NCBI GenBank assembly: GCA_902765395.1
Contig: CACWZP010000002.1
Location: forward strand, 124,001-188,000
Length of the DNA stretch: 64,000 bases
Source: an uncultured Eubacteriales bacterium
GTDB lineage: Bacteria > Bacillota > Clostridia > Christensenellales > Aristaeellaceae
Direction: 5' to 3'
Shown piece by piece: positions 1 to 64,000 of this stretch. The position numbers and the translations under genes are program-made. The notes under the pieces were generated by a model. That model saw nothing but the letters and a program-made list of their open reading frames with translations. It was not told where the DNA came from and made no database searches. Every line of letters starts with the position of its first letter. Position 1 is the first letter of the stretch.

Positions 1-552
1 GTTGTAGCGCTCCACCCCGGTGCCCACGGCGCGGGCGAAGTCCTCGTCGAAGGTGACGGCGAACAGCCGGTTGTAGAACAGTATGAACAGCGCCACCACC
101 GCCACGCTCAGCCCCGCGCACAGCCAGACCTCCGACTGCTGCAGCGTCAGTATCGACGTGGAGCCGAACAGCGTGGCGCACACGTCGCCGGACAGGTTCG
201 TGGAGCTGGAGAACAGGTTCAAGAGCAGATAGCCGATGGCCAGCGCGCCCACGGAGACCATCGCCACCGCCGCGTCGCCCTTCACCTTCGCGCCCCTGCC
301 GGTGCGCAGCAGCAGTATGGCGCACAGCACCGTCACCGGCATCACGAACAGCATGTCGCCGCCGATGCGCAGCACCCCGGCGATGGCCGTGGCGCCGAAG
401 GCCACGTGGGAAAGGCCGTCGCCGATGAAGGAAAAGCGCTTCAGCACCAGCGTCACGCCCAGCAGTGACGAGCACAGCGCGATCAGCGTGCCCACCGCCA
501 GCGCGTAGCGCACGAAGGGGAACTGCCAGTATTGCAGGAAGGTCTCGATCAT
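1..552 (-). CDS. znuB: Metal (zinc/manganese) ABC transporter permease, 3' part missing
   Basis: Membrane permease of a high-affinity divalent metal importer (ABC-3 family), moving Zn or Mn delivered by the binding protein encoded upstream. About 184 N-terminal residues are visible; the C-terminus lies beyond the window edge. The translation begins MIETFLQYWQFPFVRYAL and shows several hydrophobic segments plus the family-typical stretch around SFIGDGLSHVAFGA. The ATG at 552 overlaps the stop of the ATPase gene (ATGA), indicating translational coupling in the order binding protein, ATPase, permease. Metal specificity cannot be fixed from sequence; Zn is favoured by the binding protein's His/acidic loop. 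Confidence 0.9.
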   Translation of the reverse strand, partial: MIETFLQYWQFPFVRYALAVGTLIALCSSLLGVTLVLKRFSFIGDGLSHVAFGATAIAGVLRIGGDMLFVMPVTVLCAILLLRTGRGAKVKGDAAVAMVSVGALAIGYLLLNLFSSSTNLSGDVCATLFGSTSILTLQQSEVWLCAGLSVAVVALFILFYNRLFAVTFDEDFARAVGTGVERYN

Positions 553-1250
553 GTGCTCACCTCCTCCATGAACCGCCGACCCTGGGGGCTCTGGCGGTAG
601 GCGTCCACCGTGCCGAAGAACACCTCGCCGCCGATGTGCAGGATGTGGCTGGCGCGGCGGACCGCGGCGTCGATGTCGTGGGAGATCATGATGATGGTCA
701 CGCCGTCCACGTTCAGCCCGTCGATCAGCGCGTACATCTCCGCGGTCACCTTCGGGTCCAGCCCGGACACCGGCTCGTCCAGCAGGATCAGCTTGCCCGT
801 GGCGCACAGCGCCCGCGCCAGCAGTACCCGCTGCTGCTGCCCGCCGGACAGCTCCCGATAGCAGCGCCCGGCGAAACCCGCCATGCCCATGCGGGCCAGG
901 TTTGCATCCGCCAGCGCTCTGTCCGAACGGCTGTAGAACGCCCGCCGACCCAGCCGCGCCTGGCAGCCGGAGAGGACGATCTCCCGCACCGTGGCGGGGA
1001 AGTCCCGCTGGATGGCGGTCTGCTGGGGCAGGTAGCCGATCTCATTCTGGCGCAGGTCGTCGCCGAACTCGATGGCGCCGGCCAGCGGCCTCTGCAGCCC
1101 CAGCATCGTGCGCATCAGCGTGGACTTGCCGGAGCCGTTTTCGCCCACCACGCACAGGTAGTCGCCGGGGTCGACGGCGAAATGGATGTGTTCGAGTATC
1201 GCGTGGGATTCGTAGCCGATGGCCAGATCCCGGCAGGTGATGAGTGGCAT
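549..1250 (-). CDS. znuC: Zinc/manganese ABC transporter ATP-binding protein
   Basis: ATPase of the metal importer, 233 residues, the usual size for ZnuC/AdcC/MntB proteins. Walker A is GENGSGKST at residues 36-44, the signature LSGGQQQR lies near 132-139 and Walker B LILLDEP near 153-159, followed by a switch histidine in MISHD. It acts on the cytoplasmic face with the overlapping permease gene. A 190-bp hairpin-rich spacer separates it from the binding-protein gene upstream, which may lower ATPase/permease expression relative to the binding protein. Family assignment is secure; Zn versus Mn is inferred from the neighbouring gene. Confidence 0.93.
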   Translation of the reverse strand: MPLITCRDLAIGYESHAILEHIHFAVDPGDYLCVVGENGSGKSTLMRTMLGLQRPLAGAIEFGDDLRQNEIGYLPQQTAIQRDFPATVREIVLSGCQARLGRRAFYSRSDRALADANLARMGMAGFAGRCYRELSGGQQQRVLLARALCATGKLILLDEPVSGLDPKVTAEMYALIDGLNVDGVTIIMISHDIDAAVRRASHILHIGGEVFFGTVDAYRQSPQGRRFMEEVST

Positions 1251-1288
1251 AACAGATATCCTTTCATGGTGAATGTCCTTTGGAAAGG

Positions 1289-1415
1289 GACTCCTTTCAA
1301 GGGGAGACGGCGAAGATATGAATATCTCGCACTCCTTTCATGGGGAGACGGCGAAGATAGAATTATCTTGCCTCCCCTTTCAAGGGGAGGTGGCGGCGAA
1401 GCCGCCGGAGGGGTC
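1289..1415. repeat. Three tandem hairpin units inside the zinc operon
   Basis: The znuA-znuC gap holds three consecutive units of about 41 bp. Each has a first hairpin CTCCTTTCAAGGGGAG or a close variant and then a second hairpin around the word CGAAG. Second-hairpin stems differ but stay paired: AGATA/TATCT, AAGATA/TATCTT and GGCGGC/GCCGCC. No reading frame is conserved. The last unit, CTCCCCTTTCAAGGGGAG then GGTGGCGGC, resembles palindromes I recall as common in clostridial genomes. Likely a transcribed, structured intercistronic repeat. Confidence 0.75.
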
Positions 1416-1441
1416 CCGGCCCGCCGCGCCGCCCGCTGCAT

Positions 1442-2398
1442 TCATCGCGCCAGCGCCTCTTTCAGCACCTCAAGGTTCCCCTCCATCACATCCAGGTACG
1501 TCGCGCCGCCCGCCACGTCCTGGGCGGTGGTGCCCTGCATGGAGTTGAGCGCCAGGATGCGCGCGCCTTTCGCCTGGGTGCTCTGCACGATGGTCTCGGC
1601 GATCTTGTGGCTTGTGCCCTCGATGGTCATGACGCTGGTCAACCCCAGTTCGTCCACCTTGCCCGCCAGGAAGGCCACCGTCTCGAAGCTGGCCTCGGTC
1701 TCGGCGGAGCAGCCGGCGAACGCGGCGTAGTAGTTCAGGCCGTAGTCGTCCGCCAGGTATCGGAAGGGGAAGCGGTCGCCGAACAACAGCGTGTCGAAAT
1801 CGCCCGCGGCCACGACGGCGGCGTATTCCCCGTCCAGCGTGGCGAGCTTTTCGATGTAGGCATCGGCGTTCGCGGCATAGCCCTCGGCGTTGGCCGGATC
1901 GGCCTCGCCCAGGGCGTCTGCCAGGGTCTTCACCAGCACCTGGGCGTTGCGCAGTGACAGCCAAACGTGCTCGTCATATTCGGCTTCTTCCTCTTCTTCC
2001 TCCTCGGCCTCCATGCCCTCGACGATCTCTTCTTCCTTGACGGCGTCGCCCAGGGCGTCCAGCAGGTTGACGACGGTCATGTCCGGGTTCACGGCTTCGG
2101 CCAGCGCATCCTCCACCCACTCGTCGCTCTCGCCGCCTACATATGCGAACACGTCGCAGGTGGCCACCTTCATGATGTCCTGGGCGGTGGGCTGGTAGCT
2201 GTGCAGGTCCACGCCGCTGTCCAGCAGCATGGTGATTTCCGCGTTGTCGTTCTCACCGACGACCTCCCGCACCCAGTCGTAGACGGGGAAGATGGTGGTG
2301 ACGACGCTGAGCTTCTTCTCCTCGGCGATGGCAGCGCCGGCGGACACAAATACAAGCAGCATGACAAGGGCGGTCATGCCCGCGATATACTTTTTCAT
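1442..2398 (-). CDS. znuA: Metal ABC transporter substrate-binding protein (ZnuA/AdcA type)
   Basis: Extracytoplasmic metal-binding receptor of the importer, 318 residues, cluster A-I family. It has a signal peptide ending AIA-EE near residue 25 without a lipobox Cys. Candidate metal ligands are H66 (VDLHSYQPTAQ) and H144 (DEHVWLSLRNAQ); the loop preceding H144, residues about 122-143, is an acidic run with a seven-glutamate block rather than the His-rich loop of many ZnuA proteins. The family's later ligands fall in the region with FAGCSAETEAS and IEGTSHK. Start chosen at the ATG with GGAGGATAGATCC upstream. It follows the small membrane protein gene by 131 bp and is probably in the same Zur-controlled operon. 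Confidence 0.93.
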   Translation of the reverse strand: MKKYIAGMTALVMLLVFVSAGAAIAEEKKLSVVTTIFPVYDWVREVVGENDNAEITMLLDSGVDLHSYQPTAQDIMKVATCDVFAYVGGESDEWVEDALAEAVNPDMTVVNLLDALGDAVKEEEIVEGMEAEEEEEEEAEYDEHVWLSLRNAQVLVKTLADALGEADPANAEGYAANADAYIEKLATLDGEYAAVVAAGDFDTLLFGDRFPFRYLADDYGLNYYAAFAGCSAETEASFETVAFLAGKVDELGLTSVMTIEGTSHKIAETIVQSTQAKGARILALNSMQGTTAQDVAGGATYLDVMEGNLEVLKEALAR

Positions 2399-2529
2399 GG
2401 ATCTATCCTCCGAGTATGCAGTTATTCAGTCAAATAGCAATGGGAAAAGTGCATAAAAAGACAAGGGTGCGCGAACACGCCCGCGCCGCGAAACGGCGCA
2501 GGGGCATGGCGATCCCTTGCGAATGGGTT

Positions 2530-2835
2530 TTAATCGTTCAGACGAATCTTTTGGGCCACGGGGGTGGTGAAGCCCGCGGGAACGGCGGCCGCGAACGCAA
2601 AGCGCTCCCGGCGCGCGACGGGCGCGAAGCCGAAGACCAGCAGCGCCACCAAAATGAGGGAGAGCCCCTTCAGCGACGCCTCCACCTGCTCGATGAACTG
2701 GCAGACGGGGCAGCCCTCGCCGCAGCAGGCGTGGGGGTGGGCCGTCTCATGGGCGATATAGGCGGAGGAAATGAGCATGACCAGCAGCATGGCCGCGCAC
2801 AGCGCCATGGCGATGAACCGCCTGCGATGGGTCAT
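2530..2835 (-). CDS. Small membrane protein with Cys/His metal motif, zinc operon leader gene
   Basis: A 101-residue protein of unassigned function. It has an N-terminal membrane segment (about 7-27), a short external or loop section with H29, H33, H35, C37, C38, C42 and C45 (HPHACCGEGCPVC), a second membrane segment (about 56-72) and a short polar tail. The spacing of Cys and His strongly suggests metal binding. The start is supported by AAGGAGGGATAGCC before the ATG and by a near-ideal promoter upstream. As first gene of the znuA-znuC-znuB cluster it is probably a zinc accessory factor (sensing, loading or scavenging), but this is inference from context. Similar small HxHxC proteins are recalled next to clostridial zinc transporters. 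Confidence 0.8.
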   Translation of the reverse strand: MTHRRRFIAMALCAAMLLVMLISSAYIAHETAHPHACCGEGCPVCQFIEQVEASLKGLSLILVALLVFGFAPVARRERFAFAAAVPAGFTTPVAQKIRLND

Positions 2836-2865
2836 GGCTATCCCTCCTTCTTACTGATTGACTGT

Positions 2866-2893
2866 ATTTTAGCACGCTGTCGCGATTTGTCAA
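2866..2893 (-). promoter_or_regulatory. Sigma-A promoter of the zinc operon
   Basis: On the minus strand, TTGACA (2893-2888) is followed after 16 bp by TAAAAT (2871-2866). It is correctly placed for the gene starting at 2835, leaving a leader of about 25 nt with a strong ribosome site. Confidence 0.8.
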
Positions 2894-2895
2894 TA

Positions 2896-2925
2896 TGAAA
2901 ATCGTTTCCAAATTGAAAACAATTT
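2896..2925. promoter_or_regulatory. Fur/Zur-like operator pair
   Basis: Two overlapping inverted repeats lie just upstream of the -35 box. TGAAAATCGTTTCCA (2896-2910) has a 7-1-7 symmetry, the layout of Fur-family sites, with 5 of 7 pairs matching. AAATTG-AAAA-CAATTT (2910-2925) is a perfect 6-bp inverted repeat. Location before a metal uptake operon suggests Zur (or Fur/MntR) control; the regulator itself is not in the window. Confidence 0.55.
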
Positions 2926-2977
2926 GTGGCAATGGCAACGGGCTGCCCCAAATCGGAGCGGCCCGCTGCTCTGGATT

Positions 2978-4390
2978 CTATATTTCTTCCACCTTGATCA
3001 GGTTCGTGTTTCCGCTCTTGCCGTTGGTGACGCCGCCGGTGATGACGATCTTGTCGCCGGGCTTGAGGCCCAGCTTCTCCCGGGCCAGCTGGGTGGCCAC
3101 GAAGAACAGCACGTCGGTGGAGGTGTATTCGATGCTCAGCGCCGGCAGCACGCCCCAGCTCAGGGCCAGCTTGCGCATGGCGGCCTCGCTGGTGGTGACG
3201 CCCAGGATGTCCACCGGGGCGCGGAAGCGGGAGATCATGCGCACGGTCCTGCCGGACAGGGAGCAGGCCACGATGGCCTTGGCGCCCACGTCGATGGCCA
3301 TGGCGCACACGGCATGGCTGATGGCGTCCACGGTGTTGTGGGTGACAAACTGGGTGTCGTGGAAGCGCTGGGCGTAGTCGATCTTCTTCTCGGTGGCCTC
3401 GGCGATCTTCGCCATCACGGCCACGGCCTCCACCGGGTGCTTGCCCGCGGCGGTCTCGCCGGAGAGCATGATGGCGCTGGTGCCGTCGTACACGGCGTTG
3501 GCCACGTCTGAGATCTCGGCTCTCGTGGGCCGGGCGTTGTAGATCATGCTTTCCAGCATCTCCGTGGCGGTGATCACCCGCTTGCCGATCAGGCGGCACT
3601 TGGTGATCAGCTGCTTCTGCACGGCGGGCAGCTCCTCGTAGGGGATCTCCACGCCCATGTCGCCGCGGCCGATCATGATGCCTTCGCAGGCGGTGCAGAT
3701 CTCCTCGATATTGTCGATGCCGGACTGGTTCTCCAGCTTGGCGATCAGGCTGATCTTCCCGCCGCCGTTGGCGTCCAGAAATTCGCGCACGTCCAGAAGG
3801 TCCTGCTTGCGGGACACGAAGGAGCAGGCCACGAAGTCCACGCCGTGCTGGATGCCGAACAGCAGGTCGCGCTTGTCGGCCTCGGACAGATAGATCTGGT
3901 TCAGCACCTTGCCGGGGAAGGACATGCTCTTGCGGTCGGACAGCTCGCCGCCCACGGCCACGCGGCAGTGGATCTCGCCGCCCTCGATCTTCTCCACGTC
4001 CAGCGCCAGCAGGCCGTTGGCCAGCAGCACCCGGTCGCCCGGCTCCAGGTCGTCTGCCAGGCCCTCGTAGTTCACGGAGACCTGTTTTTCATCGCCGATC
4101 ACGTCGTTGACGCACAGGGTGAATTCCTCGCCCTCGACGAGGTTGATCCTGCCGTTCCTGAAGGTCTTGATGCGGTATTCCGGACCCTTGGTGTCCAGCA
4201 TGATGGCGATGGGCAGGCCCAGCTTTTCCCGAACGCCGCGGATGGTCTCGATCTTTTCAAGGTGCTCCTCGTGGGTGCCGTGGGAGAAGTTGATGCGGGC
4301 GATGTTCATGCCCGCCTGGCACATCGCGGTCAAAACCTCTTCGGACTGGCTGGCCGGGCCGATGGTGCAGATGATCTTGGTCTTGCGCAT
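2978..4390 (-). CDS. pyk: Pyruvate kinase
   Basis: Catalyses phosphoenolpyruvate + ADP to pyruvate + ATP, the last step of glycolysis, in the cytoplasm. At 470 residues it has the standard A/B/C-domain architecture without the extra C-terminal PEP-utiliser domain found in Bacillus Pyk. Family hallmarks include MRKTKIICTIGPAS at the start, MNIARINFSHG, MLDTKGPE (the substrate/cation loop), and the signature region SLIAKLENQSGIDNIEEI with the catalytic lysine; GRGDMGVEIP holds metal and substrate contacts. The start follows a GAGGTG ribosome site. It is monocistronic, with its own promoter at 4437-4465 and divergent from gpsA. Confidence 0.97.
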   Translation of the reverse strand: MRKTKIICTIGPASQSEEVLTAMCQAGMNIARINFSHGTHEEHLEKIETIRGVREKLGLPIAIMLDTKGPEYRIKTFRNGRINLVEGEEFTLCVNDVIGDEKQVSVNYEGLADDLEPGDRVLLANGLLALDVEKIEGGEIHCRVAVGGELSDRKSMSFPGKVLNQIYLSEADKRDLLFGIQHGVDFVACSFVSRKQDLLDVREFLDANGGGKISLIAKLENQSGIDNIEEICTACEGIMIGRGDMGVEIPYEELPAVQKQLITKCRLIGKRVITATEMLESMIYNARPTRAEISDVANAVYDGTSAIMLSGETAAGKHPVEAVAVMAKIAEATEKKIDYAQRFHDTQFVTHNTVDAISHAVCAMAIDVGAKAIVACSLSGRTVRMISRFRAPVDILGVTTSEAAMRKLALSWGVLPALSIEYTSTDVLFFVATQLAREKLGLKPGDKIVITGGVTNGKSGNTNLIKVEEI

Positions 4391-4436
4391 GGTATCACCT
4401 CATATTGTCAATGTGGGTACAAATAAATCCATTATT

Positions 4437-4465
4437 ATTTTAGCATGGCGGGCGAGCGCTGTAAA
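4437..4465 (-). promoter_or_regulatory. Promoter of pyk
   Basis: Minus-strand TTTACA (4465-4460), 17-bp spacer, TAAAAT (4442-4437), about 45 bp ahead of the pyruvate kinase start. Confidence 0.7.
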
Positions 4466-4510
4466 GGCCGGGCGGAAAATTGGCGGATTCTTGGCGTTGG
4501 GCCCGGGGGA

Positions 4511-4539
4511 TTGCGAAAAGCGGGCAAATGGAGTATACT
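4511..4539 (+). promoter_or_regulatory. Promoter of gpsA
   Basis: TTGCGA (4511-4516), 17-bp spacer, TATACT (4534-4539). It places the start of transcription about 25 bp ahead of the gpsA start codon at 4572. Confidence 0.7.
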
Positions 4540-4571
4540 GGAGAGAGCAATGAAGCCGGGAGGCGGAAGAC

Positions 4572-5603
4572 ATGGACAACAACCATATGGGCGAACGGGC
4601 GAAAATCGGCATACTGGGGGCGGGCACCTGGGGCGTGGCGCTGGCGCGGATGCTGACCAACAGCGGCCACGAGGTGACGGTGTGGTCGGCGCTGCCGGAG
4701 GAGATCGAGCAGCTCGCCGCCACGCGCCGTCAGAAGAACCTGCCCGGCGCCGTGATCCCCGAGGCCACTCGGTTCACCGCGGACATCGCCCGGGCCTGCG
4801 ACGGCGCGGACATACTGCTGTTCGCGGTGCCATCGGTGTTCGTGCGCGCCACGGCCCGCGCCGCCGCGCCATACATCCCCGAGGGCCAGATCATCGTGGA
4901 CGTGGCCAAGGGCATGGAGCCCGACACCCTGATGACCATGACCCAGGTGATCGCCGACGAGCTTGAAAAGCAGGGCGCGCCGCGAGCGCGGCTGGTGGCG
5001 CTCTCCGGCCCCACCCACGCCGAGGAGGTGGCGCTGGACCTGCCCACCACCATCGTGTCCGCCTGCCCGGACATGGACGTGGCCCGTCGGGTGCAGGACG
5101 TGTTCATGAACACCTGCATGCGGGTGTACACCAACGAGGACATCCTGGGCGTGGAGCTGTGCGGCGCGGTGAAGAACATCATCGCCCTTGCGGCGGGCAT
5201 CTCCACCGGCCTGGGCTACGGCGACAACGCCAAGGCCGCGCTGATCACCCGGGGCATCGTGGAGATCACCCGGCTGGGCGTGGCGATGGGATGCCGGGAG
5301 CAGACCTTCAGCGGTCTGGCAGGCCTGGGGGACCTGATCGTCACCGCCACCAGCCGCCACAGTCGCAACAACCGCTGCGGCATGCTGATCGGCCAGGGCG
5401 TGCCCACCGATCAGGCCGTGGCGCAGATCGGCATGGTGGTGGAGGGCTTGCACGCGCTGGCGGCCACGAAGCAGCTGGCGGCGCGTTACGGCGTGGAGAT
5501 GCCCATTACCCAGGCCGTGGACGCCATCGTCAACGGCGGCAGCGATCCCCGGGAAGTGGTGCTCGGGTTGATGAGCCGGGAAAAGACGTCTGAAACGGTA
5601 TAA
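4572..5603 (+). CDS. gpsA: Glycerol-3-phosphate dehydrogenase [NAD(P)+]
   Basis: Reduces dihydroxyacetone phosphate to sn-glycerol-3-phosphate, the backbone precursor for phospholipids. It has 343 residues, normal for GpsA. The N-terminal Rossmann motif GILGAGTWGVAL begins at residue 13; catalytic-region motifs GAVKNIIALAAGI (active lysine) and GLGDLIVTATSRHSRNNR are present. The ATG at 4572 has GGAGGCGGAAGAC upstream; a second in-frame ATG five codons later is a weaker choice. It is a single gene ending in a strong terminator, divergent from pyk, and would supply the CdsA-centred phospholipid pathway encoded at 34.8 kb. Confidence 0.97.
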   Translation: MDNNHMGERAKIGILGAGTWGVALARMLTNSGHEVTVWSALPEEIEQLAATRRQKNLPGAVIPEATRFTADIARACDGADILLFAVPSVFVRATARAAAPYIPEGQIIVDVAKGMEPDTLMTMTQVIADELEKQGAPRARLVALSGPTHAEEVALDLPTTIVSACPDMDVARRVQDVFMNTCMRVYTNEDILGVELCGAVKNIIALAAGISTGLGYGDNAKAALITRGIVEITRLGVAMGCREQTFSGLAGLGDLIVTATSRHSRNNRCGMLIGQGVPTDQAVAQIGMVVEGLHALAATKQLAARYGVEMPITQAVDAIVNGGSDPREVVLGLMSREKTSETV

Positions 5604-5619
5604 ACATGAAATGACAGAA

Positions 5620-5665
5620 GCAGCCCCGAACCGACCATGCGGTCGATCCGGGGCTGCGTTTTTGC
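5620..5665 (+). terminator. Intrinsic terminator of gpsA
   Basis: GCAGCCCCG / CGGGGCTGC arms with an inner CGACC/GGTCG stem, followed by a short T run (GTTTTT). It separates gpsA from the convergent response-regulator gene. Confidence 0.85.
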
Positions 5666-5674
5666 GGCAAAGGC

Positions 5675-6421
5675 TCAATTTCCCTCCCGGCGCTCCCGGT
5701 ACTGGGCGGGGCTCATGCCCACGGCGTTCTTGAAGCTCTTGCTGAAGTGGAACGGGTCGGGATAGCCCACCCGGGCGGCGATCTCCTTGATGGACAGCTG
5801 GGAATCCAGCAGCAGCTTCTTGGCCTTTTGCATGCGCAGGTCGGTCAGGTAGCGGCTGGGGCTGGTGCCGACGCGCTCGTGGAACAGCTTGCTCAGGTAG
5901 GGCGCGGACACGGCCTGGGCCTCGGCCACGGCGGCGAAGTCGATCTGCTGGTCGTAATTCTGGCGCAGGTACATCATCACATTGTCCACCACCTCGCCGG
6001 CGCCGGCCTCCCGCCGGGGGGCGAGGGCCTGCTCCCGGGCCAGCAGCATGGCCTCCAGCCGGGAGAGCAGCGCGGTCAGCTCCTCCGGGTTCACCGGCTT
6101 GAGCAGGTAGTCCACGGCGCTGTTCTGGATGGCGGCGCGGGCGTATTCAAAGTCGCTGTAGCCGCTGACGATCACGCACAGCGCCGAGGGGTTCTGCGCC
6201 CGCAGCCGTGCGATCAGCTCGATGCCGTCCATCTCGGGCATCTTGATGTCGCTGAACACCACGTCCGGCATCAGCTGCCCGGCCAGCTCCAGCGCCTCCA
6301 GCCCGGTGCCGGCCTGGGCCACCACCTCGAAGGCGGCGTTGCCCTCCTGGATGCGCCGGGCGATGTTCCGGGCGATCAGCTTTTCGTCGTCCGCGACGAT
6401 GACCTTAAACTTTCGACTCAT
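5675..6421 (-). CDS. Response regulator with AraC-type DNA-binding domain (YesN-like)
   Basis: Cytoplasmic transcription factor of 248 residues. The N-terminal receiver (1 to about 120) has the acidic pair D11/D12 and the phospho-acceptor D58 in VFSDIKMPEMDG; the C-terminal AraC/XylS helix-turn-helix pair occupies about 145-248 (ending GMSPAQYRERREGN). The linker is shorter than in the 500-residue YesN proteins, so this is the compact form. It overlaps the 3' end of the sensor kinase gene by 17 bp, so the two are co-translated. Divergent transcription from the solute-binding protein gene suggests it activates the sugar uptake operon at 8338-14040. Confidence 0.93.
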   Translation of the reverse strand: MSRKFKVIVADDEKLIARNIARRIQEGNAAFEVVAQAGTGLEALELAGQLMPDVVFSDIKMPEMDGIELIARLRAQNPSALCVIVSGYSDFEYARAAIQNSAVDYLLKPVNPEELTALLSRLEAMLLAREQALAPRREAGAGEVVDNVMMYLRQNYDQQIDFAAVAEAQAVSAPYLSKLFHERVGTSPSRYLTDLRMQKAKKLLLDSQLSIKEIAARVGYPDPFHFSKSFKNAVGMSPAQYRERREGN

Positions 6422-8180
6422 TTACGCTCGCTCCTATCGTGACGCAGGCCCCGCCTTCGGGGTTGTTCTCGAGGGTAAACAGGAATTGGTTGTCGTACAG
6501 CAGGCAGAAGCGGATGAACACGTGCAGTATGCCCATGCCGTTGATCTTGAGGGAGGGGAGGGTTCGGGTGCGGCGGATCTCGTCCATCTGCGCCTTCAGC
6601 GCCGCCAGCGTCTCCCCCTCAAAGCCCGGGCCGTTGTCCAGGATCTTCAGCCGGTAGCCGTCGCCGTCCGCTTCGCCGCGGATGGCGATTCTGTAGGGCG
6701 GCCGGCGGGTGGTGGTGAACTTGATGGCGTTCTCCGCCAGCAGCTGCACGCACAGTTTGGGCACCGGCACGCCGTCCAGCGCCTCGGGCACGTCGATCTC
6801 ATAGGACAGGTCGCCCTGGTAGCGGATCTCCATGCAGCGCAGGTAGTCCCGCGTGTGCTTCAGCTCGTCGGCCAGCGGCACCTTCTGGGCGGAATCCGAT
6901 GAGATGTAGCGCAGGATGTCGGCCATGGACTGGCACATCACGGCGATCTCGTCGTTCATGCCCTCGTCGGCCATGGCCTGCAGCGCCTGGAGGCTGTTGT
7001 AGAGGAAATGGGGGTTCATCTGGGCCTGCAGCGCCAGCATCCGCGACTGCATTTCCTGGTTTTGAAGCTCCAGCAGCTTGCCCACGTGCTCGGACAGCGT
7101 GCCTTGCATCTGGGTGAACGCGCCGTGGAGCGTCTGCATCTCCGTCAGGTCGGTCTCAAGGGGCGGCAGCGCGGTGGGGCGCTCGATGTCGAAGCTGCCC
7201 AGCTGCTGGCACATCTGGTCGATGGGCGCGGTGATGCGCCGGGCCGCCAGGTGGGAAAGCAGTATGGCCAGCGCCAGCACCGCCAGCGTGATCACGAAGG
7301 CGGTGGCGATCTGCTGCAGTACGGGCCGGAGCAGGTTCCCGGTGTCGATGACCGTCACGGTGTAGAAATTGCCGCCGTCCGACGGCGCGCAGCAGATCAG
7401 CGCGTCGCCCCGCCAGGCGCTCGCCCGGCGGAACTCCTCGGGGAAGCCCGTGGCCTGGGCGGCCTCGAACAGGCCCTCCACGTCGGCCTTCAGCGGATAG
7501 ATCAGCCGCCCGTCCGCGTCGAAGAACAGCATGCGCTCGCCGTAGCCGGAGCCATAGGCGGCGATGCCCGACACCACGCGGCTCACCCGCTGCTTGATCT
7601 CGATATAGCCGCAGGGGTTGCCGAAGTTGTCGAAGTTCTCCATGGCCAGGGTCATGAACATCCGCCCGTAGGCGTCGGTGGTGTACTTCGACAGCGCCTC
7701 GTCCGCGCCGGAGAAGAACACCCGCTGGCGCACGTCCTCCCCGGCCAGGGATTCGTACCAGGGCGCGCCCTCGGGACTGTCCGGCGCCACCTCGTTGTTC
7801 AGGCCGGTGGACACCCGCACGCCGTCCCGAGTGTAGAGGTTGATCTGGTCGACGGGGCGGTTGGGCAGGATGATCAGCGACAGCATCATGGACAGCTTCT
7901 CTGCCTCGCCGCCTTCGTCGCTGGTGGTGCGCCGCAGAAAGAACCGGTCCTGCATGCGGGTGGTGTAGCTGATGTTCATGGCCATGGTGCGCATCTGCTC
8001 CACCTCCCGGTCCACGTTCAGGGCGGCGGAGCGGGTCTGCTGGCGCAGGGCGGTGAGCGTCTGGCTGCGCACCCGGGCAGCCTGCATGGCGATCAGCGCC
8101 ACGGCCAGCGCAAATATGGAGGAAAGTATGATGATGGTATAGGTGCCGAACAGCGTGCCGCGAACGGTTTTCTTCTTCAT
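6405..8180 (-). CDS. Sensor histidine kinase (YesM/LytS-like)
   Basis: Membrane sensor of 591 residues. A first membrane helix (about 8-35), an extracellular dCache-like sensor region (about 36-290), a second helix, a HAMP domain, then the His_kinase segment QMNPHFLYNSLQ with the phospho-acceptor His near residue 388, and a GHKL ATPase with DNGPGF near 513. The start at 8180 (MKKKTVRGTLFG) is chosen because GGAGGTTTGCC precedes it; a longer in-frame start at 8234 has no ribosome site. This family typically senses extracellular sugar, often through the cognate binding protein, and phosphorylates the YesN-type partner. Confidence 0.93.
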   Translation of the reverse strand: MKKKTVRGTLFGTYTIIILSSIFALAVALIAMQAARVRSQTLTALRQQTRSAALNVDREVEQMRTMAMNISYTTRMQDRFFLRRTTSDEGGEAEKLSMMLSLIILPNRPVDQINLYTRDGVRVSTGLNNEVAPDSPEGAPWYESLAGEDVRQRVFFSGADEALSKYTTDAYGRMFMTLAMENFDNFGNPCGYIEIKQRVSRVVSGIAAYGSGYGERMLFFDADGRLIYPLKADVEGLFEAAQATGFPEEFRRASAWRGDALICCAPSDGGNFYTVTVIDTGNLLRPVLQQIATAFVITLAVLALAILLSHLAARRITAPIDQMCQQLGSFDIERPTALPPLETDLTEMQTLHGAFTQMQGTLSEHVGKLLELQNQEMQSRMLALQAQMNPHFLYNSLQALQAMADEGMNDEIAVMCQSMADILRYISSDSAQKVPLADELKHTRDYLRCMEIRYQGDLSYEIDVPEALDGVPVPKLCVQLLAENAIKFTTTRRPPYRIAIRGEADGDGYRLKILDNGPGFEGETLAALKAQMDEIRRTRTLPSLKINGMGILHVFIRFCLLYDNQFLFTLENNPEGGACVTIGASVNESKV

Positions 8181-8233
8181 GGCAAACCTCCGCGCCGGTA
8201 AAGAATATACATGGAACTGGACAAAATTAACCA

Positions 8234-8262
8234 TTCCATTTCAAAACAGCAATACTTATAAT
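8234..8262 (+). promoter_or_regulatory. Possible promoter of the sugar transport operon
   Basis: A consensus TATAAT at 8257-8262 has only a poor -35 (TTCCAT at 8234-8239, 17-bp spacer). A weak -35 fits a promoter needing an activator such as the divergently encoded response regulator. It lies 75 bp ahead of the binding-protein start. Confidence 0.45.
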
Positions 8263-8337
8263 GGAACCATACCAAATGCACCTCTATTGTACAGGGTGGG
8301 TAAAGAAATGTCAATAACATTAAAAGGAGGCATTAAC

Positions 8338-9606
8338 ATGAAGAGGATCCTTGCTTGTCTGCTGGCGGCGCTGCTGCTGCTGGGAACGGCCGCCGTGGCC
8401 GAGGGCACGACCATCACCTACATGGCCAGCCAGGACTGGGTGCAGGACGCCGAGATGGAGCTGGGCGAGAAGTTTGAGCAGGAGACCGGCATCCATGTGG
8501 ACTACCAGATCATCCCCTCCGACCAGTACAACAACATGCTGATGAACAAGCTGAACAGCGGCGAGTGCACCGATATCTTCGGCTCCCAGGCGGGCCAGTT
8601 CGACATCGTCACCCAGCTGAACGTGGAGAAGAACGCCGTGGACCTGTCCGGTGAAGCCTGGGCTGAGACCGTCGACCCCCTGGCCTTTGCCGAGACCAGC
8701 GTGGACGGCAAGCTGTACGGCCAGCCCGTGCAGGATGTGTCCGCCGTGTGGGCCATCGCCTACAACAAGAAGGTGTTTGAGAAGCTGGAACTGTCCGTGC
8801 CCACGAACTATGAGGAGTTCAAGGCCGTGTGCGAGGCCATCAAGGCCGACGGCATGACCCCCATCTACGAGGCCGTTTCCGACGGCTGGCACCACCAGCT
8901 GTGGTTCTGCGAGCTGGGCGTGGCCATTGAGCATGCCGAGCCCGGCACCGCCGAGAAGCTGAACAACAACGAGATGGGCTTTGCCGACAGCGCCACCGCC
9001 GCGCAGCTGGTGGACCAGATCAAGGAAATGGTGGACCTGGGCTACTGGGGCGACGACTATATGTCCAACGAGTACGCCAACGCGGCCAAGGCCATCGCCA
9101 GCGGCGAATGCGCCATGACCGTGGCCAACCAGGGCTTCCCCACCGAGATCAACGCCGCCTTCCCGGATTTCCCGGCTGAGGACATCGGCTTCTTCGTGAT
9201 GCCCCTGTGCGACAACCAGGTGCTGAACATGAACCCCGTCGGCCCGACCCGCTTCATCTACTCCGGCTCCGCCAACATCGACGCCGCCAAGCAGTACCTG
9301 GCCTTCATCGCCGAGCCCGAGAACCTGCAGTACCTGATCGACAACGTGCCGAAGTTCAACACGCTGCCCTTCACCACCGCCACCGACGCCTACTCCGACG
9401 AGATCTCCGCCTTCTATGCCGCCTATCCGGATCACGGCACCGTGTACCAGACCAGCGTGAAGTACGTCAATCCCCAGTGGATGGAGATCGGCAAGGAGCT
9501 GACCGCCGTGCTGCTGGGCGACGAGACCACCGAGCAGATGCTGAAGAACATCGACCGCAACCGTGCCGACCAGGCCGCCGCGGCCCAGGACCCCGCCTGG
9601 AACTGA
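8338..9606 (+). CDS. Sugar ABC transporter substrate-binding protein (family 1)
   Basis: Extracytoplasmic carbohydrate receptor of 422 residues, extracellular solute-binding family 1 (MalE/UgpB-like). The signal peptide MKRILACLLAALLLLGTAAVAEG has no lipobox, so the mature protein should start near residue 22 and be soluble or wall-trapped. The start at 8338 is set by AAGGAGG eight bases upstream. It is followed by a stem-loop attenuator and two permease genes. No ATPase is encoded here, so a shared multi-sugar ATPase (MsmK/MsmX type) elsewhere in the genome would energise it. The ligand is unknown; GH31 and FucU neighbours suggest alpha-linked or fucose-containing oligosaccharides. Confidence 0.93.
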   Translation: MKRILACLLAALLLLGTAAVAEGTTITYMASQDWVQDAEMELGEKFEQETGIHVDYQIIPSDQYNNMLMNKLNSGECTDIFGSQAGQFDIVTQLNVEKNAVDLSGEAWAETVDPLAFAETSVDGKLYGQPVQDVSAVWAIAYNKKVFEKLELSVPTNYEEFKAVCEAIKADGMTPIYEAVSDGWHHQLWFCELGVAIEHAEPGTAEKLNNNEMGFADSATAAQLVDQIKEMVDLGYWGDDYMSNEYANAAKAIASGECAMTVANQGFPTEINAAFPDFPAEDIGFFVMPLCDNQVLNMNPVGPTRFIYSGSANIDAAKQYLAFIAEPENLQYLIDNVPKFNTLPFTTATDAYSDEISAFYAAYPDHGTVYQTSVKYVNPQWMEIGKELTAVLLGDETTEQMLKNIDRNRADQAAAAQDPAWN

Positions 9607-9639
9607 CGGATGCCTGACGACAGACTGACCTGACGCTTT

Positions 9640-9677
9640 GCGGAGGGGACCGCCGATCCGCGGTTCCCTCCGCTTTT
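9640..9677 (+). terminator. Stem-loop attenuator between binding protein and permease
   Basis: A 14-bp stem (GCGGAGGGGACCGC at 9640-9653, partner at 9660-9673 with one G-U pair) followed by TTTT. The same operon continues after it, so partial termination or 3'-end protection would yield more binding protein than permease. Confidence 0.75.
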
Positions 9678-9707
9678 CTCTGAACCCGATGACCCCGGGA
9701 GGCTGCC

Positions 9708-10586
9708 ATGAATAAGAACCGAATGTATCCCACCTGGTTCATCTTCGGCGCGCTGCTGCTGTACGTGGTGCTGTACGTGCTGCCGTCGGTGATGGGCATC
9801 GCCTATTCCTTCACGGACTGGTCGGTGTATTCCCAGGAAGTCCACTACGTGGGGCTGAAGAACTTCCAGACCGTATTCTCCGCCGATTACAACTACAATC
9901 GCATGCTGGGCAACACCTTCCTGTTCACCATCGTCACCACGCTTGCGAAGAACGTGATCGGCCTGGCGCTGGCGGTGCTGCTGACCAAGAAGGTGAGGCT
10001 GCTGAACTTCCACCGGGCGGTGATGTACCTGCCCTGCGTGCTGTCGGCGCTGATCGTGGGCATGATCTTCAAGGCGGTGCTGAACCCGAAGATCGGCCTT
10101 CTGAACATGGCGCTGCGGGCCATCGGGCTGGATGTGCTGGCAAAGAATTGGCTGACCGATTCAAAAATCGCCTTTAATTCGGTGATGGCGGTTGACATTT
10201 GGAAGGGCATGGGCTACATTATGACTATACTCATCGCCGGCATCATGTCCATATCGCCCACCTACTACGAGGCGGCTGAGATCGACGGCGGCAACGCCTG
10301 GCAGTGCTTCCGGCACATCACGCTGCCGCTTCTGACGCCCACGCTGACCGTGACCACCGTGCTGAACGTGATCTACGGGCTCAAGGTGTTCGACACCGTC
10401 TACGCGCTGACCAACGGCGGCCCCGGCTACGCCACCGAGGTGCTGTACACCGGCGTGTACAAGGAGTTCGGGCTGGGCCGCTACGCCGTGGGCACCACGC
10501 TGTCGTCCATCATGACCGTGGTGATGCTCATCGTGGGCTACTTCATGATCAAGCACATGGTGCAGGGAGGGGGCGGCGAGGCATGA
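9708..10586 (+). CDS. Sugar ABC transporter permease (MalF/UgpA-like)
   Basis: Integral membrane subunit of the carbohydrate importer, 292 residues, six predicted membrane spans. The first span follows an N-terminal MNKNRMYPTWFIFGALLLYVV. The cytoplasmic EAA loop that docks the ATPase reads YYEAAEIDGGNAWQCFRHITLPLL. The ATG follows CGGGAGGCTGCC. The stop overlaps the ATG of the next permease gene (ATGA at 10583-10586), indicating a heterodimeric permease pair that is translationally coupled. The partner is, however, interrupted. Confidence 0.94.
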   Translation: MNKNRMYPTWFIFGALLLYVVLYVLPSVMGIAYSFTDWSVYSQEVHYVGLKNFQTVFSADYNYNRMLGNTFLFTIVTTLAKNVIGLALAVLLTKKVRLLNFHRAVMYLPCVLSALIVGMIFKAVLNPKIGLLNMALRAIGLDVLAKNWLTDSKIAFNSVMAVDIWKGMGYIMTILIAGIMSISPTYYEAAEIDGGNAWQCFRHITLPLLTPTLTVTTVLNVIYGLKVFDTVYALTNGGPGYATEVLYTGVYKEFGLGRYAVGTTLSSIMTVVMLIVGYFMIKHMVQGGGGEA

Positions 10587-11364
10587 ACAGCCGCATGAGG
10601 AACCGCAGGCGCTGGCAGGCCGTGGGCGTGAACGTGCTGGCCTGGGCGCTGTCGCTGATATTGATGGCGCCGCTGCTGCTGATCCTGGTGAACAGCTTCA
10701 AGGACAGCGTTTCCGCCAGCGACATGAACCTGGCGCTGCCGGCCAGCCCCCAGTGGAGCAACTATTCCGTGGTCGTCGAGAAGGGCAAGCTGGGCATCAC
10801 GTTTCTGAACAGCATGCTCTACTCCGCCGCAACAACCGCAGGCTGCACAAGACGCTGTATCTGTTCATCGTGCTGGGGATCGCCATGCCCATCAACTTCG
10901 TCACCCTGATGCGGGTGATGCAGTTCGTGCGCCTGATCAACACCCGCACGGGCATCGTGCTGCTCTACACTGCCACCCAGATCCCCTTCAACGTGTTTTT
11001 GATCCACAGCTTCGTCAGCAAGATCCCCGAGGAGATCGACGAGGCCGCGACCATCGACGGCGCCTCGCCCCTGGGTCTGTTCCTGCGGGTGGTGCTGCCG
11101 CTTTTGAAGCCGGTGCTGGTGACGGTGATGGTGCTCACGTTCCTGAACACCTGGAACGAATTCGTGATGCCGCTGTACTTCCTGGGCTCCTCCACCAAGT
11201 GGCCCATGACGCTGGCGGTGTACAACTTCTTCGGCATGTACTTCAAGGACTGGAACCTGGTCTGCGCCGACATCGTGCTCACCAGCGCGCCGGTCATACT
11301 GGTGTACCTGCTGGGCCAGAAGTACATCGTGGCCGGCATGACGGCGGGCGCGATCAAGGGATAA
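10583..11364 (+). pseudogene. Sugar ABC transporter permease (MalG-like), broken by short deletion
   Basis: The second permease of the importer, read in two frames. Frame 1 runs from the ATG at 10583 through the first span to NSMLYSAATTA; the remainder, from about RRNNRRLHKTLYLF to AIKG at 11364, is one frame over and contains the complete later spans and EAA loop (EIDEAATIDGASPLGLFLRVVLPLL). Compared with MalG-like proteins, about 22-27 residues including most of the second span are missing at the junction near 10823-10839. The junction word CGCCGCAACAACCGC reads as AATT in the first frame and RRNNR in the second. This suggests collapse between two short direct repeats. Either a true inactivating mutation, phase variation, or an assembly error. 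Confidence 0.85.
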
Positions 11365-11385
11365 TACACGAGAAGGTGACAGCCA

Positions 11386-13593
11386 ATGCGGCGGATTGAG
11401 CTTTCCCCGGGCGTGACCCGGGTGACACTGGAGACGGAGGACGCGGCCCTGTTCAGGGACGTGTCCTTCTCGGACGCTTCCGGCGAATACCTGCGCCAGA
11501 CGGGCTATGCCTGCGCGCCTCGGCCGGTGTACCGGCTGAAGGCGGCGGGGGAGGGCGGCGCGGTGAAGCGCACGGCCAACGGCGAGGTGGTGGTGTTCGA
11601 CGAGGGCGAAGCGGACCTCCTGCGCGTCAGCCGCTCCGCTACGCTGCGCTTTGCCTGCCCGGCGGGGGCGGTGCTCACGGGCCTGGGCCAGCACGAGGAC
11701 GGCGTGTTCGACTATTCGGACGCCCAGGAGCGCCTCTACCAGCACAACATGAAGATCGCCATACCCTTCCTGCTGTCCGGCGCGGGCTGGGGCCTGCTGA
11801 TCGAGGCGGGCTGCGCCATGCGCTACAGGGGCAGGCCGGGCGGCTTCGTGTTCGAGCTGGACGCCGTGGACAGCCTCAGCTATGTGGTCATCCGGGGCGG
11901 GGACTGCGCCGAGGTGCTTGAAAAGCTGATGGCGCTGGTGGGCAGGCCAGCGCTGCTGCCCAAGTGGGCCTATGGCTACATACAGTCCAAGGAGCGCTAC
12001 ACCTGCTCGGACGAGCTGATCGACGTGACGCGGCAGTTCCGCCAGCGCGGGCTGGGCCTGGACTGCATCGTGCTGGACTGGATGAGCTGGAACGACGGCT
12101 GCTGGGGCGACAAGACCCCGGATGCCGACCGGTTCCCGGAGGTGAAGGCGCTCACGGAGCAGCTGCACGCCATGGATGCCCGGCTGATGGTGTCCGTGTG
12201 GCCCAACTGCGCCAAGGGGCGGGACTGCGACGAGTTCGAGGCCGGGGGACACTTCCTGCCCGGCAGCCGCATCTACAATGCCTTTTCGCCCGCCGCCCGG
12301 GAGCTGTACTGGCGGCAGTGCCGGCGCTACTGGATGGACGGCGGCGCGGACGCGCTGTGGTGCGACAGCTGCGAGCCCATCACCGACCCGGACTGGTGCG
12401 GGGCGGACAAGCGGGACGAGGACGAGCGCATGCGGCTGCTCACCGAGGCCAGCGCGCTGCGCATGGACCCGGAGCGCATGAACGACTACGGCGCGTATCA
12501 CCTGCGCGGGCTGTCGGAACACTGGCGGCGGGACTATCCCGGCAAGCGGCCCGTGCTGCTGTCGCGCAGCGGCGGCATCGACTCCGGCGCCCTGGGCGCG
12601 ATTCTCTGGTCCGGGGACGTGGCCGCCCGCTGGGAGGTGCTGGAAAGGCAGGTCACCGAGGGCATCAAGGCGGCGCTGAGCGGCCTGTGCTGGTGGACGC
12701 TGGACATCGGCGCGTTCTTCGTGGGCCGGAAGGAGCCCTGGTTCTGGCGGGGCGACTACCCGGACGGCGTGGACGATCCCGGTTACCGGGAGCTGTACGT
12801 GCGCTGGTTCCAGTTCGGCGCAATGCTGCCGGTGTTCCGCTCCCACGGCACCGACACGCCCCGGGAGCCCTGGCGCTTCGGGGATGAGGACAGCTCGGAG
12901 TACCGGGCCATCCGCGGCATGATCGAGCTGCGCTACCGGCTGATGCCCTACATCTATTCCTCCGCGGCGCAGTCCTGCCGGACGGGCCTGCCCATGCTGC
13001 GGGCGATGCTGCTGGCCTTCCCGCGGGAGGCGGCGCTGACCGGGCTGCACGACCAGTTCATGCTGGGAGATGCGCTGTTGACCAGGCCGGTGACGAAGTC
13101 GCTGGCGGCTGGCGGCGGGCGGACGGCCATCCAGCTGCCGGCGGGCGGCTGGTACGACCTGTTCACGCTGGAATACCGTGGGGGCGGGGACGAGGTCGCC
13201 GTTCCCACGCCGCTGGGGCGCTTCCCGGCGTTCGTGCGGGCGGGTGCCATACTGCCGCTGGCGGAGGGGGCGAAGTGCGCCGCCGAAGCCGCGACCCGGA
13301 TGATCTGGGTGTTCCGCGGGGCGGATGGCCGCTTTGAGCTGTACGACGACGCCGGCGACGGCGACGAACCGGGCTGGATCGTGCCCCTTGACTATGATGA
13401 CGGCGCAGGCACGCTGGCCTTCGGCGCGTCCCGGGGCAGCCTGCCCAAGCCCATGGAAGTGGAGGTGCGCTTCATCCAGGAGGACGGCGGCCAGCGGGCG
13501 CTGTCCGTGCGCTATGCCGGCGAGGCGCTGACCGTGCGCCTGGACGACGCGAAAACGGCGCCCGCGAAGGCGCTGTACGTTGAACCATATTAA
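11386..13593 (+). CDS. Glycoside hydrolase family 31 (alpha-glycosidase)
   Basis: Cytoplasmic glycosidase of 735 residues without signal peptide, expected to cleave imported alpha-glycosides. Architecture matches GH31: N-terminal beta-sandwich (about 1-190), catalytic TIM barrel from LLPKWAYGYIQSKERY to about residue 560, then C-terminal beta-domains. The probable nucleophile is D327 in ALWCDSCEP and the acid/base D411 in WSGDVAARWE. The spacing between them (84) is longer than in YicI-type xylosidases, so substrate specificity (glucoside, xyloside, galactoside) is open. GAAGGTGACAGCC precedes the ATG, 21 bp after the permease. The adjacent fucose mutarotase suggests a mixed plant or host oligosaccharide. 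Confidence 0.92.
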   Translation: MRRIELSPGVTRVTLETEDAALFRDVSFSDASGEYLRQTGYACAPRPVYRLKAAGEGGAVKRTANGEVVVFDEGEADLLRVSRSATLRFACPAGAVLTGLGQHEDGVFDYSDAQERLYQHNMKIAIPFLLSGAGWGLLIEAGCAMRYRGRPGGFVFELDAVDSLSYVVIRGGDCAEVLEKLMALVGRPALLPKWAYGYIQSKERYTCSDELIDVTRQFRQRGLGLDCIVLDWMSWNDGCWGDKTPDADRFPEVKALTEQLHAMDARLMVSVWPNCAKGRDCDEFEAGGHFLPGSRIYNAFSPAARELYWRQCRRYWMDGGADALWCDSCEPITDPDWCGADKRDEDERMRLLTEASALRMDPERMNDYGAYHLRGLSEHWRRDYPGKRPVLLSRSGGIDSGALGAILWSGDVAARWEVLERQVTEGIKAALSGLCWWTLDIGAFFVGRKEPWFWRGDYPDGVDDPGYRELYVRWFQFGAMLPVFRSHGTDTPREPWRFGDEDSSEYRAIRGMIELRYRLMPYIYSSAAQSCRTGLPMLRAMLLAFPREAALTGLHDQFMLGDALLTRPVTKSLAAGGGRTAIQLPAGGWYDLFTLEYRGGGDEVAVPTPLGRFPAFVRAGAILPLAEGAKCAAEAATRMIWVFRGADGRFELYDDAGDGDEPGWIVPLDYDDGAGTLAFGASRGSLPKPMEVEVRFIQEDGGQRALSVRYAGEALTVRLDDAKTAPAKALYVEPY

Positions 13594-13608
13594 TAGGAGG
13601 GAAAAGCC

Positions 13609-14040
13609 ATGTTGAAGGGAATCCCGGCCATACTGACGCCGGAGCTTTTGAAGATCATGATGGAGATGGGCCACGGCGACACGCTGGTGATCGGCGACGG
13701 CAACTTCCCGGCCCCGTCCATCGCCAAGGACGCCCATCTGGTGCGCCTGGACGGCCATGGCGTGCCGGAGGTGCTGGACGCCATACTGCAGTTCTATCCG
13801 CTGGACCCCTACGTGGAGACGCCGGTGAGCCTGATGGAGGTCGCCCCCGGCGATCCCGTTGAGACGCCCATCTGGGACGAGTACGCGAAGATCATCGCCA
13901 AGTGGGAGCCCACGGCGAAGATCGGCCACATCGAGCGCTTCAAATTCTACGACGAGGCCCGCAAGGCCTACGCCGTGGTGGCCACGGGCGAAACGGCCCT
14001 CTACGCCAACATCATCCTGCAAAAGGGCGTCGTGAAATAG
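13609..14040 (+). CDS. fucU: L-fucose mutarotase / RbsD-FucU family protein
   Basis: Small cytoplasmic enzyme of 143 residues that interconverts anomers of L-fucose (or pyranose/furanose forms of ribose in RbsD relatives). The family core MGHGDTLVIGDGNFPA carries the conserved His and Asp; the FucU-like middle VRLDGHGVPEVLDAILQFYPLD and C-terminal ETALYANIILQKGVV are present, and similarity is closer to FucU than RbsD. It is the last gene of the sugar operon, 15 bp after GH31, with AGGAGGGAAAAGCC upstream. It implies that fucose or a similar 6-deoxy sugar is released from the transported ligand. Confidence 0.9.
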   Translation: MLKGIPAILTPELLKIMMEMGHGDTLVIGDGNFPAPSIAKDAHLVRLDGHGVPEVLDAILQFYPLDPYVETPVSLMEVAPGDPVETPIWDEYAKIIAKWEPTAKIGHIERFKFYDEARKAYAVVATGETALYANIILQKGVVK

Positions 14041-14046
14041 GAAGGA

Positions 14047-14077
14047 GAAAAAAAGCAGGGGCGGCAGCGCCGCCCCT
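14047..14077 (-). terminator. Terminator, minus-strand orientation
   Basis: AGGGGCGGC-AGC-GCCGCCCCT (14057-14077), 9-bp perfect stem, followed on the minus strand by a run of T (A-rich at 14047-14054). It would stop transcripts from the aldo/keto reductase side; element A copy 1 lies between it and that gene. Confidence 0.75.
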
Positions 14078-14083
14078 CAGGCT

Positions 14084-14270
14084 GCTGACAAAGCCCGCAA
14101 ACGCAGAAATCCCCTGACGCACCGCGTGGACGGAAGGGATTTCTGCTTACTGTGTCAGGACAGCCTGCCCATTCGGTTGCTTACGTCTGTGTAAGCGCCC
14201 TCATTGGCAGACTGTCCTTCCTTGTCTTGCGGGCTTTTCAGCGGCCTGGCAGTCTGTTGCCTTTGTCAAC
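14084..14270 (+). repeat. Dispersed structured element A, copy 1
   Basis: About 187 bp closely matching 56602-56789. It has short terminal inverted repeats (TGACAAAG near 14086, CTTTGTCA at 14261-14268), an outer 11-bp stem AAAGCCCGCAA/TTGCGGGCTTT (14090-14100, 14227-14237), a hairpin GCAGAAATCCC/GGGATTTCTGC (14103-14113, 14136-14146) and a hairpin GGACAGCCTGCC/GGCAGACTGTCC (14158-14169, 14206-14217). Stem sequences differ from copy 2 but mostly remain paired. No convincing protein is encoded. The right end provides the stop codon of the aldo/keto reductase gene. Possibly a MITE-like element or a structured RNA. Confidence 0.8.
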
Positions 14271-15270
14271 AGTCCGTGCAGTCCACGATCCTGCCGTCCT
14301 CGTCCCAGAGGTCGTGCCAGTCGTTGGCGCCGGGCCACAGGAACACCTGGCCCTTCACCAGCCGGTTGCCCCGCTCCAGGGTGGCGATGGTGGCCATCTC
14401 CGCGTCCGTCAGCGGCTCGGACACCGCCGCGGCCAGGTTGGCCTCGTAGTTGTGCACGGAGAAGGGGATGGGCAGCTGGCCCCGCTGGATGGCCCACTTC
14501 AGGCAGATGATGGCCGGGTGGCAGTTGTGGGCTTTCGCGATCTCCACCAACTCCGGCTGTTCCATGTCCGCGATGTCCTCGGGCAGGATGTCCCGCTCCG
14601 GGCGGCGCGGCGAGCCCAGGGGCATGTAGCCGATGGGCAGGATGCCCTTGGCGTTCAGGTAGTCGAACAGCTCCTGCTGCTGGAAGCAGGGGTGAAGCTC
14701 GGATTCGCAGGCGGCGGGGGGCACCCGCAGCTTGCCCAGCACGGCCTCCAGCTTGGGAATGGTCATGTTGGAGATGCCGATGTGCCGCACCAGGCCCAGG
14801 TGCACCAGCGATTCGATCTGGCGATAGGTGTCCACGAACTCATTCACCGAAAAGGGCTTGGAGTCCGGGTTGCGGGAGTCCACGTCGCAGAAGGGCGCGT
14901 GGTAGTTGGGGAAGGGCCAGTGGATGAACAGCATGTCCAGGTAGTCGCACTGAAGATCCTTGATGGTCTTCATCGCGGCCTTCTCCACGTCCCGGTGCAT
15001 GTCGTTCCACACCTTGGACATGATGAACAGGTCACGGCGCTTCACGACGCCCTCGTCGAAGGCGGCCTTGAACACCTGGCCGATCTTGTCCTCGTTGCCG
15101 TAGCAGGCGGCGCAGTCGAACAGTCGCCAGCCCGCGCGGATGCCGCCGGCCACCGCCCCGGCCACCTCCTCCGGCGACACGCGGTCGGAGCCGAAGGTGC
15201 CCATGCCGATGCAGGGGATGGGGGCGCCGCCGTTCAGCCTGAAAGTGGGGATCGTCCTGGAATCTATCAT
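14266..15270 (-). CDS. Aldo/keto reductase
   Basis: NADPH-dependent reductase with TIM-barrel fold, 334 residues. The catalytic tetrad is visible: D and Y in LFDCAACYGNEDKIG, K in MSKVWNDMHRD and H in MLFIHWPF; the cofactor region lies near HNCHPAIICLKWAIQRG. The start follows GGAGGGAAAGAA. Its TGA stop lies inside the terminal repeat of element A, so the last residues (RIVDCTDC) may have been set by that insertion. It is downstream of a zinc alcohol dehydrogenase on the same strand, separated by a snap-back repeat; a sugar or polyol redox role is plausible but the substrate is unknown. Confidence 0.92.
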   Translation of the reverse strand: MIDSRTIPTFRLNGGAPIPCIGMGTFGSDRVSPEEVAGAVAGGIRAGWRLFDCAACYGNEDKIGQVFKAAFDEGVVKRRDLFIMSKVWNDMHRDVEKAAMKTIKDLQCDYLDMLFIHWPFPNYHAPFCDVDSRNPDSKPFSVNEFVDTYRQIESLVHLGLVRHIGISNMTIPKLEAVLGKLRVPPAACESELHPCFQQQELFDYLNAKGILPIGYMPLGSPRRPERDILPEDIADMEQPELVEIAKAHNCHPAIICLKWAIQRGQLPIPFSVHNYEANLAAAVSEPLTDAEMATIATLERGNRLVKGQVFLWPGANDWHDLWDEDGRIVDCTDC

Positions 15271-15297
15271 TTCTTTCCCTCCGATTGGTTGTCGGTT

Positions 15298-15433
15298 AAT
15301 GAGGAATGAGGAATGAGGAATGGCGGTCCAAATCCTGACGGATTTGATCTTAATGGAAAGGGAACCTTCGCCGTTTCAATATCTGAAATCCGAAGGATTT
15401 CCACATCAATTCCTCATTCCCAATTCCTAATTC
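15298..15433. repeat. Snap-back repeat with GAATGAG-type arms
   Basis: The left arm is iterated GAATGAG (15298-15321); the right arm is iterated ATTCCTCATTCC/ATTCCTAATTC (15407-15433), so the ends can pair. Inside are two small hairpins, AAATCCTGACGGATTT (15330-15345) and AAATCCGAAGGATTT (15386-15400). The element fills the gap between the two oxidoreductase genes and resembles 19673-19783. Confidence 0.8.
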
Positions 15434-15451
15434 AGATCCTCCATGAGATGT

Positions 15452-16513
15452 TCAGTCGGGGTACACCACGGCCACCTTGCCGCACTGGCCGGAGGCCATC
15501 AGGCGGTAGGCCTCGGCCACGTCCTTCAACTCGAAGCGGTGGGTGATCAGCCTGTCGGGGTGGATGCCCCAGCGAACCAGGTGCTCCACCAGCTCCTCCA
15601 TGCGCCACAGGCTCGTGACCCAGCTGCCGTAGATGCTCTTTTGGCCGTGCATGATGTCCGGGGAGGGGTTGAAGGTCACGTCGTTGCCCTCGCCCACCAT
15701 CGCCATCTTGCCCCACTCGCGGGTGCAGCGGATCGCCATGGCCCGGGCGGAATTGTTGGCGGAGCAGTCGATGGCACGCTCGCAGCCATAGCCGTCGGTG
15801 ACGTCCATGATGGCCTTCTCGCAGGCCTCCACGTCCTTGCTGTTGAACACGTAGTCCGCCAGGCCCAGGTCCTTGGCCAGCTTCATGCGCTCCTCGTTGA
15901 TGTCGCAGCCGATGGTCTTGTCGCAGCCCATGGCCTTGGCCAGCATCAGCGTCGCCAGGCCCACCGGGCCCAGGCCCGTCACCAGCACCCGGTCGTTGCC
16001 GGACACACCGATCTTCATCAGCGCCTCGTAGCAGGTGCCGAAGCCGCAGGCCACCTGCGCGCCGTCCTCGTAGGAGAGCTCGTCGGGCAGGGCGATCAGG
16101 TCCTTCTCGTCGCAGAGCATGTAGGGGGCCATGCCGCCGTTGCGCTGCCAGCCGTAGGCCGCGCGCCAGGGGCTCTTGCAGGAGATGTAGTAGCCCCGGC
16201 GGCAGTCGTAGCAAACGCCGCAGCCGGAGATGTGGTACACGATCACCCGGTCGCCCTTCTTGAAGCGCTTCAGGCCCTCGCCCTCCTCCACGATGATGCC
16301 GCAGGGCTCGTGGCCGGCGATCATCCCGGGCTGGTAGCCTTCGGGGCCCTTGCCCACGTGGGCGCGGTAGATGCAGCGGATGTCGCTGCCACAGATGGTG
16401 GAGGCCTTGGTCTTCACGACCACCTGGCCGTGGCCCGGCTTGGGCATGTCGAATTCCCTGAGCTCAACGGTGCTGTTGCCCGGCAGGATGGCGCCGAGAA
16501 TCTTTTTATCCAT
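15452..16513 (-). CDS. Zinc-dependent alcohol dehydrogenase (sorbitol/threonine dehydrogenase-like)
   Basis: Medium-chain dehydrogenase of 353 residues, cytoplasmic, oxidising a polyol or secondary alcohol with NAD(P). The GroES-like N-terminal domain has the catalytic zinc site (ICGSD Cys, GHEP His/Glu) and the structural zinc cluster of four Cys in CGVCYDCRRGYYISC. The Rossmann domain has TGLGPVGLATLMLAKAMG. The start follows GAGGAGGTTCTCCC. It is divergent from the AraC-type regulator at 16665 and upstream of the aldo/keto reductase; together they suggest sugar-alcohol metabolism under that regulator. Exact substrate cannot be assigned. Confidence 0.93.
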   Translation of the reverse strand: MDKKILGAILPGNSTVELREFDMPKPGHGQVVVKTKASTICGSDIRCIYRAHVGKGPEGYQPGMIAGHEPCGIIVEEGEGLKRFKKGDRVIVYHISGCGVCYDCRRGYYISCKSPWRAAYGWQRNGGMAPYMLCDEKDLIALPDELSYEDGAQVACGFGTCYEALMKIGVSGNDRVLVTGLGPVGLATLMLAKAMGCDKTIGCDINEERMKLAKDLGLADYVFNSKDVEACEKAIMDVTDGYGCERAIDCSANNSARAMAIRCTREWGKMAMVGEGNDVTFNPSPDIMHGQKSIYGSWVTSLWRMEELVEHLVRWGIHPDRLITHRFELKDVAEAYRLMASGQCGKVAVVYPD

Positions 16514-16664
16514 GGGAGAACCTCCTCTGTGTGTTATTCCACTGTCTCCATTCTACCGAACGCGCGGGGAAAGTATAAGAGAAAAAACCGACCAACTTGT
16601 GTAAATAATGTCGCTTTCACGCAGGTTTATTGTCTGAACCGCGCCATGAAAGGGGGCTTCGGCC

Positions 16665-17510
16665 TTGGAAACCTATGAATTCTCCATGAGCTTTGAGCTG
16701 AACTCACTGCAGATCTCCCCGGTGCACGTGCGCATCGAGCAGCTGCGGCCCGTCATCGCGGCCCATCGCCACTCCAACGTCAGCTACGAGGTGCACTACA
16801 CCGAGCGCGGCCACGGCACGGTGACGGTGGACGGCCAGGTGTACCAGGTCTATCCGGGCCTGCTGTATGTCACCGGCCCAGGCGTGCTCCACGCCCAGCG
16901 CTCCGACGGGCGGGACCCGGTGGTGGAGTACTGCCTGTACCTGAACTGCCGCCGCCTGGACGCGGGCGGGGATGACCCGCTGGCGCTGTTTGCGCAGACG
17001 CCCTTCTGGATGGGGGAGGACGGCGGCGTGTTCCCGCTGCTGAAGCAGCTGATCGAGGAGAACCGGGCGGCGCGGCCGGACGTTGGCGCCATGTCCGAGG
17101 CGCTGCTCCGCCAGATCGTGATCCTGCTCACCCGGCTGTACCGCAGCGACTCCGGCGCCCGACGCCAGCCCGCCGCCCCGGCGCTGACCCGGGACGGCCT
17201 AATGCCCGTCATCGAGGACGCCTTCTTCTACCGCTACGCCACGCTGACGCTGGCGGAGCTGTCGGGGCTCTTGAACCTCAGCGCTCGCCAGACCCAGCGG
17301 CTGCTGCAGAGCAGCTTCGGCAAGACCTTTTCCCAGAAGCTCACCGACGCGCGCATGGCAGCGGCCTGCCAGTTTTTGAACGGCACGGGCCTGTCCGTCA
17401 CCGAGATCGCCGAGCGCGTGGGCTTCTCCTCCATCGAACATTTTTCCAACGCATTCAGGCGCAGCATGGGCGTTTCGCCCCGGGAATACCGCCGAGCGAG
17501 CCGAAACTGA
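16665..17510 (+). CDS. AraC family transcriptional regulator
   Basis: Cupin-type sensor domain (about 1-165; PGLLYVTGPGVLHAQ) plus C-terminal AraC helix-turn-helix pair (about 180-281; SVTEIAERVGFSSIEHFSNAFRRSMGVSPREYRR). 281 residues. The likely start is TTG at 16665: it has AAAGGGGG nine bases upstream, while the first in-frame ATG is seven codons later without a ribosome site. It probably senses a sugar ligand and controls the transporter genes that follow at 17732-21516 and/or the divergent dehydrogenase. A terminator after it separates it from the transporter genes. Confidence 0.92.
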   Translation: METYEFSMSFELNSLQISPVHVRIEQLRPVIAAHRHSNVSYEVHYTERGHGTVTVDGQVYQVYPGLLYVTGPGVLHAQRSDGRDPVVEYCLYLNCRRLDAGGDDPLALFAQTPFWMGEDGGVFPLLKQLIEENRAARPDVGAMSEALLRQIVILLTRLYRSDSGARRQPAAPALTRDGLMPVIEDAFFYRYATLTLAELSGLLNLSARQTQRLLQSSFGKTFSQKLTDARMAAACQFLNGTGLSVTEIAERVGFSSIEHFSNAFRRSMGVSPREYRRASRN

Positions 17511-17577
17511 CTGGAATTTTCACGAAAATACTCATTTTTTGCTCTTGTAATGCTCATATATTGTCTTGAGAGGGTGG

Positions 17578-17602
17578 AAATGGCCGGCAAGGCCATTTTT
17601 GT
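17578..17602 (+). terminator. Terminator after the AraC regulator
   Basis: AAATGGCC-GGCAA-GGCCATTT, 8-bp stem, followed by TTTGT. It isolates the regulator from the downstream transport operon, which has its own promoter. Confidence 0.7.
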
Positions 17603-17625
17603 CCCCAAAACGGCTGGAAAATGTA

Positions 17626-17654
17626 TTGTTAAGCGGCTGTCAAAATTATATGAT
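17626..17654 (+). promoter_or_regulatory. Promoter of the LplB-type transport operon
   Basis: TTGTTA (17626-17631), 17-bp spacer, TATGAT (17649-17654), about 78 bp ahead of the first permease start. Confidence 0.6.
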
Positions 17655-17731
17655 GTTTCTGGGTTATATCGGCCCGATTTCGCGGAACACTGTCCCCGAC
17701 CATGCGCCGGGACAGGACAGGGGGTATGGTC

Positions 17732-18649
17732 ATGCAACTCGACCCGAAGAAGCGGCGCTCCTACCAGGAGTTTCTCTATATCCTGCCCTTCATACTGCTG
17801 GTCGGCGTATTTTCCTACTTCCCGCTCTACGGCTGGATCTACGCCTTCCACGACTACCAGCCGCCCAAGCCCATCGGGCCGGAGACCTTCGTGGGGCTGA
17901 AGTGGTTCCAGTACATCGTCTCCAACCCCGTGCGCACGGCGGACGTGCTGCGCGTGCTTCGCAACACCTTCGCCATGAGCGGCATTTCGCTGCTGTTCTC
18001 CTGGTTCCCGATGATCTTCGCGGTGTTCCTCAACGAGATCAAGTGCAAGCCCTACCAGAAGTTCGTGCAGACGGTCACCACGCTGCCCAACTTCATCAGC
18101 TGGGTGCTGGTGTTCTCCATCGCCTTCAATGTGTTCGGCTCCAACGGCGCGGTGAACTCGGTGCTGATGGACGCGGGGCTGATCGACAAGCCCATATCCT
18201 TCCTGAAATCCAAGGACCACCTGTGGTTCAAGATGTGGCTGTGGCTGACGTGGAAAAACGCCGGCTGGGCGGCCATCATGTACCTGGCGGCCATCACCGG
18301 CATCGACGAGCAGATGATCGAGGCCGCGCGGGTGGACGGCGCCACGCGCATGCAGATCATCCGCCACATCATCATCCCCAGCATACTGCCCACCTATTTC
18401 GTCATCGTCATGCTGAACATCGCCAGCTTCCTGTCCAACGGCATGGAGCAGTACTACGTGTTCCAGAACGACTTCAACCGAAAATACATAGAAGTGCTGG
18501 ATCTTTACGTGTACAACTACGCCCGCAGCAGCATCAAGAACTATCCGCTGTCCACGGCCATCAGCATGCTCAAGAGCATCGTCAGCGTGATCCTGCTCGC
18601 CATCACCAACACCGCCTCCAAGCTGATCCGCGGCGACGGCTTCATTTGA
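17732..18649 (+). CDS. lplB: Carbohydrate ABC transporter permease (LplB-like)
   Basis: Membrane permease of an oligosaccharide importer of the LplB/YteP group, 305 residues. The N-terminus QLDPKKRRSYQEFLYILPFILLVGVFSYFPLYGWIYAF is characteristic, and the EAA loop reads EQMIEAARVDGATRMQIIRHIIIPSILP. The start at 17732 is preferred over in-frame ATGs at 17702 and 17726 because of its spacing from the GGACAGGGGG ribosome site. It is followed by the matching LplC-type permease and a large binding protein, the usual gene order of this subfamily. The ATPase would again be a shared one elsewhere. Confidence 0.94.
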   Translation: MQLDPKKRRSYQEFLYILPFILLVGVFSYFPLYGWIYAFHDYQPPKPIGPETFVGLKWFQYIVSNPVRTADVLRVLRNTFAMSGISLLFSWFPMIFAVFLNEIKCKPYQKFVQTVTTLPNFISWVLVFSIAFNVFGSNGAVNSVLMDAGLIDKPISFLKSKDHLWFKMWLWLTWKNAGWAAIMYLAAITGIDEQMIEAARVDGATRMQIIRHIIIPSILPTYFVIVMLNIASFLSNGMEQYYVFQNDFNRKYIEVLDLYVYNYARSSIKNYPLSTAISMLKSIVSVILLAITNTASKLIRGDGFI

Positions 18650-18657
18650 TGCCGATT

Positions 18658-18687
18658 GTCGGCGTGCGGTCCTTCGGGCCCGCCGAC
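18658..18687 (+). repeat. Intercistronic hairpin between the two permease genes
   Basis: Arms GTCGGCG and CGCCGAC around a GC-rich inner part with TCCTTCGGG loop. No T run follows, so it is more likely a structural or stabilising hairpin than a terminator. Confidence 0.5.
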
Positions 18688-18741
18688 CCGGAAAACGTCC
18701 CGTTTTCCTAATCGGGCAGAACTTTGGGAGGGAAAGCAAAC

Positions 18742-19674
18742 ATGAGCAAAGAGAAGAACCTGGGCGGCGTGCAGCTCGACAAGAGCTTCGGCGATCGCGT
18801 GATCAGCGTGCTCACCTATGTGATCTACGCCATCTTCGCCTTCGTATGCGTCTATCCGTTCTACTACATCTTCATCAATTCCATCAGCGCCAACAACCTG
18901 TCCGAGCGCGGCAAGGTCATCTTCTATCCGATGGAGGTCCACTTTCAGAACTACATCAACGTGGCGAAGATTCCCGGACTTCTGAACGCGGCGAAGATCT
19001 CGGTGCTGAGGACCGTGATCGGCACGGTGCTGACGGTGATCGTGGCCGGCTTCCTGGGCTATATGTTCACCCGGCAGACGCTGTGGCGCCGGAAGTTCTG
19101 GTACCGCTTCGTGGTGGTGACCATGTACTTCAACGCCGGCATCATCCCCTGGTACCTGACCATGGACAAGCTGGGCCTGACCAACAACTTCTGGGGCTAC
19201 ATCTTCCCCACGATCGTCCAGCCCTTCTACATCATCCTGTGCAAGACCTTCTGCGAATCGGTGCCCAAGGAATTGCAGGACGCGGCGGAGATCGACGGCG
19301 CGGGCACGCTGCGCATCTTCTTCAGCATCATGCTGCCGGTCATCAAGCCAATATTGGCCACCATCGCCATATTCGCGGCGGTGAACCAGTGGAACTCCTT
19401 CCAGGACACCCTGCTGCTGATGACCAGCACCGACAAGCTGAACACGCTGCAGTACGTGCTGTTCCAGTACATCAACCAGGCCAACAGCCTGAAGGCGCTG
19501 ATCAGCTCCACCACGTCCTCCAGCCAGCTGGCCGCCACGCTGGCCCGCGCCGCCACCGCCACCTCCGTGCGCATGACGGTCACCGTCGTGGTGGTGCTGC
19601 CCGTGATGATGATCTATCCGTTCTTCCAGCGCTTCTTTACCAAGGGCATCATGATCGGAGCTGTGAAGGGGTAA
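18742..19674 (+). CDS. lplC: Carbohydrate ABC transporter permease (LplC/YtcP-like)
   Basis: Second permease of the importer, 310 residues, with six spans and the EAA loop KELQDAAEIDGAGTLRIFFSIMLPVI. Family landmarks include PMEVHFQNYINVAKIPGLLNAAKIS and the C-terminal SVRMTVTVVVVLPVMMIYPFFQRFFTKGIMIGAVKG. The ATG at 18742 is chosen because GGGAGGGAAAGCAAAC precedes it; an in-frame ATG at 18724 overlaps that ribosome site. A snap-back repeat begins directly at its stop codon and separates it from the binding-protein gene. Confidence 0.95.
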   Translation: MSKEKNLGGVQLDKSFGDRVISVLTYVIYAIFAFVCVYPFYYIFINSISANNLSERGKVIFYPMEVHFQNYINVAKIPGLLNAAKISVLRTVIGTVLTVIVAGFLGYMFTRQTLWRRKFWYRFVVVTMYFNAGIIPWYLTMDKLGLTNNFWGYIFPTIVQPFYIILCKTFCESVPKELQDAAEIDGAGTLRIFFSIMLPVIKPILATIAIFAAVNQWNSFQDTLLLMTSTDKLNTLQYVLFQYINQANSLKALISSTTSSSQLAATLARAATATSVRMTVTVVVVLPVMMIYPFFQRFFTKGIMIGAVKG

Positions 19675-19783
19675 TGAGAAATGAGGAATGAGGAATTGTT
19701 GTAGAAATCCTTGCGGATTTCTTCTGAATAAAACAAATCCCGAAGGGATTTGCACGGTCATTCCTAATTCCGAATTCCTAATT
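19673..19783. repeat. Snap-back repeat with GAATGAG-type arms
   Basis: Starts at the permease stop codon with AATGAGAAATGAGGAATGAG (19673 on) and ends with ATTCCTAATTCCGAATTCC type arms (19760-19783). Internal hairpins GAAATCCTTGCGGATTTC (19704-19721) and AAATCCCGAAGGGATTT (19735-19751). Same family as 15298-15433. Confidence 0.8.
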
Positions 19784-19842
19784 GTATTCACGAAGGGATA
19801 TAAGGCCAATGCCTTTTATCATACACAAAAAGGAGGGTTACT

Positions 19843-21516
19843 ATGAAACGGTTACTGTCTGTTCTGCTGGTCTGCGCCATGGTTCTGTCCATGGGCCTGT
19901 TCAGCGCTGTGGCTGAGGAAGCGCCGATGACGATCGACGTTTACGACGCGGCCGCCAACTACGCCGGCATCCAGTCCGGCTGGTTTGCCAAGGTCATCAA
20001 GGATCGCTTCAACATCGAGCTGAACATCATCGCGCCCCAGGTGCAGGGCAACGAGGTGTACGCCACCCGCGCCCAGGACGGCAATCTGGGCGACCTGATC
20101 GTCGTCGACAAGAAGGACATGTCCGACCTGCTGGACGCCGGCCTGGTTCGCGACATCAGCGACAAGCTGCCCGAGTGCGAAAACATCATGAAGTTCAAGG
20201 TCCAGATCGACGCCTACAACAAGGGCTTGACCGGCGAGGACGGCGTGTACTACGGCATCCCCTCTGAGATGACCGACACCTCTCCCACGTCCATCACCGA
20301 CGACGTGATCTACTCCTCCCCGATGATCCGCTGGGATCTGTACACCGAGGTGGGCCGTCCCCAGCTGAAGAACCTGGACGACCTGCTGGACTGCCTGAAG
20401 GCGATCCACGACATCCATCCCACCAACGAGGACGGCGACCCCGCCTATCCCTTCACCCTGTGGCGTGACTGGGACGGCAACGACAATATGCTGGGCATCG
20501 CGAATGTCGTGCAGCTGACCACCTGGTACGGCGAGAAGCTGAAGCAGAGCGCCATCCTGAAGCCCGACAACACCTTCACCAAGGTCTATGACCGCGACGC
20601 CGCCTACTACAAGATCACCAAGTTCCTGAACAAGGCCTATCAGATGGGCCTGGTCGATCCCGAGTCCGGCGAGCAGCCCTGGGACGACGTGGCCAACAAG
20701 CTGTCCACCGGCCGCGCCGACCTGATGTGGTACAGCTGGGAGACCGGCTTCTGGAACAGCGTGGATCGCCTGAACGCCGGCACCGGCTTCATCTTCATCC
20801 CCGTTGAGGACATGTACTTCTATGCCGACGCCGACCGCTACTTCGGCTCCGACCGCATGTTCGGCGTGGGCTCCAAGGTGGAAGGCGAGAAGTATGACCG
20901 CATCATGGAGTTCCTCGACTGGTATGCCAGCCCCGAAGGAGCCACCTTCCAGCACTGCGGCATCGAGGGCCTGAACTACACCGTCGGCGAGGACGGCAAG
21001 TTCGTGCCCTATAAGGACAACGCCCTGATGGACAACCTGCCCGTGCCCGAGGAGTACGGCGAGGGCGGCTACAACGACGGCAACAACCAGATCAACCAGT
21101 GGATCGTTTCCTCCCTGTGCGTGAACGAGATCACCGGCGAGCGCTTCGCCCAGAAGTACTGGCAGTCCTACAAGGACATGACCATGACCGACATGAAGCG
21201 CGAGTGGCAGGAGACCTTCGACGCCGAGGATTCCGTGGACTACATGAAGAAGCATAACCAGCTGCTGGCCAGCCCCAGCGTGGACTTCACCCCCCGCTCC
21301 GACGACAACGACATCGCCGCCCTGCGCGTGGACGTGAACACCCAGCTGTGCTCCTACACCTGGAACCTGATCTTCTGCGAGACCGACGATGAGTTCGAGG
21401 CCATGTGGGACGAGATGACCGAGCAGCTGAACGGCTTTGGCTATGAGCAGCTTTACGCCTACGACTGCGAGACCTATCAGCCCGAAGTGGACGCCAAGCT
21501 GGCTGTGACCGAATAA
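19843..21516 (+). CDS. lplA: Extracellular solute-binding protein (LplA/YtcQ-like)
   Basis: Large oligosaccharide receptor of 557 residues, typical of the LplA/YtcQ subfamily. The signal peptide (MKRLLSVLLVCAMVLSMGLFSAVAEE) cleaves near residue 25 and lacks a lipobox. The mature part has the family's DGNLGDLIVVDKKDMSDLLDAGLVRDIS and a TWGE-like central region with many aromatic residues for sugar stacking. AAAGGAGGGTTACT precedes the ATG. It ends with an intrinsic terminator at 21543. It partners the two permeases upstream; the ligand is probably a complex plant or host glycan fragment but is not identifiable from sequence. Confidence 0.93.
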   Translation: MKRLLSVLLVCAMVLSMGLFSAVAEEAPMTIDVYDAAANYAGIQSGWFAKVIKDRFNIELNIIAPQVQGNEVYATRAQDGNLGDLIVVDKKDMSDLLDAGLVRDISDKLPECENIMKFKVQIDAYNKGLTGEDGVYYGIPSEMTDTSPTSITDDVIYSSPMIRWDLYTEVGRPQLKNLDDLLDCLKAIHDIHPTNEDGDPAYPFTLWRDWDGNDNMLGIANVVQLTTWYGEKLKQSAILKPDNTFTKVYDRDAAYYKITKFLNKAYQMGLVDPESGEQPWDDVANKLSTGRADLMWYSWETGFWNSVDRLNAGTGFIFIPVEDMYFYADADRYFGSDRMFGVGSKVEGEKYDRIMEFLDWYASPEGATFQHCGIEGLNYTVGEDGKFVPYKDNALMDNLPVPEEYGEGGYNDGNNQINQWIVSSLCVNEITGERFAQKYWQSYKDMTMTDMKREWQETFDAEDSVDYMKKHNQLLASPSVDFTPRSDDNDIAALRVDVNTQLCSYTWNLIFCETDDEFEAMWDEMTEQLNGFGYEQLYAYDCETYQPEVDAKLAVTE

Positions 21517-21542
21517 TCCCGTCGGGTTCTCTCGATAAACCG

Positions 21543-21576
21543 ACCGGGCGCCTCCGAAAGGAGACGCCCGGTCTTT
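21543..21576 (+). terminator. Terminator of the lplBCA-like operon
   Basis: ACCGGGCG(C)CTCC-GAAA-GGAG(A)CGCCCGGT with opposed C/A bulge, followed by CTTTG. It sits between convergent genes. Confidence 0.8.
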
Positions 21577-21589
21577 GTATATCCAATCA

Positions 21590-22009
21590 TCACGGGAACA
21601 CATCCCCGTCCACGTCCAGTATCCTGTCAAACGGTATCGCCGTCCCGTCCGCCATCACGACCTCCCGCTCATACTCCCGCACCCTGCGCACGACGCCGGT
21701 GAGGCTGACGTACTCGCCGCCCGCCTTGCGGGCGTCGGGTCTGAAGTAGGTGAGGGTGACGGTGGGGGAGGCGGCCAGGTGATCCCGCAGCAGCGCCAGC
21801 TTCTCGCCCAGGGCCAGCTGGTCCGCCTCGCTCAGCTCCTGCCGATCCTCGGTCAGCCGCGCCGCTTCGGCGATGGCGTCGCCATAGCCCGTCAGCGCCG
21901 CGAAAGGCGCGAACTGGGCCGCCCGGTTCAGCCGGGACATCCGGGGATGCTTCTTCGACGTGGGATGCTCCAGGCCGATGATGTCCTCGTATCGGTTCTC
22001 GTCAGGCAC
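21590..22009 (-). CDS. YolD-like family protein
   Basis: About 139 residues. The segment RMSRLNRAAQFAPFAALTGYGDAI is the YolD-like signature; the C-terminal half (TLTYFRPDARKAGGEYVSLTGVV) forms the usual beta-rich part. YolD-like proteins accompany Y-family polymerases (UvrX/YqjW type) in Firmicutes, and their role is thought to be in SOS or UV mutagenesis. The likely start is GTG at 22009, five bases after GGAGG and overlapping the polymerase stop by 8 bp; a TTG at 22021 is less well placed. Translational coupling implies a functional pair. Confidence 0.85.
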   Translation of the reverse strand: MPDENRYEDIIGLEHPTSKKHPRMSRLNRAAQFAPFAALTGYGDAIAEAARLTEDRQELSEADQLALGEKLALLRDHLAASPTVTLTYFRPDARKAGGEYVSLTGVVRRVREYEREVVMADGTAIPFDRILDVDGDVFP

Positions 22010-23525
22010 GGTGTCCTCCAATCTGGGCGTTGCGATCCTTCGCCGTGGCCCCCTCCTCCAGGTTCATGCCCCGCAGGATGGCGTTCTTGCCGTACTTCTT
22101 CTTGATGTCCAGCACCGCCTGCTGCTGGCGCTTCTCCTTCTCCAGGGCGGCCTCCTCCCTGGCGGCGCGCTCGGCCTCGGCGGCGTAGTCGGTGAACATG
22201 TCCAGCTGCACCGGCGCGGCGGCCTCCGCCTGCCTGGCCGCGCTCTCGTCCTCCACGTGGTTGGCCACCACGTACATCCGCCGCACCAGCAGGCTTTCGT
22301 CCACGATGCGGTCGAACAGCTCGGCGATCGCCCCGGTGATCTTCCGTGTGGAGGAGGTGAGCCCGCCCAGGTTGATGGAGCCGTGGGCCATCTTGGGCAC
22401 CTTCCGGCCATACCAGTCCTCGGTGACCGGCCCCTTGTAGGCCTTGCGCCGCTCGGGGTCGGACAGGTTTTCGATGTCGTAGCCCACGGTCAGCACCATC
22501 TGGTCCGTCACCAGCTTCTTGTCCACCAGGTCCAGCACCAGCAGGTCGGTCATTTCCTTCACCACAAGCTTGGCCTTGTGGAAGGGGTAGGGCTCCTGGA
22601 GCACCTGGCCGGAGCTGATGCTGCTGCTCTGGGGCTGGTAGGCCTTGATGTCTGCGATGGTGCAGTCCTCCCAGCCCCAGGCGTGGTCGATGAGCAGCTC
22701 CGCGTTCACGCCGAACAGCCGGTAGAGCAGGTCCTCGTTCACCAGCGAGCAGCGGGCCACGTCGCCCATGGTCATCAGGTTGTGGGCCTCCAGCTTGCGC
22801 GCGATGCCCTTGCCCACGCACCAGAAGTCCGTCAGCGGCCGGTGCGCCCACATCTTTTGGCGATAGCTCATCTCGTCCAGCTCCGCGATGCGCACGCCGT
22901 CCGCGTCGGCGGGCATGTGCTTGGCCTCGATGTCCATGGCGATCTTGCACAGGTACAGGTTCGAGCCGATGCCGGCGGTGGCGGTGATGCCCGTCTGGCC
23001 CAGCACGTCCCGGATCATCGTCATGGCCAGCTCGTGGGCGGTCATGCCGTAGTTCTTCAGGTAGTGGGTCACGTCCATGAACACCTCGTCCACGGAGTAG
23101 ACGTGGATGTCCTCCGGGGCGACGTACTTGGCGTAGATGTTGAAGATCTCGGTGGAAATGGCCATGTAGTGGGCCATCTGGGGCTTGGCCACCAGATAGT
23201 CCACGGCCAGGGAGGGGTCGCTGTTGAGCTTGGCGGTATTGGTGGAGACGCCGTCCAGCTTCCGCCCGGGGGCATGTGCCCGACGCTCGGCGTTCACCTG
23301 CTTCACCTTCTGAACCACCTCGAAAAGCCGCGGCCTTCCGGGCACGCCGAAGGACTTGAGCCCGGGGGAGACCGCCAGGCAGATGGTCTTGTCCGTGCGG
23401 CTCTTGTCGGCGACCACCAGGTTCGTAGTCAGCGGGTCCAGCCCCCGCTCGATGCACTCCACCGAGGCGTAGAACGACTTGAGGTCGATGGCGATGTACT
23501 GCCGGTTTTCACTGGGCGCGCTCAC
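22002..23525 (-). CDS. Y-family DNA polymerase (UmuC/UvrX-like)
   Basis: Translesion DNA polymerase, 507 residues. Catalytic motifs YIAIDLKSFYASVE (first Asp, metal A) and VYSVDEVFMDVT (SVDE, metal ligands) are intact, followed by a helix-hairpin-helix/thumb (WCVGKGIARKLEAHNLMTMGDVARC) and the little-finger region. The C-terminal tail (about 420-507) is Lys/Glu/Ala rich and probably coiled. It belongs to the Firmicutes branch paired with YolD, not canonical DinB. GGAGGTG precedes the ATG. SOS control is expected but I could not see a clear LexA box upstream. Confidence 0.93.
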   Translation of the reverse strand: MSAPSENRQYIAIDLKSFYASVECIERGLDPLTTNLVVADKSRTDKTICLAVSPGLKSFGVPGRPRLFEVVQKVKQVNAERRAHAPGRKLDGVSTNTAKLNSDPSLAVDYLVAKPQMAHYMAISTEIFNIYAKYVAPEDIHVYSVDEVFMDVTHYLKNYGMTAHELAMTMIRDVLGQTGITATAGIGSNLYLCKIAMDIEAKHMPADADGVRIAELDEMSYRQKMWAHRPLTDFWCVGKGIARKLEAHNLMTMGDVARCSLVNEDLLYRLFGVNAELLIDHAWGWEDCTIADIKAYQPQSSSISSGQVLQEPYPFHKAKLVVKEMTDLLVLDLVDKKLVTDQMVLTVGYDIENLSDPERRKAYKGPVTEDWYGRKVPKMAHGSINLGGLTSSTRKITGAIAELFDRIVDESLLVRRMYVVANHVEDESAARQAEAAAPVQLDMFTDYAAEAERAAREEAALEKEKRQQQAVLDIKKKYGKNAILRGMNLEEGATAKDRNAQIGGHRA

Positions 23526-23561
23526 GCCATCACCTCCAAATGTCCATACTTGATATTATAG

Positions 23562-23594
23562 AAAAAACCTGCCCGGAAATTGCGTTTCCGGGCA
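23562..23594 (-). terminator. Minus-strand terminator upstream of the polymerase gene
   Basis: TGCCCGGAAA-CGCAA-TTTCCGGGCA on the minus strand, followed by GG and six T. It ends whatever transcript comes from the MFS remnant and tRNA side. Confidence 0.75.
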
Positions 23595-23674
23595 AATTCT
23601 GGCTGGAAGCCATTAATCAACGCGGTAAAACGCTCCTTCATATGATGTGGGCCGCCTTGCCGGCCGTGGTCGCA

Positions 23675-23932
23675 TCAGGTCCGGGTATCGTCTGAGATTC
23701 TCAGATTGATCAGGCATAACAGTATTCCGAGAACGCCCATCGTCATGAACTGGACGGCGATCCCGGCACCCCTTCCTGCGCCGAGGAACGGGGCCAGCCA
23801 CCTGCGCCAGGGTGAATCAGACAGCATCAACGGTTCAAACACGCGATCCGCCAGCAGGCCGCCCAGGTACAGGCCGAGGGGAATGGCGCAGTTTTTCAGC
23901 GTGCTTTCCGCGGAAAAAACGCGGCCCTGCAT
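23675..23932 (-). pseudogene. MFS transporter, C-terminal remnant
   Basis: An 85-codon fragment starting MQGRVFSAESTLKNCAIPLGLYLGGLLADRVFEPLM, which matches the late part (spans 10-12) of macrolide-efflux-like major facilitator proteins, where QGRVFS is a family landmark. The N-terminal three quarters are missing, and an in-frame stop lies just upstream of the methionine. The 220 bp further upstream (23933-24153) hold no recognisable coding sequence in any frame. Probably the decayed end of a lost efflux gene next to a tRNA; codon use is AT-richer than its neighbours. Confidence 0.65.
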
Positions 23933-24153
23933 TTCCGATCAGTACACCTCCGGTCGATCGGCTCCAGGCCGTGGAGCCGGGGGAATTGGTGCCATCGCAC
24001 CAACTCCCTGATTCTGTAATTCTGCGCAGCATCCCGGAAATCCTGCAAGCCCCCGGAAAAACCAGCGGTTTTGACGCTCGGGGCCGGATATCCTGCCATG
24101 CGGCAGATCAAGCCGCATACGGCGAATGTGCGCAGCCGCCTTGAAAAACATAC

Positions 24154-24183
24154 AAAAAACAACCCTGATCCAGAATCAGGGTT
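24154..24183 (-). terminator. Terminator of tRNA-Ala
   Basis: On the minus strand AACCCTGAT-TCTGG-ATCAGGGTT followed by GTTTTTT, a few bases after the tRNA CCA end. Confidence 0.85.
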
Positions 24184-24189
24184 GTGATT

Positions 24190-24266
24190 TGGTGGAGCAT
24201 ACGAGACTCGAACTCGTGACCTCTACACTGCCAGTGTAGCGCTCTAGCCAACTGAGCTAATGCCCC
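24190..24266 (-). tRNA. tRNA-Ala (GGC anticodon)
   Basis: A 77-nt cloverleaf with encoded CCA. The acceptor stem GGGGCAT/ATGCTCC contains the G3-U70 wobble pair that identifies alanine tRNAs. The anticodon arm CTACA-CTGGCAG-TGTAG gives anticodon GGC. The T arm carries GTTCGAGTC and the D arm AGCTCAGTTGGCTAGAGC. It has its own terminator. No integrated element is attached, although an MFS remnant lies beside it. Confidence 0.96.
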
Positions 24267-24318
24267 ATCTCTTGACGACAGGAGTTATTATACCACAGAA
24301 CACGCCGTTTGTAAATAC

Positions 24319-25689
24319 CTATTTTTGCAAATTTTCCGTTTTGCCCGCCATTTCCGCGTCCATCTCCCGAAAGACGCTGATCTGCAGCGGGATGGCCACG
24401 GCGAAGGTGATCACGTCGGTCACCGCTTGGCTGATCTCCAGACCGAAAAGACCGAACAGTCGGGGCAGGACCAGCACCGCGGGCACGAAGAACAGCCCCT
24501 GGCGCGCCATGGCGAGGATGGACGCCCGCACGGACTTGCCGATGGTCTGCATCATCATGTTGCACATCACGATCCAGGCCGACAGGGGGAAGGTGCAGCA
24601 CTGGGCCCGCAGCGCCGCCGCGCCGATGGCGGCCACGTCCGCGTCGCCCTTGCGGAACACCGCCACCAGCCCAGGCGCGGCCAGGAAGGCCACGACGGCA
24701 GCGCAGCACAGGAAGATGGTGGCCGTCCTGACGCAGAACCAGAAGGCCTGCTTCACCCGGTTATACTTCTTCGCGCCGTAGCAGAAGCCGCACACCGGCT
24801 GGAAGCCCTGGCCGAAGCCGATCACGCAGCTGTTGGCGAACATCACGATGCGCCCCACGATGCTCATGGCGGCGATGGCGGCGTCGCCGTAGACGCCCGC
24901 GCCCACGTTCAGGCAGATGGTGCCCACGCTGTTCAGGCCCTGCCTGCACAGCGATGGCATGCCGCCGTTGACGATGGCCTTCAGGTACCCGGGCGTGGGG
25001 GAGAAGTTCTTCGGGTGGATGCGCAGATTGCCGCCCTTGCGGGTGCCCGCCAGCAGCAGGCAGAAGCTGACGAACTGGCTGATGATGGTGGCCCAGGCGG
25101 CGCCGGCGATGCCCAGATGGAACGTGAAGATCAGCAGCGGGTCCAGGCCGATGTTGATGATCGCGCCGGTGGCGATGCCGATCATGCTGTAAAACGCGCT
25201 GCCCTGGAAGCGCAGCTGGTTGTTCAGCACCAGCGATGCCATCATCCAGGGCGCGCCGATCAGGATCACCCGCATGTAGTCCACCGCGTAGGGAAGGATG
25301 GTCTCCGTGGAGCCCAGCATCCGCGCCAGCGGCCGTATGAACGCGATGCCAGCCAGCGCCAGAACGGCCCCGGCGATCAGCGCGCAGAAGAAGCCCGTGG
25401 CGGCCATGCGCCGGGCGTCTTCGCCGTCGCCTGCGCCCAGAGCGCGGGAGATGTAGTTGCCCGAGCCATGGCCGAAGAAGAAGCCGCAGGCCTGTATGAT
25501 GGCCATCACCGAAAACACCACGCCCACCGCCGCGGAGGCGCTGGTGCCGATCTGGCCCACGAAAAAGGTGTCCGCCATGTTGTAAAAGGCGGTCACCAGC
25601 ATGCTGATGATCGTGGGCACCGCCAGCCGGGCCACCAGGCCGGGAATGGGGGCGGTGGTCATTTGAACGTACTTGTCTGAGGGAGACAT
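24319..25689 (-). CDS. MATE family efflux transporter
   Basis: Multidrug/toxin extrusion protein of 456 residues with 12 predicted spans in two homologous halves. The start region PIPGLVARLAVPTIISMLVTAFYNMADTFFVGQIG is characteristic of the DinF/NorM branch common in Clostridia, and the second half repeats the pattern around GMPSLCRQGLNSVGTICLN. It would export cationic compounds using a Na+ or H+ gradient. It is a single gene behind a snap-back repeat, downstream of polC on the same strand. The substrate is unknown. Confidence 0.93.
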   Translation of the reverse strand: MSPSDKYVQMTTAPIPGLVARLAVPTIISMLVTAFYNMADTFFVGQIGTSASAAVGVVFSVMAIIQACGFFFGHGSGNYISRALGAGDGEDARRMAATGFFCALIAGAVLALAGIAFIRPLARMLGSTETILPYAVDYMRVILIGAPWMMASLVLNNQLRFQGSAFYSMIGIATGAIINIGLDPLLIFTFHLGIAGAAWATIISQFVSFCLLLAGTRKGGNLRIHPKNFSPTPGYLKAIVNGGMPSLCRQGLNSVGTICLNVGAGVYGDAAIAAMSIVGRIVMFANSCVIGFGQGFQPVCGFCYGAKKYNRVKQAFWFCVRTATIFLCCAAVVAFLAAPGLVAVFRKGDADVAAIGAAALRAQCCTFPLSAWIVMCNMMMQTIGKSVRASILAMARQGLFFVPAVLVLPRLFGLFGLEISQAVTDVITFAVAIPLQISVFREMDAEMAGKTENLQK

Positions 25690-25720
25690 GGGGGATCAAT
25701 CCTCTTTCGTCGAATAAGAA

Positions 25721-25850
25721 TAAAGAGTTTAGAGTTAAGGGTTTAGAGTTTAGATGAAGGAAGCGACTCGGCAATCCGGGCCTTTATTGAATCAAAGAAA
25801 TCCCGAAGGGATTTCAACCAAAACTCCGCTCTTAACTCTCCACTCTTAAC
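25721..25850. repeat. Snap-back repeat with GAGTTTAGAGTT-type arms
   Basis: Left arm of iterated AGAGTTTAGAGTTAAGG (25721-25754) and right arm of iterated CTCTTAACTCTCC (25824-25850) can pair. The centre has GAAATCCCGAAGGGATTTC (25797-25815), the same inner hairpin seen in the GAATGAG-arm elements. It fills the polC-MATE gap. Confidence 0.75.
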
Positions 25851-25865
25851 GCTCTGTTTCCGTCA

Positions 25866-28800
25866 TCACATTCCGGTAAACTCAAACAGCGTCACTTGGC
25901 TGGTCTCCGGGATGTCGTTCAGGCAGCCCGCCAGCTTCAGCTGCTCCACCATGCTCTTGCTCACCTTGCGGCGCACCATGTCGTCCTGGCTGATGAAGGG
26001 GCCGCCCTTGCGGGCCTCCACGAAGGCCTCCGCCGCCGAAGCGCCGATGCCGGGCATGGAGTTGATCGGCGGCAGGATCTCGCCGTCCTCGTCGATGATG
26101 AAATCCGTGGCGTGGGAGCGGTAGATGTCGATGGGCTTGATGTGCACGCCCCGCAGGTTCATTTCGATCAGGATCTCCAGGATCGTCACTTCATCGTCCA
26201 TCTTGTCCGTGCGCTCGGACTTGTCCAGTGCCTTGATGTCGTCGATCATGCCCCGCAGCGCGTCCACGTCCCGGGTGGTCATGCGGGTGGCGTCGAAGCT
26301 CTCGGCGTTGCGCGCCAGGTAGCAGCAGTAGTAGGCCGTGGGATAGAACACCTTGAAGTAGGCGATGCGCAGCGCCATGGTGACGTAGGCCACGGCGTGG
26401 CCCTTGGGGAACATATACTTGATCTTCTTGCAGGTCTCCACGTACCATTCCGGCACGCCCGCCTCGCGCATGGCGGCCTCCATGGCCTCGGTCAGCCCCC
26501 GACCCTTGCGCACGGCTTCCATGGTCTTGAACGCCATGGACGCCTCCACGCCGCTGGCGATCAGCGCGTTCATGATGTCGTCGCGGGTGCAGAAGCACTC
26601 CTTCAGCGGGATGCCCTGGCGCACCAGGTCCTGGGCGTTGCCCAGCCACACGTCCGTGCCGTGGCTGAGGCCGGAGATGCGGATCAGCTCCTCCATGGTG
26701 CTGGGCCGGGTCTCCTTCAGCATGCCGCGCACGAAGCTCGTGCCGAACTCGGGCACGCCCAGCGTGCCGCTCTCGGATACGCCCAACTCCTCCGCCGTCA
26801 GGCCCAGGGGCTCCGGGCTTGTGAACAGGCCGATGATCTTTGAAAACACCTCCGGATCGTGCAGCGGCACGGCCTGGGGCGCGATGCCGGTGATGTCCTG
26901 CAGCTTTCTCAGCATGGTCGGGTCATCGTGGCCCAGCACGTCCAGCTTCACCAGCACGTCGTGCATGCTGTTGAAGTCAAAGTGGGTGGTGATGGTGGGG
27001 GTGTCCATGTCGTCGGCGGGGTGCTGGATGGGCGTGAACTGATAGATGGAATACTCCTTCGGCAGCACCACCATGCCCGCGGGATGCTGGCCCGTGGTGC
27101 GCTTGACGCCGGTGATGCCCCGAGCCAGTCGCTCCATCTCCGCCCGGGGCAGGCTGATGCCCTTCTCCTCGCAGTACTTCAGCACATAGCCGTAGGCCGT
27201 CTTTTCCGCGATGGTGCCGATGGTGCCGGCGCGGAAGCAGAACTCCTTGCCGAACAGCTCCTGGATGTAGGCGTGGGCCCGGGGCTGGTACTCGCCGGAG
27301 AAGTTCAGGTCGATGTCGGGCACCTTGTCGCCCTTGAAGCCCAGGAACACCTCGAAGGGGATGTTGAAGCCGTCCTTGTTCATCTTCGCGCCGCAGACCG
27401 GGCAGGCCTTGGGTGGCAGGTCCAGGCCGGTGGTGTAATTGGGGTCGGGGTTGAACTCCGTGTGCTTGCAATTCGGGCAGGCATAATGCGGGGGCAGGGC
27501 GTTCACCTCGGTGATGCCGGAGAGGAACGCCACCAGCGACGAGCCCACCGAGCCGCGGCTGCCCACGATATAGCCGTCGGACAGGCTCTTGGCCACCAGC
27601 TTCACGGCGATCATGTACAGCGTGGAGAAGCCGTAACCGATGATGGCGCCCAGCTCCTTGTCGATGCGCTTCTGCACGATCTCCGGCAGCGGGTCGCCGT
27701 ACAGCTCGTGGGCCTTGTCGTTCACCAGTTTGCGCAGGTCGCCCTCGGCCTCCGGCCAGAAGGGCTGGAAGGTCTCCTTGCCCTCGGGGTGGGGAATGAA
27801 GATGCGCACGTCGCCGACCATGTCCGCGATCTTGTTGGGGTTCTCGATGACCACCTGGCGGGCGATGTCCCGGCCCAGATAGCTGAACTCCTCCAGCATT
27901 TCGCCCGTGGTGCGGAAGTACAGCGGCGGCTGCTCGTCCGCGTCCTTGTAGCCCTCCTTCGTCAGCAGAATGGCGCGGTAAATGCTGTCATTGGGGTTCA
28001 AAAAATGCACGTCGCCAGTGGCGCAAACGGGCTTGTTCATGGCCTGGCCCAGCCGCACGATCCTGCGGTTCAGCTCCCGCAGGCCCTCGTCGTCCGCCAC
28101 GGTGCCGTCCCGCTTCAGAAAGGCGTTGTTGCCAATGGGCTGGATCTCCAGATAGTCGTAGAAGGCGGCGATGCGCTTAAGCTCACCCTCGTCCCGGTCA
28201 TCCAGCACGGCCTGGAACAGCTCGCCCGCCTCGCAGGCGCTGCCCACGATCAGCCCCTCGCGATACTTTGCGATCAGGCTGCGGGGGATGCGCGGGCGGC
28301 GGTGGAAGTAATTGAGGTGTCCCTCGCTCACCAGGCGATACAGGTTGGTCATGCCGTCCTGGCTGGCGGCCAGCAGGATGATGTGATAGCTCTGCTTGCT
28401 GGCGTCGGTGGGGTAGCAGGTGTTCAGCTGGCCCAGCTGGGTGATGCCCTTCTGGGCGACGACCTCGTTCAGCACCTTGAGAAGCATCAGCGACGTGGCC
28501 CGGGCGTCGTGCACGGCCCGGTGGGCGTTCAGCAGGCTGATGCCCAGCTGCTTGCACATGTTGCCCAGCTTGTGGCTCTTCAGCTGTGGATACTGGTTGC
28601 GCACCAGGGCCAGCGTGTCCAAGATGGGGAACTGGAAGGGCAGCCCCGCCTGCCTGAAGGCGCGGCGGAAGAAGGACATGTCAAAGCTGGCGTTGTGGGC
28701 CACCAGCACGGCGCCCTCGCAGAATTTGGCGAATTCCGGCATGACCTGCATCAGCGTGCGCTTGCCACGCAGCATGGCGCTGGTGATGCCCGTGATCTCC

Positions 28801-30194
28801 ACCACCCGCTCCGGCACGGGGCGGCCGGGGTCGATCAGCTCTGAAAACTCGCCCACCTCCACGCCGTTTTCGATGCGCACGGCGCCGATCTCGATGATCT
28901 CGTCGGCGTGGGTGTTCAGTCCCGTGGTCTCCACGTCCAGCACCACGTATGTCGCGCCGTCCAGCTTCGCGTCGCCGGCATTCTCCACGATGGAGGCGTC
29001 GTCGTCGATCAGATAGCCCTCGCAGCCAGGGATCAGCTTGATGCCGTTCTTCCTGGCCGCGCCGAAGGCCTCCGGGAATGCCTGGACCACGCCGTGGTCG
29101 GTGATGGCGATGGCCTTGTGGCCCCAGGCCGCGGCCTGCTTAATGAGGTCGGTAGCGCTGGCACAGGCGTCCATGGTGGAATAGTTGGTGTGCAGGTGCA
29201 GCTCCACCCGCTTTTCCGGGGAGGTGTCCTCCCGCACGGGCTTGTCGGCGGGCACGATGTCGTCCACCATCAGCACCATCTGGCTGGAAAAGCTGTCATA
29301 GCTGTACTTGCCCCGCACCTTCGCCCACTTGCCGGGCTTCAGCCCCGCGGACAGCGCCTCGGCCTGGGCCTGCACGCTGGCGGGGTTCTCGCGGCTGCGC
29401 CGGGAGGACAGGAACAGCTTGCAGTTCACCGAGCCGGTGTAGTCCGTCATGGAGAACAGCACGATCTTGGTCTCGCCGTTCTTGGCGTCCTTGATGTCCA
29501 GGCTCACCACCTCGCCCTTGAGCGTGCAGCGGCCCACGTCCTCGGTCACTTCGCCCATGGGGATGGCCGCATCGTGGATCATCTTGCCGTACAGGGCGTC
29601 GCTGGGGGCGGCCTTCTTACGGGGCGCGTCCTTGGCGACGGCGGCGGAGGCGGCGATCAGCTCGGCCTCCTTGGCCCGGGCCTCGGCAATCTCCTGGATG
29701 CGCTTTTCCTCGTCGCCGGTGATCTGAATGCGGGCGGTGGCCTGGATGCCGAACAGGTCGTTCAGCTTCGCGGCCAGTATCTTGTCCACGCCCCGGGACT
29801 TCAGGAAGCCCGCGCCCTCCGCGCTGGACACGCACACCGTCAGCACGCCGTCCTTCAGCGCCCAGCCCTTGCCGTTCCAGTCGATGAAGGGCATGCAGCC
29901 GGGGCTCTCGTGCCGCACCAGCGACTTCATCACCGGGCTGGCCAGCGTCACGTCCTTCAGCACCTCGTCCCGCAGGTCCGGGTATTCCAGCTGCACCTTC
30001 ACGCCCACAGCGGGAAACGCACCGGCGATCAGCCGCTGCGCACGCTCAAACTGGGTGTCGTTCAGGAGCTTCGGGCTGCGAAGCTTCACACGCATCTGTC
30101 CCGTCTTTTTCGATATGCTCACCCGGCTCAGCGCCAGCTGGTCCGCCAGCGCCGGGTCCTCCTGGGCGATCAGGTTTTTCCAGAGTTCAGACAT
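25866..30194 (-). CDS. polC: DNA polymerase III subunit alpha, PolC type
   Basis: Replicative polymerase of low-GC-type Gram-positive bacteria, 1442 residues, the usual PolC length. Order of domains: N-terminal region, OB fold (about 215-315), PHP domain beginning VELHLHTNYSTMDACAS near 330, inserted DEDDh proofreading exonuclease (LDVETTGL near 417, HNASFDMSFF near 495, HDARATSLML near 560), then zinc-ribbon-containing palm/fingers (YACPNCKHTEFNPDPN, CPVCG) with catalytic palm motif DKVPDIDLNFSG. The start follows GAAAGG and overlaps the preceding acetyltransferase by 8 bp. It is the last gene of the frr-uppS-cdsA-dxr-rseP-ispG cluster, a conserved order in Firmicutes. Confidence 0.97.
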   Translation of the reverse strand: MSELWKNLIAQEDPALADQLALSRVSISKKTGQMRVKLRSPKLLNDTQFERAQRLIAGAFPAVGVKVQLEYPDLRDEVLKDVTLASPVMKSLVRHESPGCMPFIDWNGKGWALKDGVLTVCVSSAEGAGFLKSRGVDKILAAKLNDLFGIQATARIQITGDEEKRIQEIAEARAKEAELIAASAAVAKDAPRKKAAPSDALYGKMIHDAAIPMGEVTEDVGRCTLKGEVVSLDIKDAKNGETKIVLFSMTDYTGSVNCKLFLSSRRSRENPASVQAQAEALSAGLKPGKWAKVRGKYSYDSFSSQMVLMVDDIVPADKPVREDTSPEKRVELHLHTNYSTMDACASATDLIKQAAAWGHKAIAITDHGVVQAFPEAFGAARKNGIKLIPGCEGYLIDDDASIVENAGDAKLDGATYVVLDVETTGLNTHADEIIEIGAVRIENGVEVGEFSELIDPGRPVPERVVEITGITSAMLRGKRTLMQVMPEFAKFCEGAVLVAHNASFDMSFFRRAFRQAGLPFQFPILDTLALVRNQYPQLKSHKLGNMCKQLGISLLNAHRAVHDARATSLMLLKVLNEVVAQKGITQLGQLNTCYPTDASKQSYHIILLAASQDGMTNLYRLVSEGHLNYFHRRPRIPRSLIAKYREGLIVGSACEAGELFQAVLDDRDEGELKRIAAFYDYLEIQPIGNNAFLKRDGTVADDEGLRELNRRIVRLGQAMNKPVCATGDVHFLNPNDSIYRAILLTKEGYKDADEQPPLYFRTTGEMLEEFSYLGRDIARQVVIENPNKIADMVGDVRIFIPHPEGKETFQPFWPEAEGDLRKLVNDKAHELYGDPLPEIVQKRIDKELGAIIGYGFSTLYMIAVKLVAKSLSDGYIVGSRGSVGSSLVAFLSGITEVNALPPHYACPNCKHTEFNPDPNYTTGLDLPPKACPVCGAKMNKDGFNIPFEVFLGFKGDKVPDIDLNFSGEYQPRAHAYIQELFGKEFCFRAGTIGTIAEKTAYGYVLKYCEEKGISLPRAEMERLARGITGVKRTTGQHPAGMVVLPKEYSIYQFTPIQHPADDMDTPTITTHFDFNSMHDVLVKLDVLGHDDPTMLRKLQDITGIAPQAVPLHDPEVFSKIIGLFTSPEPLGLTAEELGVSESGTLGVPEFGTSFVRGMLKETRPSTMEELIRISGLSHGTDVWLGNAQDLVRQGIPLKECFCTRDDIMNALIASGVEASMAFKTMEAVRKGRGLTEAMEAAMREAGVPEWYVETCKKIKYMFPKGHAVAYVTMALRIAYFKVFYPTAYYCCYLARNAESFDATRMTTRDVDALRGMIDDIKALDKSERTDKMDDEVTILEILIEMNLRGVHIKPIDIYRSHATDFIIDEDGEILPPINSMPGIGASAAEAFVEARKGGPFISQDDMVRRKVSKSMVEQLKLAGCLNDIPETSQVTLFEFTGM

Positions 30195-30789
30195 GTGGTT
30201 GCCTTTCGTAATAGGGATATTCTTCCTTTAACAGCCTGTACACCGCGCAGTCCTTCCACCGGCCGTCGTGCCAGGTGTGCTCCACCAGCAGGCCCTCCTG
30301 GGTCATGCCGCACTTCTCGGCCACGCGCCGGGAACCGATGTTCTCCGCCAGGCAGCTGGCTGACACGCGGCAGGCGTTGCCCTGGAATATGAAATCCAGC
30401 GCGGCCCGGGCGGCCTCGGTGGCATAGCCCCGGTTCCAGACGTCCGGGCGCAGGAAATAGCCCAGGCCGTAGTGGGCGCCCTGGGGCGCGCTCTCGATCA
30501 CGTGCAGGCCCACGCTGCCCAGCAGCGCGCCGGCCCGCCTGTCCTCCACTGCCAGGTTGTAGCGCAGCCGGTGGTGGCTCTCCGCGTCCCGCATCACCGA
30601 GCGCAGGTAGGCCTCCGTCTCCACCAGCTCCCGCTTGTACATCCCCGGCAGGTACCAGGTGGCGGCGGGATCGGACAGGATCGCGTGCAGCGGCTCCAAA
30701 TCCCCGGTGGCATGCTCCCGCAGGATGAGCCGCTCCGTCTCCAGCCGCACCGCGTGGTTGTTGAATGTGTCTCCTATGATGCCCGTCAT
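30187..30789 (-). CDS. GNAT N-acetyltransferase (RimJ/RimL-like)
   Basis: Acetyl-CoA dependent transferase of 200 residues. The start VRLETERLILREHATGDLEPLHAIL and the acetyl-CoA loop WNRGYATEAARAALDFIF plus ENIGSRRVAEKCGMTQEG place it in the RimJ/RimL group that acetylates protein N-termini or small molecules. It is translationally coupled on both sides: its ATG overlaps the ispG stop (ATGA) and its stop overlaps the polC start. This gene is not part of the usual Firmicutes cluster, so it is an insertion kept in strict coupling with replication and isoprenoid genes. Substrate unknown. Confidence 0.88.
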   Translation of the reverse strand: MTGIIGDTFNNHAVRLETERLILREHATGDLEPLHAILSDPAATWYLPGMYKRELVETEAYLRSVMRDAESHHRLRYNLAVEDRRAGALLGSVGLHVIESAPQGAHYGLGYFLRPDVWNRGYATEAARAALDFIFQGNACRVSASCLAENIGSRRVAEKCGMTQEGLLVEHTWHDGRWKDCAVYRLLKEEYPYYERQPHV

Positions 30790-31838
30790 TTTCCCTCGAC
30801 CATCCTGCGAATCTCGGCGATCAGCTCCGCCGCCAGGTCGCCGCCCTTGATGGGCCGGGGCGGCTGATCCTTCACGAACAGCACGCCCGCACCGTCCTTT
30901 CCGCCGGCCACGCCCAGATCGGCCTCCCGGGCCTCGCCGGGGCCGTTCACCACGCAGCCCATCACGGCCACCTTCAGGGGCACGCGGATGTCCGCCGTCT
31001 CAGCGCGCACACGCCGGGCGATGCCCTCCACGTCGATGCCCGTGCGGCCGCATGTGGGGCAGGAGATGATCTCGATGCCGTCCCGCCTGAGCCCGCATGA
31101 GCGCAGTATGGCCAGTCCCGCGGGCACCTCCTGCACCGGGTCGCCGGACAGGGACACGCGGATGGTGTCGCCAATGCCCTCCAGCAGCAGCGCGCCGATG
31201 CCCACGGCGCTCTTCACAATGCCCACGTCGGCGGTGCCGGATTCGGTGACGCCGATGTGCTGGGGATAGTCACAGGCCTTCGCCGCCAGCCGGCAGGCCG
31301 CCACCATCTTCTGAACGTCCGTGGCCTTGAAGGAGAGCACGATGTCGTCGTACCCGGCCTTTTCCAGCATCCGCGCGTGATTCAGGCCGCTCTCCACCAT
31401 GCCCTCGGGGGTCACGCCGCCGTACTTTTCCAGGATCTCCTTCTCGATGCTGCCCGAGTTCACGCCGATGCGCACCGGCACGCGGTGCACCTTCAGGCAG
31501 TCCGCCAGCTCCTTCACGTGTGCCTCCCCGCCGATGTTGCCGGGGTTGATGCGCACCTTGGCGATGCCGTTCTCCACCGACTGGATGGCCAGACGGTGGT
31601 TGAAGTGGATGTCCGCCACCAGGGGCACGGGGCTGCCATCCACCAGCGCGCGCACGGCCTTGGCACAGGCCTCGTCGTACACGCTCACGCGCACGATGTC
31701 CGCCCCCGCCGCCGCCATGGCGCGAATCTGGGCGAGCGTCGCCTCCACGTTCCGGGTGTCGGTATTGGTCATGGTCTGTACGGTTACCGGCGCGCCGCCG
31801 CCGATGGCGACGGGGCCGACGAAAACTTTGCGGGTCAT
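30786..31838 (-). CDS. ispG: 4-hydroxy-3-methylbut-2-enyl diphosphate synthase (flavodoxin/ferredoxin)
   Basis: Iron-sulfur enzyme (GcpE) converting MEcPP to HMBPP in the MEP isoprenoid pathway. 350 residues, the short bacterial form. The N-terminal TIM barrel starts VFVGPVAIGGGAPVTVQTMTNTDTRN; the [4Fe-4S] ligands are in SCPTCGRTGID and the conserved VMGCVVNGPGEAREAD. The ATG at 31838 is chosen because AAGGAGAACTGCT precedes it. With dxr and uppS in the same operon it forms a linked isoprenoid/undecaprenyl module. Confidence 0.96.
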   Translation of the reverse strand: MTRKVFVGPVAIGGGAPVTVQTMTNTDTRNVEATLAQIRAMAAAGADIVRVSVYDEACAKAVRALVDGSPVPLVADIHFNHRLAIQSVENGIAKVRINPGNIGGEAHVKELADCLKVHRVPVRIGVNSGSIEKEILEKYGGVTPEGMVESGLNHARMLEKAGYDDIVLSFKATDVQKMVAACRLAAKACDYPQHIGVTESGTADVGIVKSAVGIGALLLEGIGDTIRVSLSGDPVQEVPAGLAILRSCGLRRDGIEIISCPTCGRTGIDVEGIARRVRAETADIRVPLKVAVMGCVVNGPGEAREADLGVAGGKDGAGVLFVKDQPPRPIKGGDLAAELIAEIRRMVEGK

Positions 31839-31866
31839 AGCAGTTCTCCTTTGAGCAATGAAGCCT

Positions 31867-32436
31867 TCATTTTTCTGCTGCTTCCGGGAACCAGCCCATG
31901 TCGAGGCGGACCTCCCGGCGTCGCAGGTCGTCATTGTGATAGCAGCAGCTGTCGAAACCGATCAGCGTGAAGCCCTGGCTCAGGTAGAAGTCCACGGCGT
32001 TGACGTTGGAGGACTGGGTCTCCAGGACCAGGCAGCGATAGCCGCCCTCCACGGTCAGCCGCTTGGCCAGCTCGATCAGCCGGCGCCCGTGGCCCTGGCG
32101 GCGCAGGGGTTCGGCGACGAACAGCTCTGTGACCATCAGCCGCTTTGTCCAGCCCTCGGGGCACACCTCGATGGCCGCAAGCAGCCCGCCGTCCTCGCCC
32201 ACGATGCCATAAGCCTCGGCATCCTCCCACCAGTCGGCGTAGAGGGCGTCGGGAGAGTCCCCGTCCTCCGGCACATGGGTGAACGGAGTGGGGAAGGGCC
32301 GCTTTGCGATGGGGATCGAAAAGCCGTCCGCCGTCCGGTTCACGGCGATGTCGTAGCAGTATTCCGAGGTATAGAAAAGGGGCAGGGGCGTGCCCTTCCA
32401 CTTGCCGCGGTCAAGGTGCTGGATGGCATATGTCAT
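31867..32436 (-). CDS. GNAT family N-acetyltransferase
   Basis: About 189 residues. The C-terminal half carries the GNAT core: VTELFVAEPLRRQGHGRRLIELAKRL (acetyl-CoA pyrophosphate loop) and LETQSSNVNAVDFYLSQGFTLIGFD. The N-terminal half is specific to a clostridial subgroup and unassigned. The ATG at 32436 is used, although no strong ribosome site precedes it, so expression may depend on coupling to rseP whose stop is 18 bp upstream. It is the second acetyltransferase inserted in this operon; function unknown. Confidence 0.85.
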   Translation of the reverse strand: MTYAIQHLDRGKWKGTPLPLFYTSEYCYDIAVNRTADGFSIPIAKRPFPTPFTHVPEDGDSPDALYADWWEDAEAYGIVGEDGGLLAAIEVCPEGWTKRLMVTELFVAEPLRRQGHGRRLIELAKRLTVEGGYRCLVLETQSSNVNAVDFYLSQGFTLIGFDSCCYHNDDLRRREVRLDMGWFPEAAEK

Positions 32437-32453
32437 GTTCAATACCGTTCAAG

Positions 32454-33515
32454 TCAGAACTTGAACCCTCCGGTCACCAGCTTCACGATGTCGTGATACG
32501 TCAGCACCACGAACAGCCCCAGCAGCAGGATCATGCCGATGCCGTGGACCATGCCCTCCTTTTCCGGGGGGATGGGCTTGCGGCGAATCATCTCCACGAT
32601 CAGGAAGAGCAGCCGGCCGCCGTCCAGCGCGGGGATGGGCAGCAGGTTCATGATGCCCAGGTTCAGGCTGATGATGTACACCAGCCACAGCACCTCGTAA
32701 AAGCCCTCCCGGGCGCGCTGGGCTACCACGGCGATGATGCCCACGGTGCCGGCGGTGTCATTCAGGCCCTCGCCCTTGAAGATCAGGTTTTTCAGGCTGT
32801 CCAGCATCATGCCGGTGGTCTCCACCATGTAGCTGCCCGCCTTGCCGATGGATTCGAAAAAGGTGAACGTGCGGCTGGAGAACACGATGCCGATCTGGTA
32901 CCGGGTGCTCTCGCCTTCCTCCACGGGCACGGCGTTGATGGCGAAGTCTTTGCGCTCGCCGTCCCGCTCGATGACCAGCTGGATGGGCTGGGTCAGGTCG
33001 CCGGACTGCATCGTGGACACCATCAGGCTGACGCCCGCAGAGTCGTTGGTCAGCTCGACGCCGTTCACCTCCAGGATTTTATCTCCGTTCTGCAGCCCCG
33101 CGGCCTCGGCCGGCATGCCCTCCATCACCTGATCCACCACGGGATAGGTCTCGGCGATGAAGTAGCCGTTGAGCATCACGGCGCAGACCACGAAGGCCAG
33201 CACGAAGTTCATGAACGGCCCGGCCAGCACGGTGATGAACCGCTTCCAGACGGGCTGGTTGTTCATGGCGCGGGGGTCATCGTTGCGCTCGTCCTCGCCC
33301 ACGAAGGCGCAGTAGCCGCCCAGGGGGATGGCCCGCAGGGAGTATTTGATGCCCTTGCGCTCCCAGCCCAGCAGTCGCGGGCCGAAGCCCACCGAGAATT
33401 CCACGATGCCGATGCCGCACAGGCGGCCCACGCAGTAGTGGCCGAATTCATGCACCGTCACGATGATGCCCAGCAGCACGATGGCGAGAAGGATGTAGAG
33501 AATATTGGAAAGCAT
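32454..33515 (-). CDS. rseP: RIP metalloprotease RseP (site-2 protease)
   Basis: Intramembrane zinc protease, M50 family, 353 residues, cleaving membrane anti-sigma factors and signal-peptide remnants. The catalytic HEFGH is at residues 22-26 in the first span. A PDZ domain occupies about 110-190 (GMPAEAAGLQNGDKILEVNGVEL), and the second active-site motif NLLPIPALDGGRLLF lies near residue 290 in a later span. GGAGGTATT precedes the ATG. It sits between dxr and ispG in the canonical cluster, separated from dxr by a snap-back repeat. Confidence 0.96.
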   Translation of the reverse strand: MLSNILYILLAIVLLGIIVTVHEFGHYCVGRLCGIGIVEFSVGFGPRLLGWERKGIKYSLRAIPLGGYCAFVGEDERNDDPRAMNNQPVWKRFITVLAGPFMNFVLAFVVCAVMLNGYFIAETYPVVDQVMEGMPAEAAGLQNGDKILEVNGVELTNDSAGVSLMVSTMQSGDLTQPIQLVIERDGERKDFAINAVPVEEGESTRYQIGIVFSSRTFTFFESIGKAGSYMVETTGMMLDSLKNLIFKGEGLNDTAGTVGIIAVVAQRAREGFYEVLWLVYIISLNLGIMNLLPIPALDGGRLLFLIVEMIRRKPIPPEKEGMVHGIGMILLLGLFVVLTYHDIVKLVTGGFKF

Positions 33516-33546
33516 AATACCTCCGCTTTTGGCGCTAATCTTATTC

Positions 33547-33647
33547 AGGGAACAGGGAATGCAGCTGCCGCGCTTTCTGCTCCATGGGGCTGTCAGAAAT
33601 GGCGGCAGCAGCTATTCCTGTTCCCTGTTCCCTTGGCCCTGTTCCCT
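33547..33647. repeat. Snap-back repeat with GGGAACAGGGAA-type arms
   Basis: Left arm AGGGAACAGGGAAT (33547-33560), right arm ATTCCTGTTCCCTGTTCCC and a further CCCTGTTCCC (33614-33647). The inner part has paired CTGCCGC/GCGGCAG words. It lies within the frr-polC operon and its right end touches the dxr stop codon. Confidence 0.75.
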
Positions 33648-34794
33648 ATGCTCTGCTGATTTGCCCTGCGGCACAGCTTCTTGCCTGCCGATCCGCCTCA
33701 TACACATCCGCGATGGACGCGATGGGGGAGACGGGCACGCTCTGCAGCGTGCGGTCGATGACCTCGGCGATGCGCCCGAAGGGGATCTGCTCCTTCAGGA
33801 ACGCCCCCACGGCCACCTCGTTGGCCCCGTTCAGCACCACCGGGGCGCTGCCGCCAGCCTTCAGCGCGCGGATCGCCATGCCCAGGCAGGGGAAGCGGTC
33901 GTGATCCGGCGCGGCGAAGTCCAGATGGCCCAGGGCGGCGAAGTCCAGGGGCTTGGCGTCGTAGGGCAGCCGGTTCGGAAAGCCCATGGCATAGCCGATG
34001 GGCCCGCGCATGTCGGGCATGCCCAGCTGGGCCAGCACCGCGCCGTCCTCGAATTCGATCATGCTGTGGATCACGCTCTGCGGGTGGATGACCACGTCGA
34101 TCTTTTCCGCGGGCATGGAGAACAGGTGGTGGGCCTCGATGACCTCCAGCCCCTTGTTCACCATCGTGGCGCAGTCTACGGTGATCTTCCCGCCCATGTT
34201 CCAGGTGGGGTGGGCCAGCACGTCCCGCACGGTGGCGGCGTACATGTTCTCTTTCTTCCAATTCCGCAGCGCCCCGCCGGAGCAGGTGAGCAGCAGCCTT
34301 TTTACCGGGTTGCCCTGCCGCGCCTGCAGGCACTGGAAGATGGCGGAGTGCTCGCTGTCCACGGGCAGCATGGGCTTGTTCAGGTCGGCGGCCTTCTTCA
34401 TCACCAGGTCGCCCCCGGTGACCAGCGCCTCCTTGTTGGCCAGCAGCACCCGCTCGCACACGTCCAGCGCGTGCCAGACCGCGTCCAGCCCCGCGATGCC
34501 CACGATGGCGCACAGCGCGTCCTGGCACTTGGAGGCCAGCAGCGCCCGCACCGTGGAATCCGCGCCGAAGAACCATTCGATGCCGCGCAGATCCCCGGGG
34601 ATCTCCTCCGGTTCGTTCACCAGCGCGGCGAACCGGGGCCTGAATTCACGGCACAGCTCGAACAGCTTTTCCGCGGACCCGTGGGCCGTCAGGCAGTCCG
34701 CGCGGAACTGCTCCGGATAGCGCCGCACGATGTCCAGCGCCTGGGTGCCGATGGAGCCGGTGGCGCCCAGTATGGCGATTGTTCTCGTTTTCAT
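33646..34794 (-). CDS. dxr: 1-deoxy-D-xylulose-5-phosphate reductoisomerase
   Basis: Second enzyme of the MEP pathway: converts DXP to MEP with NADPH. 382 residues. The N-terminal NADPH motif is AILGATGSIGTQALDIV; the metal/active-site region contains VDSEHSAIFQCLQ and TCSGGALR. The ATG at 34794 follows the cdsA stop by one base, so translation is coupled; an upstream in-frame methionine codon lies within cdsA. The stop codon coincides with the end of a snap-back repeat, and the final residues (RQARSCAAGQISRA) may have been altered by it. Confidence 0.96.
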   Translation of the reverse strand: MKTRTIAILGATGSIGTQALDIVRRYPEQFRADCLTAHGSAEKLFELCREFRPRFAALVNEPEEIPGDLRGIEWFFGADSTVRALLASKCQDALCAIVGIAGLDAVWHALDVCERVLLANKEALVTGGDLVMKKAADLNKPMLPVDSEHSAIFQCLQARQGNPVKRLLLTCSGGALRNWKKENMYAATVRDVLAHPTWNMGGKITVDCATMVNKGLEVIEAHHLFSMPAEKIDVVIHPQSVIHSMIEFEDGAVLAQLGMPDMRGPIGYAMGFPNRLPYDAKPLDFAALGHLDFAAPDHDRFPCLGMAIRALKAGGSAPVVLNGANEVAVGAFLKEQIPFGRIAEVIDRTLQSVPVSPIASIADVYEADRQARSCAAGQISRA

Positions 34795-34795
34795 A

Positions 34796-35674
34796 TTATA
34801 ATCCCGCAATCTTGAAGAATACATAGCAGGCCACGCCGCAGAACAGTATGCCGTCCATGCGATCCAGCATGCCGCCGTGGCCGGGGAAGATGGTGCCGAA
34901 GTCCTTGATGCCGCAGTGGCGCTTCACCAGGGAAGCCACCAGGTCGCCGATCTGGGACAGCGCCCCGGCGATCAGCCCCAGCACCGCAAACGCCCACAGC
35001 GGCGGCAGCGGCGCGATCTCCAGCTGCCGGGCCACCTCCGGGAAGGCATGGGCGACGGGGTGCTTGGCGATCCAAGGCACCAGCACGGCAAAGCCCACGC
35101 TTGAGATGAGCCCCGCGATGGAGCCCTCCCAGCTCTTCTTCGGGCTGATCTCCGGGGCCAGCTTGTGCCTGCCGAACTTGATGCCCACGAATAGCGCGAA
35201 GGTGTCGTTCACCGAGGCGATGAAGAACGTGAGGATCAGCGCCAGCGTGGACACCACCCGGGTGGGCAGGTCCTGCAGCGTGATAATCAGCGAAAAGAAC
35301 AGCCCGGGATACAGCATGGGGAACACGGTGCTCATCAGGCTGTCAAAGGCCACTTTGCCCTTGAGGATGATCACCGTCATGGCCAGCAGCAGGCCCGCGA
35401 TCAGCGCGAACATGGGCGGGCTGATGGATTGGAACACGCCCACCTTCTCCGTCAGCTGGCTGTAGTACACCTGGGCCAGCACGGCCAGCACGCAGTAGGC
35501 GTAGCCAGCCCAGCGCACCGGGTCATAGCCGATCCGCCGGAAGGCCTTGTACATCTCGCTGGTGCTCATCAGCATGCTGAGCAGCAGCAGCGCGCGCAGC
35601 GGCCAGCCCTGGAACCAGATGGCCAGGGACATGATGATGATGAGTATCGCGGCGGTGATGACGCGCTTGAACAC
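34796..35674 (-). CDS. cdsA: Phosphatidate cytidylyltransferase
   Basis: Membrane enzyme making CDP-diacylglycerol from phosphatidate and CTP, the branch point of phospholipid synthesis. 292 residues with about eight spans. The C-terminal signature SQIGDLVASLVKRHCGIKDFGTIFPGHGGMLDRMDG is fully conserved. The start codon is GTG with GGGAGGCGACGCC upstream. It lies between uppS and dxr as in most Firmicutes. Confidence 0.96.
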   Translation of the reverse strand: MFKRVITAAILIIIMSLAIWFQGWPLRALLLLSMLMSTSEMYKAFRRIGYDPVRWAGYAYCVLAVLAQVYYSQLTEKVGVFQSISPPMFALIAGLLLAMTVIILKGKVAFDSLMSTVFPMLYPGLFFSLIITLQDLPTRVVSTLALILTFFIASVNDTFALFVGIKFGRHKLAPEISPKKSWEGSIAGLISSVGFAVLVPWIAKHPVAHAFPEVARQLEIAPLPPLWAFAVLGLIAGALSQIGDLVASLVKRHCGIKDFGTIFPGHGGMLDRMDGILFCGVACYVFFKIAGL

Positions 35675-35730
35675 GGCGTCGCCTCCCTTCGGGTGAGTGG
35701 GTCAGTGGGGCTCGGTATGGCTCTGCGGCT

Positions 35731-36651
35731 TCAATCCTCTGCGGCAGCCTCCGGTTGGTCGGCTTCCGCCGGCGTGGCCGGGCTCCCGTCAGCCGCAGCT
35801 TCGGCGTTTTCCGGCTCCTTCCGCTCCGGCACCGGCGGCTCGTTCACGCCGCCGAAGCGCCGGTCGCGCTCAGCGTAGACGCGCAGGCATTTCAGGTATT
35901 TCGCCCGGTCGAAGTCCGGCCAGAAGCCCTCGTCGAACACCATCTCGGCGTACACCAGCTGCCAGGGCAGGAAGTTGGAGGTGCGCATCTCGCCGCTGGT
36001 GCGGATCAGCAGGTCCACGTCGGGCAGGCCGACGGTGTACAGCTCATTCGAAAAGGCCGCCTCGTCGATGGCCTCCGGCTCGATCTGCCCGTCCTTCGCC
36101 TTTCGGGCCAGGGCCCGGGCGGCGCGCACCAGCTCGGCCCGGCCGCCGTAGTTCAGGGCGATGTTCAGCTTCAGGCCGGTGTTGTCCTTCGTGCGCTCCA
36201 TGGCGTTCACGAGGGCCTGGCGCTGGGGCTCAGGCATGCCGTCCACGTCGCCCAGTATGGTGATCTTCACGTGCTTGGCGTCCAGCTCGTCGATTTCGGA
36301 GTTGAAATACCTGAGCAGCAGCCCCATCAGCGCGGCGACCTCCTCCTTTGAGCGCGACCAGTTCTCCGTGGAGAAGGCGTAGAGGCTCAGCGCCTCGATG
36401 CCCCAGTCGTCGCTGGCGCGGATGATGTCCCGCAGGGCCTCGGTGCCCGCCGCGTGCCCGGCGGAGCGGGGCATGCCCCGGCTCTGGGCCCAGCGGCCGT
36501 TGCCGTCCATGATGATGGCCACGTGGCGCGGCAGCTTGCTGGGAGGCAGCATCTGGGTGGGACCGGAGTCGGTGACGGGCGTCACCGTGATGTACTTGGG
36601 CTTCGGGCGAAACACGTCGTTGAGCATGCGGCTGAGCTTGTCAAAGAACAT
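35731..36651 (-). CDS. uppS: Undecaprenyl diphosphate synthase (isoprenyl transferase)
   Basis: Cis-prenyltransferase that makes the C55 lipid carrier for cell-wall synthesis. The catalytic core starts HVAIIMDGNGRWAQSRG (catalytic Asp), with SLYAFSTENWSRS and the C-terminal DLLIRTSGEMRTSNFLPWQLVYAE. At 306 residues it is longer than the usual 240-260: about 40 extra N-terminal residues (MFFDKLSRMLNDVFRPKPKY) and an Ala/Glu/Pro-rich tail of about 35 residues. The ATG at 36651 has GGGAGGTGCCCGTC upstream. The extensions may be lineage-specific. Confidence 0.95.
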   Translation of the reverse strand: MFFDKLSRMLNDVFRPKPKYITVTPVTDSGPTQMLPPSKLPRHVAIIMDGNGRWAQSRGMPRSAGHAAGTEALRDIIRASDDWGIEALSLYAFSTENWSRSKEEVAALMGLLLRYFNSEIDELDAKHVKITILGDVDGMPEPQRQALVNAMERTKDNTGLKLNIALNYGGRAELVRAARALARKAKDGQIEPEAIDEAAFSNELYTVGLPDVDLLIRTSGEMRTSNFLPWQLVYAEMVFDEGFWPDFDRAKYLKCLRVYAERDRRFGGVNEPPVPERKEPENAEAAADGSPATPAEADQPEAAAED

Positions 36652-36692
36652 GACGGGCACCTCCCTTGGCGGATTACATGCGATAATTCACT

Positions 36693-36718
36693 GTAGGGGC
36701 GGCATATGCCGCCCCTAC
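36693..36718. repeat. Perfect palindrome between frr and uppS
   Basis: GTAGGGGCGGCAT / ATGCCGCCCCTAC, a perfect 13-bp inverted repeat with no spacer. It lacks a T run, so it is a stabilising or dispersed palindrome rather than a terminator; the word GGGGCGGC also forms the hairpin at 14057. Confidence 0.65.
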
Positions 36719-36744
36719 TGCTGTGATGGGTCGGATGTCAATTG

Positions 36745-37302
36745 TCAAACGGACATGATCTCCTTTTCCTTGTCCGCGCCGATCCTGTCCAGCTCCTCGA
36801 TGTGGTTGTCGGTGACCTTCTGCAGGTCCTTCTCGGCGATCTTCTGGTCGTCCTCGGTGATGGTGGAGTCCTTCTTCATCTTCTTGATGGCCTCCATGGC
36901 GTCGCGGCGGATGTTGCGGATGGCGACCTTGCCCTCGTCCACCATCTTCTTCACCTGCTTGCACAGCTCCTTGCGGCGCTCGCCGGTCAGCTCCGGCACC
37001 AGCAGGCGGATGACCTTGCCGTCGTTGGAGGGGTTGATGCCCAGGTCGGACTTCTGGATGGCCTTTTCGATGGGCCCGATCATCTTCGGCTCCCAGGGCG
37101 CGATCACCAGCAGGCGCGGCTCCGGCGAGGAGACGTTGCCCACCTGGTTCAGGGCGGTGGGGGTGCCGTAGTAATCCACGGTGATCTTGTCCAGGATCTT
37201 GGGGTTGGCGCGGCCCGCGCGCAGGCTGCCCAGGTCGTTCTGCACGGTGGCGATGGTCTTGTCCATCTTGCTGCCGGCGTTTTTGATGGTCTCCTTATAC
37301 AT
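36745..37302 (-). CDS. frr: Ribosome recycling factor
   Basis: Releases ribosomes after termination together with EF-G. 185 residues, exactly the family norm. The translation MYKETIKNAGSKMDKTIATVQNDLGSLRAGRANP through PELTGERRKELCKQVKKMVDEGKVAIRNIRRDA is canonical, forming the three-helix tail-like domain. The ATG at 37302 is chosen over an upstream in-frame codon because of GGGAGGTAGAGATC. It is the first gene of the operon here and has its own promoter, whereas in many Firmicutes pyrH precedes it. Confidence 0.97.
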   Translation of the reverse strand: MYKETIKNAGSKMDKTIATVQNDLGSLRAGRANPKILDKITVDYYGTPTALNQVGNVSSPEPRLLVIAPWEPKMIGPIEKAIQKSDLGINPSNDGKVIRLLVPELTGERRKELCKQVKKMVDEGKVAIRNIRRDAMEAIKKMKKDSTITEDDQKIAEKDLQKVTDNHIEELDRIGADKEKEIMSV

Positions 37303-37355
37303 GATCTCTACCTCCCGAATCTGAGGCGCATTCCACGCCATTATTTCTGCCTATT

Positions 37356-37384
37356 ATTGTAGCGTAAACGCCGGGAAATGGCAA
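37356..37384 (-). promoter_or_regulatory. Promoter of the frr-polC operon
   Basis: Minus-strand TTGCCA (37384-37379), 17-bp spacer, TACAAT (37361-37356), about 55 bp ahead of frr. Confidence 0.75.
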
Positions 37385-37387
37385 GTA

Positions 37388-37425
37388 CAAATTTTCAGGG
37401 ATCGGCCATGCCGATCCCTGAAAAA
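37388..37425 (-). terminator. Terminator after the ferredoxin-like gene
   Basis: TTTTCAGGGATCGGC / CCGATCCCTGAAAA hairpin with a 3-4 nt loop, followed on the minus strand by TTTGT. It insulates the frr operon. Confidence 0.75.
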
Positions 37426-37447
37426 TGCAGACCGGGGCGGCAGGAGA

Positions 37448-38173
37448 TCAATCTTCCACGATCCGCCCGTCTACGTCGATGGTGACCACGTGCCAGGGGA
37501 TGAATTTGCCGCTCCTCTGCAGCGCGCGCTTCGCGGCCTGCTCCAATCCGCCGCAGCAGGGCACCTCCATGCGCACGATGGTCACGTCCTTGATGTCGTT
37601 TTCACGGATGATCTGCTCCAGCTTTTCGCTGTAGTCCACGCCGTCCAGCTTCGGGCAGCCCACCAGCGTCACCCGGCCGCGGATGAAGTCGCTGTGGAAA
37701 TTGCCGTAGGCATAGGCGGTGCAGTCCGCGGCGATCAGCAGCTTCGCGCCGTCAAACCAGGGCGCGTTCACCGGGGCCAGCTTGATCTGCACCGGCCACT
37801 GGCGCAGCTGGCTGGCCACGGGCGCGACGCCTGCCTGCTCCGGCGCGGCGGATTGACGGCCCGTCGCCAGGTCGCGGGCCATGGTGCCGGGGCAGCCGCC
37901 GGGATGGTGGGCATGGTTCATCTTATCCGTCAGCTTCGCGGCCTTCGCGGCGCGCACAGCGGCCTCGTCGTAGGCGGGGGCCTCCCGCTCCTCGAAGGTG
38001 ATGGCCCCGGCGGGGCAATTCGGCAGGCAATCGCCCAGCCCGTCGCAATAGTCCTCCCGGGTCAGCTTCGCCACGCCGTCCACCATCTGGATGGCGCCCT
38101 CGTGGCAGGCCTCGGCGCACGCGCCGCAGCCGTTGCATTTTTCCTCGTCGATGTGAATGATCCTGCGCTTCAT
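37448..38173 (-). CDS. 4Fe-4S ferredoxin-like protein
   Basis: 241 residues. The N-terminal bacterial-ferredoxin domain has a full cluster motif CNGCGACAEAC and a second, CDGLGDCLPNCPAG, with modified spacing (C-x5-C-x3-CP). A large C-terminal domain (about 120-241) has no assigned fold but conserved GCPKLDGVDYSEKLEQII and VPCCGGLEQAAKRAL. Proteins of this type are recalled next to Crp/Fnr regulators in anaerobic Clostridia and are thought to act in redox or nitrosative stress. It is transcribed divergently from such a regulator here, and both may be controlled from the shared 85-bp region. Confidence 0.88.
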   Translation of the reverse strand: MKRRIIHIDEEKCNGCGACAEACHEGAIQMVDGVAKLTREDYCDGLGDCLPNCPAGAITFEEREAPAYDEAAVRAAKAAKLTDKMNHAHHPGGCPGTMARDLATGRQSAAPEQAGVAPVASQLRQWPVQIKLAPVNAPWFDGAKLLIAADCTAYAYGNFHSDFIRGRVTLVGCPKLDGVDYSEKLEQIIRENDIKDVTIVRMEVPCCGGLEQAAKRALQRSGKFIPWHVVTIDVDGRIVED

Positions 38174-38187
38174 GGGTATCCTCCTCC

Positions 38188-38216
38188 TTGACTTTTCGGG
38201 GATATTTTACTATACT
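38188..38216 (+). promoter_or_regulatory. Promoter of the Crp/Fnr-CapA genes
   Basis: TTGACT (38188-38193), 17-bp spacer, TATACT (38211-38216). Transcription would start about 36 bp upstream of the regulator gene, just before the palindrome at 38232. Confidence 0.75.
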
Positions 38217-38231
38217 GAATAAAGTCATGTA

Positions 38232-38247
38232 TGTTGGATTTCCAACA
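38232..38247. promoter_or_regulatory. 16-bp perfect palindromic operator
   Basis: TGTTGGATTTCCAACA, two perfect 7-bp arms and a 2-bp spacer, just downstream of the predicted transcription start and touching the ribosome site ACGGAGG. A likely autoregulatory site for the Crp/Fnr protein, also placed to affect the divergent ferredoxin-like gene. Confidence 0.7.
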
Positions 38248-38258
38248 CGGAGGCGGTC

Positions 38259-38918
38259 ATGCAGGTACATTTTGAGGCGCTCGCGCGCTGCCCGCTGTTC
38301 GAGGGCGTGCCCGGGGAGGATGTGGCGGAGGCGCTCGCGCGCATGGGCGCAAAGCCGGCGCGCTTCGGTCCGGGCGAGCTGATCTTCCTGGAGGGCAGCC
38401 CGGCGGATCGCGTGGGCATACTGCTCGCCGGCGCGGCCCGGGTGCAGCGGGAGGACTTCCTCGGCAACCGGGAGATCCTCTCGGCGCTCGCGCCCGGCGA
38501 CCTGTTCGGCGAGGCGTTTGCCTGCGCGGGCGTGAAGCGGCTGCCGGTGTCGGTGGAGGCCGTGGAGCCCTGCCGGGTGCTGCTGATCCGGCTGGACGGG
38601 ATCATAGAGGGCGGCGGCAACGACCGGGTGTTTTTGAACCTGCTGCGGGTGCTGGCGACGAAGAACCTGCGCCTGAACGAGAAGCTGGCGATTACCTCCC
38701 GGCGCACCACCCGCCAGAAGCTGATGGCCTATCTGTACAGCCAAGCGAAGGCTGCCGGGTCGGAGGCGTTCACGATCCCCTTCGACCGGCAGGGCCTGGC
38801 GGACTACCTGGGCGTGGACAGAAGCGCCCTGTCGGCGGAGATCGGCAAGCTGCGCCGCGAGGGCGTGATCGAGAGCGAGAAGAACCGGTTCCGGCTGTTG
38901 AATGTGGAAGGAATGTAA
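38259..38918 (+). CDS. Crp/Fnr family transcriptional regulator
   Basis: 219 residues: N-terminal cyclic-nucleotide-binding-like beta barrel (about 10-130; GDLFGEAFACAG) and C-terminal Crp-type winged helix (about 145-219; DRQGLADYLGVDRSALSAEIGKLRREGVI). No N-terminal Fnr-type Cys cluster is seen, so it is not a classic oxygen sensor; a few isolated Cys could still bind heme or sense NO. The start follows ACGGAGGCGGTC. Pairing with a divergent 4Fe-4S protein suggests redox-responsive control. The CapA genes begin 12 bp downstream. Confidence 0.9.
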   Translation: MQVHFEALARCPLFEGVPGEDVAEALARMGAKPARFGPGELIFLEGSPADRVGILLAGAARVQREDFLGNREILSALAPGDLFGEAFACAGVKRLPVSVEAVEPCRVLLIRLDGIIEGGGNDRVFLNLLRVLATKNLRLNEKLAITSRRTTRQKLMAYLYSQAKAAGSEAFTIPFDRQGLADYLGVDRSALSAEIGKLRREGVIESEKNRFRLLNVEGM

Positions 38919-38930
38919 CGGGGGACGGAT

Positions 38931-40085
38931 ATGTTTACGAAAGAGAGAATCATGTGCGCGCTGGCGCTGCTGCTGTGCGTCCTGCTGCCGCTGGCGGCCT
39001 GGGCGGAGGAGGCCGCCGATCCCACGGTGCCGCCGACGCAGCCCCTGCGCAGCGCGCGCATCCGGGCGGTGGGCGATGTGATGGCCCACGATCACCAGCT
39101 GAAGATCGCCAAGCAGAAGGACGGCAGCTACGATTTCCATCCCCAGCTGTCGCTGATCGCGGACGCGCTGGGAAACGCGGACTACACCATCGCCAACCTG
39201 GAGACCACCATCGGCAAGTGCCGCGGACAGGGCTACTCCGGCTATCCCAGCTTCAATTCGCCCCGGGCGCTGCTGGACGCGCTGAAGGACGCGGGCGTGG
39301 ATTTCCTCACCCTGGCCAACAACCACATGCTGGACCGGCGGCTGGAGGGCGTGCTGAACACGGTGGGCTATGTGGAGGCCTACGGCTTCGACCACGGCGG
39401 CGCGAACCGCTCGCTGGAGGAGAAGGCGCGGCCGGTCATCGCGGAGGTGAACGGCATCCGCATCGGCTTCATCTGCGAGACCCGCTACACCAACAGCCAG
39501 GAGAACTACCTGAAGCCGGAGGATCGGGAGTACGCCATCAACTACCTGCGGGCCGGGGAGTTCCAGGAGGACCTGCAGCGGCTGAAGGACGAGAACGTGG
39601 ACGTGATCATCGCCATACCCCATTGGGGCGAGGAGTATATGCGCAAGCCCGACCAGAAGACGCAGCAGATCGCCAGGGCCATGATCGCCATGGGCGTGGA
39701 CGTGATCCTCGGCAGCCATCCCCACGTGGCCCAGCCCATCCAGATGCTCACCGTGAAGGGCGAGGATGGCCAGGAGCGCACCGGCCTGGTGGCCTACAGC
39801 ATGGGCAACTTCCTGAGCAACCAGAATTGGCGCTACGCCAACGCGAGCCTGATGGTGGACTTCACGCTGCAGGAAAAGCAGGGCGGCGGCTTTGAGGTCA
39901 AAAACGTGGGCGTCATACCGCTGTACATCTGCAACACCACGAAGATGGTCTGCACGGTTTCGGCCCAGAAGTACCTGGAGCATCCGCATGAGGCCATGGA
40001 CGCCAAGACGGTGAAGGACATGAAGCAGGCCTATGGCGACCTGAGGAAGCTGATCGACGAGCGCGTGCCGTTCCTGGCGGAATGA
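38931..40085 (+). CDS. CapA family protein (first of tandem pair)
   Basis: Secreted PGA_cap metallophosphatase-like protein of 384 residues, related to CapA/PgsA of poly-gamma-glutamate capsule synthesis. It has a signal peptide (to about residue 25), then the calcineurin-like motifs VGDVMAHDHQLKIAKQ, NLETTIG, TLANNHMLDR, IPHWGEEY and LGSHPHVAQP that bind two metals. Lacking CapB/CapC neighbours, it is probably not a capsule polymerase component; a cell-surface hydrolase role is possible. Its stop overlaps an ATG of the following paralog region. Co-directional with the Crp/Fnr gene. Confidence 0.9.
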   Translation: MFTKERIMCALALLLCVLLPLAAWAEEAADPTVPPTQPLRSARIRAVGDVMAHDHQLKIAKQKDGSYDFHPQLSLIADALGNADYTIANLETTIGKCRGQGYSGYPSFNSPRALLDALKDAGVDFLTLANNHMLDRRLEGVLNTVGYVEAYGFDHGGANRSLEEKARPVIAEVNGIRIGFICETRYTNSQENYLKPEDREYAINYLRAGEFQEDLQRLKDENVDVIIAIPHWGEEYMRKPDQKTQQIARAMIAMGVDVILGSHPHVAQPIQMLTVKGEDGQERTGLVAYSMGNFLSNQNWRYANASLMVDFTLQEKQGGGFEVKNVGVIPLYICNTTKMVCTVSAQKYLEHPHEAMDAKTVKDMKQAYGDLRKLIDERVPFLAE

Positions 40086-40096
40086 GGATGATACAT

Positions 40097-41257
40097 ATGG
40101 ACAAGAGGACGCTGAAAGGCGCGGCGGCGCTGGCGTTGGCGCTGGCGCTGCTCCTAAACTGGGCAGCCCTGGCGGAAGGGCTGGCGCCCGACCCCACGCT
40201 TGAGCCGCCGACGCCCCTGCGCAGCGCCCGCATCCGCGCGGCGGGGGACCTGATGGTGCACAAGAAGCAGCTGGCCATTGCCAAACAGGCCGACGGCAGC
40301 TACGACTTTCACCCCCAGTACGCGCTGATCGCGGACGCTCTGGCCAACGCGGACTACACCATCGCCAACCTGGAGACCACCATCGGCCAGTATGAGAACC
40401 GGCCCTATTCCGGCTTTCCCATGTTCAACACGCCGGAGAGCCTGTTGGACGCCGTCAAGGACGCGGGCGTGGACTTTCTCACCCTGGCCAACAACCACAT
40501 GCTGGATCGCTACTTCGAGGGCATGGTCAAGACCGTGGACAACGTGGAGGCCCGGGGCTTCGACTTCGGCGGCGCGAACCGCACGCCGGAAGAGAAGCAA
40601 AGGCTGAACATCGTGGAGGTCAACGGCATCCGGCTGGGCTTCCTCTGCTACACCGAGATGACCAACGGCATGGAGGACTGGTGCAATTCCGCCGTGAAGG
40701 AATACGGCGTGAACTACCTGCGCAAGGCCGACATCCCCGCGGAGGTGGCCGCGCTGCGACAGGCCGGGGCGGACGTGGTCATCGCCATTCCCCACTGGGG
40801 CGTGGAGTACGAGCGCCATCCCCAGTCCTATATCGTGAACAAGGGCCGGAAGATGATCGCCGCGGGCGTGGACGTGGTGCTGGGCAGCCATCCCCACATG
40901 GTGCAGCCGGTGGAGTTCGTGGAGGTCGCCACCGAATCCGGCCAGACGCGCCGGGGCCTGGTGGCCTGGAGCCTGGGCAACTTCATCGACAGCATGACCA
41001 AGCGCTACACCGATTCCGGCATCCTGCTGGAGTTCACCGTGCAGGAGCGGCAGGACGGCAGCTTCGGCATCGAAAACGTAGGCGTGGTGCCCATCTACTG
41101 CTGGAAGCGGGACGACAGCATCCAGGCGATCTCCTCCCTGAAGTACCTGGACGAGCCCCCCGAGGGCATGTCCAGCGGCACCTGGCAGCGCATGCAGGAC
41201 AGCTATCAGGAGTTGGAAAGGCTGCTGGGGGAGGACGTGAAGATGCTGGCGGAGTAA
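40097..41257 (+). CDS. CapA family protein (second of tandem pair)
   Basis: 386 residues, homologous over its whole length to the preceding gene: MVHKKQLAIAKQADGSYDFHP, NLETTIGQ, TLANNHMLDRYFEG, IPHWGVEY, LGSHPHMVQP. A signal peptide (to about residue 26) precedes the PLRSARIRA segment shared by both. Start set at 40097, nine bases after GAGG; ATGs at 40082 and 40088 lie within that ribosome site. A recent tandem duplication that has diverged, perhaps in substrate. Ends in a strong terminator. Confidence 0.9.
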   Translation: MDKRTLKGAAALALALALLLNWAALAEGLAPDPTLEPPTPLRSARIRAAGDLMVHKKQLAIAKQADGSYDFHPQYALIADALANADYTIANLETTIGQYENRPYSGFPMFNTPESLLDAVKDAGVDFLTLANNHMLDRYFEGMVKTVDNVEARGFDFGGANRTPEEKQRLNIVEVNGIRLGFLCYTEMTNGMEDWCNSAVKEYGVNYLRKADIPAEVAALRQAGADVVIAIPHWGVEYERHPQSYIVNKGRKMIAAGVDVVLGSHPHMVQPVEFVEVATESGQTRRGLVAWSLGNFIDSMTKRYTDSGILLEFTVQERQDGSFGIENVGVVPIYCWKRDDSIQAISSLKYLDEPPEGMSSGTWQRMQDSYQELERLLGEDVKMLAE

Positions 41258-41260
41258 ACA

Positions 41261-41295
41261 ATGATGCGGGGACGACATTGTTGTCCCCGCATCAT
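41261..41295. terminator. Bidirectional terminator between capA and miaA
   Basis: ATGATGCGGGGAC / GTCCCCGCATCAT, a perfect 13-bp stem with 9-nt loop, bounded by T-rich sequence on the plus side. It abuts the miaA stop and serves both convergent genes. Confidence 0.85.
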
Positions 41296-42192
41296 TTATC
41301 CCTGTATGAACCTGTCGATCTCCCCGCAGGCCTGGACCACGGGGTCGCCTGTCATGTCCAGCCAGAGGATGTCCCGGTCCCTTCTGAACCAGGTCATCTG
41401 GCGCTTGGCAAACTGCTTGATGGCGGTGCCCAGCAGCTCCACCATCTCCTCGCGGCTGGAAATCTCGCCGTTCAGGTACTGGGCGATGAAGCGGTACTCC
41501 AGGCCCAGCTTGTAGAGGAACTCCGCGCTGACGCCCGCGTCCATCAGGCCTTTGACCTCCTCGATCATGCCGGCCTTCAGCCGCCGCTCCAGCCGCTCGT
41601 CGATCCGCGCGCGCAGGGCCTCCCTCTCCCAGGTGACGCCCAGCTTTAAGCATTCATAGCGGGGCTGGCTGCGGGGCACGTGGTCGTCCCCGGCGTGCAG
41701 CTTCTCCAGCAGCCGCATCACCCGGTTGCGGTTCTTCGGCTCCACATCCGTGTCCGGCAGCGCCTTGAGCAGCATCTCATACAGCTTTGGCGTTTCGAAG
41801 GTCTCCAGGTACGCCCGGTACTCCAGGTCCGGCGCCTTGTCGCTCATCACATAGCCCTCGGTGACCGAGGCCACATAGAGCCCCGTGCCGCCCACCAGGA
41901 AGGAAAGCCTGTCCCGGGAAATGATGCCGTCGATGGCCTCGTAGGCCATGCGCTGGAAATCGTGCATGGAAAAGAATTCGCCCGGCTCGCACACGTCGAT
42001 CAGATGGTGGGGCACGCCCCGCGTCTCCTCCGGGGTGATCTTGCCGCTGCCCAGGTCCAGCCCGCGGAACACCTGCCGGGAGTCCGCGGAGACGATCTCG
42101 CCGCCATAGTGTTCGGCCAGCGTCACGCCCAGCCCGCTCTTGCCGGAGGCGTTGGTGCCCATGATGACGATGATCTTTGAAAGATCGGACAT
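41296..42192 (-). CDS. miaA: tRNA dimethylallyltransferase
   Basis: Transfers dimethylallyl from DMAPP to A37 of tRNAs reading UNN codons. 298 residues. The P-loop is IMGTNASGKS near residue 11, followed by EIVSADSRQVFRGLDLGSGK with catalytic Asp and the DVCEPGEFFSMHDFQ segment, VGGTGLYV, and the C-terminal AKRQMTWFRRD. It uses the product of the MEP pathway encoded in this window. GTGAAAGAGGTTGTACT upstream of the ATG supplies the ribosome site. Confidence 0.96.
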   Translation of the reverse strand: MSDLSKIIVIMGTNASGKSGLGVTLAEHYGGEIVSADSRQVFRGLDLGSGKITPEETRGVPHHLIDVCEPGEFFSMHDFQRMAYEAIDGIISRDRLSFLVGGTGLYVASVTEGYVMSDKAPDLEYRAYLETFETPKLYEMLLKALPDTDVEPKNRNRVMRLLEKLHAGDDHVPRSQPRYECLKLGVTWEREALRARIDERLERRLKAGMIEEVKGLMDAGVSAEFLYKLGLEYRFIAQYLNGEISSREEMVELLGTAIKQFAKRQMTWFRRDRDILWLDMTGDPVVQACGEIDRFIQG

Positions 42193-42224
42193 AGTACAAC
42201 CTCTTTCACTGATTTTGCAGGGGG

Positions 42225-42542
42225 ATCGGGGGCGCAGCTCCCGATGACGAATCGTGCCCGGCGGCGTGTACGGCGGGCACGGGCCATTTTTGCGGCGGGC
42301 AGCTTGTCGACCAGAGCAAAAATGGCTTCATTGCAGATTTGCCGACCGGAGATTTCCGGCGGTTGGATCCAGTCGGTCCAGTAAGTTTCAACCGGCGGGA
42401 ATCTCAAGGCAAATCTGTCAAAGGGGTGGTAAAGGCAACAAACCCGTTGGGTTTGTTGGTCCAGTCGAAGACTGGACTGCCGACGGCTCAAATCGAAGAT
42501 TTGAGGCGCGACACCGTTGGCGGGGGAAGCAGGTCCCCCGCC
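42225..42542 (-). repeat. Dispersed hairpin-chain element B, copy 1
   Basis: The 353-bp gap between glutamine synthetase and miaA is filled by consecutive hairpins. Core (42283-42542): GCCATTTTTGC/GCAAAAATGGC; CAGATTTGCC/GGCAAATCTG (42334, 42408); CAACAAACCC-GTT-GGGTTTGTTG (42436-42458); GTCCAGTC-GAA-GACTGGAC (42459-42477); CTCAAATC-GAA-GATTTGAG (42487-42505); GGCGGGGGA/TCCCCCGCC (42519-42542). Further hairpins lie at 42225-42245 and 42254-42280. Matches 61127-61340, where several stems differ but remain paired. No protein is encoded. The GC-rich end abuts the glutamine synthetase stop. Confidence 0.82.
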
Positions 42543-42545
42543 ACT

Positions 42546-44633
42546 TTACTTTACACTGTACAGCACGTCGATCATGCTGGGATAGGGCCACTCGGCCTTG
42601 GGCGTCATGGCCTCGCAGGCGTCGCAGGCGGCGCGCAGGGCGTTCATCGCGCCAACCACGTCGTCCTTGTAGCGCATGGCGCGCTCCAGGGAATCCTCGG
42701 CGGCGTCCGCGTGGTGCAGGGCCTCGCCCAGGGTGCTGCAAATGGCGTAGATCTCGTCCGTCAGGCGGGACAGCTCCCGGCAGCGGGCCTTCTCATAGCC
42801 GCAGGCCACGCCGGCGACATCGCCCTTCACCCGGGCGTTTTCGCACAGCTTCGCGCTGAACGCGCTCACCGCGGGCAGTATGTTCCGGCCTACCATGTCC
42901 ATCAGGGTCTGGGCCTCGATGTGGATGATGTGCACGTAGTTCTGCAGCAGTATCTCGTAGCGGGAGCGCAGCTCGGCCGCGCTGAACACGCCGTGCTCCT
43001 CGAACAGCTTCACGTTCTTGCCGTCCAGCAGGTGCGCCAGGGCCTCGGGCGTGGTCTTCAGGTTCATCAGCCCGCGCCGTTCGGCCTCCCGGGGCCAGTG
43101 GTCGTCATAGCCGTTGCCGTTGAACAGGATGCGCTTGTGCTGCTTGATGGTCCGCTGGATCAAATCGTGCAGCGCCGCGGTGAAGTCTTCCGCGCCCTCC
43201 AGCTCGTCGGCGAACTGCCTGAGGCTCTCGGCCACGGCGGTGTTGATGACGATGTTGGGCTTGGCGATGGACTGGCTGGAGCCGGGGCTTCGGAATTCAA
43301 ACTTGTTGCCGGTGAAGGCGAAGGGGCTCGTGCGGTTGCGGTCCGTGGAGTCCTTGGGGAAGCGGGGCAGCACATCCACGCCGATCTTGATCTGCTCCTC
43401 GTCGTGGCCGCCGTAGGGCGCGTCGTGCTCGATGGCCTCCAGCACCTCCGTCAGCTCGTCGCCCAGGAACAGGCTCATCACCGCCGGCGGCGCCTCGTTC
43501 GCGCCCAGGCGGTGGTCGTTGCCCGCCGTGGCCACGGAGATGCGCAGCAGGTCCTGATAGTCGTCCACGGCCTTGATGACCGCGCAGAGGAACAGCAGGA
43601 ACTGGGCGTTTTCAAAGGGCGTGGTGCCCGGGTCCAGCAGGTTCACGCCGTCGCGGGTGGCGATGGACCAGTTGTCGTGCTTGCCGGAGCCGTTCACCCA
43701 GGAGAAGGGCTTTTCGTGCAGCAGGCACACCATGCCGTGGCGATGGGCGATCTTCTGCATCAGCTCCATGGTCAGCTGGTTGTGGTCGGCGGCGATGTTG
43801 GCGGTGGTGAAGATGGGCGCCAGCTCGTGCTGGGCGGGGGCCACCTCGTTGTGCTCGGTCTTGGCCAGAATGCCAAGCTCCCACAGCTCGTCGTTCAGCT
43901 CCTGCATGAACGCCTGCACCCGGGGCTTGATGATGCCGTAATAGTGGTCCTCCAGCTCCTGGCCCTTGGGGGGCTTCGCGCCCAGCAGCGTGCGGCCGGT
44001 GAGCATCAGGTCCTCCCGGGCGTCCACCATGCCCTGGTCCACCAGGAAGTATTCCTGTTCGCTGCCCACGGTGGTCACCGGCGCGGGGCCGTCGTAGCCG
44101 AACAGCTTCAGCACCCTCAGCGCCTGACGGCTGATGGCCTCCATGCTGCGCAGCAGGGGCGTTTTCATGTCCAGCGCCTCGCCGCCGTAGCTGCAAAAGG
44201 CTGTGGGGATGTAGAGCACGGTGTCCTTGATGAAGGCATAGCTGGTGGGGTCCCAGGCGGTGTAGCCCCGGGCCTCGAAGGTGCTGCGCAGGCCGCCGGA
44301 GGGGAAGGAGGAGGCGTCGCTCTCGCCCCGCACCAGCTCCTTGCCGGAGAACTCCATGATCACGCCGCCGTCGCCGTTGGGGCTGATGAAGCTGTCGTGC
44401 TTCTCGGCGGTGATGCCGGTCATGGGCTGGAACCAGTGGGTGAAGTGGGTGGCGCCCTGCTCGATGGCCCAGTCCTTCATGGCGTTGGCGACGATGTTGG
44501 CGATGCCCAGGTCCATGCGCTTGCCCTCGCTGATGCAGCGCAGCATCTCCCGATAGGTGTCCTTCGGCAGGCGCTGGCGCATGGTGGCGAGGTTGAAGAC
44601 CTTGGCGGCAAAGCGATTGGCGACGTCGTTCAT
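42546..44633 (-). CDS. glnN: Glutamine synthetase type III
   Basis: Makes glutamine from glutamate, ammonia and ATP; a dodecameric type III enzyme common in Clostridia and Bacteroidetes. 695 residues, the type III length. N-terminal [23 protein letters not shown] and the type III-specific [19 protein letters not shown] are present, as are the catalytic [10 protein letters not shown] and [16 protein letters not shown] segments. ATG 44633 chosen by AAGGAGTGATCCGC; an in-frame ATG three codons earlier overlaps this site. It has its own promoter and is followed by element B. Confidence 0.97.
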
Positions 44634-44650
44634 GCGGATCACTCCTTGGA

Positions 44651-44692
44651 AAAATTAGGAATGAGGAATGAGGAATCAGGAATGAGGAATGA
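44651..44692. repeat. GAATGAG iterated word in the glutamine synthetase leader
   Basis: Four to five copies of the heptamer GGAATGA (with one GGAATCA) between promoter and start codon of the glutamine synthetase gene. It is the same word that forms the arms of the snap-back repeats at 15298 and 19673, but no opposing arm is present, so this may be a half element. Confidence 0.7.
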
Positions 44693-44746
44693 CAAGCAGT
44701 CCGCAGGCCCGAATCCTCTTGATGAGCATACATATTAATATCCAAC

Positions 44747-44775
44747 ATTTTATGACACTGTCGCCGATTTTTCAA
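44747..44775 (-). promoter_or_regulatory. Promoter of glutamine synthetase
   Basis: Minus-strand TTGAAA (44775-44770), 17-bp spacer, TAAAAT (44752-44747). It leaves an unusually long leader of about 105 nt that contains the GAATGAG repeat. Confidence 0.7.
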
Positions 44776-44828
44776 GCGGGGATGGGGGAGTAAATGGGGA
44801 ATGTTTGTAAAATGTTGCGTGAAACAAA

Positions 44829-44895
44829 AAGTCCTTCGCCGCGCCCGGAATGACAGCGATACAAAACGCGTCATCCTGAGCACGGCGAAGGATCT
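44829..44895. repeat. GTCATCCTGAGC / AAGGATC palindromic repeat
   Basis: AGTCCTTCGCCG and AATGAC on one side pair with GTCAT and CGGCGAAGGATCT on the other; the centre carries GCGTCATCCTGAGC. Words of this kind are widespread as short dispersed palindromes in diverse bacterial genomes. It lies in the 332-bp gap between the phosphoribosyltransferase and glutamine synthetase, where no gene is visible. Confidence 0.65.
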
Positions 44896-44965
44896 GTGCA
44901 TTCCGGGCATGAAGCCCATTGGATCAGAAAGCGAACCCTTCACAATCCAATCCAAACTCTCAACT

Positions 44966-45529
44966 CTAATCCAGAGGCTGCCCCTTGCTGTTGAACAGCG
45001 GCAGCTTCTCCAGGTAGATGATGTCCTCCCGCCGGGTGGCGTCGCCCTCGGCCAGGATCGCCATGCGGCCCACGATGTTGCCGCCGGCCTGCTCAACCAG
45101 TTCCTCCAGTGCGCGCAGGGATTCGCCGGTGGAGATCACGTCGTCCACGATCACTACGCGCCTGCCCTTCATGTATTCGGCGTCCTTGCCGTCCAGGCAC
45201 AGGGTCTGCTTGTGGTTGGTGGTGATGGAGCGCACCTCCACGGTCATGACGTCCTTCATGTACAGCTTCGGGGCCTTGCGGGCCAGCACATAGCGCTCGT
45301 TGCCGTTCAGCCGGGCCATCTCGCAGATCAGAGGGATGCCCTTGGACTCGGCGGTGATCAGCACGTCGTGCTCCGGGCAGCGCGCAAGCAGCTCCCTGGC
45401 GCAGGCGGTGGTCAACTCCGGGTCACCGAAGATCACGAACGCGCCGATCATCAGCTTGTCGCTGATGGGGCAGAGGGGCAGGTCGCGGTCCAGGCCCGCG
45501 ATGTTCATCCGGTAAGCCATGTCACTCAT
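44966..45529 (-). CDS. Phosphoribosyltransferase (adenine/xanthine PRTase-like)
   Basis: Type I PRTase of 187 residues. The PRPP-binding motif VVIVDDVISTGESL is intact, and the flexible loop and base-binding hood (MNIAGLDRDLPLCPISDKLMIGAF; VLITAESKGIPLICEMARLNG) resemble adenine phosphoribosyltransferase. It would salvage a purine base to its monophosphate in the cytoplasm. The start follows GAGGTGCGAAT. It lies downstream of a secreted CAP protein gene, with no obvious metabolic partner. Base specificity is not certain. Confidence 0.87.
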   Translation of the reverse strand: MSDMAYRMNIAGLDRDLPLCPISDKLMIGAFVIFGDPELTTACARELLARCPEHDVLITAESKGIPLICEMARLNGNERYVLARKAPKLYMKDVMTVEVRSITTNHKQTLCLDGKDAEYMKGRRVVIVDDVISTGESLRALEELVEQAGGNIVGRMAILAEGDATRREDIIYLEKLPLFNSKGQPLD

Positions 45530-45583
45530 ATTCGCACCTCATTTATATGTATGTACAGCGATCAATCCAGTCAAATTCTACCA

Positions 45584-46828
45584 TCATTGTCCGGCTTTGT
45601 CAATCACGGAAAGGGCACAGGCGTCGGTATATCCGCCCGCGCTTTCCACGATGATTTCACATTTGCCGGGACCGACGGCGATGACGTTTCCGGAGCCGTC
45701 CACTGTGGCCACGGATTCGTCCGTGCTGCGCCAGGCGACGGTCAGGTCGTCGGCGTAGGCGGGGATCACGTCTGCGGCGAGTCGCAGCTCATCCCCCGGA
45801 GCAAGCTCTGCTTCCAGCTGGGAGATCTCCACGTTCACCACGTCCTGAGCGGTCAGCGAGACCATGTCCACCTCGTACTCGATGGGCGCGTCTTTCCCGC
45901 TCACGTCCACCAGACCGTCCACGCGCACCGTCCAGACCTGGTTTTGCTGGTAGTCGGTGAAGCCCGTGCCGGCGAAGTCCGGCCGGAAGATCAGGCAGGG
46001 ACCGGTGCCGTAGCCCTCCAGGTTCAGGGCGCAGAAGCCGTCGCCGTCGCCGCCGATCGGGTCAAAGGCGAAGGTCAGCCCGCCCTGCTCCGAGAGCGTC
46101 ACCACGGGCCGGGACGCGGCCAGGTCGTATGCACCGGGGTTCAGCATGATGGACCAGGCCAGGTGGTCGTGCATCAGCTCGGCGGGGAAGGCCCCGGCGG
46201 CGGGCCAGGCCACGCTGGTCCAATCCGCCTCCCCGGCCAGGTCGTGGGCGTACATCACCACATAGGTGTTGCCCGAGGCGGAGTTCGCCAGCCCGAAGCC
46301 GGTGCCCGACATCTCCGGCGTCAGCGCCCAGCGGCGGTGCCCCAGCGTGGGCAGGTTCTCCTCGCCGTCGTCCCGCAGGAAGTACTCCACGCCCTCCCGC
46401 AGGATGGTGGGCCGCATCCAGTTGAGGCGCGCGATGTTGGAGGCGGAGGTGGCGGTGTGGGCGGACTCGTAGAAGTCGTCGTCCATGTCGGCGGGCTGCG
46501 GGGCGTCGTGATCCACGTAGTCCAGCGCCGCCAGCAGCACCGCTCCGTGCTGGCAGCGGAAGTTGTACAGCGGCAGCAGGCGCACGCCGTCAAGCCCCGC
46601 CAGCCACCGGGCGAAGTTCAGGTAGTCAAGGGCGTCTTCCCGGGCCGCCTCCGTCAACTCGCCCTCGGCATAGGGGGCGGAAACGGCGGGCTCCGCCAGG
46701 TAGGGCGATTCGCTGCCGGCGTTGCCCAGCGCGCCGTAGGCCTCGCGCACCTCGTCCCGGGTGTGGGCATGGGCGGGCAGCGCGGCCAGCGCGAGGGCCA
46801 GCAGTATCGTCAATAGGGCTCTTTTCAA
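45584..46828 (-). CDS. Secreted CAP-domain protein with Ig-like (Big2) domain
   Basis: About 414 residues. A signal peptide (ending PAHA) is followed by a CAP/SCP-type domain (about 50-270; YLNFARWLAGLDGV, CQHGAVLLAALDYVDH, TLGHRRWALTPEMSGTGFG) and a C-terminal bacterial Ig-like domain (about 320-410; VNVEISQLEAELAPGDELRLAADV ... WRSTDESVATVDGSGNVIAVGPG). CAP proteins act at the cell surface; enzymatic function is unclear. The best start is TTG at 46828, seven bases after AAAGGAG; a GTG at 46849 lacks a site. Next to another Big2-domain secreted protein gene. Confidence 0.88.
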   Translation of the reverse strand: MKRALLTILLALALAALPAHAHTRDEVREAYGALGNAGSESPYLAEPAVSAPYAEGELTEAAREDALDYLNFARWLAGLDGVRLLPLYNFRCQHGAVLLAALDYVDHDAPQPADMDDDFYESAHTATSASNIARLNWMRPTILREGVEYFLRDDGEENLPTLGHRRWALTPEMSGTGFGLANSASGNTYVVMYAHDLAGEADWTSVAWPAAGAFPAELMHDHLAWSIMLNPGAYDLAASRPVVTLSEQGGLTFAFDPIGGDGDGFCALNLEGYGTGPCLIFRPDFAGTGFTDYQQNQVWTVRVDGLVDVSGKDAPIEYEVDMVSLTAQDVVNVEISQLEAELAPGDELRLAADVIPAYADDLTVAWRSTDESVATVDGSGNVIAVGPGKCEIIVESAGGYTDACALSVIDKAGQ

Positions 46829-46867
46829 CGCATTTCTCCTTTGTTCCACTGAGCGACCGGGACGCGG

Positions 46868-48400
46868 CTAACCCTCGATGGGGGGAAGGTAGTCCGTGCA
46901 GATGGCCGTCACGCCCTGCTCGATGAGTTGCAGCGCCTTCTCGCGGTCGTTCGTGGTATAGATGCCTGCCTCCAGGCCGTACTTATTATAGGATTCCATG
47001 TAAGACGCCTTCCACCATTCCACGGGCATGGACACCATCCGGATGCCGTTGTTGGCGCAGAAGGACAGGATGTTCTCCAGCTGGGCCTTTGTCGGCGCCT
47101 TCTTGAACGTCTTGTAGAGGGTATAGCAGTAGGATTTGAACGGATAGACCTGCTTCACCGTTTCGATCATCTTCTTATTGTATATCTCCACGTGGAACCT
47201 GTTCAGCACGCTCTCCACGTTCAGGGCTCTGGCGCGCTTGACCAGCGTGGTGAACTGCTTCTTGATGGTGGGCTGGTTGGTGTACTTGTTGTCCGTGCAG
47301 ATGATGACATCCGGGTAATCCCGCATCAGCAGCAACAGCCCATCGATGTCAAGGGGCGTATACTTGCCATAGATCTTTGAAGACATGAACGCTTTGTAGC
47401 TGGTCTTGCTGTACGGCTTGTGGGCCTCAAACAGCTTGCGCTTCCAATTGTGGCACAGCACTATCTTGCCGTCGGAGGTATACTCAAAGTCCACCTCGAA
47501 GACCCTGTGGCCCTCGGCATAGTTTTCCAGGAAGGCCTCCAAGCAGTTGGAATAGTCCATGCCGCCGATGCCGCCCATGGCGTGGGAAACCATATAGGGC
47601 ATCCGGGGCAGATACGGCACGCGCTGAACGGTCAGCGTCAGCGTGGCCTTCTTCTTGTTGGGGGTGGTGGCGGTGATCTTCACCTTGCCCGCCTTCAGCG
47701 CCAGAACGTTGCCGTCCTTGTCCACGGTCGCTATCTTCTTGTCGGCGGACTTCCAGGTCACGCTCTGTTTGGCGGTAGCGGGGGAAACCGTGGCGCGCAG
47801 GGCCAGTGTTTCTTCCACGCAGATCGCGGCGGCCTTGCCCTGGTCGATGGTCACGCTGACCGGCACGGTGGGGTCCACCACCTTCAGTGTCAGCACGAAG
47901 CTCTTTTTCCTGGATAGCTTTATGGTGATCTTGACCTTGCCCGGCTTTTTCGGGGTGACGAGGCCGGCCTTGCTGACGGTGGCGATCTTCTTTGAACTGG
48001 ACTTGTAGGACTGGACGGTCTTGCCGGGAACCTCGATCTGATAGGTCGTGCCCAGGTTGACGGACTTCGTCGCCTTTTTGGACACGCTGAGCACGACTGG
48101 CCCGGCGTCCACTTCCGGGGCGAGGATGGCGGTCTCCTCCGGGGCGGCAGCCTCCGCGTCCAGGGGTTCGGCCAGGATCATGGCATCCTCCGGGTAGGCC
48201 GCCCCGTCCACCGGTATGGCGGTCTCCTCCGCCGCGTCTTCGTCCAGCGAGATTTCGATCTCCTCCGGAATCTCGTCCACGGGGGCAGAGTACTCCGCGT
48301 CCTCCCACGGGCCCAGGTCCTCGGCGTACGCGCCGGGGCAAACGATGAGCGCGCCGGCCAGCGTCAGCCAGGCCAGCAGCAGGCACAATGCTCTCTTCAT
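46868..48400 (-). CDS. Secreted glycerophosphodiester phosphodiesterase with Big2 domains
   Basis: About 510 residues. Signal peptide (MKRALCLLLAWLTLAGALIV to AYAED), an acidic linker (about 30-95), two tandem Ig-like Big2 domains (about 97-260; WKSADKKIATVDKDGNVLALKAG), then a GDPD TIM barrel (about 265-510) starting MVSHAMGGIGGMDYSNCLEAF with FEVDFEYTSDGKIVLCHNW carrying metal ligands. It would hydrolyse glycerophosphodiesters or teichoic-acid-type polymers outside the cell. ATG 48400 chosen because the signal peptide begins there and GGAGG lies 11 bases upstream; longer in-frame starts give an implausible N-terminus. Confidence 0.9.
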   Translation of the reverse strand: MKRALCLLLAWLTLAGALIVCPGAYAEDLGPWEDAEYSAPVDEIPEEIEISLDEDAAEETAIPVDGAAYPEDAMILAEPLDAEAAAPEETAILAPEVDAGPVVLSVSKKATKSVNLGTTYQIEVPGKTVQSYKSSSKKIATVSKAGLVTPKKPGKVKITIKLSRKKSFVLTLKVVDPTVPVSVTIDQGKAAAICVEETLALRATVSPATAKQSVTWKSADKKIATVDKDGNVLALKAGKVKITATTPNKKKATLTLTVQRVPYLPRMPYMVSHAMGGIGGMDYSNCLEAFLENYAEGHRVFEVDFEYTSDGKIVLCHNWKRKLFEAHKPYSKTSYKAFMSSKIYGKYTPLDIDGLLLLMRDYPDVIICTDNKYTNQPTIKKQFTTLVKRARALNVESVLNRFHVEIYNKKMIETVKQVYPFKSYCYTLYKTFKKAPTKAQLENILSFCANNGIRMVSMPVEWWKASYMESYNKYGLEAGIYTTNDREKALQLIEQGVTAICTDYLPPIEG

Positions 48401-48635
48401 GGGCGGCATATCCTCCATATCTCGCGTCCGGACGGCGTTCCGCGGGAAAAATGAACGCCGAATCATTCGATATAATTGAAAATTCCCTGCAAAATGCGAA
48501 AATCCTGCCAAAAGGGGCTTTTCAAAATGACGTTTTTCTGTTAAAATGTATACACTATGGCATATAAGCGCGTATTGGGTGAAACATCCGTTGCGCTTGT
48601 GCGCGCAGTAAAATATCATACAGGGGGAATTCTTT

Positions 48636-50729
48636 ATGAAAGACTATCAGGCCAAGAATATCCGCAACCTGACCATCGCCGGTCACGGCAGCGTGGGCAA
48701 GACCACGCTGGCGGAGGCGCTGTTGTTCACCGCCGGCGCCATTGACCGCCAGGGTCGCGTCGAGGACGGCCAGGCCACCATGGACTACGATCCCGAGGAG
48801 ACCAAGCGTCACATTTCCATCTCCGCCGCCATGGCGCCGCTGGAGTGGAAGGACAAGAAGGTCAACTTGGTGGACGTGCCCGGCTACTTCGACTTCGCCG
48901 GCGAGCTGGTGGGCCCCATGACCGTGTGCGAAGGCGCGCTGATCACCGTGGGCGCGGTTTCCGGCCTGGACGTGGGCGCGGAGAAGGCCTGGGCCATGTG
49001 CGACAAGACCCACAATGCCCGCATGGTCGTCATCACCAAGATGGACCAGGAAAACGCCAACTTTGACAAGGTGCTGGACGAGCTGACCGGCAAGTACGGC
49101 GCCTGCCTGGCCCCCATCGAGGTGCCCATCGTTGAAAACGGCAAGTTCACCGGCGTGGCCTGCCTGCTGGAGAAGAAGGCGTTCATGGGCGAGGGCAAGA
49201 GCCTGAAGGCCGTTGACATCCCCGCCTCCGTTCAGGACGAGGTGGAAAAGTGCCACGAAGCCTTGGTCGAGGCCGCTGCCGGCGCCGACGAAGAGCTGGA
49301 AATGAAGTATCTCGAGTGGCTGGACGGCGGCGAGGAGCTGACCGAGGAAGAGGTCATGTTCGGCCTGCGCAAGGGCATCGCCGACGGCACCGTGGTTCCC
49401 GTGGTCTGCTGCTCCAGCACTACCCGCGTGGGCATTGCCAAGCTGCTGGACAACATCATCGACCTGATGCCCTCCCCGGCCGGCAAGGTTCTGGAAGGCA
49501 CCAATCCCAAGACCGGCGAAGCCGTGGAGCGCGTGTGCGCCGACGACCAGCCCTTCTCCGCCCGCGTGTTCAAGACCATGGCCGACCCGTTCGTGGGCAA
49601 GCTGAGCCTGCTGAAGGTCACCAGCGGCACCCTGGACAGCTCCACCCAGCTGTACAACGTGAACGCCGAAAAGTCTGAAAAGCCCGGCAACATCTACCTG
49701 CTGAAGGGCAAGCAGCAGTCCACCACCCAGAAGGTGTGCGCGGGCGATCTGTGCGCGCTGGCGAAGCTGCCCTCCCTGGCCACCGGCAACACCCTGTGCG
49801 ACCAGGCCAACCCCGTGCAGTTTGCCGACATGGACTTCCCGGCCCCCAACATCTCCAAGGCCGTGTACGCCAAGAAGGCGGGCGAGGAAGACAAGATCTT
49901 CTCCGGCCTGAACCGCCTGATGGAGGAGGATCCCACCATCAAGGTGGAGAAGAACGTGGAGACCGCCGAGAGCGTGCTTTCCGGCCTGGGCGAGATGTCC
50001 ATCGACGTGGTGGCCGCCAAGCTGGCCAGCAAGTTCAAGGTGGAGTGCGACCTGCGCGATCCCAAGATCCCGTACCGCGAGTCCATCCGCAAGCCCATCG
50101 ACGTGCAGGGCCGCCACAAGAAGCAGTCCGGCGGTCACGGCCAGTTCGGCGATGTCAAGATCCGCTTCCGTCCCAACGAGGACCCGAACGACACCGAGTT
50201 CCACTTTGTAGACAGCGTCGTGGGCGGCACCGTCCCGCGCCAGTACATCCCGGCCGTTGAAAAGGGCCTGATCGACAACATCAAGCACGGCGTGCTCGCC
50301 GGCTTCCCCGTGGTGGGCCTGACCGCCGAGCTGTACGACGGCGGCTACCACCCGGTCGACTCCTCTGAAATGGCGTTCAAGACGGCGGCCCGCCTGGCCT
50401 TCAAGCAGCTGACCACCGCCTCTCCCGTCCTGCTCGAGCCCATCTACCATGTGGAAGTGGATGTGCCGGACGCCAACGTGGGCGACATCTACGGCGACAT
50501 CAGCAAGCGTCGCGGCCGCATCCTCGGCTCCGAGAAGGTGGGCGAGCTGCAGCGCGTCATCGGCGAGGCGCCCCTGAGCGAGATGTTCAAGTACGCCACC
50601 GACCTGCGCTCCATGACCCAGGGCCGCGGCTCCTTCACCATGAAGTTCGAGCGCTATGAGGAAGTGCCCGCCAACGAGGCCAAGAAGGTCATCGAAGCCT
50701 ACAAGGCCGAGGAAGAGGACGACGATTAA
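48636..50729 (+). CDS. Elongation factor G-like GTPase (EF-G paralog)
   Basis: Translational GTPase of 697 residues with EF-G domain order (G, II, III, IV, V). The P-loop is GHGSVGKTT (about 16-24) instead of the canonical AHIDAGKTT, the G3 motif is VDVPGYFDF instead of DTPGHVDF, and G4 is TKMDQEN. Domain IV (about 470-590) and V are present, so it is a full-length paralog, not a tetracycline-protection truncated form. Divergent G motifs are typical of the EF-G2/EF-G-like group whose function is less clear. AGGGGGAATTCTTT precedes the ATG. It has strong codon bias toward GGC/CTG/AAG, suggesting high expression. Confidence 0.92.
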   Translation: MKDYQAKNIRNLTIAGHGSVGKTTLAEALLFTAGAIDRQGRVEDGQATMDYDPEETKRHISISAAMAPLEWKDKKVNLVDVPGYFDFAGELVGPMTVCEGALITVGAVSGLDVGAEKAWAMCDKTHNARMVVITKMDQENANFDKVLDELTGKYGACLAPIEVPIVENGKFTGVACLLEKKAFMGEGKSLKAVDIPASVQDEVEKCHEALVEAAAGADEELEMKYLEWLDGGEELTEEEVMFGLRKGIADGTVVPVVCCSSTTRVGIAKLLDNIIDLMPSPAGKVLEGTNPKTGEAVERVCADDQPFSARVFKTMADPFVGKLSLLKVTSGTLDSSTQLYNVNAEKSEKPGNIYLLKGKQQSTTQKVCAGDLCALAKLPSLATGNTLCDQANPVQFADMDFPAPNISKAVYAKKAGEEDKIFSGLNRLMEEDPTIKVEKNVETAESVLSGLGEMSIDVVAAKLASKFKVECDLRDPKIPYRESIRKPIDVQGRHKKQSGGHGQFGDVKIRFRPNEDPNDTEFHFVDSVVGGTVPRQYIPAVEKGLIDNIKHGVLAGFPVVGLTAELYDGGYHPVDSSEMAFKTAARLAFKQLTTASPVLLEPIYHVEVDVPDANVGDIYGDISKRRGRILGSEKVGELQRVIGEAPLSEMFKYATDLRSMTQGRGSFTMKFERYEEVPANEAKKVIEAYKAEEEDDD

Positions 50730-50759
50730 TCCCCAGCCTTCCGGCGTGTGCCGGAGAGG

Positions 50760-50796
50760 AGCCCCTTCAACCCCAGGGTTGGAGGGGCTTTTGTTT
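50760..50796 (+). terminator. Terminator of the EF-G paralog gene
   Basis: AGCCCCTTCAACCC / GGGTTGGAGGGGCT, a 14-bp stem with one wobble pair, then TTTTGTTT. The rest of the 337-bp gap (to 51066) shows only the promoter described next. Confidence 0.85.
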
Positions 50797-50929
50797 GTGT
50801 TACGCGCGATCAGCGGTCGGGCCGCCTAAGACGGGCGCCGCGCGGTCCGTCGGAGGCCGTGGGATCCGCTGGGAATCCTCATTTTACATTAACGACAGCG
50901 TTTGTTTTCGATTTATTCATCATTAAGTA

Positions 50930-50958
50930 TAGACAAAAATGGATATTCATGTTACAAT
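50930..50958 (+). promoter_or_regulatory. Promoter of the giant surface protein gene
   Basis: TAGACA (50930-50935), 17-bp spacer, TACAAT (50953-50958), in a local AT-rich island. The leader is about 100 nt and contains GGTGGGGAAGG; no clear ribosome site directly precedes the ATG at 51067 (CGGGGGGCATGAATAC). Confidence 0.65.
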
Positions 50959-51066
50959 ACAGGTAACTTATATGGTGGGGAAGGTATGCCCTGTGGCGAA
51001 AAGCCCGCCGCAGCATAATATAATAGAGGCAATAACCGACCGACCGATTGCGGGGGGCATGAATAC

Positions 51067-54000
51067 ATGAGAATGAATCGTTTGATGGCGCTGCTGCTCA
51101 CACTGGTGATGCTGTGCGTATCCACCGGTGGGGCGCTGCCCGCGCTCGCGGAGAGCGAACCGGGGCAGACGGCGGCCGTGGAGGCCGCCAAGACTGTGGA
51201 GCCTGAAGAGGCCGAAGCGCCCGAGGAAACCGGCGAGCCCGAGGAGACCGAGGTGGCCCTGGGGCTCGATGAGGACGAGGAAGCGGAAGCATCCGAGGAG
51301 ACCGAGGCAGAGGCGTCTGAGGGAACCGAGGCCGCCAGGGATATCGCCGCGCCGGAAGAGGGCGAGGCAGCCGGGGAACCCGCGGAAGCGGAGGCAGCCG
51401 GGGAATCCGTGGAGGCAGAGGTCTCCGTGGAGACCGAGGCACCCGAAGCGGGCGAAGCGGCCGACGCGCCTGTGGAGAACGAGCCGTCCGGCGAAGCCGG
51501 GGCCGCGGAGACCGTCGAGGCGGAAGAACCCGCCGGGGACGCGGAGGATGCCGAGTACAGCGAGGACGTGGAAGACTCCATCCCCGAGGCGTCGGAGGAC
51601 GCCATCGCCGAGGAGACCGGCCTGACCGTGGACGACTCCGACGACGAAGCGCTCCCGCCCGACGGGGAAGAGGAGCTGCCGGAGGAGGAACCGCAGGAAT
51701 CCACCGACGAGACCAACGACCTGCCGGCGCTCCCGGCGCTGGGCGAGGGCCTGACCTTCGCCGAAAGGCTGCTGCTGGTGGCAGGAACCCAGCGCGGCTA
51801 TGCCGCCGTGGAGGCCAATTTCGTGCTGGACGAGGCCGGCGTGCGCCACAGCTGGAGCGCCTATGGCGCGAAGTACGGCAAGGACTACGAGCCCTGGAGC
51901 GCAATGTTCGCCGCCTATGTGCTGGACGCTGCGGGTATCCCCGACGAGGCCCTGTGCCGCGGAACCGACGCAGGCCAGTGGATCGCCGCCCTGGGCGGGA
52001 AGTTCGTTTCCGCCGGCAGCGGCTACGCGCCTGAAGCGGGCGACCTGGTGTTCTTTGAACGGGTCGAGAACGAAGAAAAACAAACCGACGTCGGTATTGT
52101 ATCCGCCGCGAGCGACAGCGGCTTCACCGCCATCGAGGGCGACGTGAACGGCAAGGTGGCCGCCACGTCCCACAGCCTGGGCGACGGCGACATCCTGGGC
52201 TATGTGTCCATGGCCGACATCATGCGGGAGTGGGATCCCGTGTATGTCCACCGCCTGCTGGCGGATTCCCTGGCCGAGCGCACCATCTCCGCCCAGGCGG
52301 GCGAGCAGGTGATCGAGATCAGCGGCATGCTGCCCCCGGACGCCACGGTGCAGGTGGTGGAGATCCCGGTGGAGACTGCCGAGCAGATCGTGGCCGCCGC
52401 TTCTGGCGACGCGGAGCGCCAGGTGGTGTTCGCCTACGACATCAGCATCTTCTATAATGGAGAGAAGTACCAGCCCGTCGCCTTCGGCGAGAGCGTGCGC
52501 GTGAGCGTGAAGAACGTGCGCCCCTCCATGCCGGGGCTGGAGGGCGAGCTGCTCCACGCGGGCATGGACGTGACCGACGGCAGCGGCAGCCTGAATGGGG
52601 AAGCCCTGCAGGCGCTGACGGACGGCGTACAGTCCAACGCCGTGTCGACCGAGGTCATCGACGCCCAGAGCACGTCGGAGGGCATCGCCTTTGAGGTGGA
52701 CAGCTTCTCCACCTTCATCTACAGCGAGCCCACGTGCCCGTTTCAGGTGGAGGCGGATGACCAGAGCCATATTTCCTATAACGCAGACACCAAGATTCTG
52801 ACCATCAGCGGCGGTAGCGTTACCATCCGCAACGCCAGCGGCGTGGACGTGGCCGACGCGCGCATCGAAGTGACCGGAGACGCCACGGTGATTCTGGACG
52901 GCGTGAATGTGAAGCCCGCGGAGGAAGCCCCGGCCATGAAGATCGCCTCCACCGCGACGGCGACCGTGACCCTGGCCGACGGCAGCGACAACAAGCTGAG
53001 CGGCACCGGCGAATACGCGGGCCTGCAGGTCGGCTGGGACAGCGCCGATCAATTTGCCCGCCTGACCATCGACGGCAGCGGCGCCCTTGAGGCCGTCGGC
53101 GGCTCGAAATCCGCCGGCATCGGCGGCAGCAAGAGCGACAAGGGCGTCTATGGCGACATTACCATCCAGTCCGGCACGATCACCGCCAGGGGCGAGAGCG
53201 ATGGTGCGGGCATCGGAAGTTCCGGCAACCCCAACGGCGGGAAGTCCAACGGTTCGTTCAAGCATACGGATCAGACGTGGGGCACGATCACCATCAATGG
53301 CGGCACGATCAAGGCCTATGGCGGCACGAGCGACAACGGCGGCGCCGGCATCGGCGGCGGCAACCATGTGGACAGCGGCCTGATCATCATCAACGACGGC
53401 GATATCTATGCCACCGGCGGCGGCGCCGGCATCGGCACGTCCATCGGCTCCAGCAAGAACAAGGGCAACGACGCCGACAAGGGCCCCGGCTATTACTTTG
53501 CCACCGTCGAGATCAACGGCGGTACCATCGTGGCCGAAGGCGGTTCCTACAATTCTGCGGGCATCGGCGGCGGCATGTACTGTGACGCCGAAGTCGTGAT
53601 CACCGGCGGCAACATCACTGCGACCGGCGGCCCGGGCAACCCCAACTACCATCACGGTGGGGCGGGCATCGGCGGCGGCTATGAGGGCCACGGGAAGGTC
53701 ACCATCAGCGGCGGCACGGTCAACGCTACAGGCGGCGGCACGGCTGCGGGCATCGGCGCGGGCGGTTCTCCCAATGGGAAGCCCGAACGCGGTATCTACG
53801 GCCGCGGCGATGCCCAGCGTTTGAACCAGACTACGGTTCAGATCAGTGGCGGCACCGTGACGGCTCGGGCGGGCGAACGCGGCGGCGCGGGCATCGGCGG
53901 CAGCGACGGCTCGGACAAGGTGACCGTTCACATCACCGACGGCGTGGTTGAGGCCTTCGGCTCGGCTTCGTCGAGAGCGGACAAGAAGGGTGGCGCGGGC

Positions 54001-56556
54001 ATCGGCAGCGGCTACAACGCGGTGGATGAATCCGGCGAAGCCAAGTATATCGTGGATACGGCCACGGACGTCACCATCACCGGCGGCTCGGTGAAGGCCG
54101 TTGGCGGCTGGGGCGCGGCGGGCATCGGCTCAGGCGCCCTGAACGAGCGCGCCAGCGTGACCGTCTCCGGCGGCAAGGTGCTGGCCGAATCCGACGGCAC
54201 CAAGTTTGCCGTGGACACCAAGGCGTATAACGACGGCAATGTGCAGGACTATGGCGTCACCCAGCATTTCGCGCAGAGCGTGTCCGGCGTGTACCAGGGC
54301 ACCTTCGTGGACCTGGCCAGCGGCGTCTATGAGGACCTGAATGTCACCGTTTCCGGCGCGACCTACAGCGGCGGTGCGGCGTTCACCCTGCCCGAGGGCT
54401 ATCGCTCCTTCGCGGTCTCGGTGAACGGCGACGCTACCCATACCGTGCAGTCCGGCGGCGATTACTTCGCTGCGGGCAACCGGGAATTCGCCATCGAGAC
54501 CGCAAAGAATCCGATTCCCGACGCGGGTCATCGGTTCTCCGTCACGGACGACAACTGGGACTACTTCTACCTGTCCCCGGCGGCGCAGGTCAAGGCGACA
54601 AAGGTCTGGGACGACCAGGAGAACAGGTACGGCACTCGTCAGGCCATCACGCTGAAGCTGGTCGATGGAGAAGGGAAGGACCTGCCCATCGACGGGAAGA
54701 CCATCCCGGCGGGCGCGACCGGCGAGGCGCTGAGCGTCGTCTGGGACAACCTGATGAAGTACAGCGGCACGCCCGATTCGGCCAACCAGTTTGGGGTGGT
54801 CGAGGCGGGCACCGTGCCCGGCTATAAGCCGGCTGTGATCGAGAAAGTGGACGATGAAGACTGCGCCTACGCGTGCAGGGTCACCAATACCCTCCAGACC
54901 GGCAGCATCAGCGTGACCAAGAAGGTCACCGGCGTGCCCGCGGACAGGCTGCCCGCCGACGCCGCGTTTACCTTCTCCGTCACGGGCGTGGACGATCCGT
55001 CCATCACCGCGACGCTGACCGTCAAGGCCGGCGAGACCGGGACCACCGGCGCGCTGCCGCTGGGCAAGTACACCGTCAGCGAGACGGCGGTCGCACAGAT
55101 CGGTGGCTTCAGACTGACGACGAAGGCCGCCGACAGGACCGTGGAGCTCACGACGGACGGCGAAGCGGTGGCTGTCGAGGCGGAGAACGTCTACGAGGAG
55201 ATCCTGGGCACGCTGACGCTGACGAAGGTGGCCGAAGGCGCCGAGACGCCGGCAGACGCGGAATTTGCGGTGACTGGTCCGAACGGCTACAGCCAGACGA
55301 TCAAGTACAGCGAATTCAGGGACGGCAGATACGCGCTGACCGGCCTGAAGCCGGGCGCGTATGAGGTGAAGGAGAGCGGCGCCGAGGTTGAAGGCTTCAC
55401 GCTGGATACGAGCTATTCCAATGGCGGCAGGGCGACGCTGACCGAGGCGGCGCCGGACGGCGCGGTGACGGTGACCAACACCTACACGCCCGCCACGACG
55501 CCCACCCCCACGCCGACCCCGACGCCCACTCCGACGCCCACTCCGACCCCGACGCCTACTCCGACGCCTACTCCGACGCCGACGCCGACGCCCACTCCGA
55601 CGCCGACGCCCACCCCCACGCCTGTACCGGTGGTTGAGGTGGTGCCGGATCCCACTCCCGTGCCCGTGACCGACATCAGCGGCACCAAGGTGTGGTCGGA
55701 TGAGAGCAACGCCCACAACACAAGGCCTGCGAATATCACCATCAACCTGTACGCCAACGGCACCCGAGTGAACGCCACGCCCACCTGGACGAGTAGGGAC
55801 GGCAATGTCTGGAGCTACACCTTCAGCAACCTGCCCGCGGTGAACGAGGCCGGCGCGACCATCAGCTACACAGTCAGCGAACAGCCGGTGCCGGGCTACA
55901 CCAGCAGCGTCAGCGGCACCACCATCACCAACACGCTGATCCCCCAGGATCCCAAGGAGAATGTGACCATCTCCGGCGTCAAGTCCTGGTCGGACAACGA
56001 CAATGCCGCGGGCGTCCGTCCCACGTCCGTCACCGTGCACCTGCTGCGCGACGGCGTGGAAGTGGACCAGACGAGCGCCACGGCCGCGAACGACTGGAGC
56101 TACAGCTTCGGAAGCGTGCCCGCGGATGATGGCTATGGCCACAACTATACCTACACCATCCGTGAGGACGCCGTCAGCGGCTACTTTGCCCGCTATGACG
56201 GCTACAACGTGACCAACACGCTGCTGTTGGTGGATGTGCCCAGCAACGACCCCGACAATCCCAACTACAGCAACAATACTCCGAACGATCCCGACAATGA
56301 GCTGACCGCCCAGAAGGTGGCCCGCATCCCCGAACGCAAGACCAGCACCCCGCCCCCGGTGTTCACCACCGTGGACGAGGAGGGGATGGGCGACTTCATG
56401 GACATCATGGACTACAGCACGCCTTTGTTCGGCGACCTGCTGTCCACAGGGGACGAAACCCCCGTCTGGCCCTGGGTGTTCGCGGGGCTTGGCATGCTGG
56501 CGCTGGCGCTGGCGACCGTCCTCGGCCGCAAACGCAGGCGCGGCGATAACCGATAA
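51067..56556 (+). CDS. Giant cell-wall surface protein: pseudo-CHAP, beta-helix, Cna-B domains
   Basis: 1829 residues. Signal peptide (to about 30); Glu/Ala-rich low-complexity region (about 35-225); CHAP-like domain (about 231-385) in which the catalytic Cys is S278 (PWSAMF) and the His position is D341 (TDVGIV); a linker (about 400-555); a Gly-rich parallel beta-helix with repeated GGAGIGGG turns (about 559-1050); three Cna-B/SpaA-type domains from about 1174, 1278 and 1380; a Thr-Pro repeat stalk (about 1478-1520); two more Cna-B domains from about 1534 and 1633; and a C-terminal sorting-like signal LLSTGDE (1791-1797), hydrophobic span (about 1799-1820) and RKRRR tail. Probably a sortase-anchored adhesin on a long stalk. 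Domain roles are inferred from sequence pattern. Confidence 0.88.
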   Translation: MRMNRLMALLLTLVMLCVSTGGALPALAESEPGQTAAVEAAKTVEPEEAEAPEETGEPEETEVALGLDEDEEAEASEETEAEASEGTEAARDIAAPEEGEAAGEPAEAEAAGESVEAEVSVETEAPEAGEAADAPVENEPSGEAGAAETVEAEEPAGDAEDAEYSEDVEDSIPEASEDAIAEETGLTVDDSDDEALPPDGEEELPEEEPQESTDETNDLPALPALGEGLTFAERLLLVAGTQRGYAAVEANFVLDEAGVRHSWSAYGAKYGKDYEPWSAMFAAYVLDAAGIPDEALCRGTDAGQWIAALGGKFVSAGSGYAPEAGDLVFFERVENEEKQTDVGIVSAASDSGFTAIEGDVNGKVAATSHSLGDGDILGYVSMADIMREWDPVYVHRLLADSLAERTISAQAGEQVIEISGMLPPDATVQVVEIPVETAEQIVAAASGDAERQVVFAYDISIFYNGEKYQPVAFGESVRVSVKNVRPSMPGLEGELLHAGMDVTDGSGSLNGEALQALTDGVQSNAVSTEVIDAQSTSEGIAFEVDSFSTFIYSEPTCPFQVEADDQSHISYNADTKILTISGGSVTIRNASGVDVADARIEVTGDATVILDGVNVKPAEEAPAMKIASTATATVTLADGSDNKLSGTGEYAGLQVGWDSADQFARLTIDGSGALEAVGGSKSAGIGGSKSDKGVYGDITIQSGTITARGESDGAGIGSSGNPNGGKSNGSFKHTDQTWGTITINGGTIKAYGGTSDNGGAGIGGGNHVDSGLIIINDGDIYATGGGAGIGTSIGSSKNKGNDADKGPGYYFATVEINGGTIVAEGGSYNSAGIGGGMYCDAEVVITGGNITATGGPGNPNYHHGGAGIGGGYEGHGKVTISGGTVNATGGGTAAGIGAGGSPNGKPERGIYGRGDAQRLNQTTVQISGGTVTARAGERGGAGIGGSDGSDKVTVHITDGVVEAFGSASSRADKKGGAGIGSGYNAVDESGEAKYIVDTATDVTITGGSVKAVGGWGAAGIGSGALNERASVTVSGGKVLAESDGTKFAVDTKAYNDGNVQDYGVTQHFAQSVSGVYQGTFVDLASGVYEDLNVTVSGATYSGGAAFTLPEGYRSFAVSVNGDATHTVQSGGDYFAAGNREFAIETAKNPIPDAGHRFSVTDDNWDYFYLSPAAQVKATKVWDDQENRYGTRQAITLKLVDGEGKDLPIDGKTIPAGATGEALSVVWDNLMKYSGTPDSANQFGVVEAGTVPGYKPAVIEKVDDEDCAYACRVTNTLQTGSISVTKKVTGVPADRLPADAAFTFSVTGVDDPSITATLTVKAGETGTTGALPLGKYTVSETAVAQIGGFRLTTKAADRTVELTTDGEAVAVEAENVYEEILGTLTLTKVAEGAETPADAEFAVTGPNGYSQTIKYSEFRDGRYALTGLKPGAYEVKESGAEVEGFTLDTSYSNGGRATLTEAAPDGAVTVTNTYTPATTPTPTPTPTPTPTPTPTPTPTPTPTPTPTPTPTPTPTPTPTPVPVVEVVPDPTPVPVTDISGTKVWSDESNAHNTRPANITINLYANGTRVNATPTWTSRDGNVWSYTFSNLPAVNEAGATISYTVSEQPVPGYTSSVSGTTITNTLIPQDPKENVTISGVKSWSDNDNAAGVRPTSVTVHLLRDGVEVDQTSATAANDWSYSFGSVPADDGYGHNYTYTIREDAVSGYFARYDGYNVTNTLLLVDVPSNDPDNPNYSNNTPNDPDNELTAQKVARIPERKTSTPPPVFTTVDEEGMGDFMDIMDYSTPLFGDLLSTGDETPVWPWVFAGLGMLALALATVLGRKRRRGDNR

Positions 56557-56569
56557 CCCATCGACTGAC

Positions 56570-56596
56570 GAGCGCCGGGCCATTGGCCCGGCGCTC
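56570..56596. terminator. Terminator hairpin, first copy (left of element A copy 2)
   Basis: GAGCGCCGGGCC-ATT-GGCCCGGCGCTC, a 12-bp perfect stem 13 bp after the surface-protein stop. No T run follows it here; the identical hairpin at 56796 does have one. Confidence 0.75.
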
Positions 56597-56601
56597 AGAC
56601 C

Positions 56602-56789
56602 GTTGATAAAGCCAGCAAACGCAGAGATTTCCTTGAAAGATGCTTGCGCGGAGGAAATTTCTGCTTTCTGCGTCAGGACAGCCTGCCAATTCGGTTACTT
56701 ACGTCTGTGTAAGCGCCCTCATTGGCAGGCTGTCCTTCCTTGTCTTGCAGGCTTTCTCAACGGCCTGCCAGTCAGTTGACTTTGTCAAC
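56602..56789 (+). repeat. Dispersed structured element A, copy 2
   Basis: 188 bp closely related to 14084-14270. Terminal inverted repeats TTGATAAAG (56603) and CTTTGTCAA (56780-56788); outer stem AAAGCCAGCAA/TTGCAGGCTTT (56608, 56745); hairpin GCAGAGATTTCC/GGAAATTTCTGC (56621, 56653); long perfect hairpin GGACAGCCTGCCAAT/ATTGGCAGGCTGTCC (56676-56690, 56721-56735) with a CTTAC/GTAAG inner stem. It sits between two identical terminator hairpins in the 410-bp gap before marR. No gene is visible. Confidence 0.8.
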
Positions 56790-56795
56790 ATCCTG

Positions 56796-56826
56796 GAGCG
56801 CCGGGCCATTGGCCCGGCGCTCTTTG
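56796..56826 (+). terminator. Terminator hairpin, second copy (right of element A copy 2)
   Basis: The same 27-bp hairpin as 56570-56596, here followed by TTTG. It is probably the original terminator of the surface-protein gene, displaced or duplicated by element A. Confidence 0.75.
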
Positions 56827-56871
56827 CTTGTCCATGAACCTGATTTTAACCCAAATCCCTTTCCCGGCCCC

Positions 56872-56900
56872 TTGACCGGCGGGGATGGGGGTGCTATAAT
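56872..56900 (+). promoter_or_regulatory. Promoter of the marR-ABC exporter operon
   Basis: TTGACC (56872-56877), 17-bp spacer, consensus TATAAT (56895-56900). Near-consensus, so repression by MarR is needed for control. Confidence 0.85.
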
Positions 56901-56901
56901 G

Positions 56902-56929
56902 ATTAACGCGTTAACGATAAACGTGTTAA
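56902..56929. promoter_or_regulatory. Two MarR boxes
   Basis: Direct repeats ATTAACGCGTTAA (56902-56914) and ATAAACGTGTTAA (56917-56929), 15 bp apart; the first contains the perfect palindrome TTAACGCGTTAA. They overlap the predicted transcription start, fitting autorepression by the MarR protein encoded 40 bp downstream. Confidence 0.75.
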
Positions 56930-56966
56930 TTGTCTGAAATCGACCCATTGAAAGGAAGGCTCGGAC

Positions 56967-57443
56967 ATGGAGGAATACGAGCGCGTCAAGGACAATATCG
57001 ACCTGCTGATCCACACCATGCGGCTGCATCACCGCATCGTGGAGAAGCGGGTGGAGGGCCTGGGGGTGCACCACGGGCAGCATCGCATGCTGATGAAGGT
57101 GTCGTGTCTGGGCAAGAGCGCCTCCCAGAAGGCGCTGGCCGAGGCCATGGACGTGAGCCCCGCCAACGTGGCGCGGGCGCTGAAGCAGCTGACTGCCGCG
57201 GGCCTCATCGAAAAGGCCGAAGGCGCGGATGGCCGCTGCAACGAGATTAGCCTGCTGCCGGAGGGCCAGGCGCTGGTGGAGAATTCCCGGGCCATCTTCC
57301 GGGAGATCGGCGCGGAGATGTTCGAGGGCGTCAGCGAAGGCGAGATGGAGGCCCTGGGCGGCATCCTGCGCAAGATCCAGGCCAACCTTGTGAATATGGA
57401 GCGGGGCGAGGGGGAACCCTCCGTCGCCGCTGAGAGGAGATGA
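56967..57443 (+). CDS. MarR family transcriptional regulator
   Basis: 158 residues, winged-helix MarR fold. The HTH is GKSASQKALAEAMDVSPANVARALKQLTAAGLIEKAEGADGRCNEI, with the wing residues D and R in ADGRCNEI. The start follows GAAAGGAAGGCTCGGAC. It is the first gene of an operon with two ABC exporter subunits and overlaps the next reading frame, a common arrangement in Clostridia where the repressor responds to the exported drug or bile-type compound and derepresses the pump. The ligand is unknown. Confidence 0.93.
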   Translation: MEEYERVKDNIDLLIHTMRLHHRIVEKRVEGLGVHHGQHRMLMKVSCLGKSASQKALAEAMDVSPANVARALKQLTAAGLIEKAEGADGRCNEISLLPEGQALVENSRAIFREIGAEMFEGVSEGEMEALGGILRKIQANLVNMERGEGEPSVAAERR

Positions 57444-57451
57444 CGGGGCGA

Positions 57452-59182
57452 ATGAAGTGGAGTAAGTATGTCAAGCCCTATTGGAAGTACTTTGTGCTGG
57501 GTCCGCTGTGCATGATCGTGGAGGTGCTGGGCGAGATCATCATGCCCAAGCTGTACTCCCAGATCCTGAATGTGGGCGTGGAGACCCACAACGTGGGTTA
57601 TATCGTGGTTACCACGCTTTTGATGATCCTGACCGCTGTGCTGATGATGGGCGGCGGCGTGGGCGGCGCCTACTTCGGCGCCAAGGCGGCGGTGAACTTC
57701 GCCTCTGACCTGCGCCGGGACGTGTACGGCAAGGTGCAGCAGTTCTCCTTCGCCAACATCGACAAGTATTCCACCGGTTCGCTGGTCACCCGTCTGACCA
57801 ACGACATCACCCAGCTCCAGAACTTCGTGAACATGATGCTGCGCATGTTCCTGCGCGCCCCGGGCATGCTTATCGGCGCGCTGATCATGGCCATCGCCAT
57901 GAACCCGGAGCTGGCGCGGGTGCTGGCCGTCACCATCCCGGTGCTGCTGGCCGTGGAATTCCTGGTGATACGCACCGGCTTCCCGCGCTTCACCGCCATG
58001 CAGGAGAAGATCGACAAGCTGAACTCCAACATCCAGGAGAGCCTGACCAACATCCGCGTGGTCAAGAGCTTCGTGCGTGAGGACTACGAGGCCAGGAAAT
58101 TCCGCAAGTCCAACGGCGATTTGAAGGACGCCGCGCTGCGGGCGTTGAACGTGGTCATATTCATGATGCCCATCATGATGCTGCTGATGAACTTCACCAG
58201 CATGGCCGTGGTGTGGTTCGGCGGCAACCAGGTCATCGCAGGCAAGATGCCCGTGGGCGACTTCTCCGCCTTCCTGACCTACATCACCCAGATATTGATG
58301 TCGCTGATGATGCTGTCCATGCTGTTCATGAACTCCTCCCGCGCGCTGGCTTCGGGCCGCCGCGTGAAGGAGGTCATGACCGAGCAGATCGACCTGACCG
58401 ACGAGGACGCCGCCCATAAGGACGCCCGCGTGGAAAAGGGCGACATCGAGTTCAGGAACGTGTCCTTCCGCTACTACAAGAACTCCGAGCATCCGGTGCT
58501 CTCGGACATCAACCTGAAGATCAAAGCCGGCCAGACCGTGGGCATCATCGGCTCCACCGGCTGCGGCAAGACCACGCTGGTGTCCATGATCCCGCGCCTG
58601 TACGACGTGGACGCGGGCCAGGTGCTGGTGGACGGCATCGACGTGAAGGACTACAGCCTGTTCCACCTGCGCGAAGGCGTGGGCATGGTGCTGCAGAAGA
58701 ACGTGCTGTTCTCCGGCTCCATCGCCGACAACCTGCGCTGGGGCGACGAGAACGCCACCGAGGCCCAGATGGCCGAGGCGGCCCAGAGCGCCCAGGCCGA
58801 CGGCTTCATCCGCTCCTTTGCCCAGGGCTATCAGACGGAGCTGGTGCAGGGCGGCCAGAACGTGTCCGGCGGCCAGAAGCAGCGACTGTGCATCGCCCGC
58901 GCGCTTTTGAAGCACCCGAAGATACTGATCCTGGACGACTCCACCAGCGCCGTGGACACCGCCACCGAGGCCTCCATCCGCGAGGCGTTCCGCAACGAGC
59001 TGAAGGACGCCACGAAGCTGATCATCGCCCAGCGCATCACCTCCGTGCAGGAGGCGGACATGATCGTGGTCATGGACGACGGCGCCATCACCGGCGTGGG
59101 CACCCACGACGAGCTGCTGGCCTCCAACCAGGCCTATCAGGAGATCTACAACTCCCAGATGTCCGGAAAGGAGGCGGCGTAA
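57452..59182 (+). CDS. ABC exporter subunit 1 (permease-ATPase half transporter)
   Basis: 576 residues: six-span membrane domain (about 1-310) and nucleotide-binding domain (about 330-570). Walker A GSTGCGKTT, signature NVSGGQKQR, Walker B LILDDSTSAVD. In Walker B the catalytic Glu is replaced by Asp (LDDS), the hallmark of the degenerate half of heterodimeric exporters such as BmrC/LmrC/TM287. Start placed at 57452 (MKWSKYVKPYWKYF); an ATG at 57440 overlaps the marR stop but sits directly on the AGAGGAG site. Functions only with subunit 2, encoded next without a gap. Confidence 0.94.
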   Translation: MKWSKYVKPYWKYFVLGPLCMIVEVLGEIIMPKLYSQILNVGVETHNVGYIVVTTLLMILTAVLMMGGGVGGAYFGAKAAVNFASDLRRDVYGKVQQFSFANIDKYSTGSLVTRLTNDITQLQNFVNMMLRMFLRAPGMLIGALIMAIAMNPELARVLAVTIPVLLAVEFLVIRTGFPRFTAMQEKIDKLNSNIQESLTNIRVVKSFVREDYEARKFRKSNGDLKDAALRALNVVIFMMPIMMLLMNFTSMAVVWFGGNQVIAGKMPVGDFSAFLTYITQILMSLMMLSMLFMNSSRALASGRRVKEVMTEQIDLTDEDAAHKDARVEKGDIEFRNVSFRYYKNSEHPVLSDINLKIKAGQTVGIIGSTGCGKTTLVSMIPRLYDVDAGQVLVDGIDVKDYSLFHLREGVGMVLQKNVLFSGSIADNLRWGDENATEAQMAEAAQSAQADGFIRSFAQGYQTELVQGGQNVSGGQKQRLCIARALLKHPKILILDDSTSAVDTATEASIREAFRNELKDATKLIIAQRITSVQEADMIVVMDDGAITGVGTHDELLASNQAYQEIYNSQMSGKEAA

Positions 59183-61033
59183 ATGGCGAGGAACCTCGAC
59201 ACCCTGCGCAAGCAGTACAACAGCGCCGCCGCCCCCAGCGGACGCGGCCCCATGGCCGCCACCAACAACTTCAAGGGCAAGCCCAAGCACTCCCGACAGA
59301 CCGTGTCCCGCATCCTGGGCTATGTGAGCCGCTACAAGGGCCGGCTGGTGCTGGTGTTCCTGTGCATGCTGCTGAGCACCGCGGCCTCCCTGGCGGGCAG
59401 CTACGTGCTGCGCCCGGTGATCAACAACATCGCCGACGCCTCCACCTCCGCGGCGGATCGCGTCAGCTACCTGGCCATGATGCTGGGCGTGCTGGCGGCC
59501 ATCTACATCGTGGCCGTGGTGGGCAGCTGGCTGCAGTCCAAGCTGATGATCGGCGTGTCCCGCAACGCCATCCAGCAGATCCGAGACGACCTGTTCACCA
59601 AGGTGGAGCAGCTGCCCCTGCGCTTTCACGACAACGAGACCACCGGCGACCTGATGAGCCGCTTCACCAACGACGTGGACAACATCGGCATGATGCTGGA
59701 CCAGTCGCTGATGAGCATGGTCTCCGGCATCATCAACCTGGTGGGCACGCTGGCCATGATGATCTATACCAACATCTGGCTGACGCTGATCACGCTGGTG
59801 TTCATCCCCATCTTCGCCATCGGCGGCCGGGTCATCATCGGAAAGTCCCGCAAGTACTATTCCGCCCAGCAGGCGGCCCTTGGCGCGGCCAACGGCTATA
59901 TCGAGGAATCCGTGGCGGGGCAGAAGGTAGTCAAGGTGTTCAACCACGAGCAGGACTGCGTGCAGGAGTTCGACCTGCTGAACGACGACCTGCGCGACAA
60001 GCAGCAGAAGGCCATGTTCTTCGGCGGCATCATGGGCCCCATCATGGGCAACACCACCCAGATCAGCTATTCCCTCACCGCTGGCATCGGCGGCGTGCTG
60101 TGCGCCCTGGGCCGGTTCGACGTGGGCGGCCTGGCCATCTTCGTGAACTACGCGCGCCAGTTCTCCCGCCCCATCAACGAGATCTCCCAGCAGATGGCCA
60201 CCATCTTCTCCGCCCTGGCCGGCGCGGAGCGGGTGTTCAGCCTGATGGACAAGGAGCCGGAGGCGGAGGACGCCCCCGACGCCGTGCTGCCCGAGAAGCT
60301 GGAGGGACACGTGATCCTGGACGACGTCAGCTTCGGCTATGTGCCGGAGAAGACGGTGCTGAAGCACATCAGCCTCTATGCCAGGCCAGGCCAGAAGATC
60401 GCCTTCGTGGGCTCCACCGGCGCGGGCAAGACCACCATCACCAACCTGCTGAACCGGTTCTATGACATCGACTCCGGCAAGATCACCATCGACGGGATCG
60501 ACATTAAAAAGCTGCCCCGGGACTACCTGCGCAAGAACATCGCCATGGTGCTGCAGGACACCCACCTGTTCACAGGCACCATCATGGAGAACATACGCTA
60601 TGGCCGGCTGGACGCCACCGACGAGGAGGTCATCGCCGCGGCGAAGACCGCCAGCGCCGACAGCTTCATCCGCCGCCTGTCCGACGGCTACAACACCATG
60701 ATCGAGGGCGACGGCGCGAACCTGTCCCAGGGCCAGCGGCAGCTGCTGAACATCGCCCGCGCGGCAATCAGCAAGGCGCCGATCCTGGTGCTGGACGAGG
60801 CCACCAGCTCCGTCGACACCCGCACCGAGCGCCACATCGAACACGGCATGGACCGCATCATGGCCACGCGCACCACATTCGTCATCGCCCACCGCCTGTC
60901 CACCGTCCGCAACGCGGCGGCCATCATGGTGCTGGAGAACGGCGAGATCATCGAGCGCGGCAGCCACGACGACCTGCTGGCCATGAAGGGCAGGTATTAC
61001 GAGCTGTATACCGGCAAGAGCGAATTGACCTGA
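59183..61033 (+). CDS. ABC exporter subunit 2 (permease-ATPase half transporter)
   Basis: 616 residues. An N-terminal extension of about 40 residues precedes the six-span domain (about 45-360); the nucleotide-binding domain has canonical Walker A GSTGAGKTT and Walker B LVLDEATSSVD with the catalytic Glu, but the signature is NLSQGQRQ instead of LSGGQ. In a heterodimer, the subunit-1 LSGGQ pairs with this Walker A/B to form the active site. The ATG follows the stop of subunit 1 directly (TAA-ATG), preceded by GGAAAGGAGGCGGCG. Substrate probably a drug, peptide or lipid. Confidence 0.95.
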   Translation: MARNLDTLRKQYNSAAAPSGRGPMAATNNFKGKPKHSRQTVSRILGYVSRYKGRLVLVFLCMLLSTAASLAGSYVLRPVINNIADASTSAADRVSYLAMMLGVLAAIYIVAVVGSWLQSKLMIGVSRNAIQQIRDDLFTKVEQLPLRFHDNETTGDLMSRFTNDVDNIGMMLDQSLMSMVSGIINLVGTLAMMIYTNIWLTLITLVFIPIFAIGGRVIIGKSRKYYSAQQAALGAANGYIEESVAGQKVVKVFNHEQDCVQEFDLLNDDLRDKQQKAMFFGGIMGPIMGNTTQISYSLTAGIGGVLCALGRFDVGGLAIFVNYARQFSRPINEISQQMATIFSALAGAERVFSLMDKEPEAEDAPDAVLPEKLEGHVILDDVSFGYVPEKTVLKHISLYARPGQKIAFVGSTGAGKTTITNLLNRFYDIDSGKITIDGIDIKKLPRDYLRKNIAMVLQDTHLFTGTIMENIRYGRLDATDEEVIAAAKTASADSFIRRLSDGYNTMIEGDGANLSQGQRQLLNIARAAISKAPILVLDEATSSVDTRTERHIEHGMDRIMATRTTFVIAHRLSTVRNAAAIMVLENGEIIERGSHDDLLAMKGRYYELYTGKSELT

Positions 61034-61065
61034 TCGAGGGGGATAAGGCATTTTCCCAGGAGGCC

Positions 61066-61133
61066 TCGGAGGGCGTAAGCCCTCCGACATCAATCGGGCC
61101 TGACGACATGTGCGTCAGGCCCGTGAGCTTTTT
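61066..61133 (+). terminator. Two hairpins ending the exporter operon
   Basis: TCGGAGGGC-GTAA-GCCCTCCGA (61066-61087) is followed by GGGCCTGACG/CGTCAGGCCC (61096-61122), then GTGAGC and seven T. The second is a good intrinsic terminator; it leads directly into element B copy 2. Confidence 0.8.
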
Positions 61134-61340
61134 TTCGGAGGAAAATCCCATTTTTCCGGAGAAAAAGCTTTCCTTGCAGATTTTGCGGCTGGACCCCTTC
61201 AGGGTTCAAGCAAAATCTGGAGGGGGGAGCAAGGCGGCAAACCCAGCGGGTTTGTCGACCCAGCCAAAGACTGGACTGCCGCAGCACAAATCAAGATTTG
61301 AACCGCGGCACCTCGTGGCAGGGGAGCTTGCTCCCCCGCC
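61127..61340 (-). repeat. Dispersed hairpin-chain element B, copy 2
   Basis: Related to 42283-42542. Stems: GCTTTTT/AAAAAGC (61127, 61162); CAGATTTTGC/GCAAAATCTG (61177-61186, 61210-61219) enclosing a GACCC/GGGTT hairpin; CAAACCC-AGC-GGGTTTG (61238-61254); a CCAG/CTGG hairpin (61259-61274); CAAATC-AA-GATTTG (61287-61300); GGGGAGC-TT-GCTCCCC (61321-61336). The GC-rich end again abuts the stop of a minus-strand gene (61345). Together with the terminators it fills the 311-bp gap; no gene is visible. Confidence 0.82.
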
Positions 61341-61344
61341 CACA

Positions 61345-62331
61345 TCAGTTCAAATTCGTCATCGTGCTGCCGCAGCGCGGGCACAGGTTGTTGGTGCTGG
61401 CGCAGGTGGTGCCGCAGTTGCTGCACTGGCTGAGCCGGGAGGGCCGCACCGGGTTCACCGGGCCGCAGCTGTAGCAGCCGCCGGTGGCGCTGGTGGTGGT
61501 GCCGCTGCCGGAGGTGTCAGAAACCTGCTCCAGCGCGCAGCTGGACTGGGGGAACAACGGCAGGGAGAAGAATTCATCGCACACATTTTCGGCGAACTCC
61601 TCGCAGGGGGGCACCTGGCAGAAGCCGTAGGTGGGGATCAGGATATCCACCTCGGCCAGCACCTTGAGCACGACCGTGACGCAGACGGTGATGTCGAAGG
61701 AACAGTTGCCGATGTAAGAGCCGGATACGCAAATCGCGCTCACGAGGCTTTCCAGGGTGAAGGGGATGATGGAGTCGTCGGGGATGCACAGCAGGATGTC
61801 CTTGTCCACCTTGACCACGGTCTGGCCCATCCACTCCTGGCAGCGCTGGTCCAGGAACAGCACATCCAGCGGCACGTCCACGGTGCAGCGCACCCGGGCG
61901 AACTGGGGCCGGTCGGTCATGCGCTCCACGGACAGGTTGCTGATGCGGCCCGCGGTGGTGGAGCTGCGGCAGCTTTCGAACGTCCAGGCGCCGGCGGGGC
62001 GGGGCAGGGGATCGAAGGAGTTTTCCGCGTTCTGCACGGCTTCCTCGTGGGTGATGGGGATGCTGCTGGGCGGGCATTCGCAGTTGCAGCGGTTGCCGTC
62101 GCAGTCGCAATTGCAGGGGCGGGACGTGCCCTGGCAGTCGTTGCCGGGCAGCACGGGCACGATGTTCTCGATCACGATGCGCTCGTCGTCCAGCTGCTCC
62201 TGCTGCATGCAGCTGTCGTAGATGTTCTTCACCTGCACGCACACGCGCTGGTTCAGCCCGGAGAGGATGTTGCCGTTCACGACGCCGGGACAGTTGTCGG
62301 AATGGGCGTTCTTGTAGGAATAGAAGCTCAT
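61345..62331 (-). CDS. Cys-rich protein with C-terminal zinc ribbon, unknown function
   Basis: About 328 residues, not recognised as a named family. The N-terminal part (about 1-60) resembles conserved clostridial proteins (NGNILSGLNQRVCVQVKNIYDSCMQQEQ). A Cys/Asn cluster CNCDCDGNRCNCEC lies near residues 75-88. The central region (about 130-260) is beta-rich with regularly placed Cys, and the C-terminus is a zinc ribbon, CSNCGTTC ... CPRCGSTM. No signal peptide. The ATG at 62331 is seven bases from GGAGG; an ATG at 62337 is too close to that site. The high Cys content suggests a cross-linked structural protein, possibly in the spore coat, which is speculative. Confidence 0.8.
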   Translation of the reverse strand: MSFYSYKNAHSDNCPGVVNGNILSGLNQRVCVQVKNIYDSCMQQEQLDDERIVIENIVPVLPGNDCQGTSRPCNCDCDGNRCNCECPPSSIPITHEEAVQNAENSFDPLPRPAGAWTFESCRSSTTAGRISNLSVERMTDRPQFARVRCTVDVPLDVLFLDQRCQEWMGQTVVKVDKDILLCIPDDSIIPFTLESLVSAICVSGSYIGNCSFDITVCVTVVLKVLAEVDILIPTYGFCQVPPCEEFAENVCDEFFSLPLFPQSSCALEQVSDTSGSGTTTSATGGCYSCGPVNPVRPSRLSQCSNCGTTCASTNNLCPRCGSTMTNLN

Positions 62332-62410
62332 GTTCATACCTCCTCGCTTGTTCGCGGCGGGCCCTTTGCCGGCCCACAGTGCATCCTATGCCGCCGGGAA
62401 AAAAGGGTGC

Positions 62411-62442
62411 AAAAAAGGGACTGTCTCATTTGAGACAGCCCC
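62411..62442 (-). terminator. Terminator of the CD1247-like gene
   Basis: On the minus strand GGGGCTGTCTCA-AA-TGAGACAGTCCC followed by six T. Its arms are the same word that brackets the hairpin array at 63021. Confidence 0.8.
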
Positions 62443-62457
62443 AATGGACAAATGGGA

Positions 62458-62961
62458 TTATTCCTTGTCCGCGGGCTTGGCGATGGGCGCGCTCTCGGCG
62501 GTCAGCTCCACGGGCTTCACGCGCTCGTTGCAGTGGGGGCAGATGTACTCCACGTCGCCCTCGTCCTGGGCGGTGAAGAACATGCGGCTGCACTTGGGGC
62601 AGAGCCGGGCCATGTGCGGCGCTTCCTCCGCCGGGGCCGCGGGGCGCAGCAGGTGCAGCTTGTCCTCGCCGGTGGGGAACAGGTCGTCGTCATCATCGTC
62701 GTCGAAGTCCACCGCGTCGTCGTCCATATAGTCGTCCAGCCCGTCGCCGGCGCCCTCCAGCTCCGACAGGTCTTCGTCGATGCTCTCCACATAGTCGTTC
62801 AAATCGTCCAGAAGCTCGTCGATGGCCTCCACGCGATCGGAAAGATCGCCCAGCAGGTCCACGATGCCGGCCATCAGCTTGCCGTTGGCGCCGTCCGCCT
62901 CCAGGTTCATGCCCTCCATAAGGCCCTTCAGGAAGCCCACCTTCTTGCCGAGGTTCTCCAT
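62458..62961 (-). CDS. CD1247-like N-terminal domain protein with zinc ribbon
   Basis: About 167 residues. The N-terminal part (MENLGKKVGFLKGLMEGMNL ... DRVEAIDELLDDLNDYVESIDEDLSE) is an acidic coiled-coil that matches the CD1247 domain of Clostridia; then an Asp-rich stretch (about 80-95) and a C-terminal zinc ribbon (LCPKCSRMFF ... YICPHCNERV). The ATG at 62961 is eight bases from AGGAGG; a longer start at 62988 includes that site in the coding region. It lies between efp and the Cys-rich protein gene on the same strand. Function unknown; possible scaffold or nucleic-acid associated protein. Confidence 0.88.
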   Translation of the reverse strand: MENLGKKVGFLKGLMEGMNLEADGANGKLMAGIVDLLGDLSDRVEAIDELLDDLNDYVESIDEDLSELEGAGDGLDDYMDDDAVDFDDDDDDDLFPTGEDKLHLLRPAAPAEEAPHMARLCPKCSRMFFTAQDEGDVEYICPHCNERVKPVELTAESAPIAKPADKE

Positions 62962-63020
62962 AGTCCGCACCTCCTGTTCATCGGGCATAGTATGCCCGCT
63001 TTTTAATGGCTATACCGCAA

Positions 63021-63182
63021 GGGACTGTCTCAATGGTGAGACAGTCCCAATGAATTGCGCCTTCGGCGCGTGAATTGTCCTTCGGACATGAATTGCCCTT
63101 CGGGCGTGAATTGCGCTTTCAGCGCATCAGAGAAGGCGCAAATCATGTGCGAAGCACGATTCATTCGTCTTGAGACAGTCCT
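63021..63182. repeat. Tandem array of covarying TTC-loop hairpins
   Basis: After hairpin GGGACTGTCTCA/TGAGACAGTCCC (63021-63048) come four units of 18-20 bp, each TGAATT plus a hairpin with TTC loop: GCGCC/GGCGC (63051-63070), GTCC/GGAC (63071-63088), GCCC/GGGC (63089-63106), GCGCT/AGCGC (63107-63126). An inverted fifth unit, GTGC-GAA-GCAC, lies at 63141-63165, and TTGAGACAGTC (63170-63180) can pair with the first arm, closing the whole. The 321-bp gap holds no gene. Confidence 0.8.
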
Positions 63183-63197
63183 TCGAAAGGGATTTCA

Positions 63198-63259
63198 GCT
63201 GCCGCCGCTTTTTGCGCTTGAATCAGTGGCGCAAAAAGCAGGATCAGAAAGGCGGCAGC
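63198..63259 (-). repeat. Nested double hairpin after efp
   Basis: GCTGCCGCC (63198-63206) pairs with GGCGGCAGC (63251-63259), and the adjoining GCTTTTTGCGC (63207-63217) pairs with GCGCAAAAAGC (63229-63239). Just beyond the efp stop on the minus strand, it may act as terminator or transcript cap. The CTGCCGC word also forms the centre of the repeat at 33547. Confidence 0.65.
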
Positions 63260-63282
63260 AAATGGCGATCGGCCCTGCCGAC

Positions 63283-63843
63283 TTATGCGCGGCCCAGGTA
63301 CTCGCCGCCGTCGCGGGTGTCGATCTTCAGCACTTCGCCGGTCTCGATGAACAGCGGCACCTGCAGCACCAGGCCGGTCTCGAAGGTGGCGGGCTTGGTG
63401 GTGTTGGCGGCGGTGTCGCCCTTGAAGCCGGGCTCGGTGTTGGTCACCTGCAGCTCCACGAAGTTGGGGGCCTGCACGCTGAAGGGCGCGCCCTTGAAGA
63501 AGCGCACGGTCACGTTGGTGTTCTCCTTCACGAAGGGGATGGCGTCGGCCACCTGGTCGTGGGTGAGCATCAGGTCGTCGTAGGTCTCCAGGTCCATGAA
63601 GTGATAGAAGTCACCGTCGTTGTAGGTGTACTGCATCTCCTTGGTCTCGATGTAGGCCTTGGGGAACTTCTCGGTGGGGTTGAAGGTGCGCTCGATGACG
63701 GCACCGGTGACGACGTTCTTCAGCTTCGTGCGCACGAAGGCAGCGCCTTTGCCGGGCTTCACGTGCAGGAACTCCACGATGGTCCAAACGCCGTTGTCCA
63801 TCTCAAAGGTGACGCCGTTTCTGAAATCGCTTGCGTTGATCAT
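63283..63843 (-). CDS. efp: Elongation factor P
   Basis: Rescues ribosomes stalled at polyproline; relevant here because the surface protein contains a long Thr-Pro stalk. 186 residues with three beta-barrel domains. The start [43 protein letters not shown] contains the KPGKGAAF loop with the Lys that is modified in some bacteria. C-terminal [43 protein letters not shown] is canonical. GAGGAGG lies 10 bases before the ATG. It follows the Xaa-Pro peptidase gene as in many Firmicutes. Confidence 0.97.
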
Positions 63844-63878
63844 GGGGAATGTGCCTCCTCAAATAGTAGTCTTGGTTG

Positions 63879-64000
63879 TTACAGCTCGATCAAGTGCTTC
63901 GGCGCGGCAATCGTGTTGATGATGCCGCCGTCGGTCATGATCACCGTATCCTCGATCCGGCATCCGCCGACGCCGGGGATATATACGCCGGGCTCCACCG
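63879..64000 (-). CDS. pepP: Xaa-Pro aminopeptidase (M24 family), C-terminal end only
   Basis: The last 40 codons of a peptidase entering from the window edge. The segment VEPGVYIPGVGGCRIEDTVIMTDGG carries the M24 'pita-bread' metal-ligand Glu residues (EPG and RIED), followed by INTIAAPKHLIEL and stop. It is 35 bp upstream of efp, a common Firmicutes pairing. The N-terminal part is outside the window. Confidence 0.85.
   Translation of the reverse strand, partial: VEPGVYIPGVGGCRIEDTVIMTDGGIINTIAAPKHLIEL

Follow-up and report, generated by a model that had tools for sequence, protein, structure and literature searches.

Two composite chains of hairpins behind minus-strand genes

The window, which is the whole 64,000-nt stretch of DNA analysed, contains two copies of a chain of hairpins, designated element B. 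With the flanking hairpins included, copy 1 (42207-42543) follows a glutamine-synthetase-like gene and copy 2 (61049-61342) the gene of a Cys-rich protein. The stop codons of both upstream genes are on the minus strand, and element B was therefore read on this strand. The order in both copies was stop codon, 2 nt, H1, a nested three-hairpin repeat, a linker and H2 to H5 (Table 1), with a length of about 300-340 bp including the nested repeat. A sequence-only reading of the window had placed a GC-rich hairpin within a few bases of each stop codon, in agreement with the position of H1. On the other side, the miaA gene (42192-41296, minus; miaA by model) begins 14 nt beyond the 3' end of copy 1, and a convergent plus-strand ORF (59183-61033) ends 15 nt from that of copy 2.

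Table 1. Features of the two window copies of element B, listed in minus-strand order
Feature	Position	Strand	Remarks
Copy 1 H1, GC-rich hairpin TGGCGGGGGACCTGCTTCCCCCGCCA	42518..42543	minus	2 nt past stop codon (42546-42548) of glutamine-synthetase-like gene
Copy 1 nested three-hairpin repeat	42430..42517	minus	between H1 and H2; separate dispersed repeat
Hairpins inside copy 1 nested repeat	42487-42505, 42460-42476, 42436-42458	minus
Copy 1 conserved linker CCACCCCTTTGA	42418..42429	minus
Copy 1 H2, stem CAGATTTGCC/GGCAAATCTG	42334..42417	minus	inner part TTGAG...CTCCGG, long apical arm
Copy 1 H3	42283..42326	minus
Copy 1 H4 (CGTGCCCGCCGTACACGCCGCCGGGCACG), then ATT	42253..42281	minus
Copy 1 H5 (42225-42245) and 3' end CCCCCTGCAAAATCAGTG	42207..42245	minus
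Copy 1 covariance-model (CM) match	C2:166251-166417	minus	113.8 bits
Copy 2 H1	61316..61342	minus	2 nt past stop codon (61345-61347) of Cys-rich protein gene
Copy 2 nested three-hairpin repeat	61230..61315	minus
Copy 2 linker	61220..61229	minus
Copy 2 H2, short apical form	61177..61219	minus
Copy 2 H3	61126..61169	minus
Copy 2 H4	61095..61123	minus
Copy 2 H5 (61066-61088) and 3' end	61049..61088	minus
Copy 2 CM match	C2:185093-185219	minus	117.4 bits

Both chains reported earlier were present, and on both strands they folded far more strongly than chance (z -7.5/-8.2 and -7.2/-6.2), with 0 of 200 shuffles equally good. The limits first given for them, 42283-42542 and 61127-61340, marked real copies but left out H4 and H5. 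The hairpins taken as a single chain were also real, but they form a composite. A separate repeat, nested between H1 and H2, accounts for the three GAA-loop hairpins and the CCAGTC core that they carry. At other places in the genome (L007, L012 and L045) this repeat was found without the element core, and at the glutamine-synthetase/miaA junction it was missing from the copy in G013. The CCAGTC-GAA-GACTGG motif, proposed as a search core, belongs to the nested repeat and not to the core of the element.

A scan for intrinsic terminators around copy 1 (42180-42640) gave two matches on the plus strand, including H1, where 0.6 were expected; on the minus strand, that of the gene, no GC hairpin with a T run was found in this interval. 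An existing Rfam description had been named as a refutation. With Rfam 15, no family other than a distant tRNA reached the gathering score in the window, and five loci searched at E up to 1 gave five matches, all below gathering score. Integron attC core sites have the form GTTRRRY/RYYYAAC and lie behind cassette genes. Inspection of element copies by eye did not reveal such sites, and the integron idea was given up.

Dispersal and orientation of the copies

The CM search found 21 dispersed core copies in the genome, where the sequence-only reading had counted two. The upstream gene was on the same strand in all 21. Among copies between co-directional genes, 18 were sense and 0 antisense in this genome, 74 and 8 in congeners, and 26 and 3 in other genera. 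These counts are based on a home-made codon-usage gene caller, the calls of which are doubtful downstream of L048 and upstream of L204. The congeneric set consisted of 103 rows after removal of 5 weak opposite-strand overlaps, and 96 of these had a called upstream gene. The position relative to genes was thus non-random, as had been proposed. Replication-strand bias as the cause of the orientation was disfavoured by two copies on opposite strands 5 kb apart (G000:C4 217182 minus, 222007 plus).

The element was present in 24 of the 28 genomes of the genus, this one included, at 0 to 116 matches per genome. Under strict filters, no match was found in 16 genomes of other families. A survey of the order, also with strict filters and with 8 candidates scored per genome, gave lower bounds: the same anatomy occurred in other genera and families in at least 30 of 396 genomes (3 from the own genus) and at least 21 of 142 genera. 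The unpaired signatures (the TTGAG/CTCCGGYCG inner loop, CAAGG, GTACATGCCGCC and CGATTG) recurred across families. The core was also found in three viral_contigs stretches.

At least 12 of the 21 copies had a counterpart behind the same gene in G018. The flanking genes resemble core genes, among them miaA, identified by model, and gyrB/gyrA and pta/ackA, recognised by eye. At the glutamine-synthetase/miaA junction, of which 26 loci were read, the chain was present in 3 genomes; 7 genomes had both genes within about 95 nt and no chain, and in 4 the same gene was followed by different palindromic repeats. The presence of the element behind a given gene therefore differs between species.

Evolution of the stems

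The stems vary yet stay paired, as was first noticed in the two window copies: 545 double-change cells were counted, compared with 144 in shuffles. Changes were then classified in 34 same-gene copy pairs, 12 of them against G018 and 22 against other species; these were pairs of retrieved loci in which both members carry the element. In this set, where several copies of the own genome entered more than once and the alignment was fitted to the model, one-sided changes from a Watson-Crick pair led to G-U in 17 cases, to A.C in 19 and to other mismatches in 28. Direct switches between Watson-Crick pairs made up 88 double changes. There were also 11 other double changes, and 2 one-sided changes between non-Watson-Crick states. 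An earlier G-U test based on cell counts was judged weak, its outcome hinging on three dubious apical pairs (G-U 83, A.C 2): it gave G-U 106 and A.C 71 with these pairs, and G-U 23 and A.C 69 without them. The classification by copy pairs, in which all 34 pairs were used, was preferred to it.

Change per site between the own genome and G018, the closest genomes, was 0.031 at paired and 0.063 at unpaired positions. Between the own and other species it was 0.162 and 0.217, respectively. At the glutamine synthetase junction, none of the 34 pairs differed between the own copy and that of G013, although by glutamine synthetase identity the own species is closer to G018 than to G013.

This agreement with the more distant species, together with the Watson-Crick to Watson-Crick switches lacking G-U steps, would fit maintenance of the stems through template-switch (quasipalindrome) correction, or through gene conversion among the copies, instead of selection on the fold. 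Palindrome correction would leave unexplained the unpaired signatures that recur across families, and we consider this explanation somewhat unlikely.

A cis-acting RNA in the 3'-UTR or between cistrons is unlikely. The co-transcribed chain would here protect or process mRNA, or insulate transcription, and selection at each locus would keep the stems. The absence of a G-U excess among the one-sided changes (17 against 19 A.C and 28 others) argues against RNA-type tolerance, and the 88 direct switches look as if hairpins had been exchanged or re-inserted. The varying presence between species and the range of 0 to 116 matches per genome also speak against such an RNA, and the inverted ends and duplicated hairpins of the relatives described below are marks of mobility. 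It would fit the strong sense orientation in this genome, in congeners and in other genera, the excess of double changes over shuffles, the long persistence of copies behind the same genes in G018, and paired sites that change half as fast as unpaired ones in comparison with G018. Of the two possibilities first offered, a 3'-UTR function or a site preference, the position and orientation counts support the second, and the G-U pattern gives no support to the first.

Complete forms in relatives and a model of mobility

In relatives, the same core is embedded in an element that measures about 200 bp and is bounded by inverted ends resembling CAGACTGTCRAAAAA. The inverted-end pattern had 141 matches in 12 genomes, compared with 6 for the reversed control, and 14 of the 30 inverted-end loci fetched also carried a model match. 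The pattern had no match in G346 and G104, though both carry the element.

Among 68 evaluable copies in relatives, 27 had a locus-specific direct repeat on either side, compared with 1 of 340 mismatched-flank controls, at a score threshold of 14 that was set after a first look at the distant-copy repeats. The distant set was taken best-first from the survey, and 67 of 70 matches were kept, three weak or partial ones being dropped; this set also served for the orientation counts in other genera. Of 15 matches in SUG1456, three were omitted: L125, L154 (at a contig end) and L182:2266-2392 (weak). Exclusion of copies with short flanks left 58 of 67 distant copies, of which 18 had repeats, and 10 of 12 SUG1456 copies, of which 9 had them. 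No direct repeat was found in the other 40 distant copies, or in L157, L189 (two) and L134. A perfect stem of at least 7 bp lay inside 19 of the 27 repeats, indicating a palindromic target in the relatives, and the repeats enclosed 201-209 bp in 13 of the 18 repeat-flanked distant copies. The SUG1456 copies combined H1 and linker of the own type with inverted ends and hairpin repeats.

Alternatively, the element may have landed between pre-existing tandem terminators. The repeats are locus-specific, most contain the perfect stem, the enclosed length is nearly constant in those 13 distant cases, and an IS1182 copy (L376) has the same arrangement. In favour of such a landing, three of the repeats (L289, L293 and L295) are long or other than simple hairpins, and the repeat-flanked loci available were all occupied sites. 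On balance, we regard it as distinctly improbable.

REP/BIME elements are palindromic and mosaic and lie at gene 3' ends, as does element B. Unlike them, element B is a larger unit, has inverted ends in its complete relatives, and its copy number is not linked to Y1 transposases. A mosaic of independent REP/BIME-like palindromes mobilised by a RAYT (Y1) transposase, suggested by the nesting and exchange of modules (between H1 and H2, the three-hairpin repeat as well as other inserts) and by Y1 transposases in 16 of the 28 genomes of the genus, this one included, is very improbable and was rejected, because Y1 presence was unrelated to copy number in these genomes (no Y1 in G008 with 54 matches or G020 with 17; nine Y1 matches and no element in G042) and the inverted ends of complete relatives are as in DDE-type elements.

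The window copies are short and non-coding and belong to a family with many dispersed copies. Terminal inverted repeats and target-site duplications, the other marks of MITEs, were seen in the relatives and not in the window type. A direct-repeat score of 15 or more, taken as target-site duplication, was reached by 0 of 21 copies of this genome and by 1 of 96 congeneric copies; a second (L231) scored 14, and the control maximum was 12. One congener, G041, has copies with inverted ends, and no direct repeat was found in their evaluable regions. With up to two mismatches, its inverted end was found in 0 of 94 congeneric copies (none of them from G041) and in 0 of 21 own copies. One genus-level search took in 18 of the 28 genomes, G041 not among them. 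No palindromic target was visible at the window copies. Most examined copies in the genus are thus without inverted ends or target duplication, and we interpreted the window copies, which lack both, as end-less relatives of a MITE-like family. Simple decay would not account for ends lost from a core so well preserved. In 30 loci searched for an autonomous element with G041-type ends, one inward pair was found, 323 bp apart with no gene between; the remaining ends were single or in pairs about 20 bp apart.

One insertion sequence has nearly the same ends. It is a broken IS of 1299 bp (L376/L413), the ends of which differ from the inverted-end pattern at one or two positions, and a near-identical palindrome lies on either side of it. 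Two ORF pieces in it matched NF033551 IS1182 (E 3e-51 and 4e-26), each under the model cut-off. At L408 and L411, IS1182 pieces adjoin such an inverted end and hairpin, the L411 match being weak (E 5e-5). All these ends resemble the distant form, and the transposase is broken or partial in every case. An intact IS1182-type element of this kind would be expected to have CAGNCTGTCRAAAAA ends.

No IS1182 match was found in the own genome, or in G169 and G348, which are rich in the element or its ends. Five of 19 distant genomes had a match, none above the model cut-off. Of 8 IS1182 loci of the genus examined, only L382 had clear inverted ends, and these differ from those of the element; no autonomous partner with matching ends was found for the own genus. 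MAGs tend to lose multicopy genes.

To our knowledge, the pneumococcal BOX, RUP and SPRITE repeats are unrelated to element B, from which they are set apart by description, not sequence. They resemble it as clustered, nested small intergenic repeats (PMC10969869). The same review describes MITEs such as QMITE2 of Coxiella burnetii, in which 5'-truncated copies without repeats and ends come to resemble REPs. Like these, element B is short, non-coding and dispersed, and complete copies have inverted ends and direct repeats. It differs from them in that the target duplicated is often an entire stem-loop downstream of a gene, and in the retention of several conserved-loop hairpins throughout an order of Clostridia that are mostly uncultured. 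The Efa and Ype repeats, stem-loop repeats that favour gene 3' ends according to PMC1590033, are from other hosts and are likened here by description, not sequence. No report of the element B repeat, or of MITEs that duplicate whole terminators, was found in the top-ranked, mostly non-subscription literature.

The IS1182-family element IS1272 is reported to target stem-loops (PMC4923244, PMC5678879). It resembles the present case in its transposase family, found here beside nearly the same ends, and in its hairpin targets without sequence consensus. As reported there, IS1272 replaces or deletes the stem-loop without target duplication, whereas in the relatives studied here the stem-loop is duplicated. 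Stem-loop duplication is drawn as one branch of the IS1272 model (legend of Fig 13 in PMC5678879).

Element B is probably a non-autonomous, MITE-like mobile DNA element of Clostridia from rumen and gut, present in the window in an end-less and probably old form. We infer the transposition chemistry, the mobilisation by an IS1182-type transposase and the descent of the window copies from complete ones. The complete form, as observed in relatives, consists of a terminator-like hairpin of the locus, the left inverted end with a hairpin of its own, H1 in some cases, H2 to H5, the right inverted end and a second locus hairpin. A transposase, of the IS1182 family in some related genera, would take the hairpin behind a gene as its target, and the element would be joined to both feet of this stem-loop, with duplication of the whole hairpin. 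A site preference behind genes is supported, and the relatives show a likely reason for it, their flanking repeats often being hairpins: as such target hairpins lie behind stop codons, so would the inserted element. Compact intergenic spaces would bring H1 within a few nucleotides of the stop codon.

The simplest reason for conservation of the H2-H5 fold throughout the family is that it is required by mobile copies, in DNA or RNA form. After insertion, drift seems to dominate in the copies; the slower change at paired sites between the own genome and G018 could reflect selection on individual copies.

More tentatively, transposition may be guided by structure, with the length of the duplication set by the target hairpin, and the end-less form may by now be a permanent feature of gene 3' ends in the genus. 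If an extruded terminator were cut at both feet of its stem, it would be copied whole, and the upstream gene would keep its own. The derived end-less form would then persist downstream of core genes, for example that of glutamine synthetase, in the sense orientation.

This reading offers a concrete origin for the intergenic multi-hairpin chains of uncultured gut Clostridia, which resemble structured RNAs because of their covariation. The 27 repeat-flanked copies are a natural data set for a question derived from work on IS1272, namely whether duplication of an entire stem-loop is within the reach of IS1182-type transposition. Strong covariation and a fixed 3'-end position are thus insufficient to call such a chain a regulatory RNA.

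Structure and spread of the chain

The two hairpin chains of element B were found where the sequence-only reading had placed them, with H1, the GC-rich hairpin nearest the gene, 2 nt past the stop codon in each. The best reading strand was the minus strand, which is that of the preceding genes. Moving away from the stop codon, H1 is followed by a nested three-hairpin repeat and a linker of CCACCCC type; then come H2, a spacer of CAAGG type, H3, H4, CGATT, H5 and finally a short 3' end. The H4 apex resembled GTACAYGCCGCC or GCACATGTCGCC. Both copies folded better than shuffles by 6 to 8 standard deviations, on either strand.

The trio of small hairpins (GAA-type loops) on which the chain had been thought to be centred belongs to a separate dispersed repeat, which was present without the remaining chain at three loci (L007, L012 and L045). 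These hairpins were missing from the copy at the same glutamine synthetase (GS) junction in the congener G013, which has CCCCCGCCACTGCCACCCC versus CCCCCGCCA-insert-CCACCCC in the window. By eye, the repeat at L012 and L045 lies near TGATTTG-type ends (..GGCAAATCAGAA) similar to the inverted end of congener G041, so it is possibly part of another MITE.

Features of the window
Feature	Position	Remarks
Element B, copy behind GS-like gene	42207-42543	minus strand
Element B, copy behind Cys-rich protein gene	61049-61342	minus strand
Nested three-hairpin repeat	42430-42517; 61230-61315	
Repeat family of AATGAGGAATGAGGAATGAGGAAT type	15294-15354; 19669-19729; 44663-44723	
114-nt direct repeat	14124-14237; 56642-56755	89% identical
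12-nt tandem repeats	55462-55641	coding a Thr/Pro-rich stretch (by eye), inside the large ORF
Large ORF (called)	51085-56556	
Cys-rich protein	61345-62331	minus strand; tail with CxxC..CxxC; NCBIfam and Pfam gave no match at E 0.001

BLAST and the covariance model R1, which spans H2-H4 with 129 positions and 34 pairs and was trained on the own copies, gave 21 core copies in the 3.38-Mb own genome. The element was carried by 22 of 25 genomes of the genus (own included) and two of three additional ones, with 0 to 116 matches per genome; the three zero-match genomes among the 25 stayed at zero with laxer filters. Covariation, proposed earlier as a check, was strong over many copies. An alignment fitted to the structure (108 matches from 100 loci of relatives, five being weak opposite-strand matches) contained 107 distinct rows, in which 95.6% of cells were paired versus 79.1% in shuffles, and 545 cells showed double changes versus 144. 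When the 21 own copies were aligned with MAFFT and the structure was predicted on that alignment, 19 of 34 pairs showed compensatory changes.

Across the order, with eight candidates scored per genome, R1 matched in at least 30 of 396 genomes (three of the own genus) and at least 21 of 142 genera. H2 (inner loop included), H3, H4 and H5 were mostly retained at the 27 distant loci examined, as was the spacer between H2 and H3, here GCAAGG-like; 67 distant copies were kept for further analysis. A pattern scan of genome contigs returned 67 stretches. The 62 with a model match were all Clostridia-type MAGs by their titles; the five without one (two Verrucomicrobia, Opitutae, Alphaproteobacteria and Maritimibacter) were taken as chance. 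Three contigs classed as viral (L425, L426 and L427) contained the element, one of them twice, which could be phage carriage or misfiled host DNA.

Ends and probable target duplications

Many distant copies had inverted ends resembling CAGACTGTCRAAAAA and, outside these, direct repeats that differed between loci. Direct repeats were found at 18 of 58 evaluable distant copies and at 9 of 10 in the related lineage SUG1456, and in 1 of 340 mismatched-flank controls; four more copies inspected (L157, two at L189, L134) had none. Of the 27 direct repeats, 19 held a perfect stem of 7 bp or more, for example those of L322 (35 bp, identical), L312 (27), L321 (24) and L129 (23). Three of the 27 were long or not simple hairpins (L289, about 48 bp; L293, about 113 bp; L295, about 36 bp) and exceeded the usual hairpin repeats in length; by eye, the repeat at L295 seemingly takes in the last codons of a gene on the minus strand. 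Of the 18 distant cases, 13 had 201-209 bp between the repeats. The inverted-end pattern occurred 141 times in 12 genomes searched (10 with a match), versus 6 for the reversed control, and 14 of 30 fetched inverted-end loci also had a model match.

The SUG1456 copies are the link between the distant complete form and the window copies. L129, for example, has a hairpin repeat, then an end hairpin AGCTTGTC..., the H1 of the window as GGTGGACGGGGAAG..., a CCACGGCTACCCTCTC linker, H2-H5, TTTTTCGACCGTCTG and again a hairpin repeat.

The ends of a 1299-bp insertion sequence (L376/L413), CAGCCTGTCGAAAAA and CAGCCTGTCGAGAAA, differed from the inverted-end pattern by one or two letters, and a near-identical palindrome lay at each side of it. 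Two ORF pieces in it matched NF033551 (IS1182 family) at positions 229-456 and 9-99, each under the curated cut-off. Further IS1182 pieces adjoined such an end and hairpin at L408 and, with a weak match (E 5e-5), at L411. All these transposases were broken or partial. Of the 19 distant genomes searched, only five had any IS1182 match; the own genome had none. IS1272, of the IS1182 family, targets stem-loops and is reported to replace or delete them (PMC4923244, PMC5678879); the model figure of PMC5678879 includes a branch in which the stem-loop is duplicated.

Inverted ends were absent from window-type copies (0 of 94 congeneric, none of these from G041, and 0 of 21 own), and no own copy had direct repeats (0 of 21). 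The direct-repeat exceptions among window-type copies were L216 (score 15) and L231 (score 14; control maximum 12). Window-type copies may have lost their ends or may have moved by other means; plain decay would not account for a loss of ends throughout the sampled copies while the core stayed good. G041 had 116 matches, many short and at contig edges. Twenty regions fetched from it start with an end like AAATTCTGATTTGTCG, with the corresponding right end in L439, L442 and L447; its copies with both flanks readable had no direct repeat. In L439-L445 a short unit like CCTAAAGGACTAGCTTCGCGTCGC was inserted in the H2 and H3 loops (L445, H3 only), once in tandem (L443). The G041-type end also lay outside H5 and H4 in L452, from G017. 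With up to 2 mismatches, AAATTCTGATTTGTCG occurred 734 times in G009 and 338 times in G017 (reversed control, 0), two congeners with a very heavy burden of small mobile elements. The own genome had 3 occurrences versus 2 in the control.

Changes in the stems

Copies behind the same gene were compared in 12 own/G018 and 22 own/other-species pairs. One-sided changes from a Watson-Crick pair led to G-U in 17 cases, to A.C in 19 and to other mismatches in 28. The preference for G-U over A.C expected under RNA selection was not seen. The 88 direct changes from one Watson-Crick pair to another look as though subfamilies had been exchanged or re-inserted. A point against this reading is that the rate of change between own and G018 copies was half as high at paired as at unpaired sites (0.031 versus 0.063 per site). 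The fold thus matters to the family, and single copies may still have a role. No host function, the 3'-UTR function proposed from the sequence included, has gained support so far.

Position behind stop codons

Positions relative to stop codons, all from home-made gene calls, were not random. All 21 own copies followed a gene on the same strand, 18 between co-directional genes and 3 called convergent. Among 103 rows of relatives the upstream gene was called in 96 and lay on the same strand in 85; between co-directional genes, 74 copies were sense versus 8 antisense. The stop codon was 40-53 nt ahead of H2 in 64 of the 85 same-strand rows, the space occupied by H1 and the linker. In other genera (n=67), 26 were sense, 3 antisense, 21 convergent and 3 divergent, the remainder being incomplete. 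Orientation follows genes and not replication: contig C4 of the own genome has two copies only 5 kb from each other, one on the minus and one on the plus strand.

At the GS/miaA junction, compared across 26 loci, the chain was present in three (own, G018, G013). GS and miaA lay within about 95 nt of each other without it in seven (G024, G009, G007, G042, G019, G004, G022). Other palindromic repeats stood behind GS in four congeners (G010, G041, G021 and G043; L096, L101, L105 and L099), that of G021 starting with an H1-like TGTGGCGGGGGACC; the region looks like an insertion hot spot. The remaining 12 had different downstream sequence or a contig edge. A G018 counterpart behind the same gene exists for at least 12 of the 21 own copies, so many copies predate the own/G018 split.

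The site preference proposed earlier was supported: target choice is the best explanation for the location of the element behind stop codons. The window copies lack two defining features of a MITE, inverted ends and direct repeats. In relatives the element works like a MITE, and the best name for the window form is an end-less relative within that element family.
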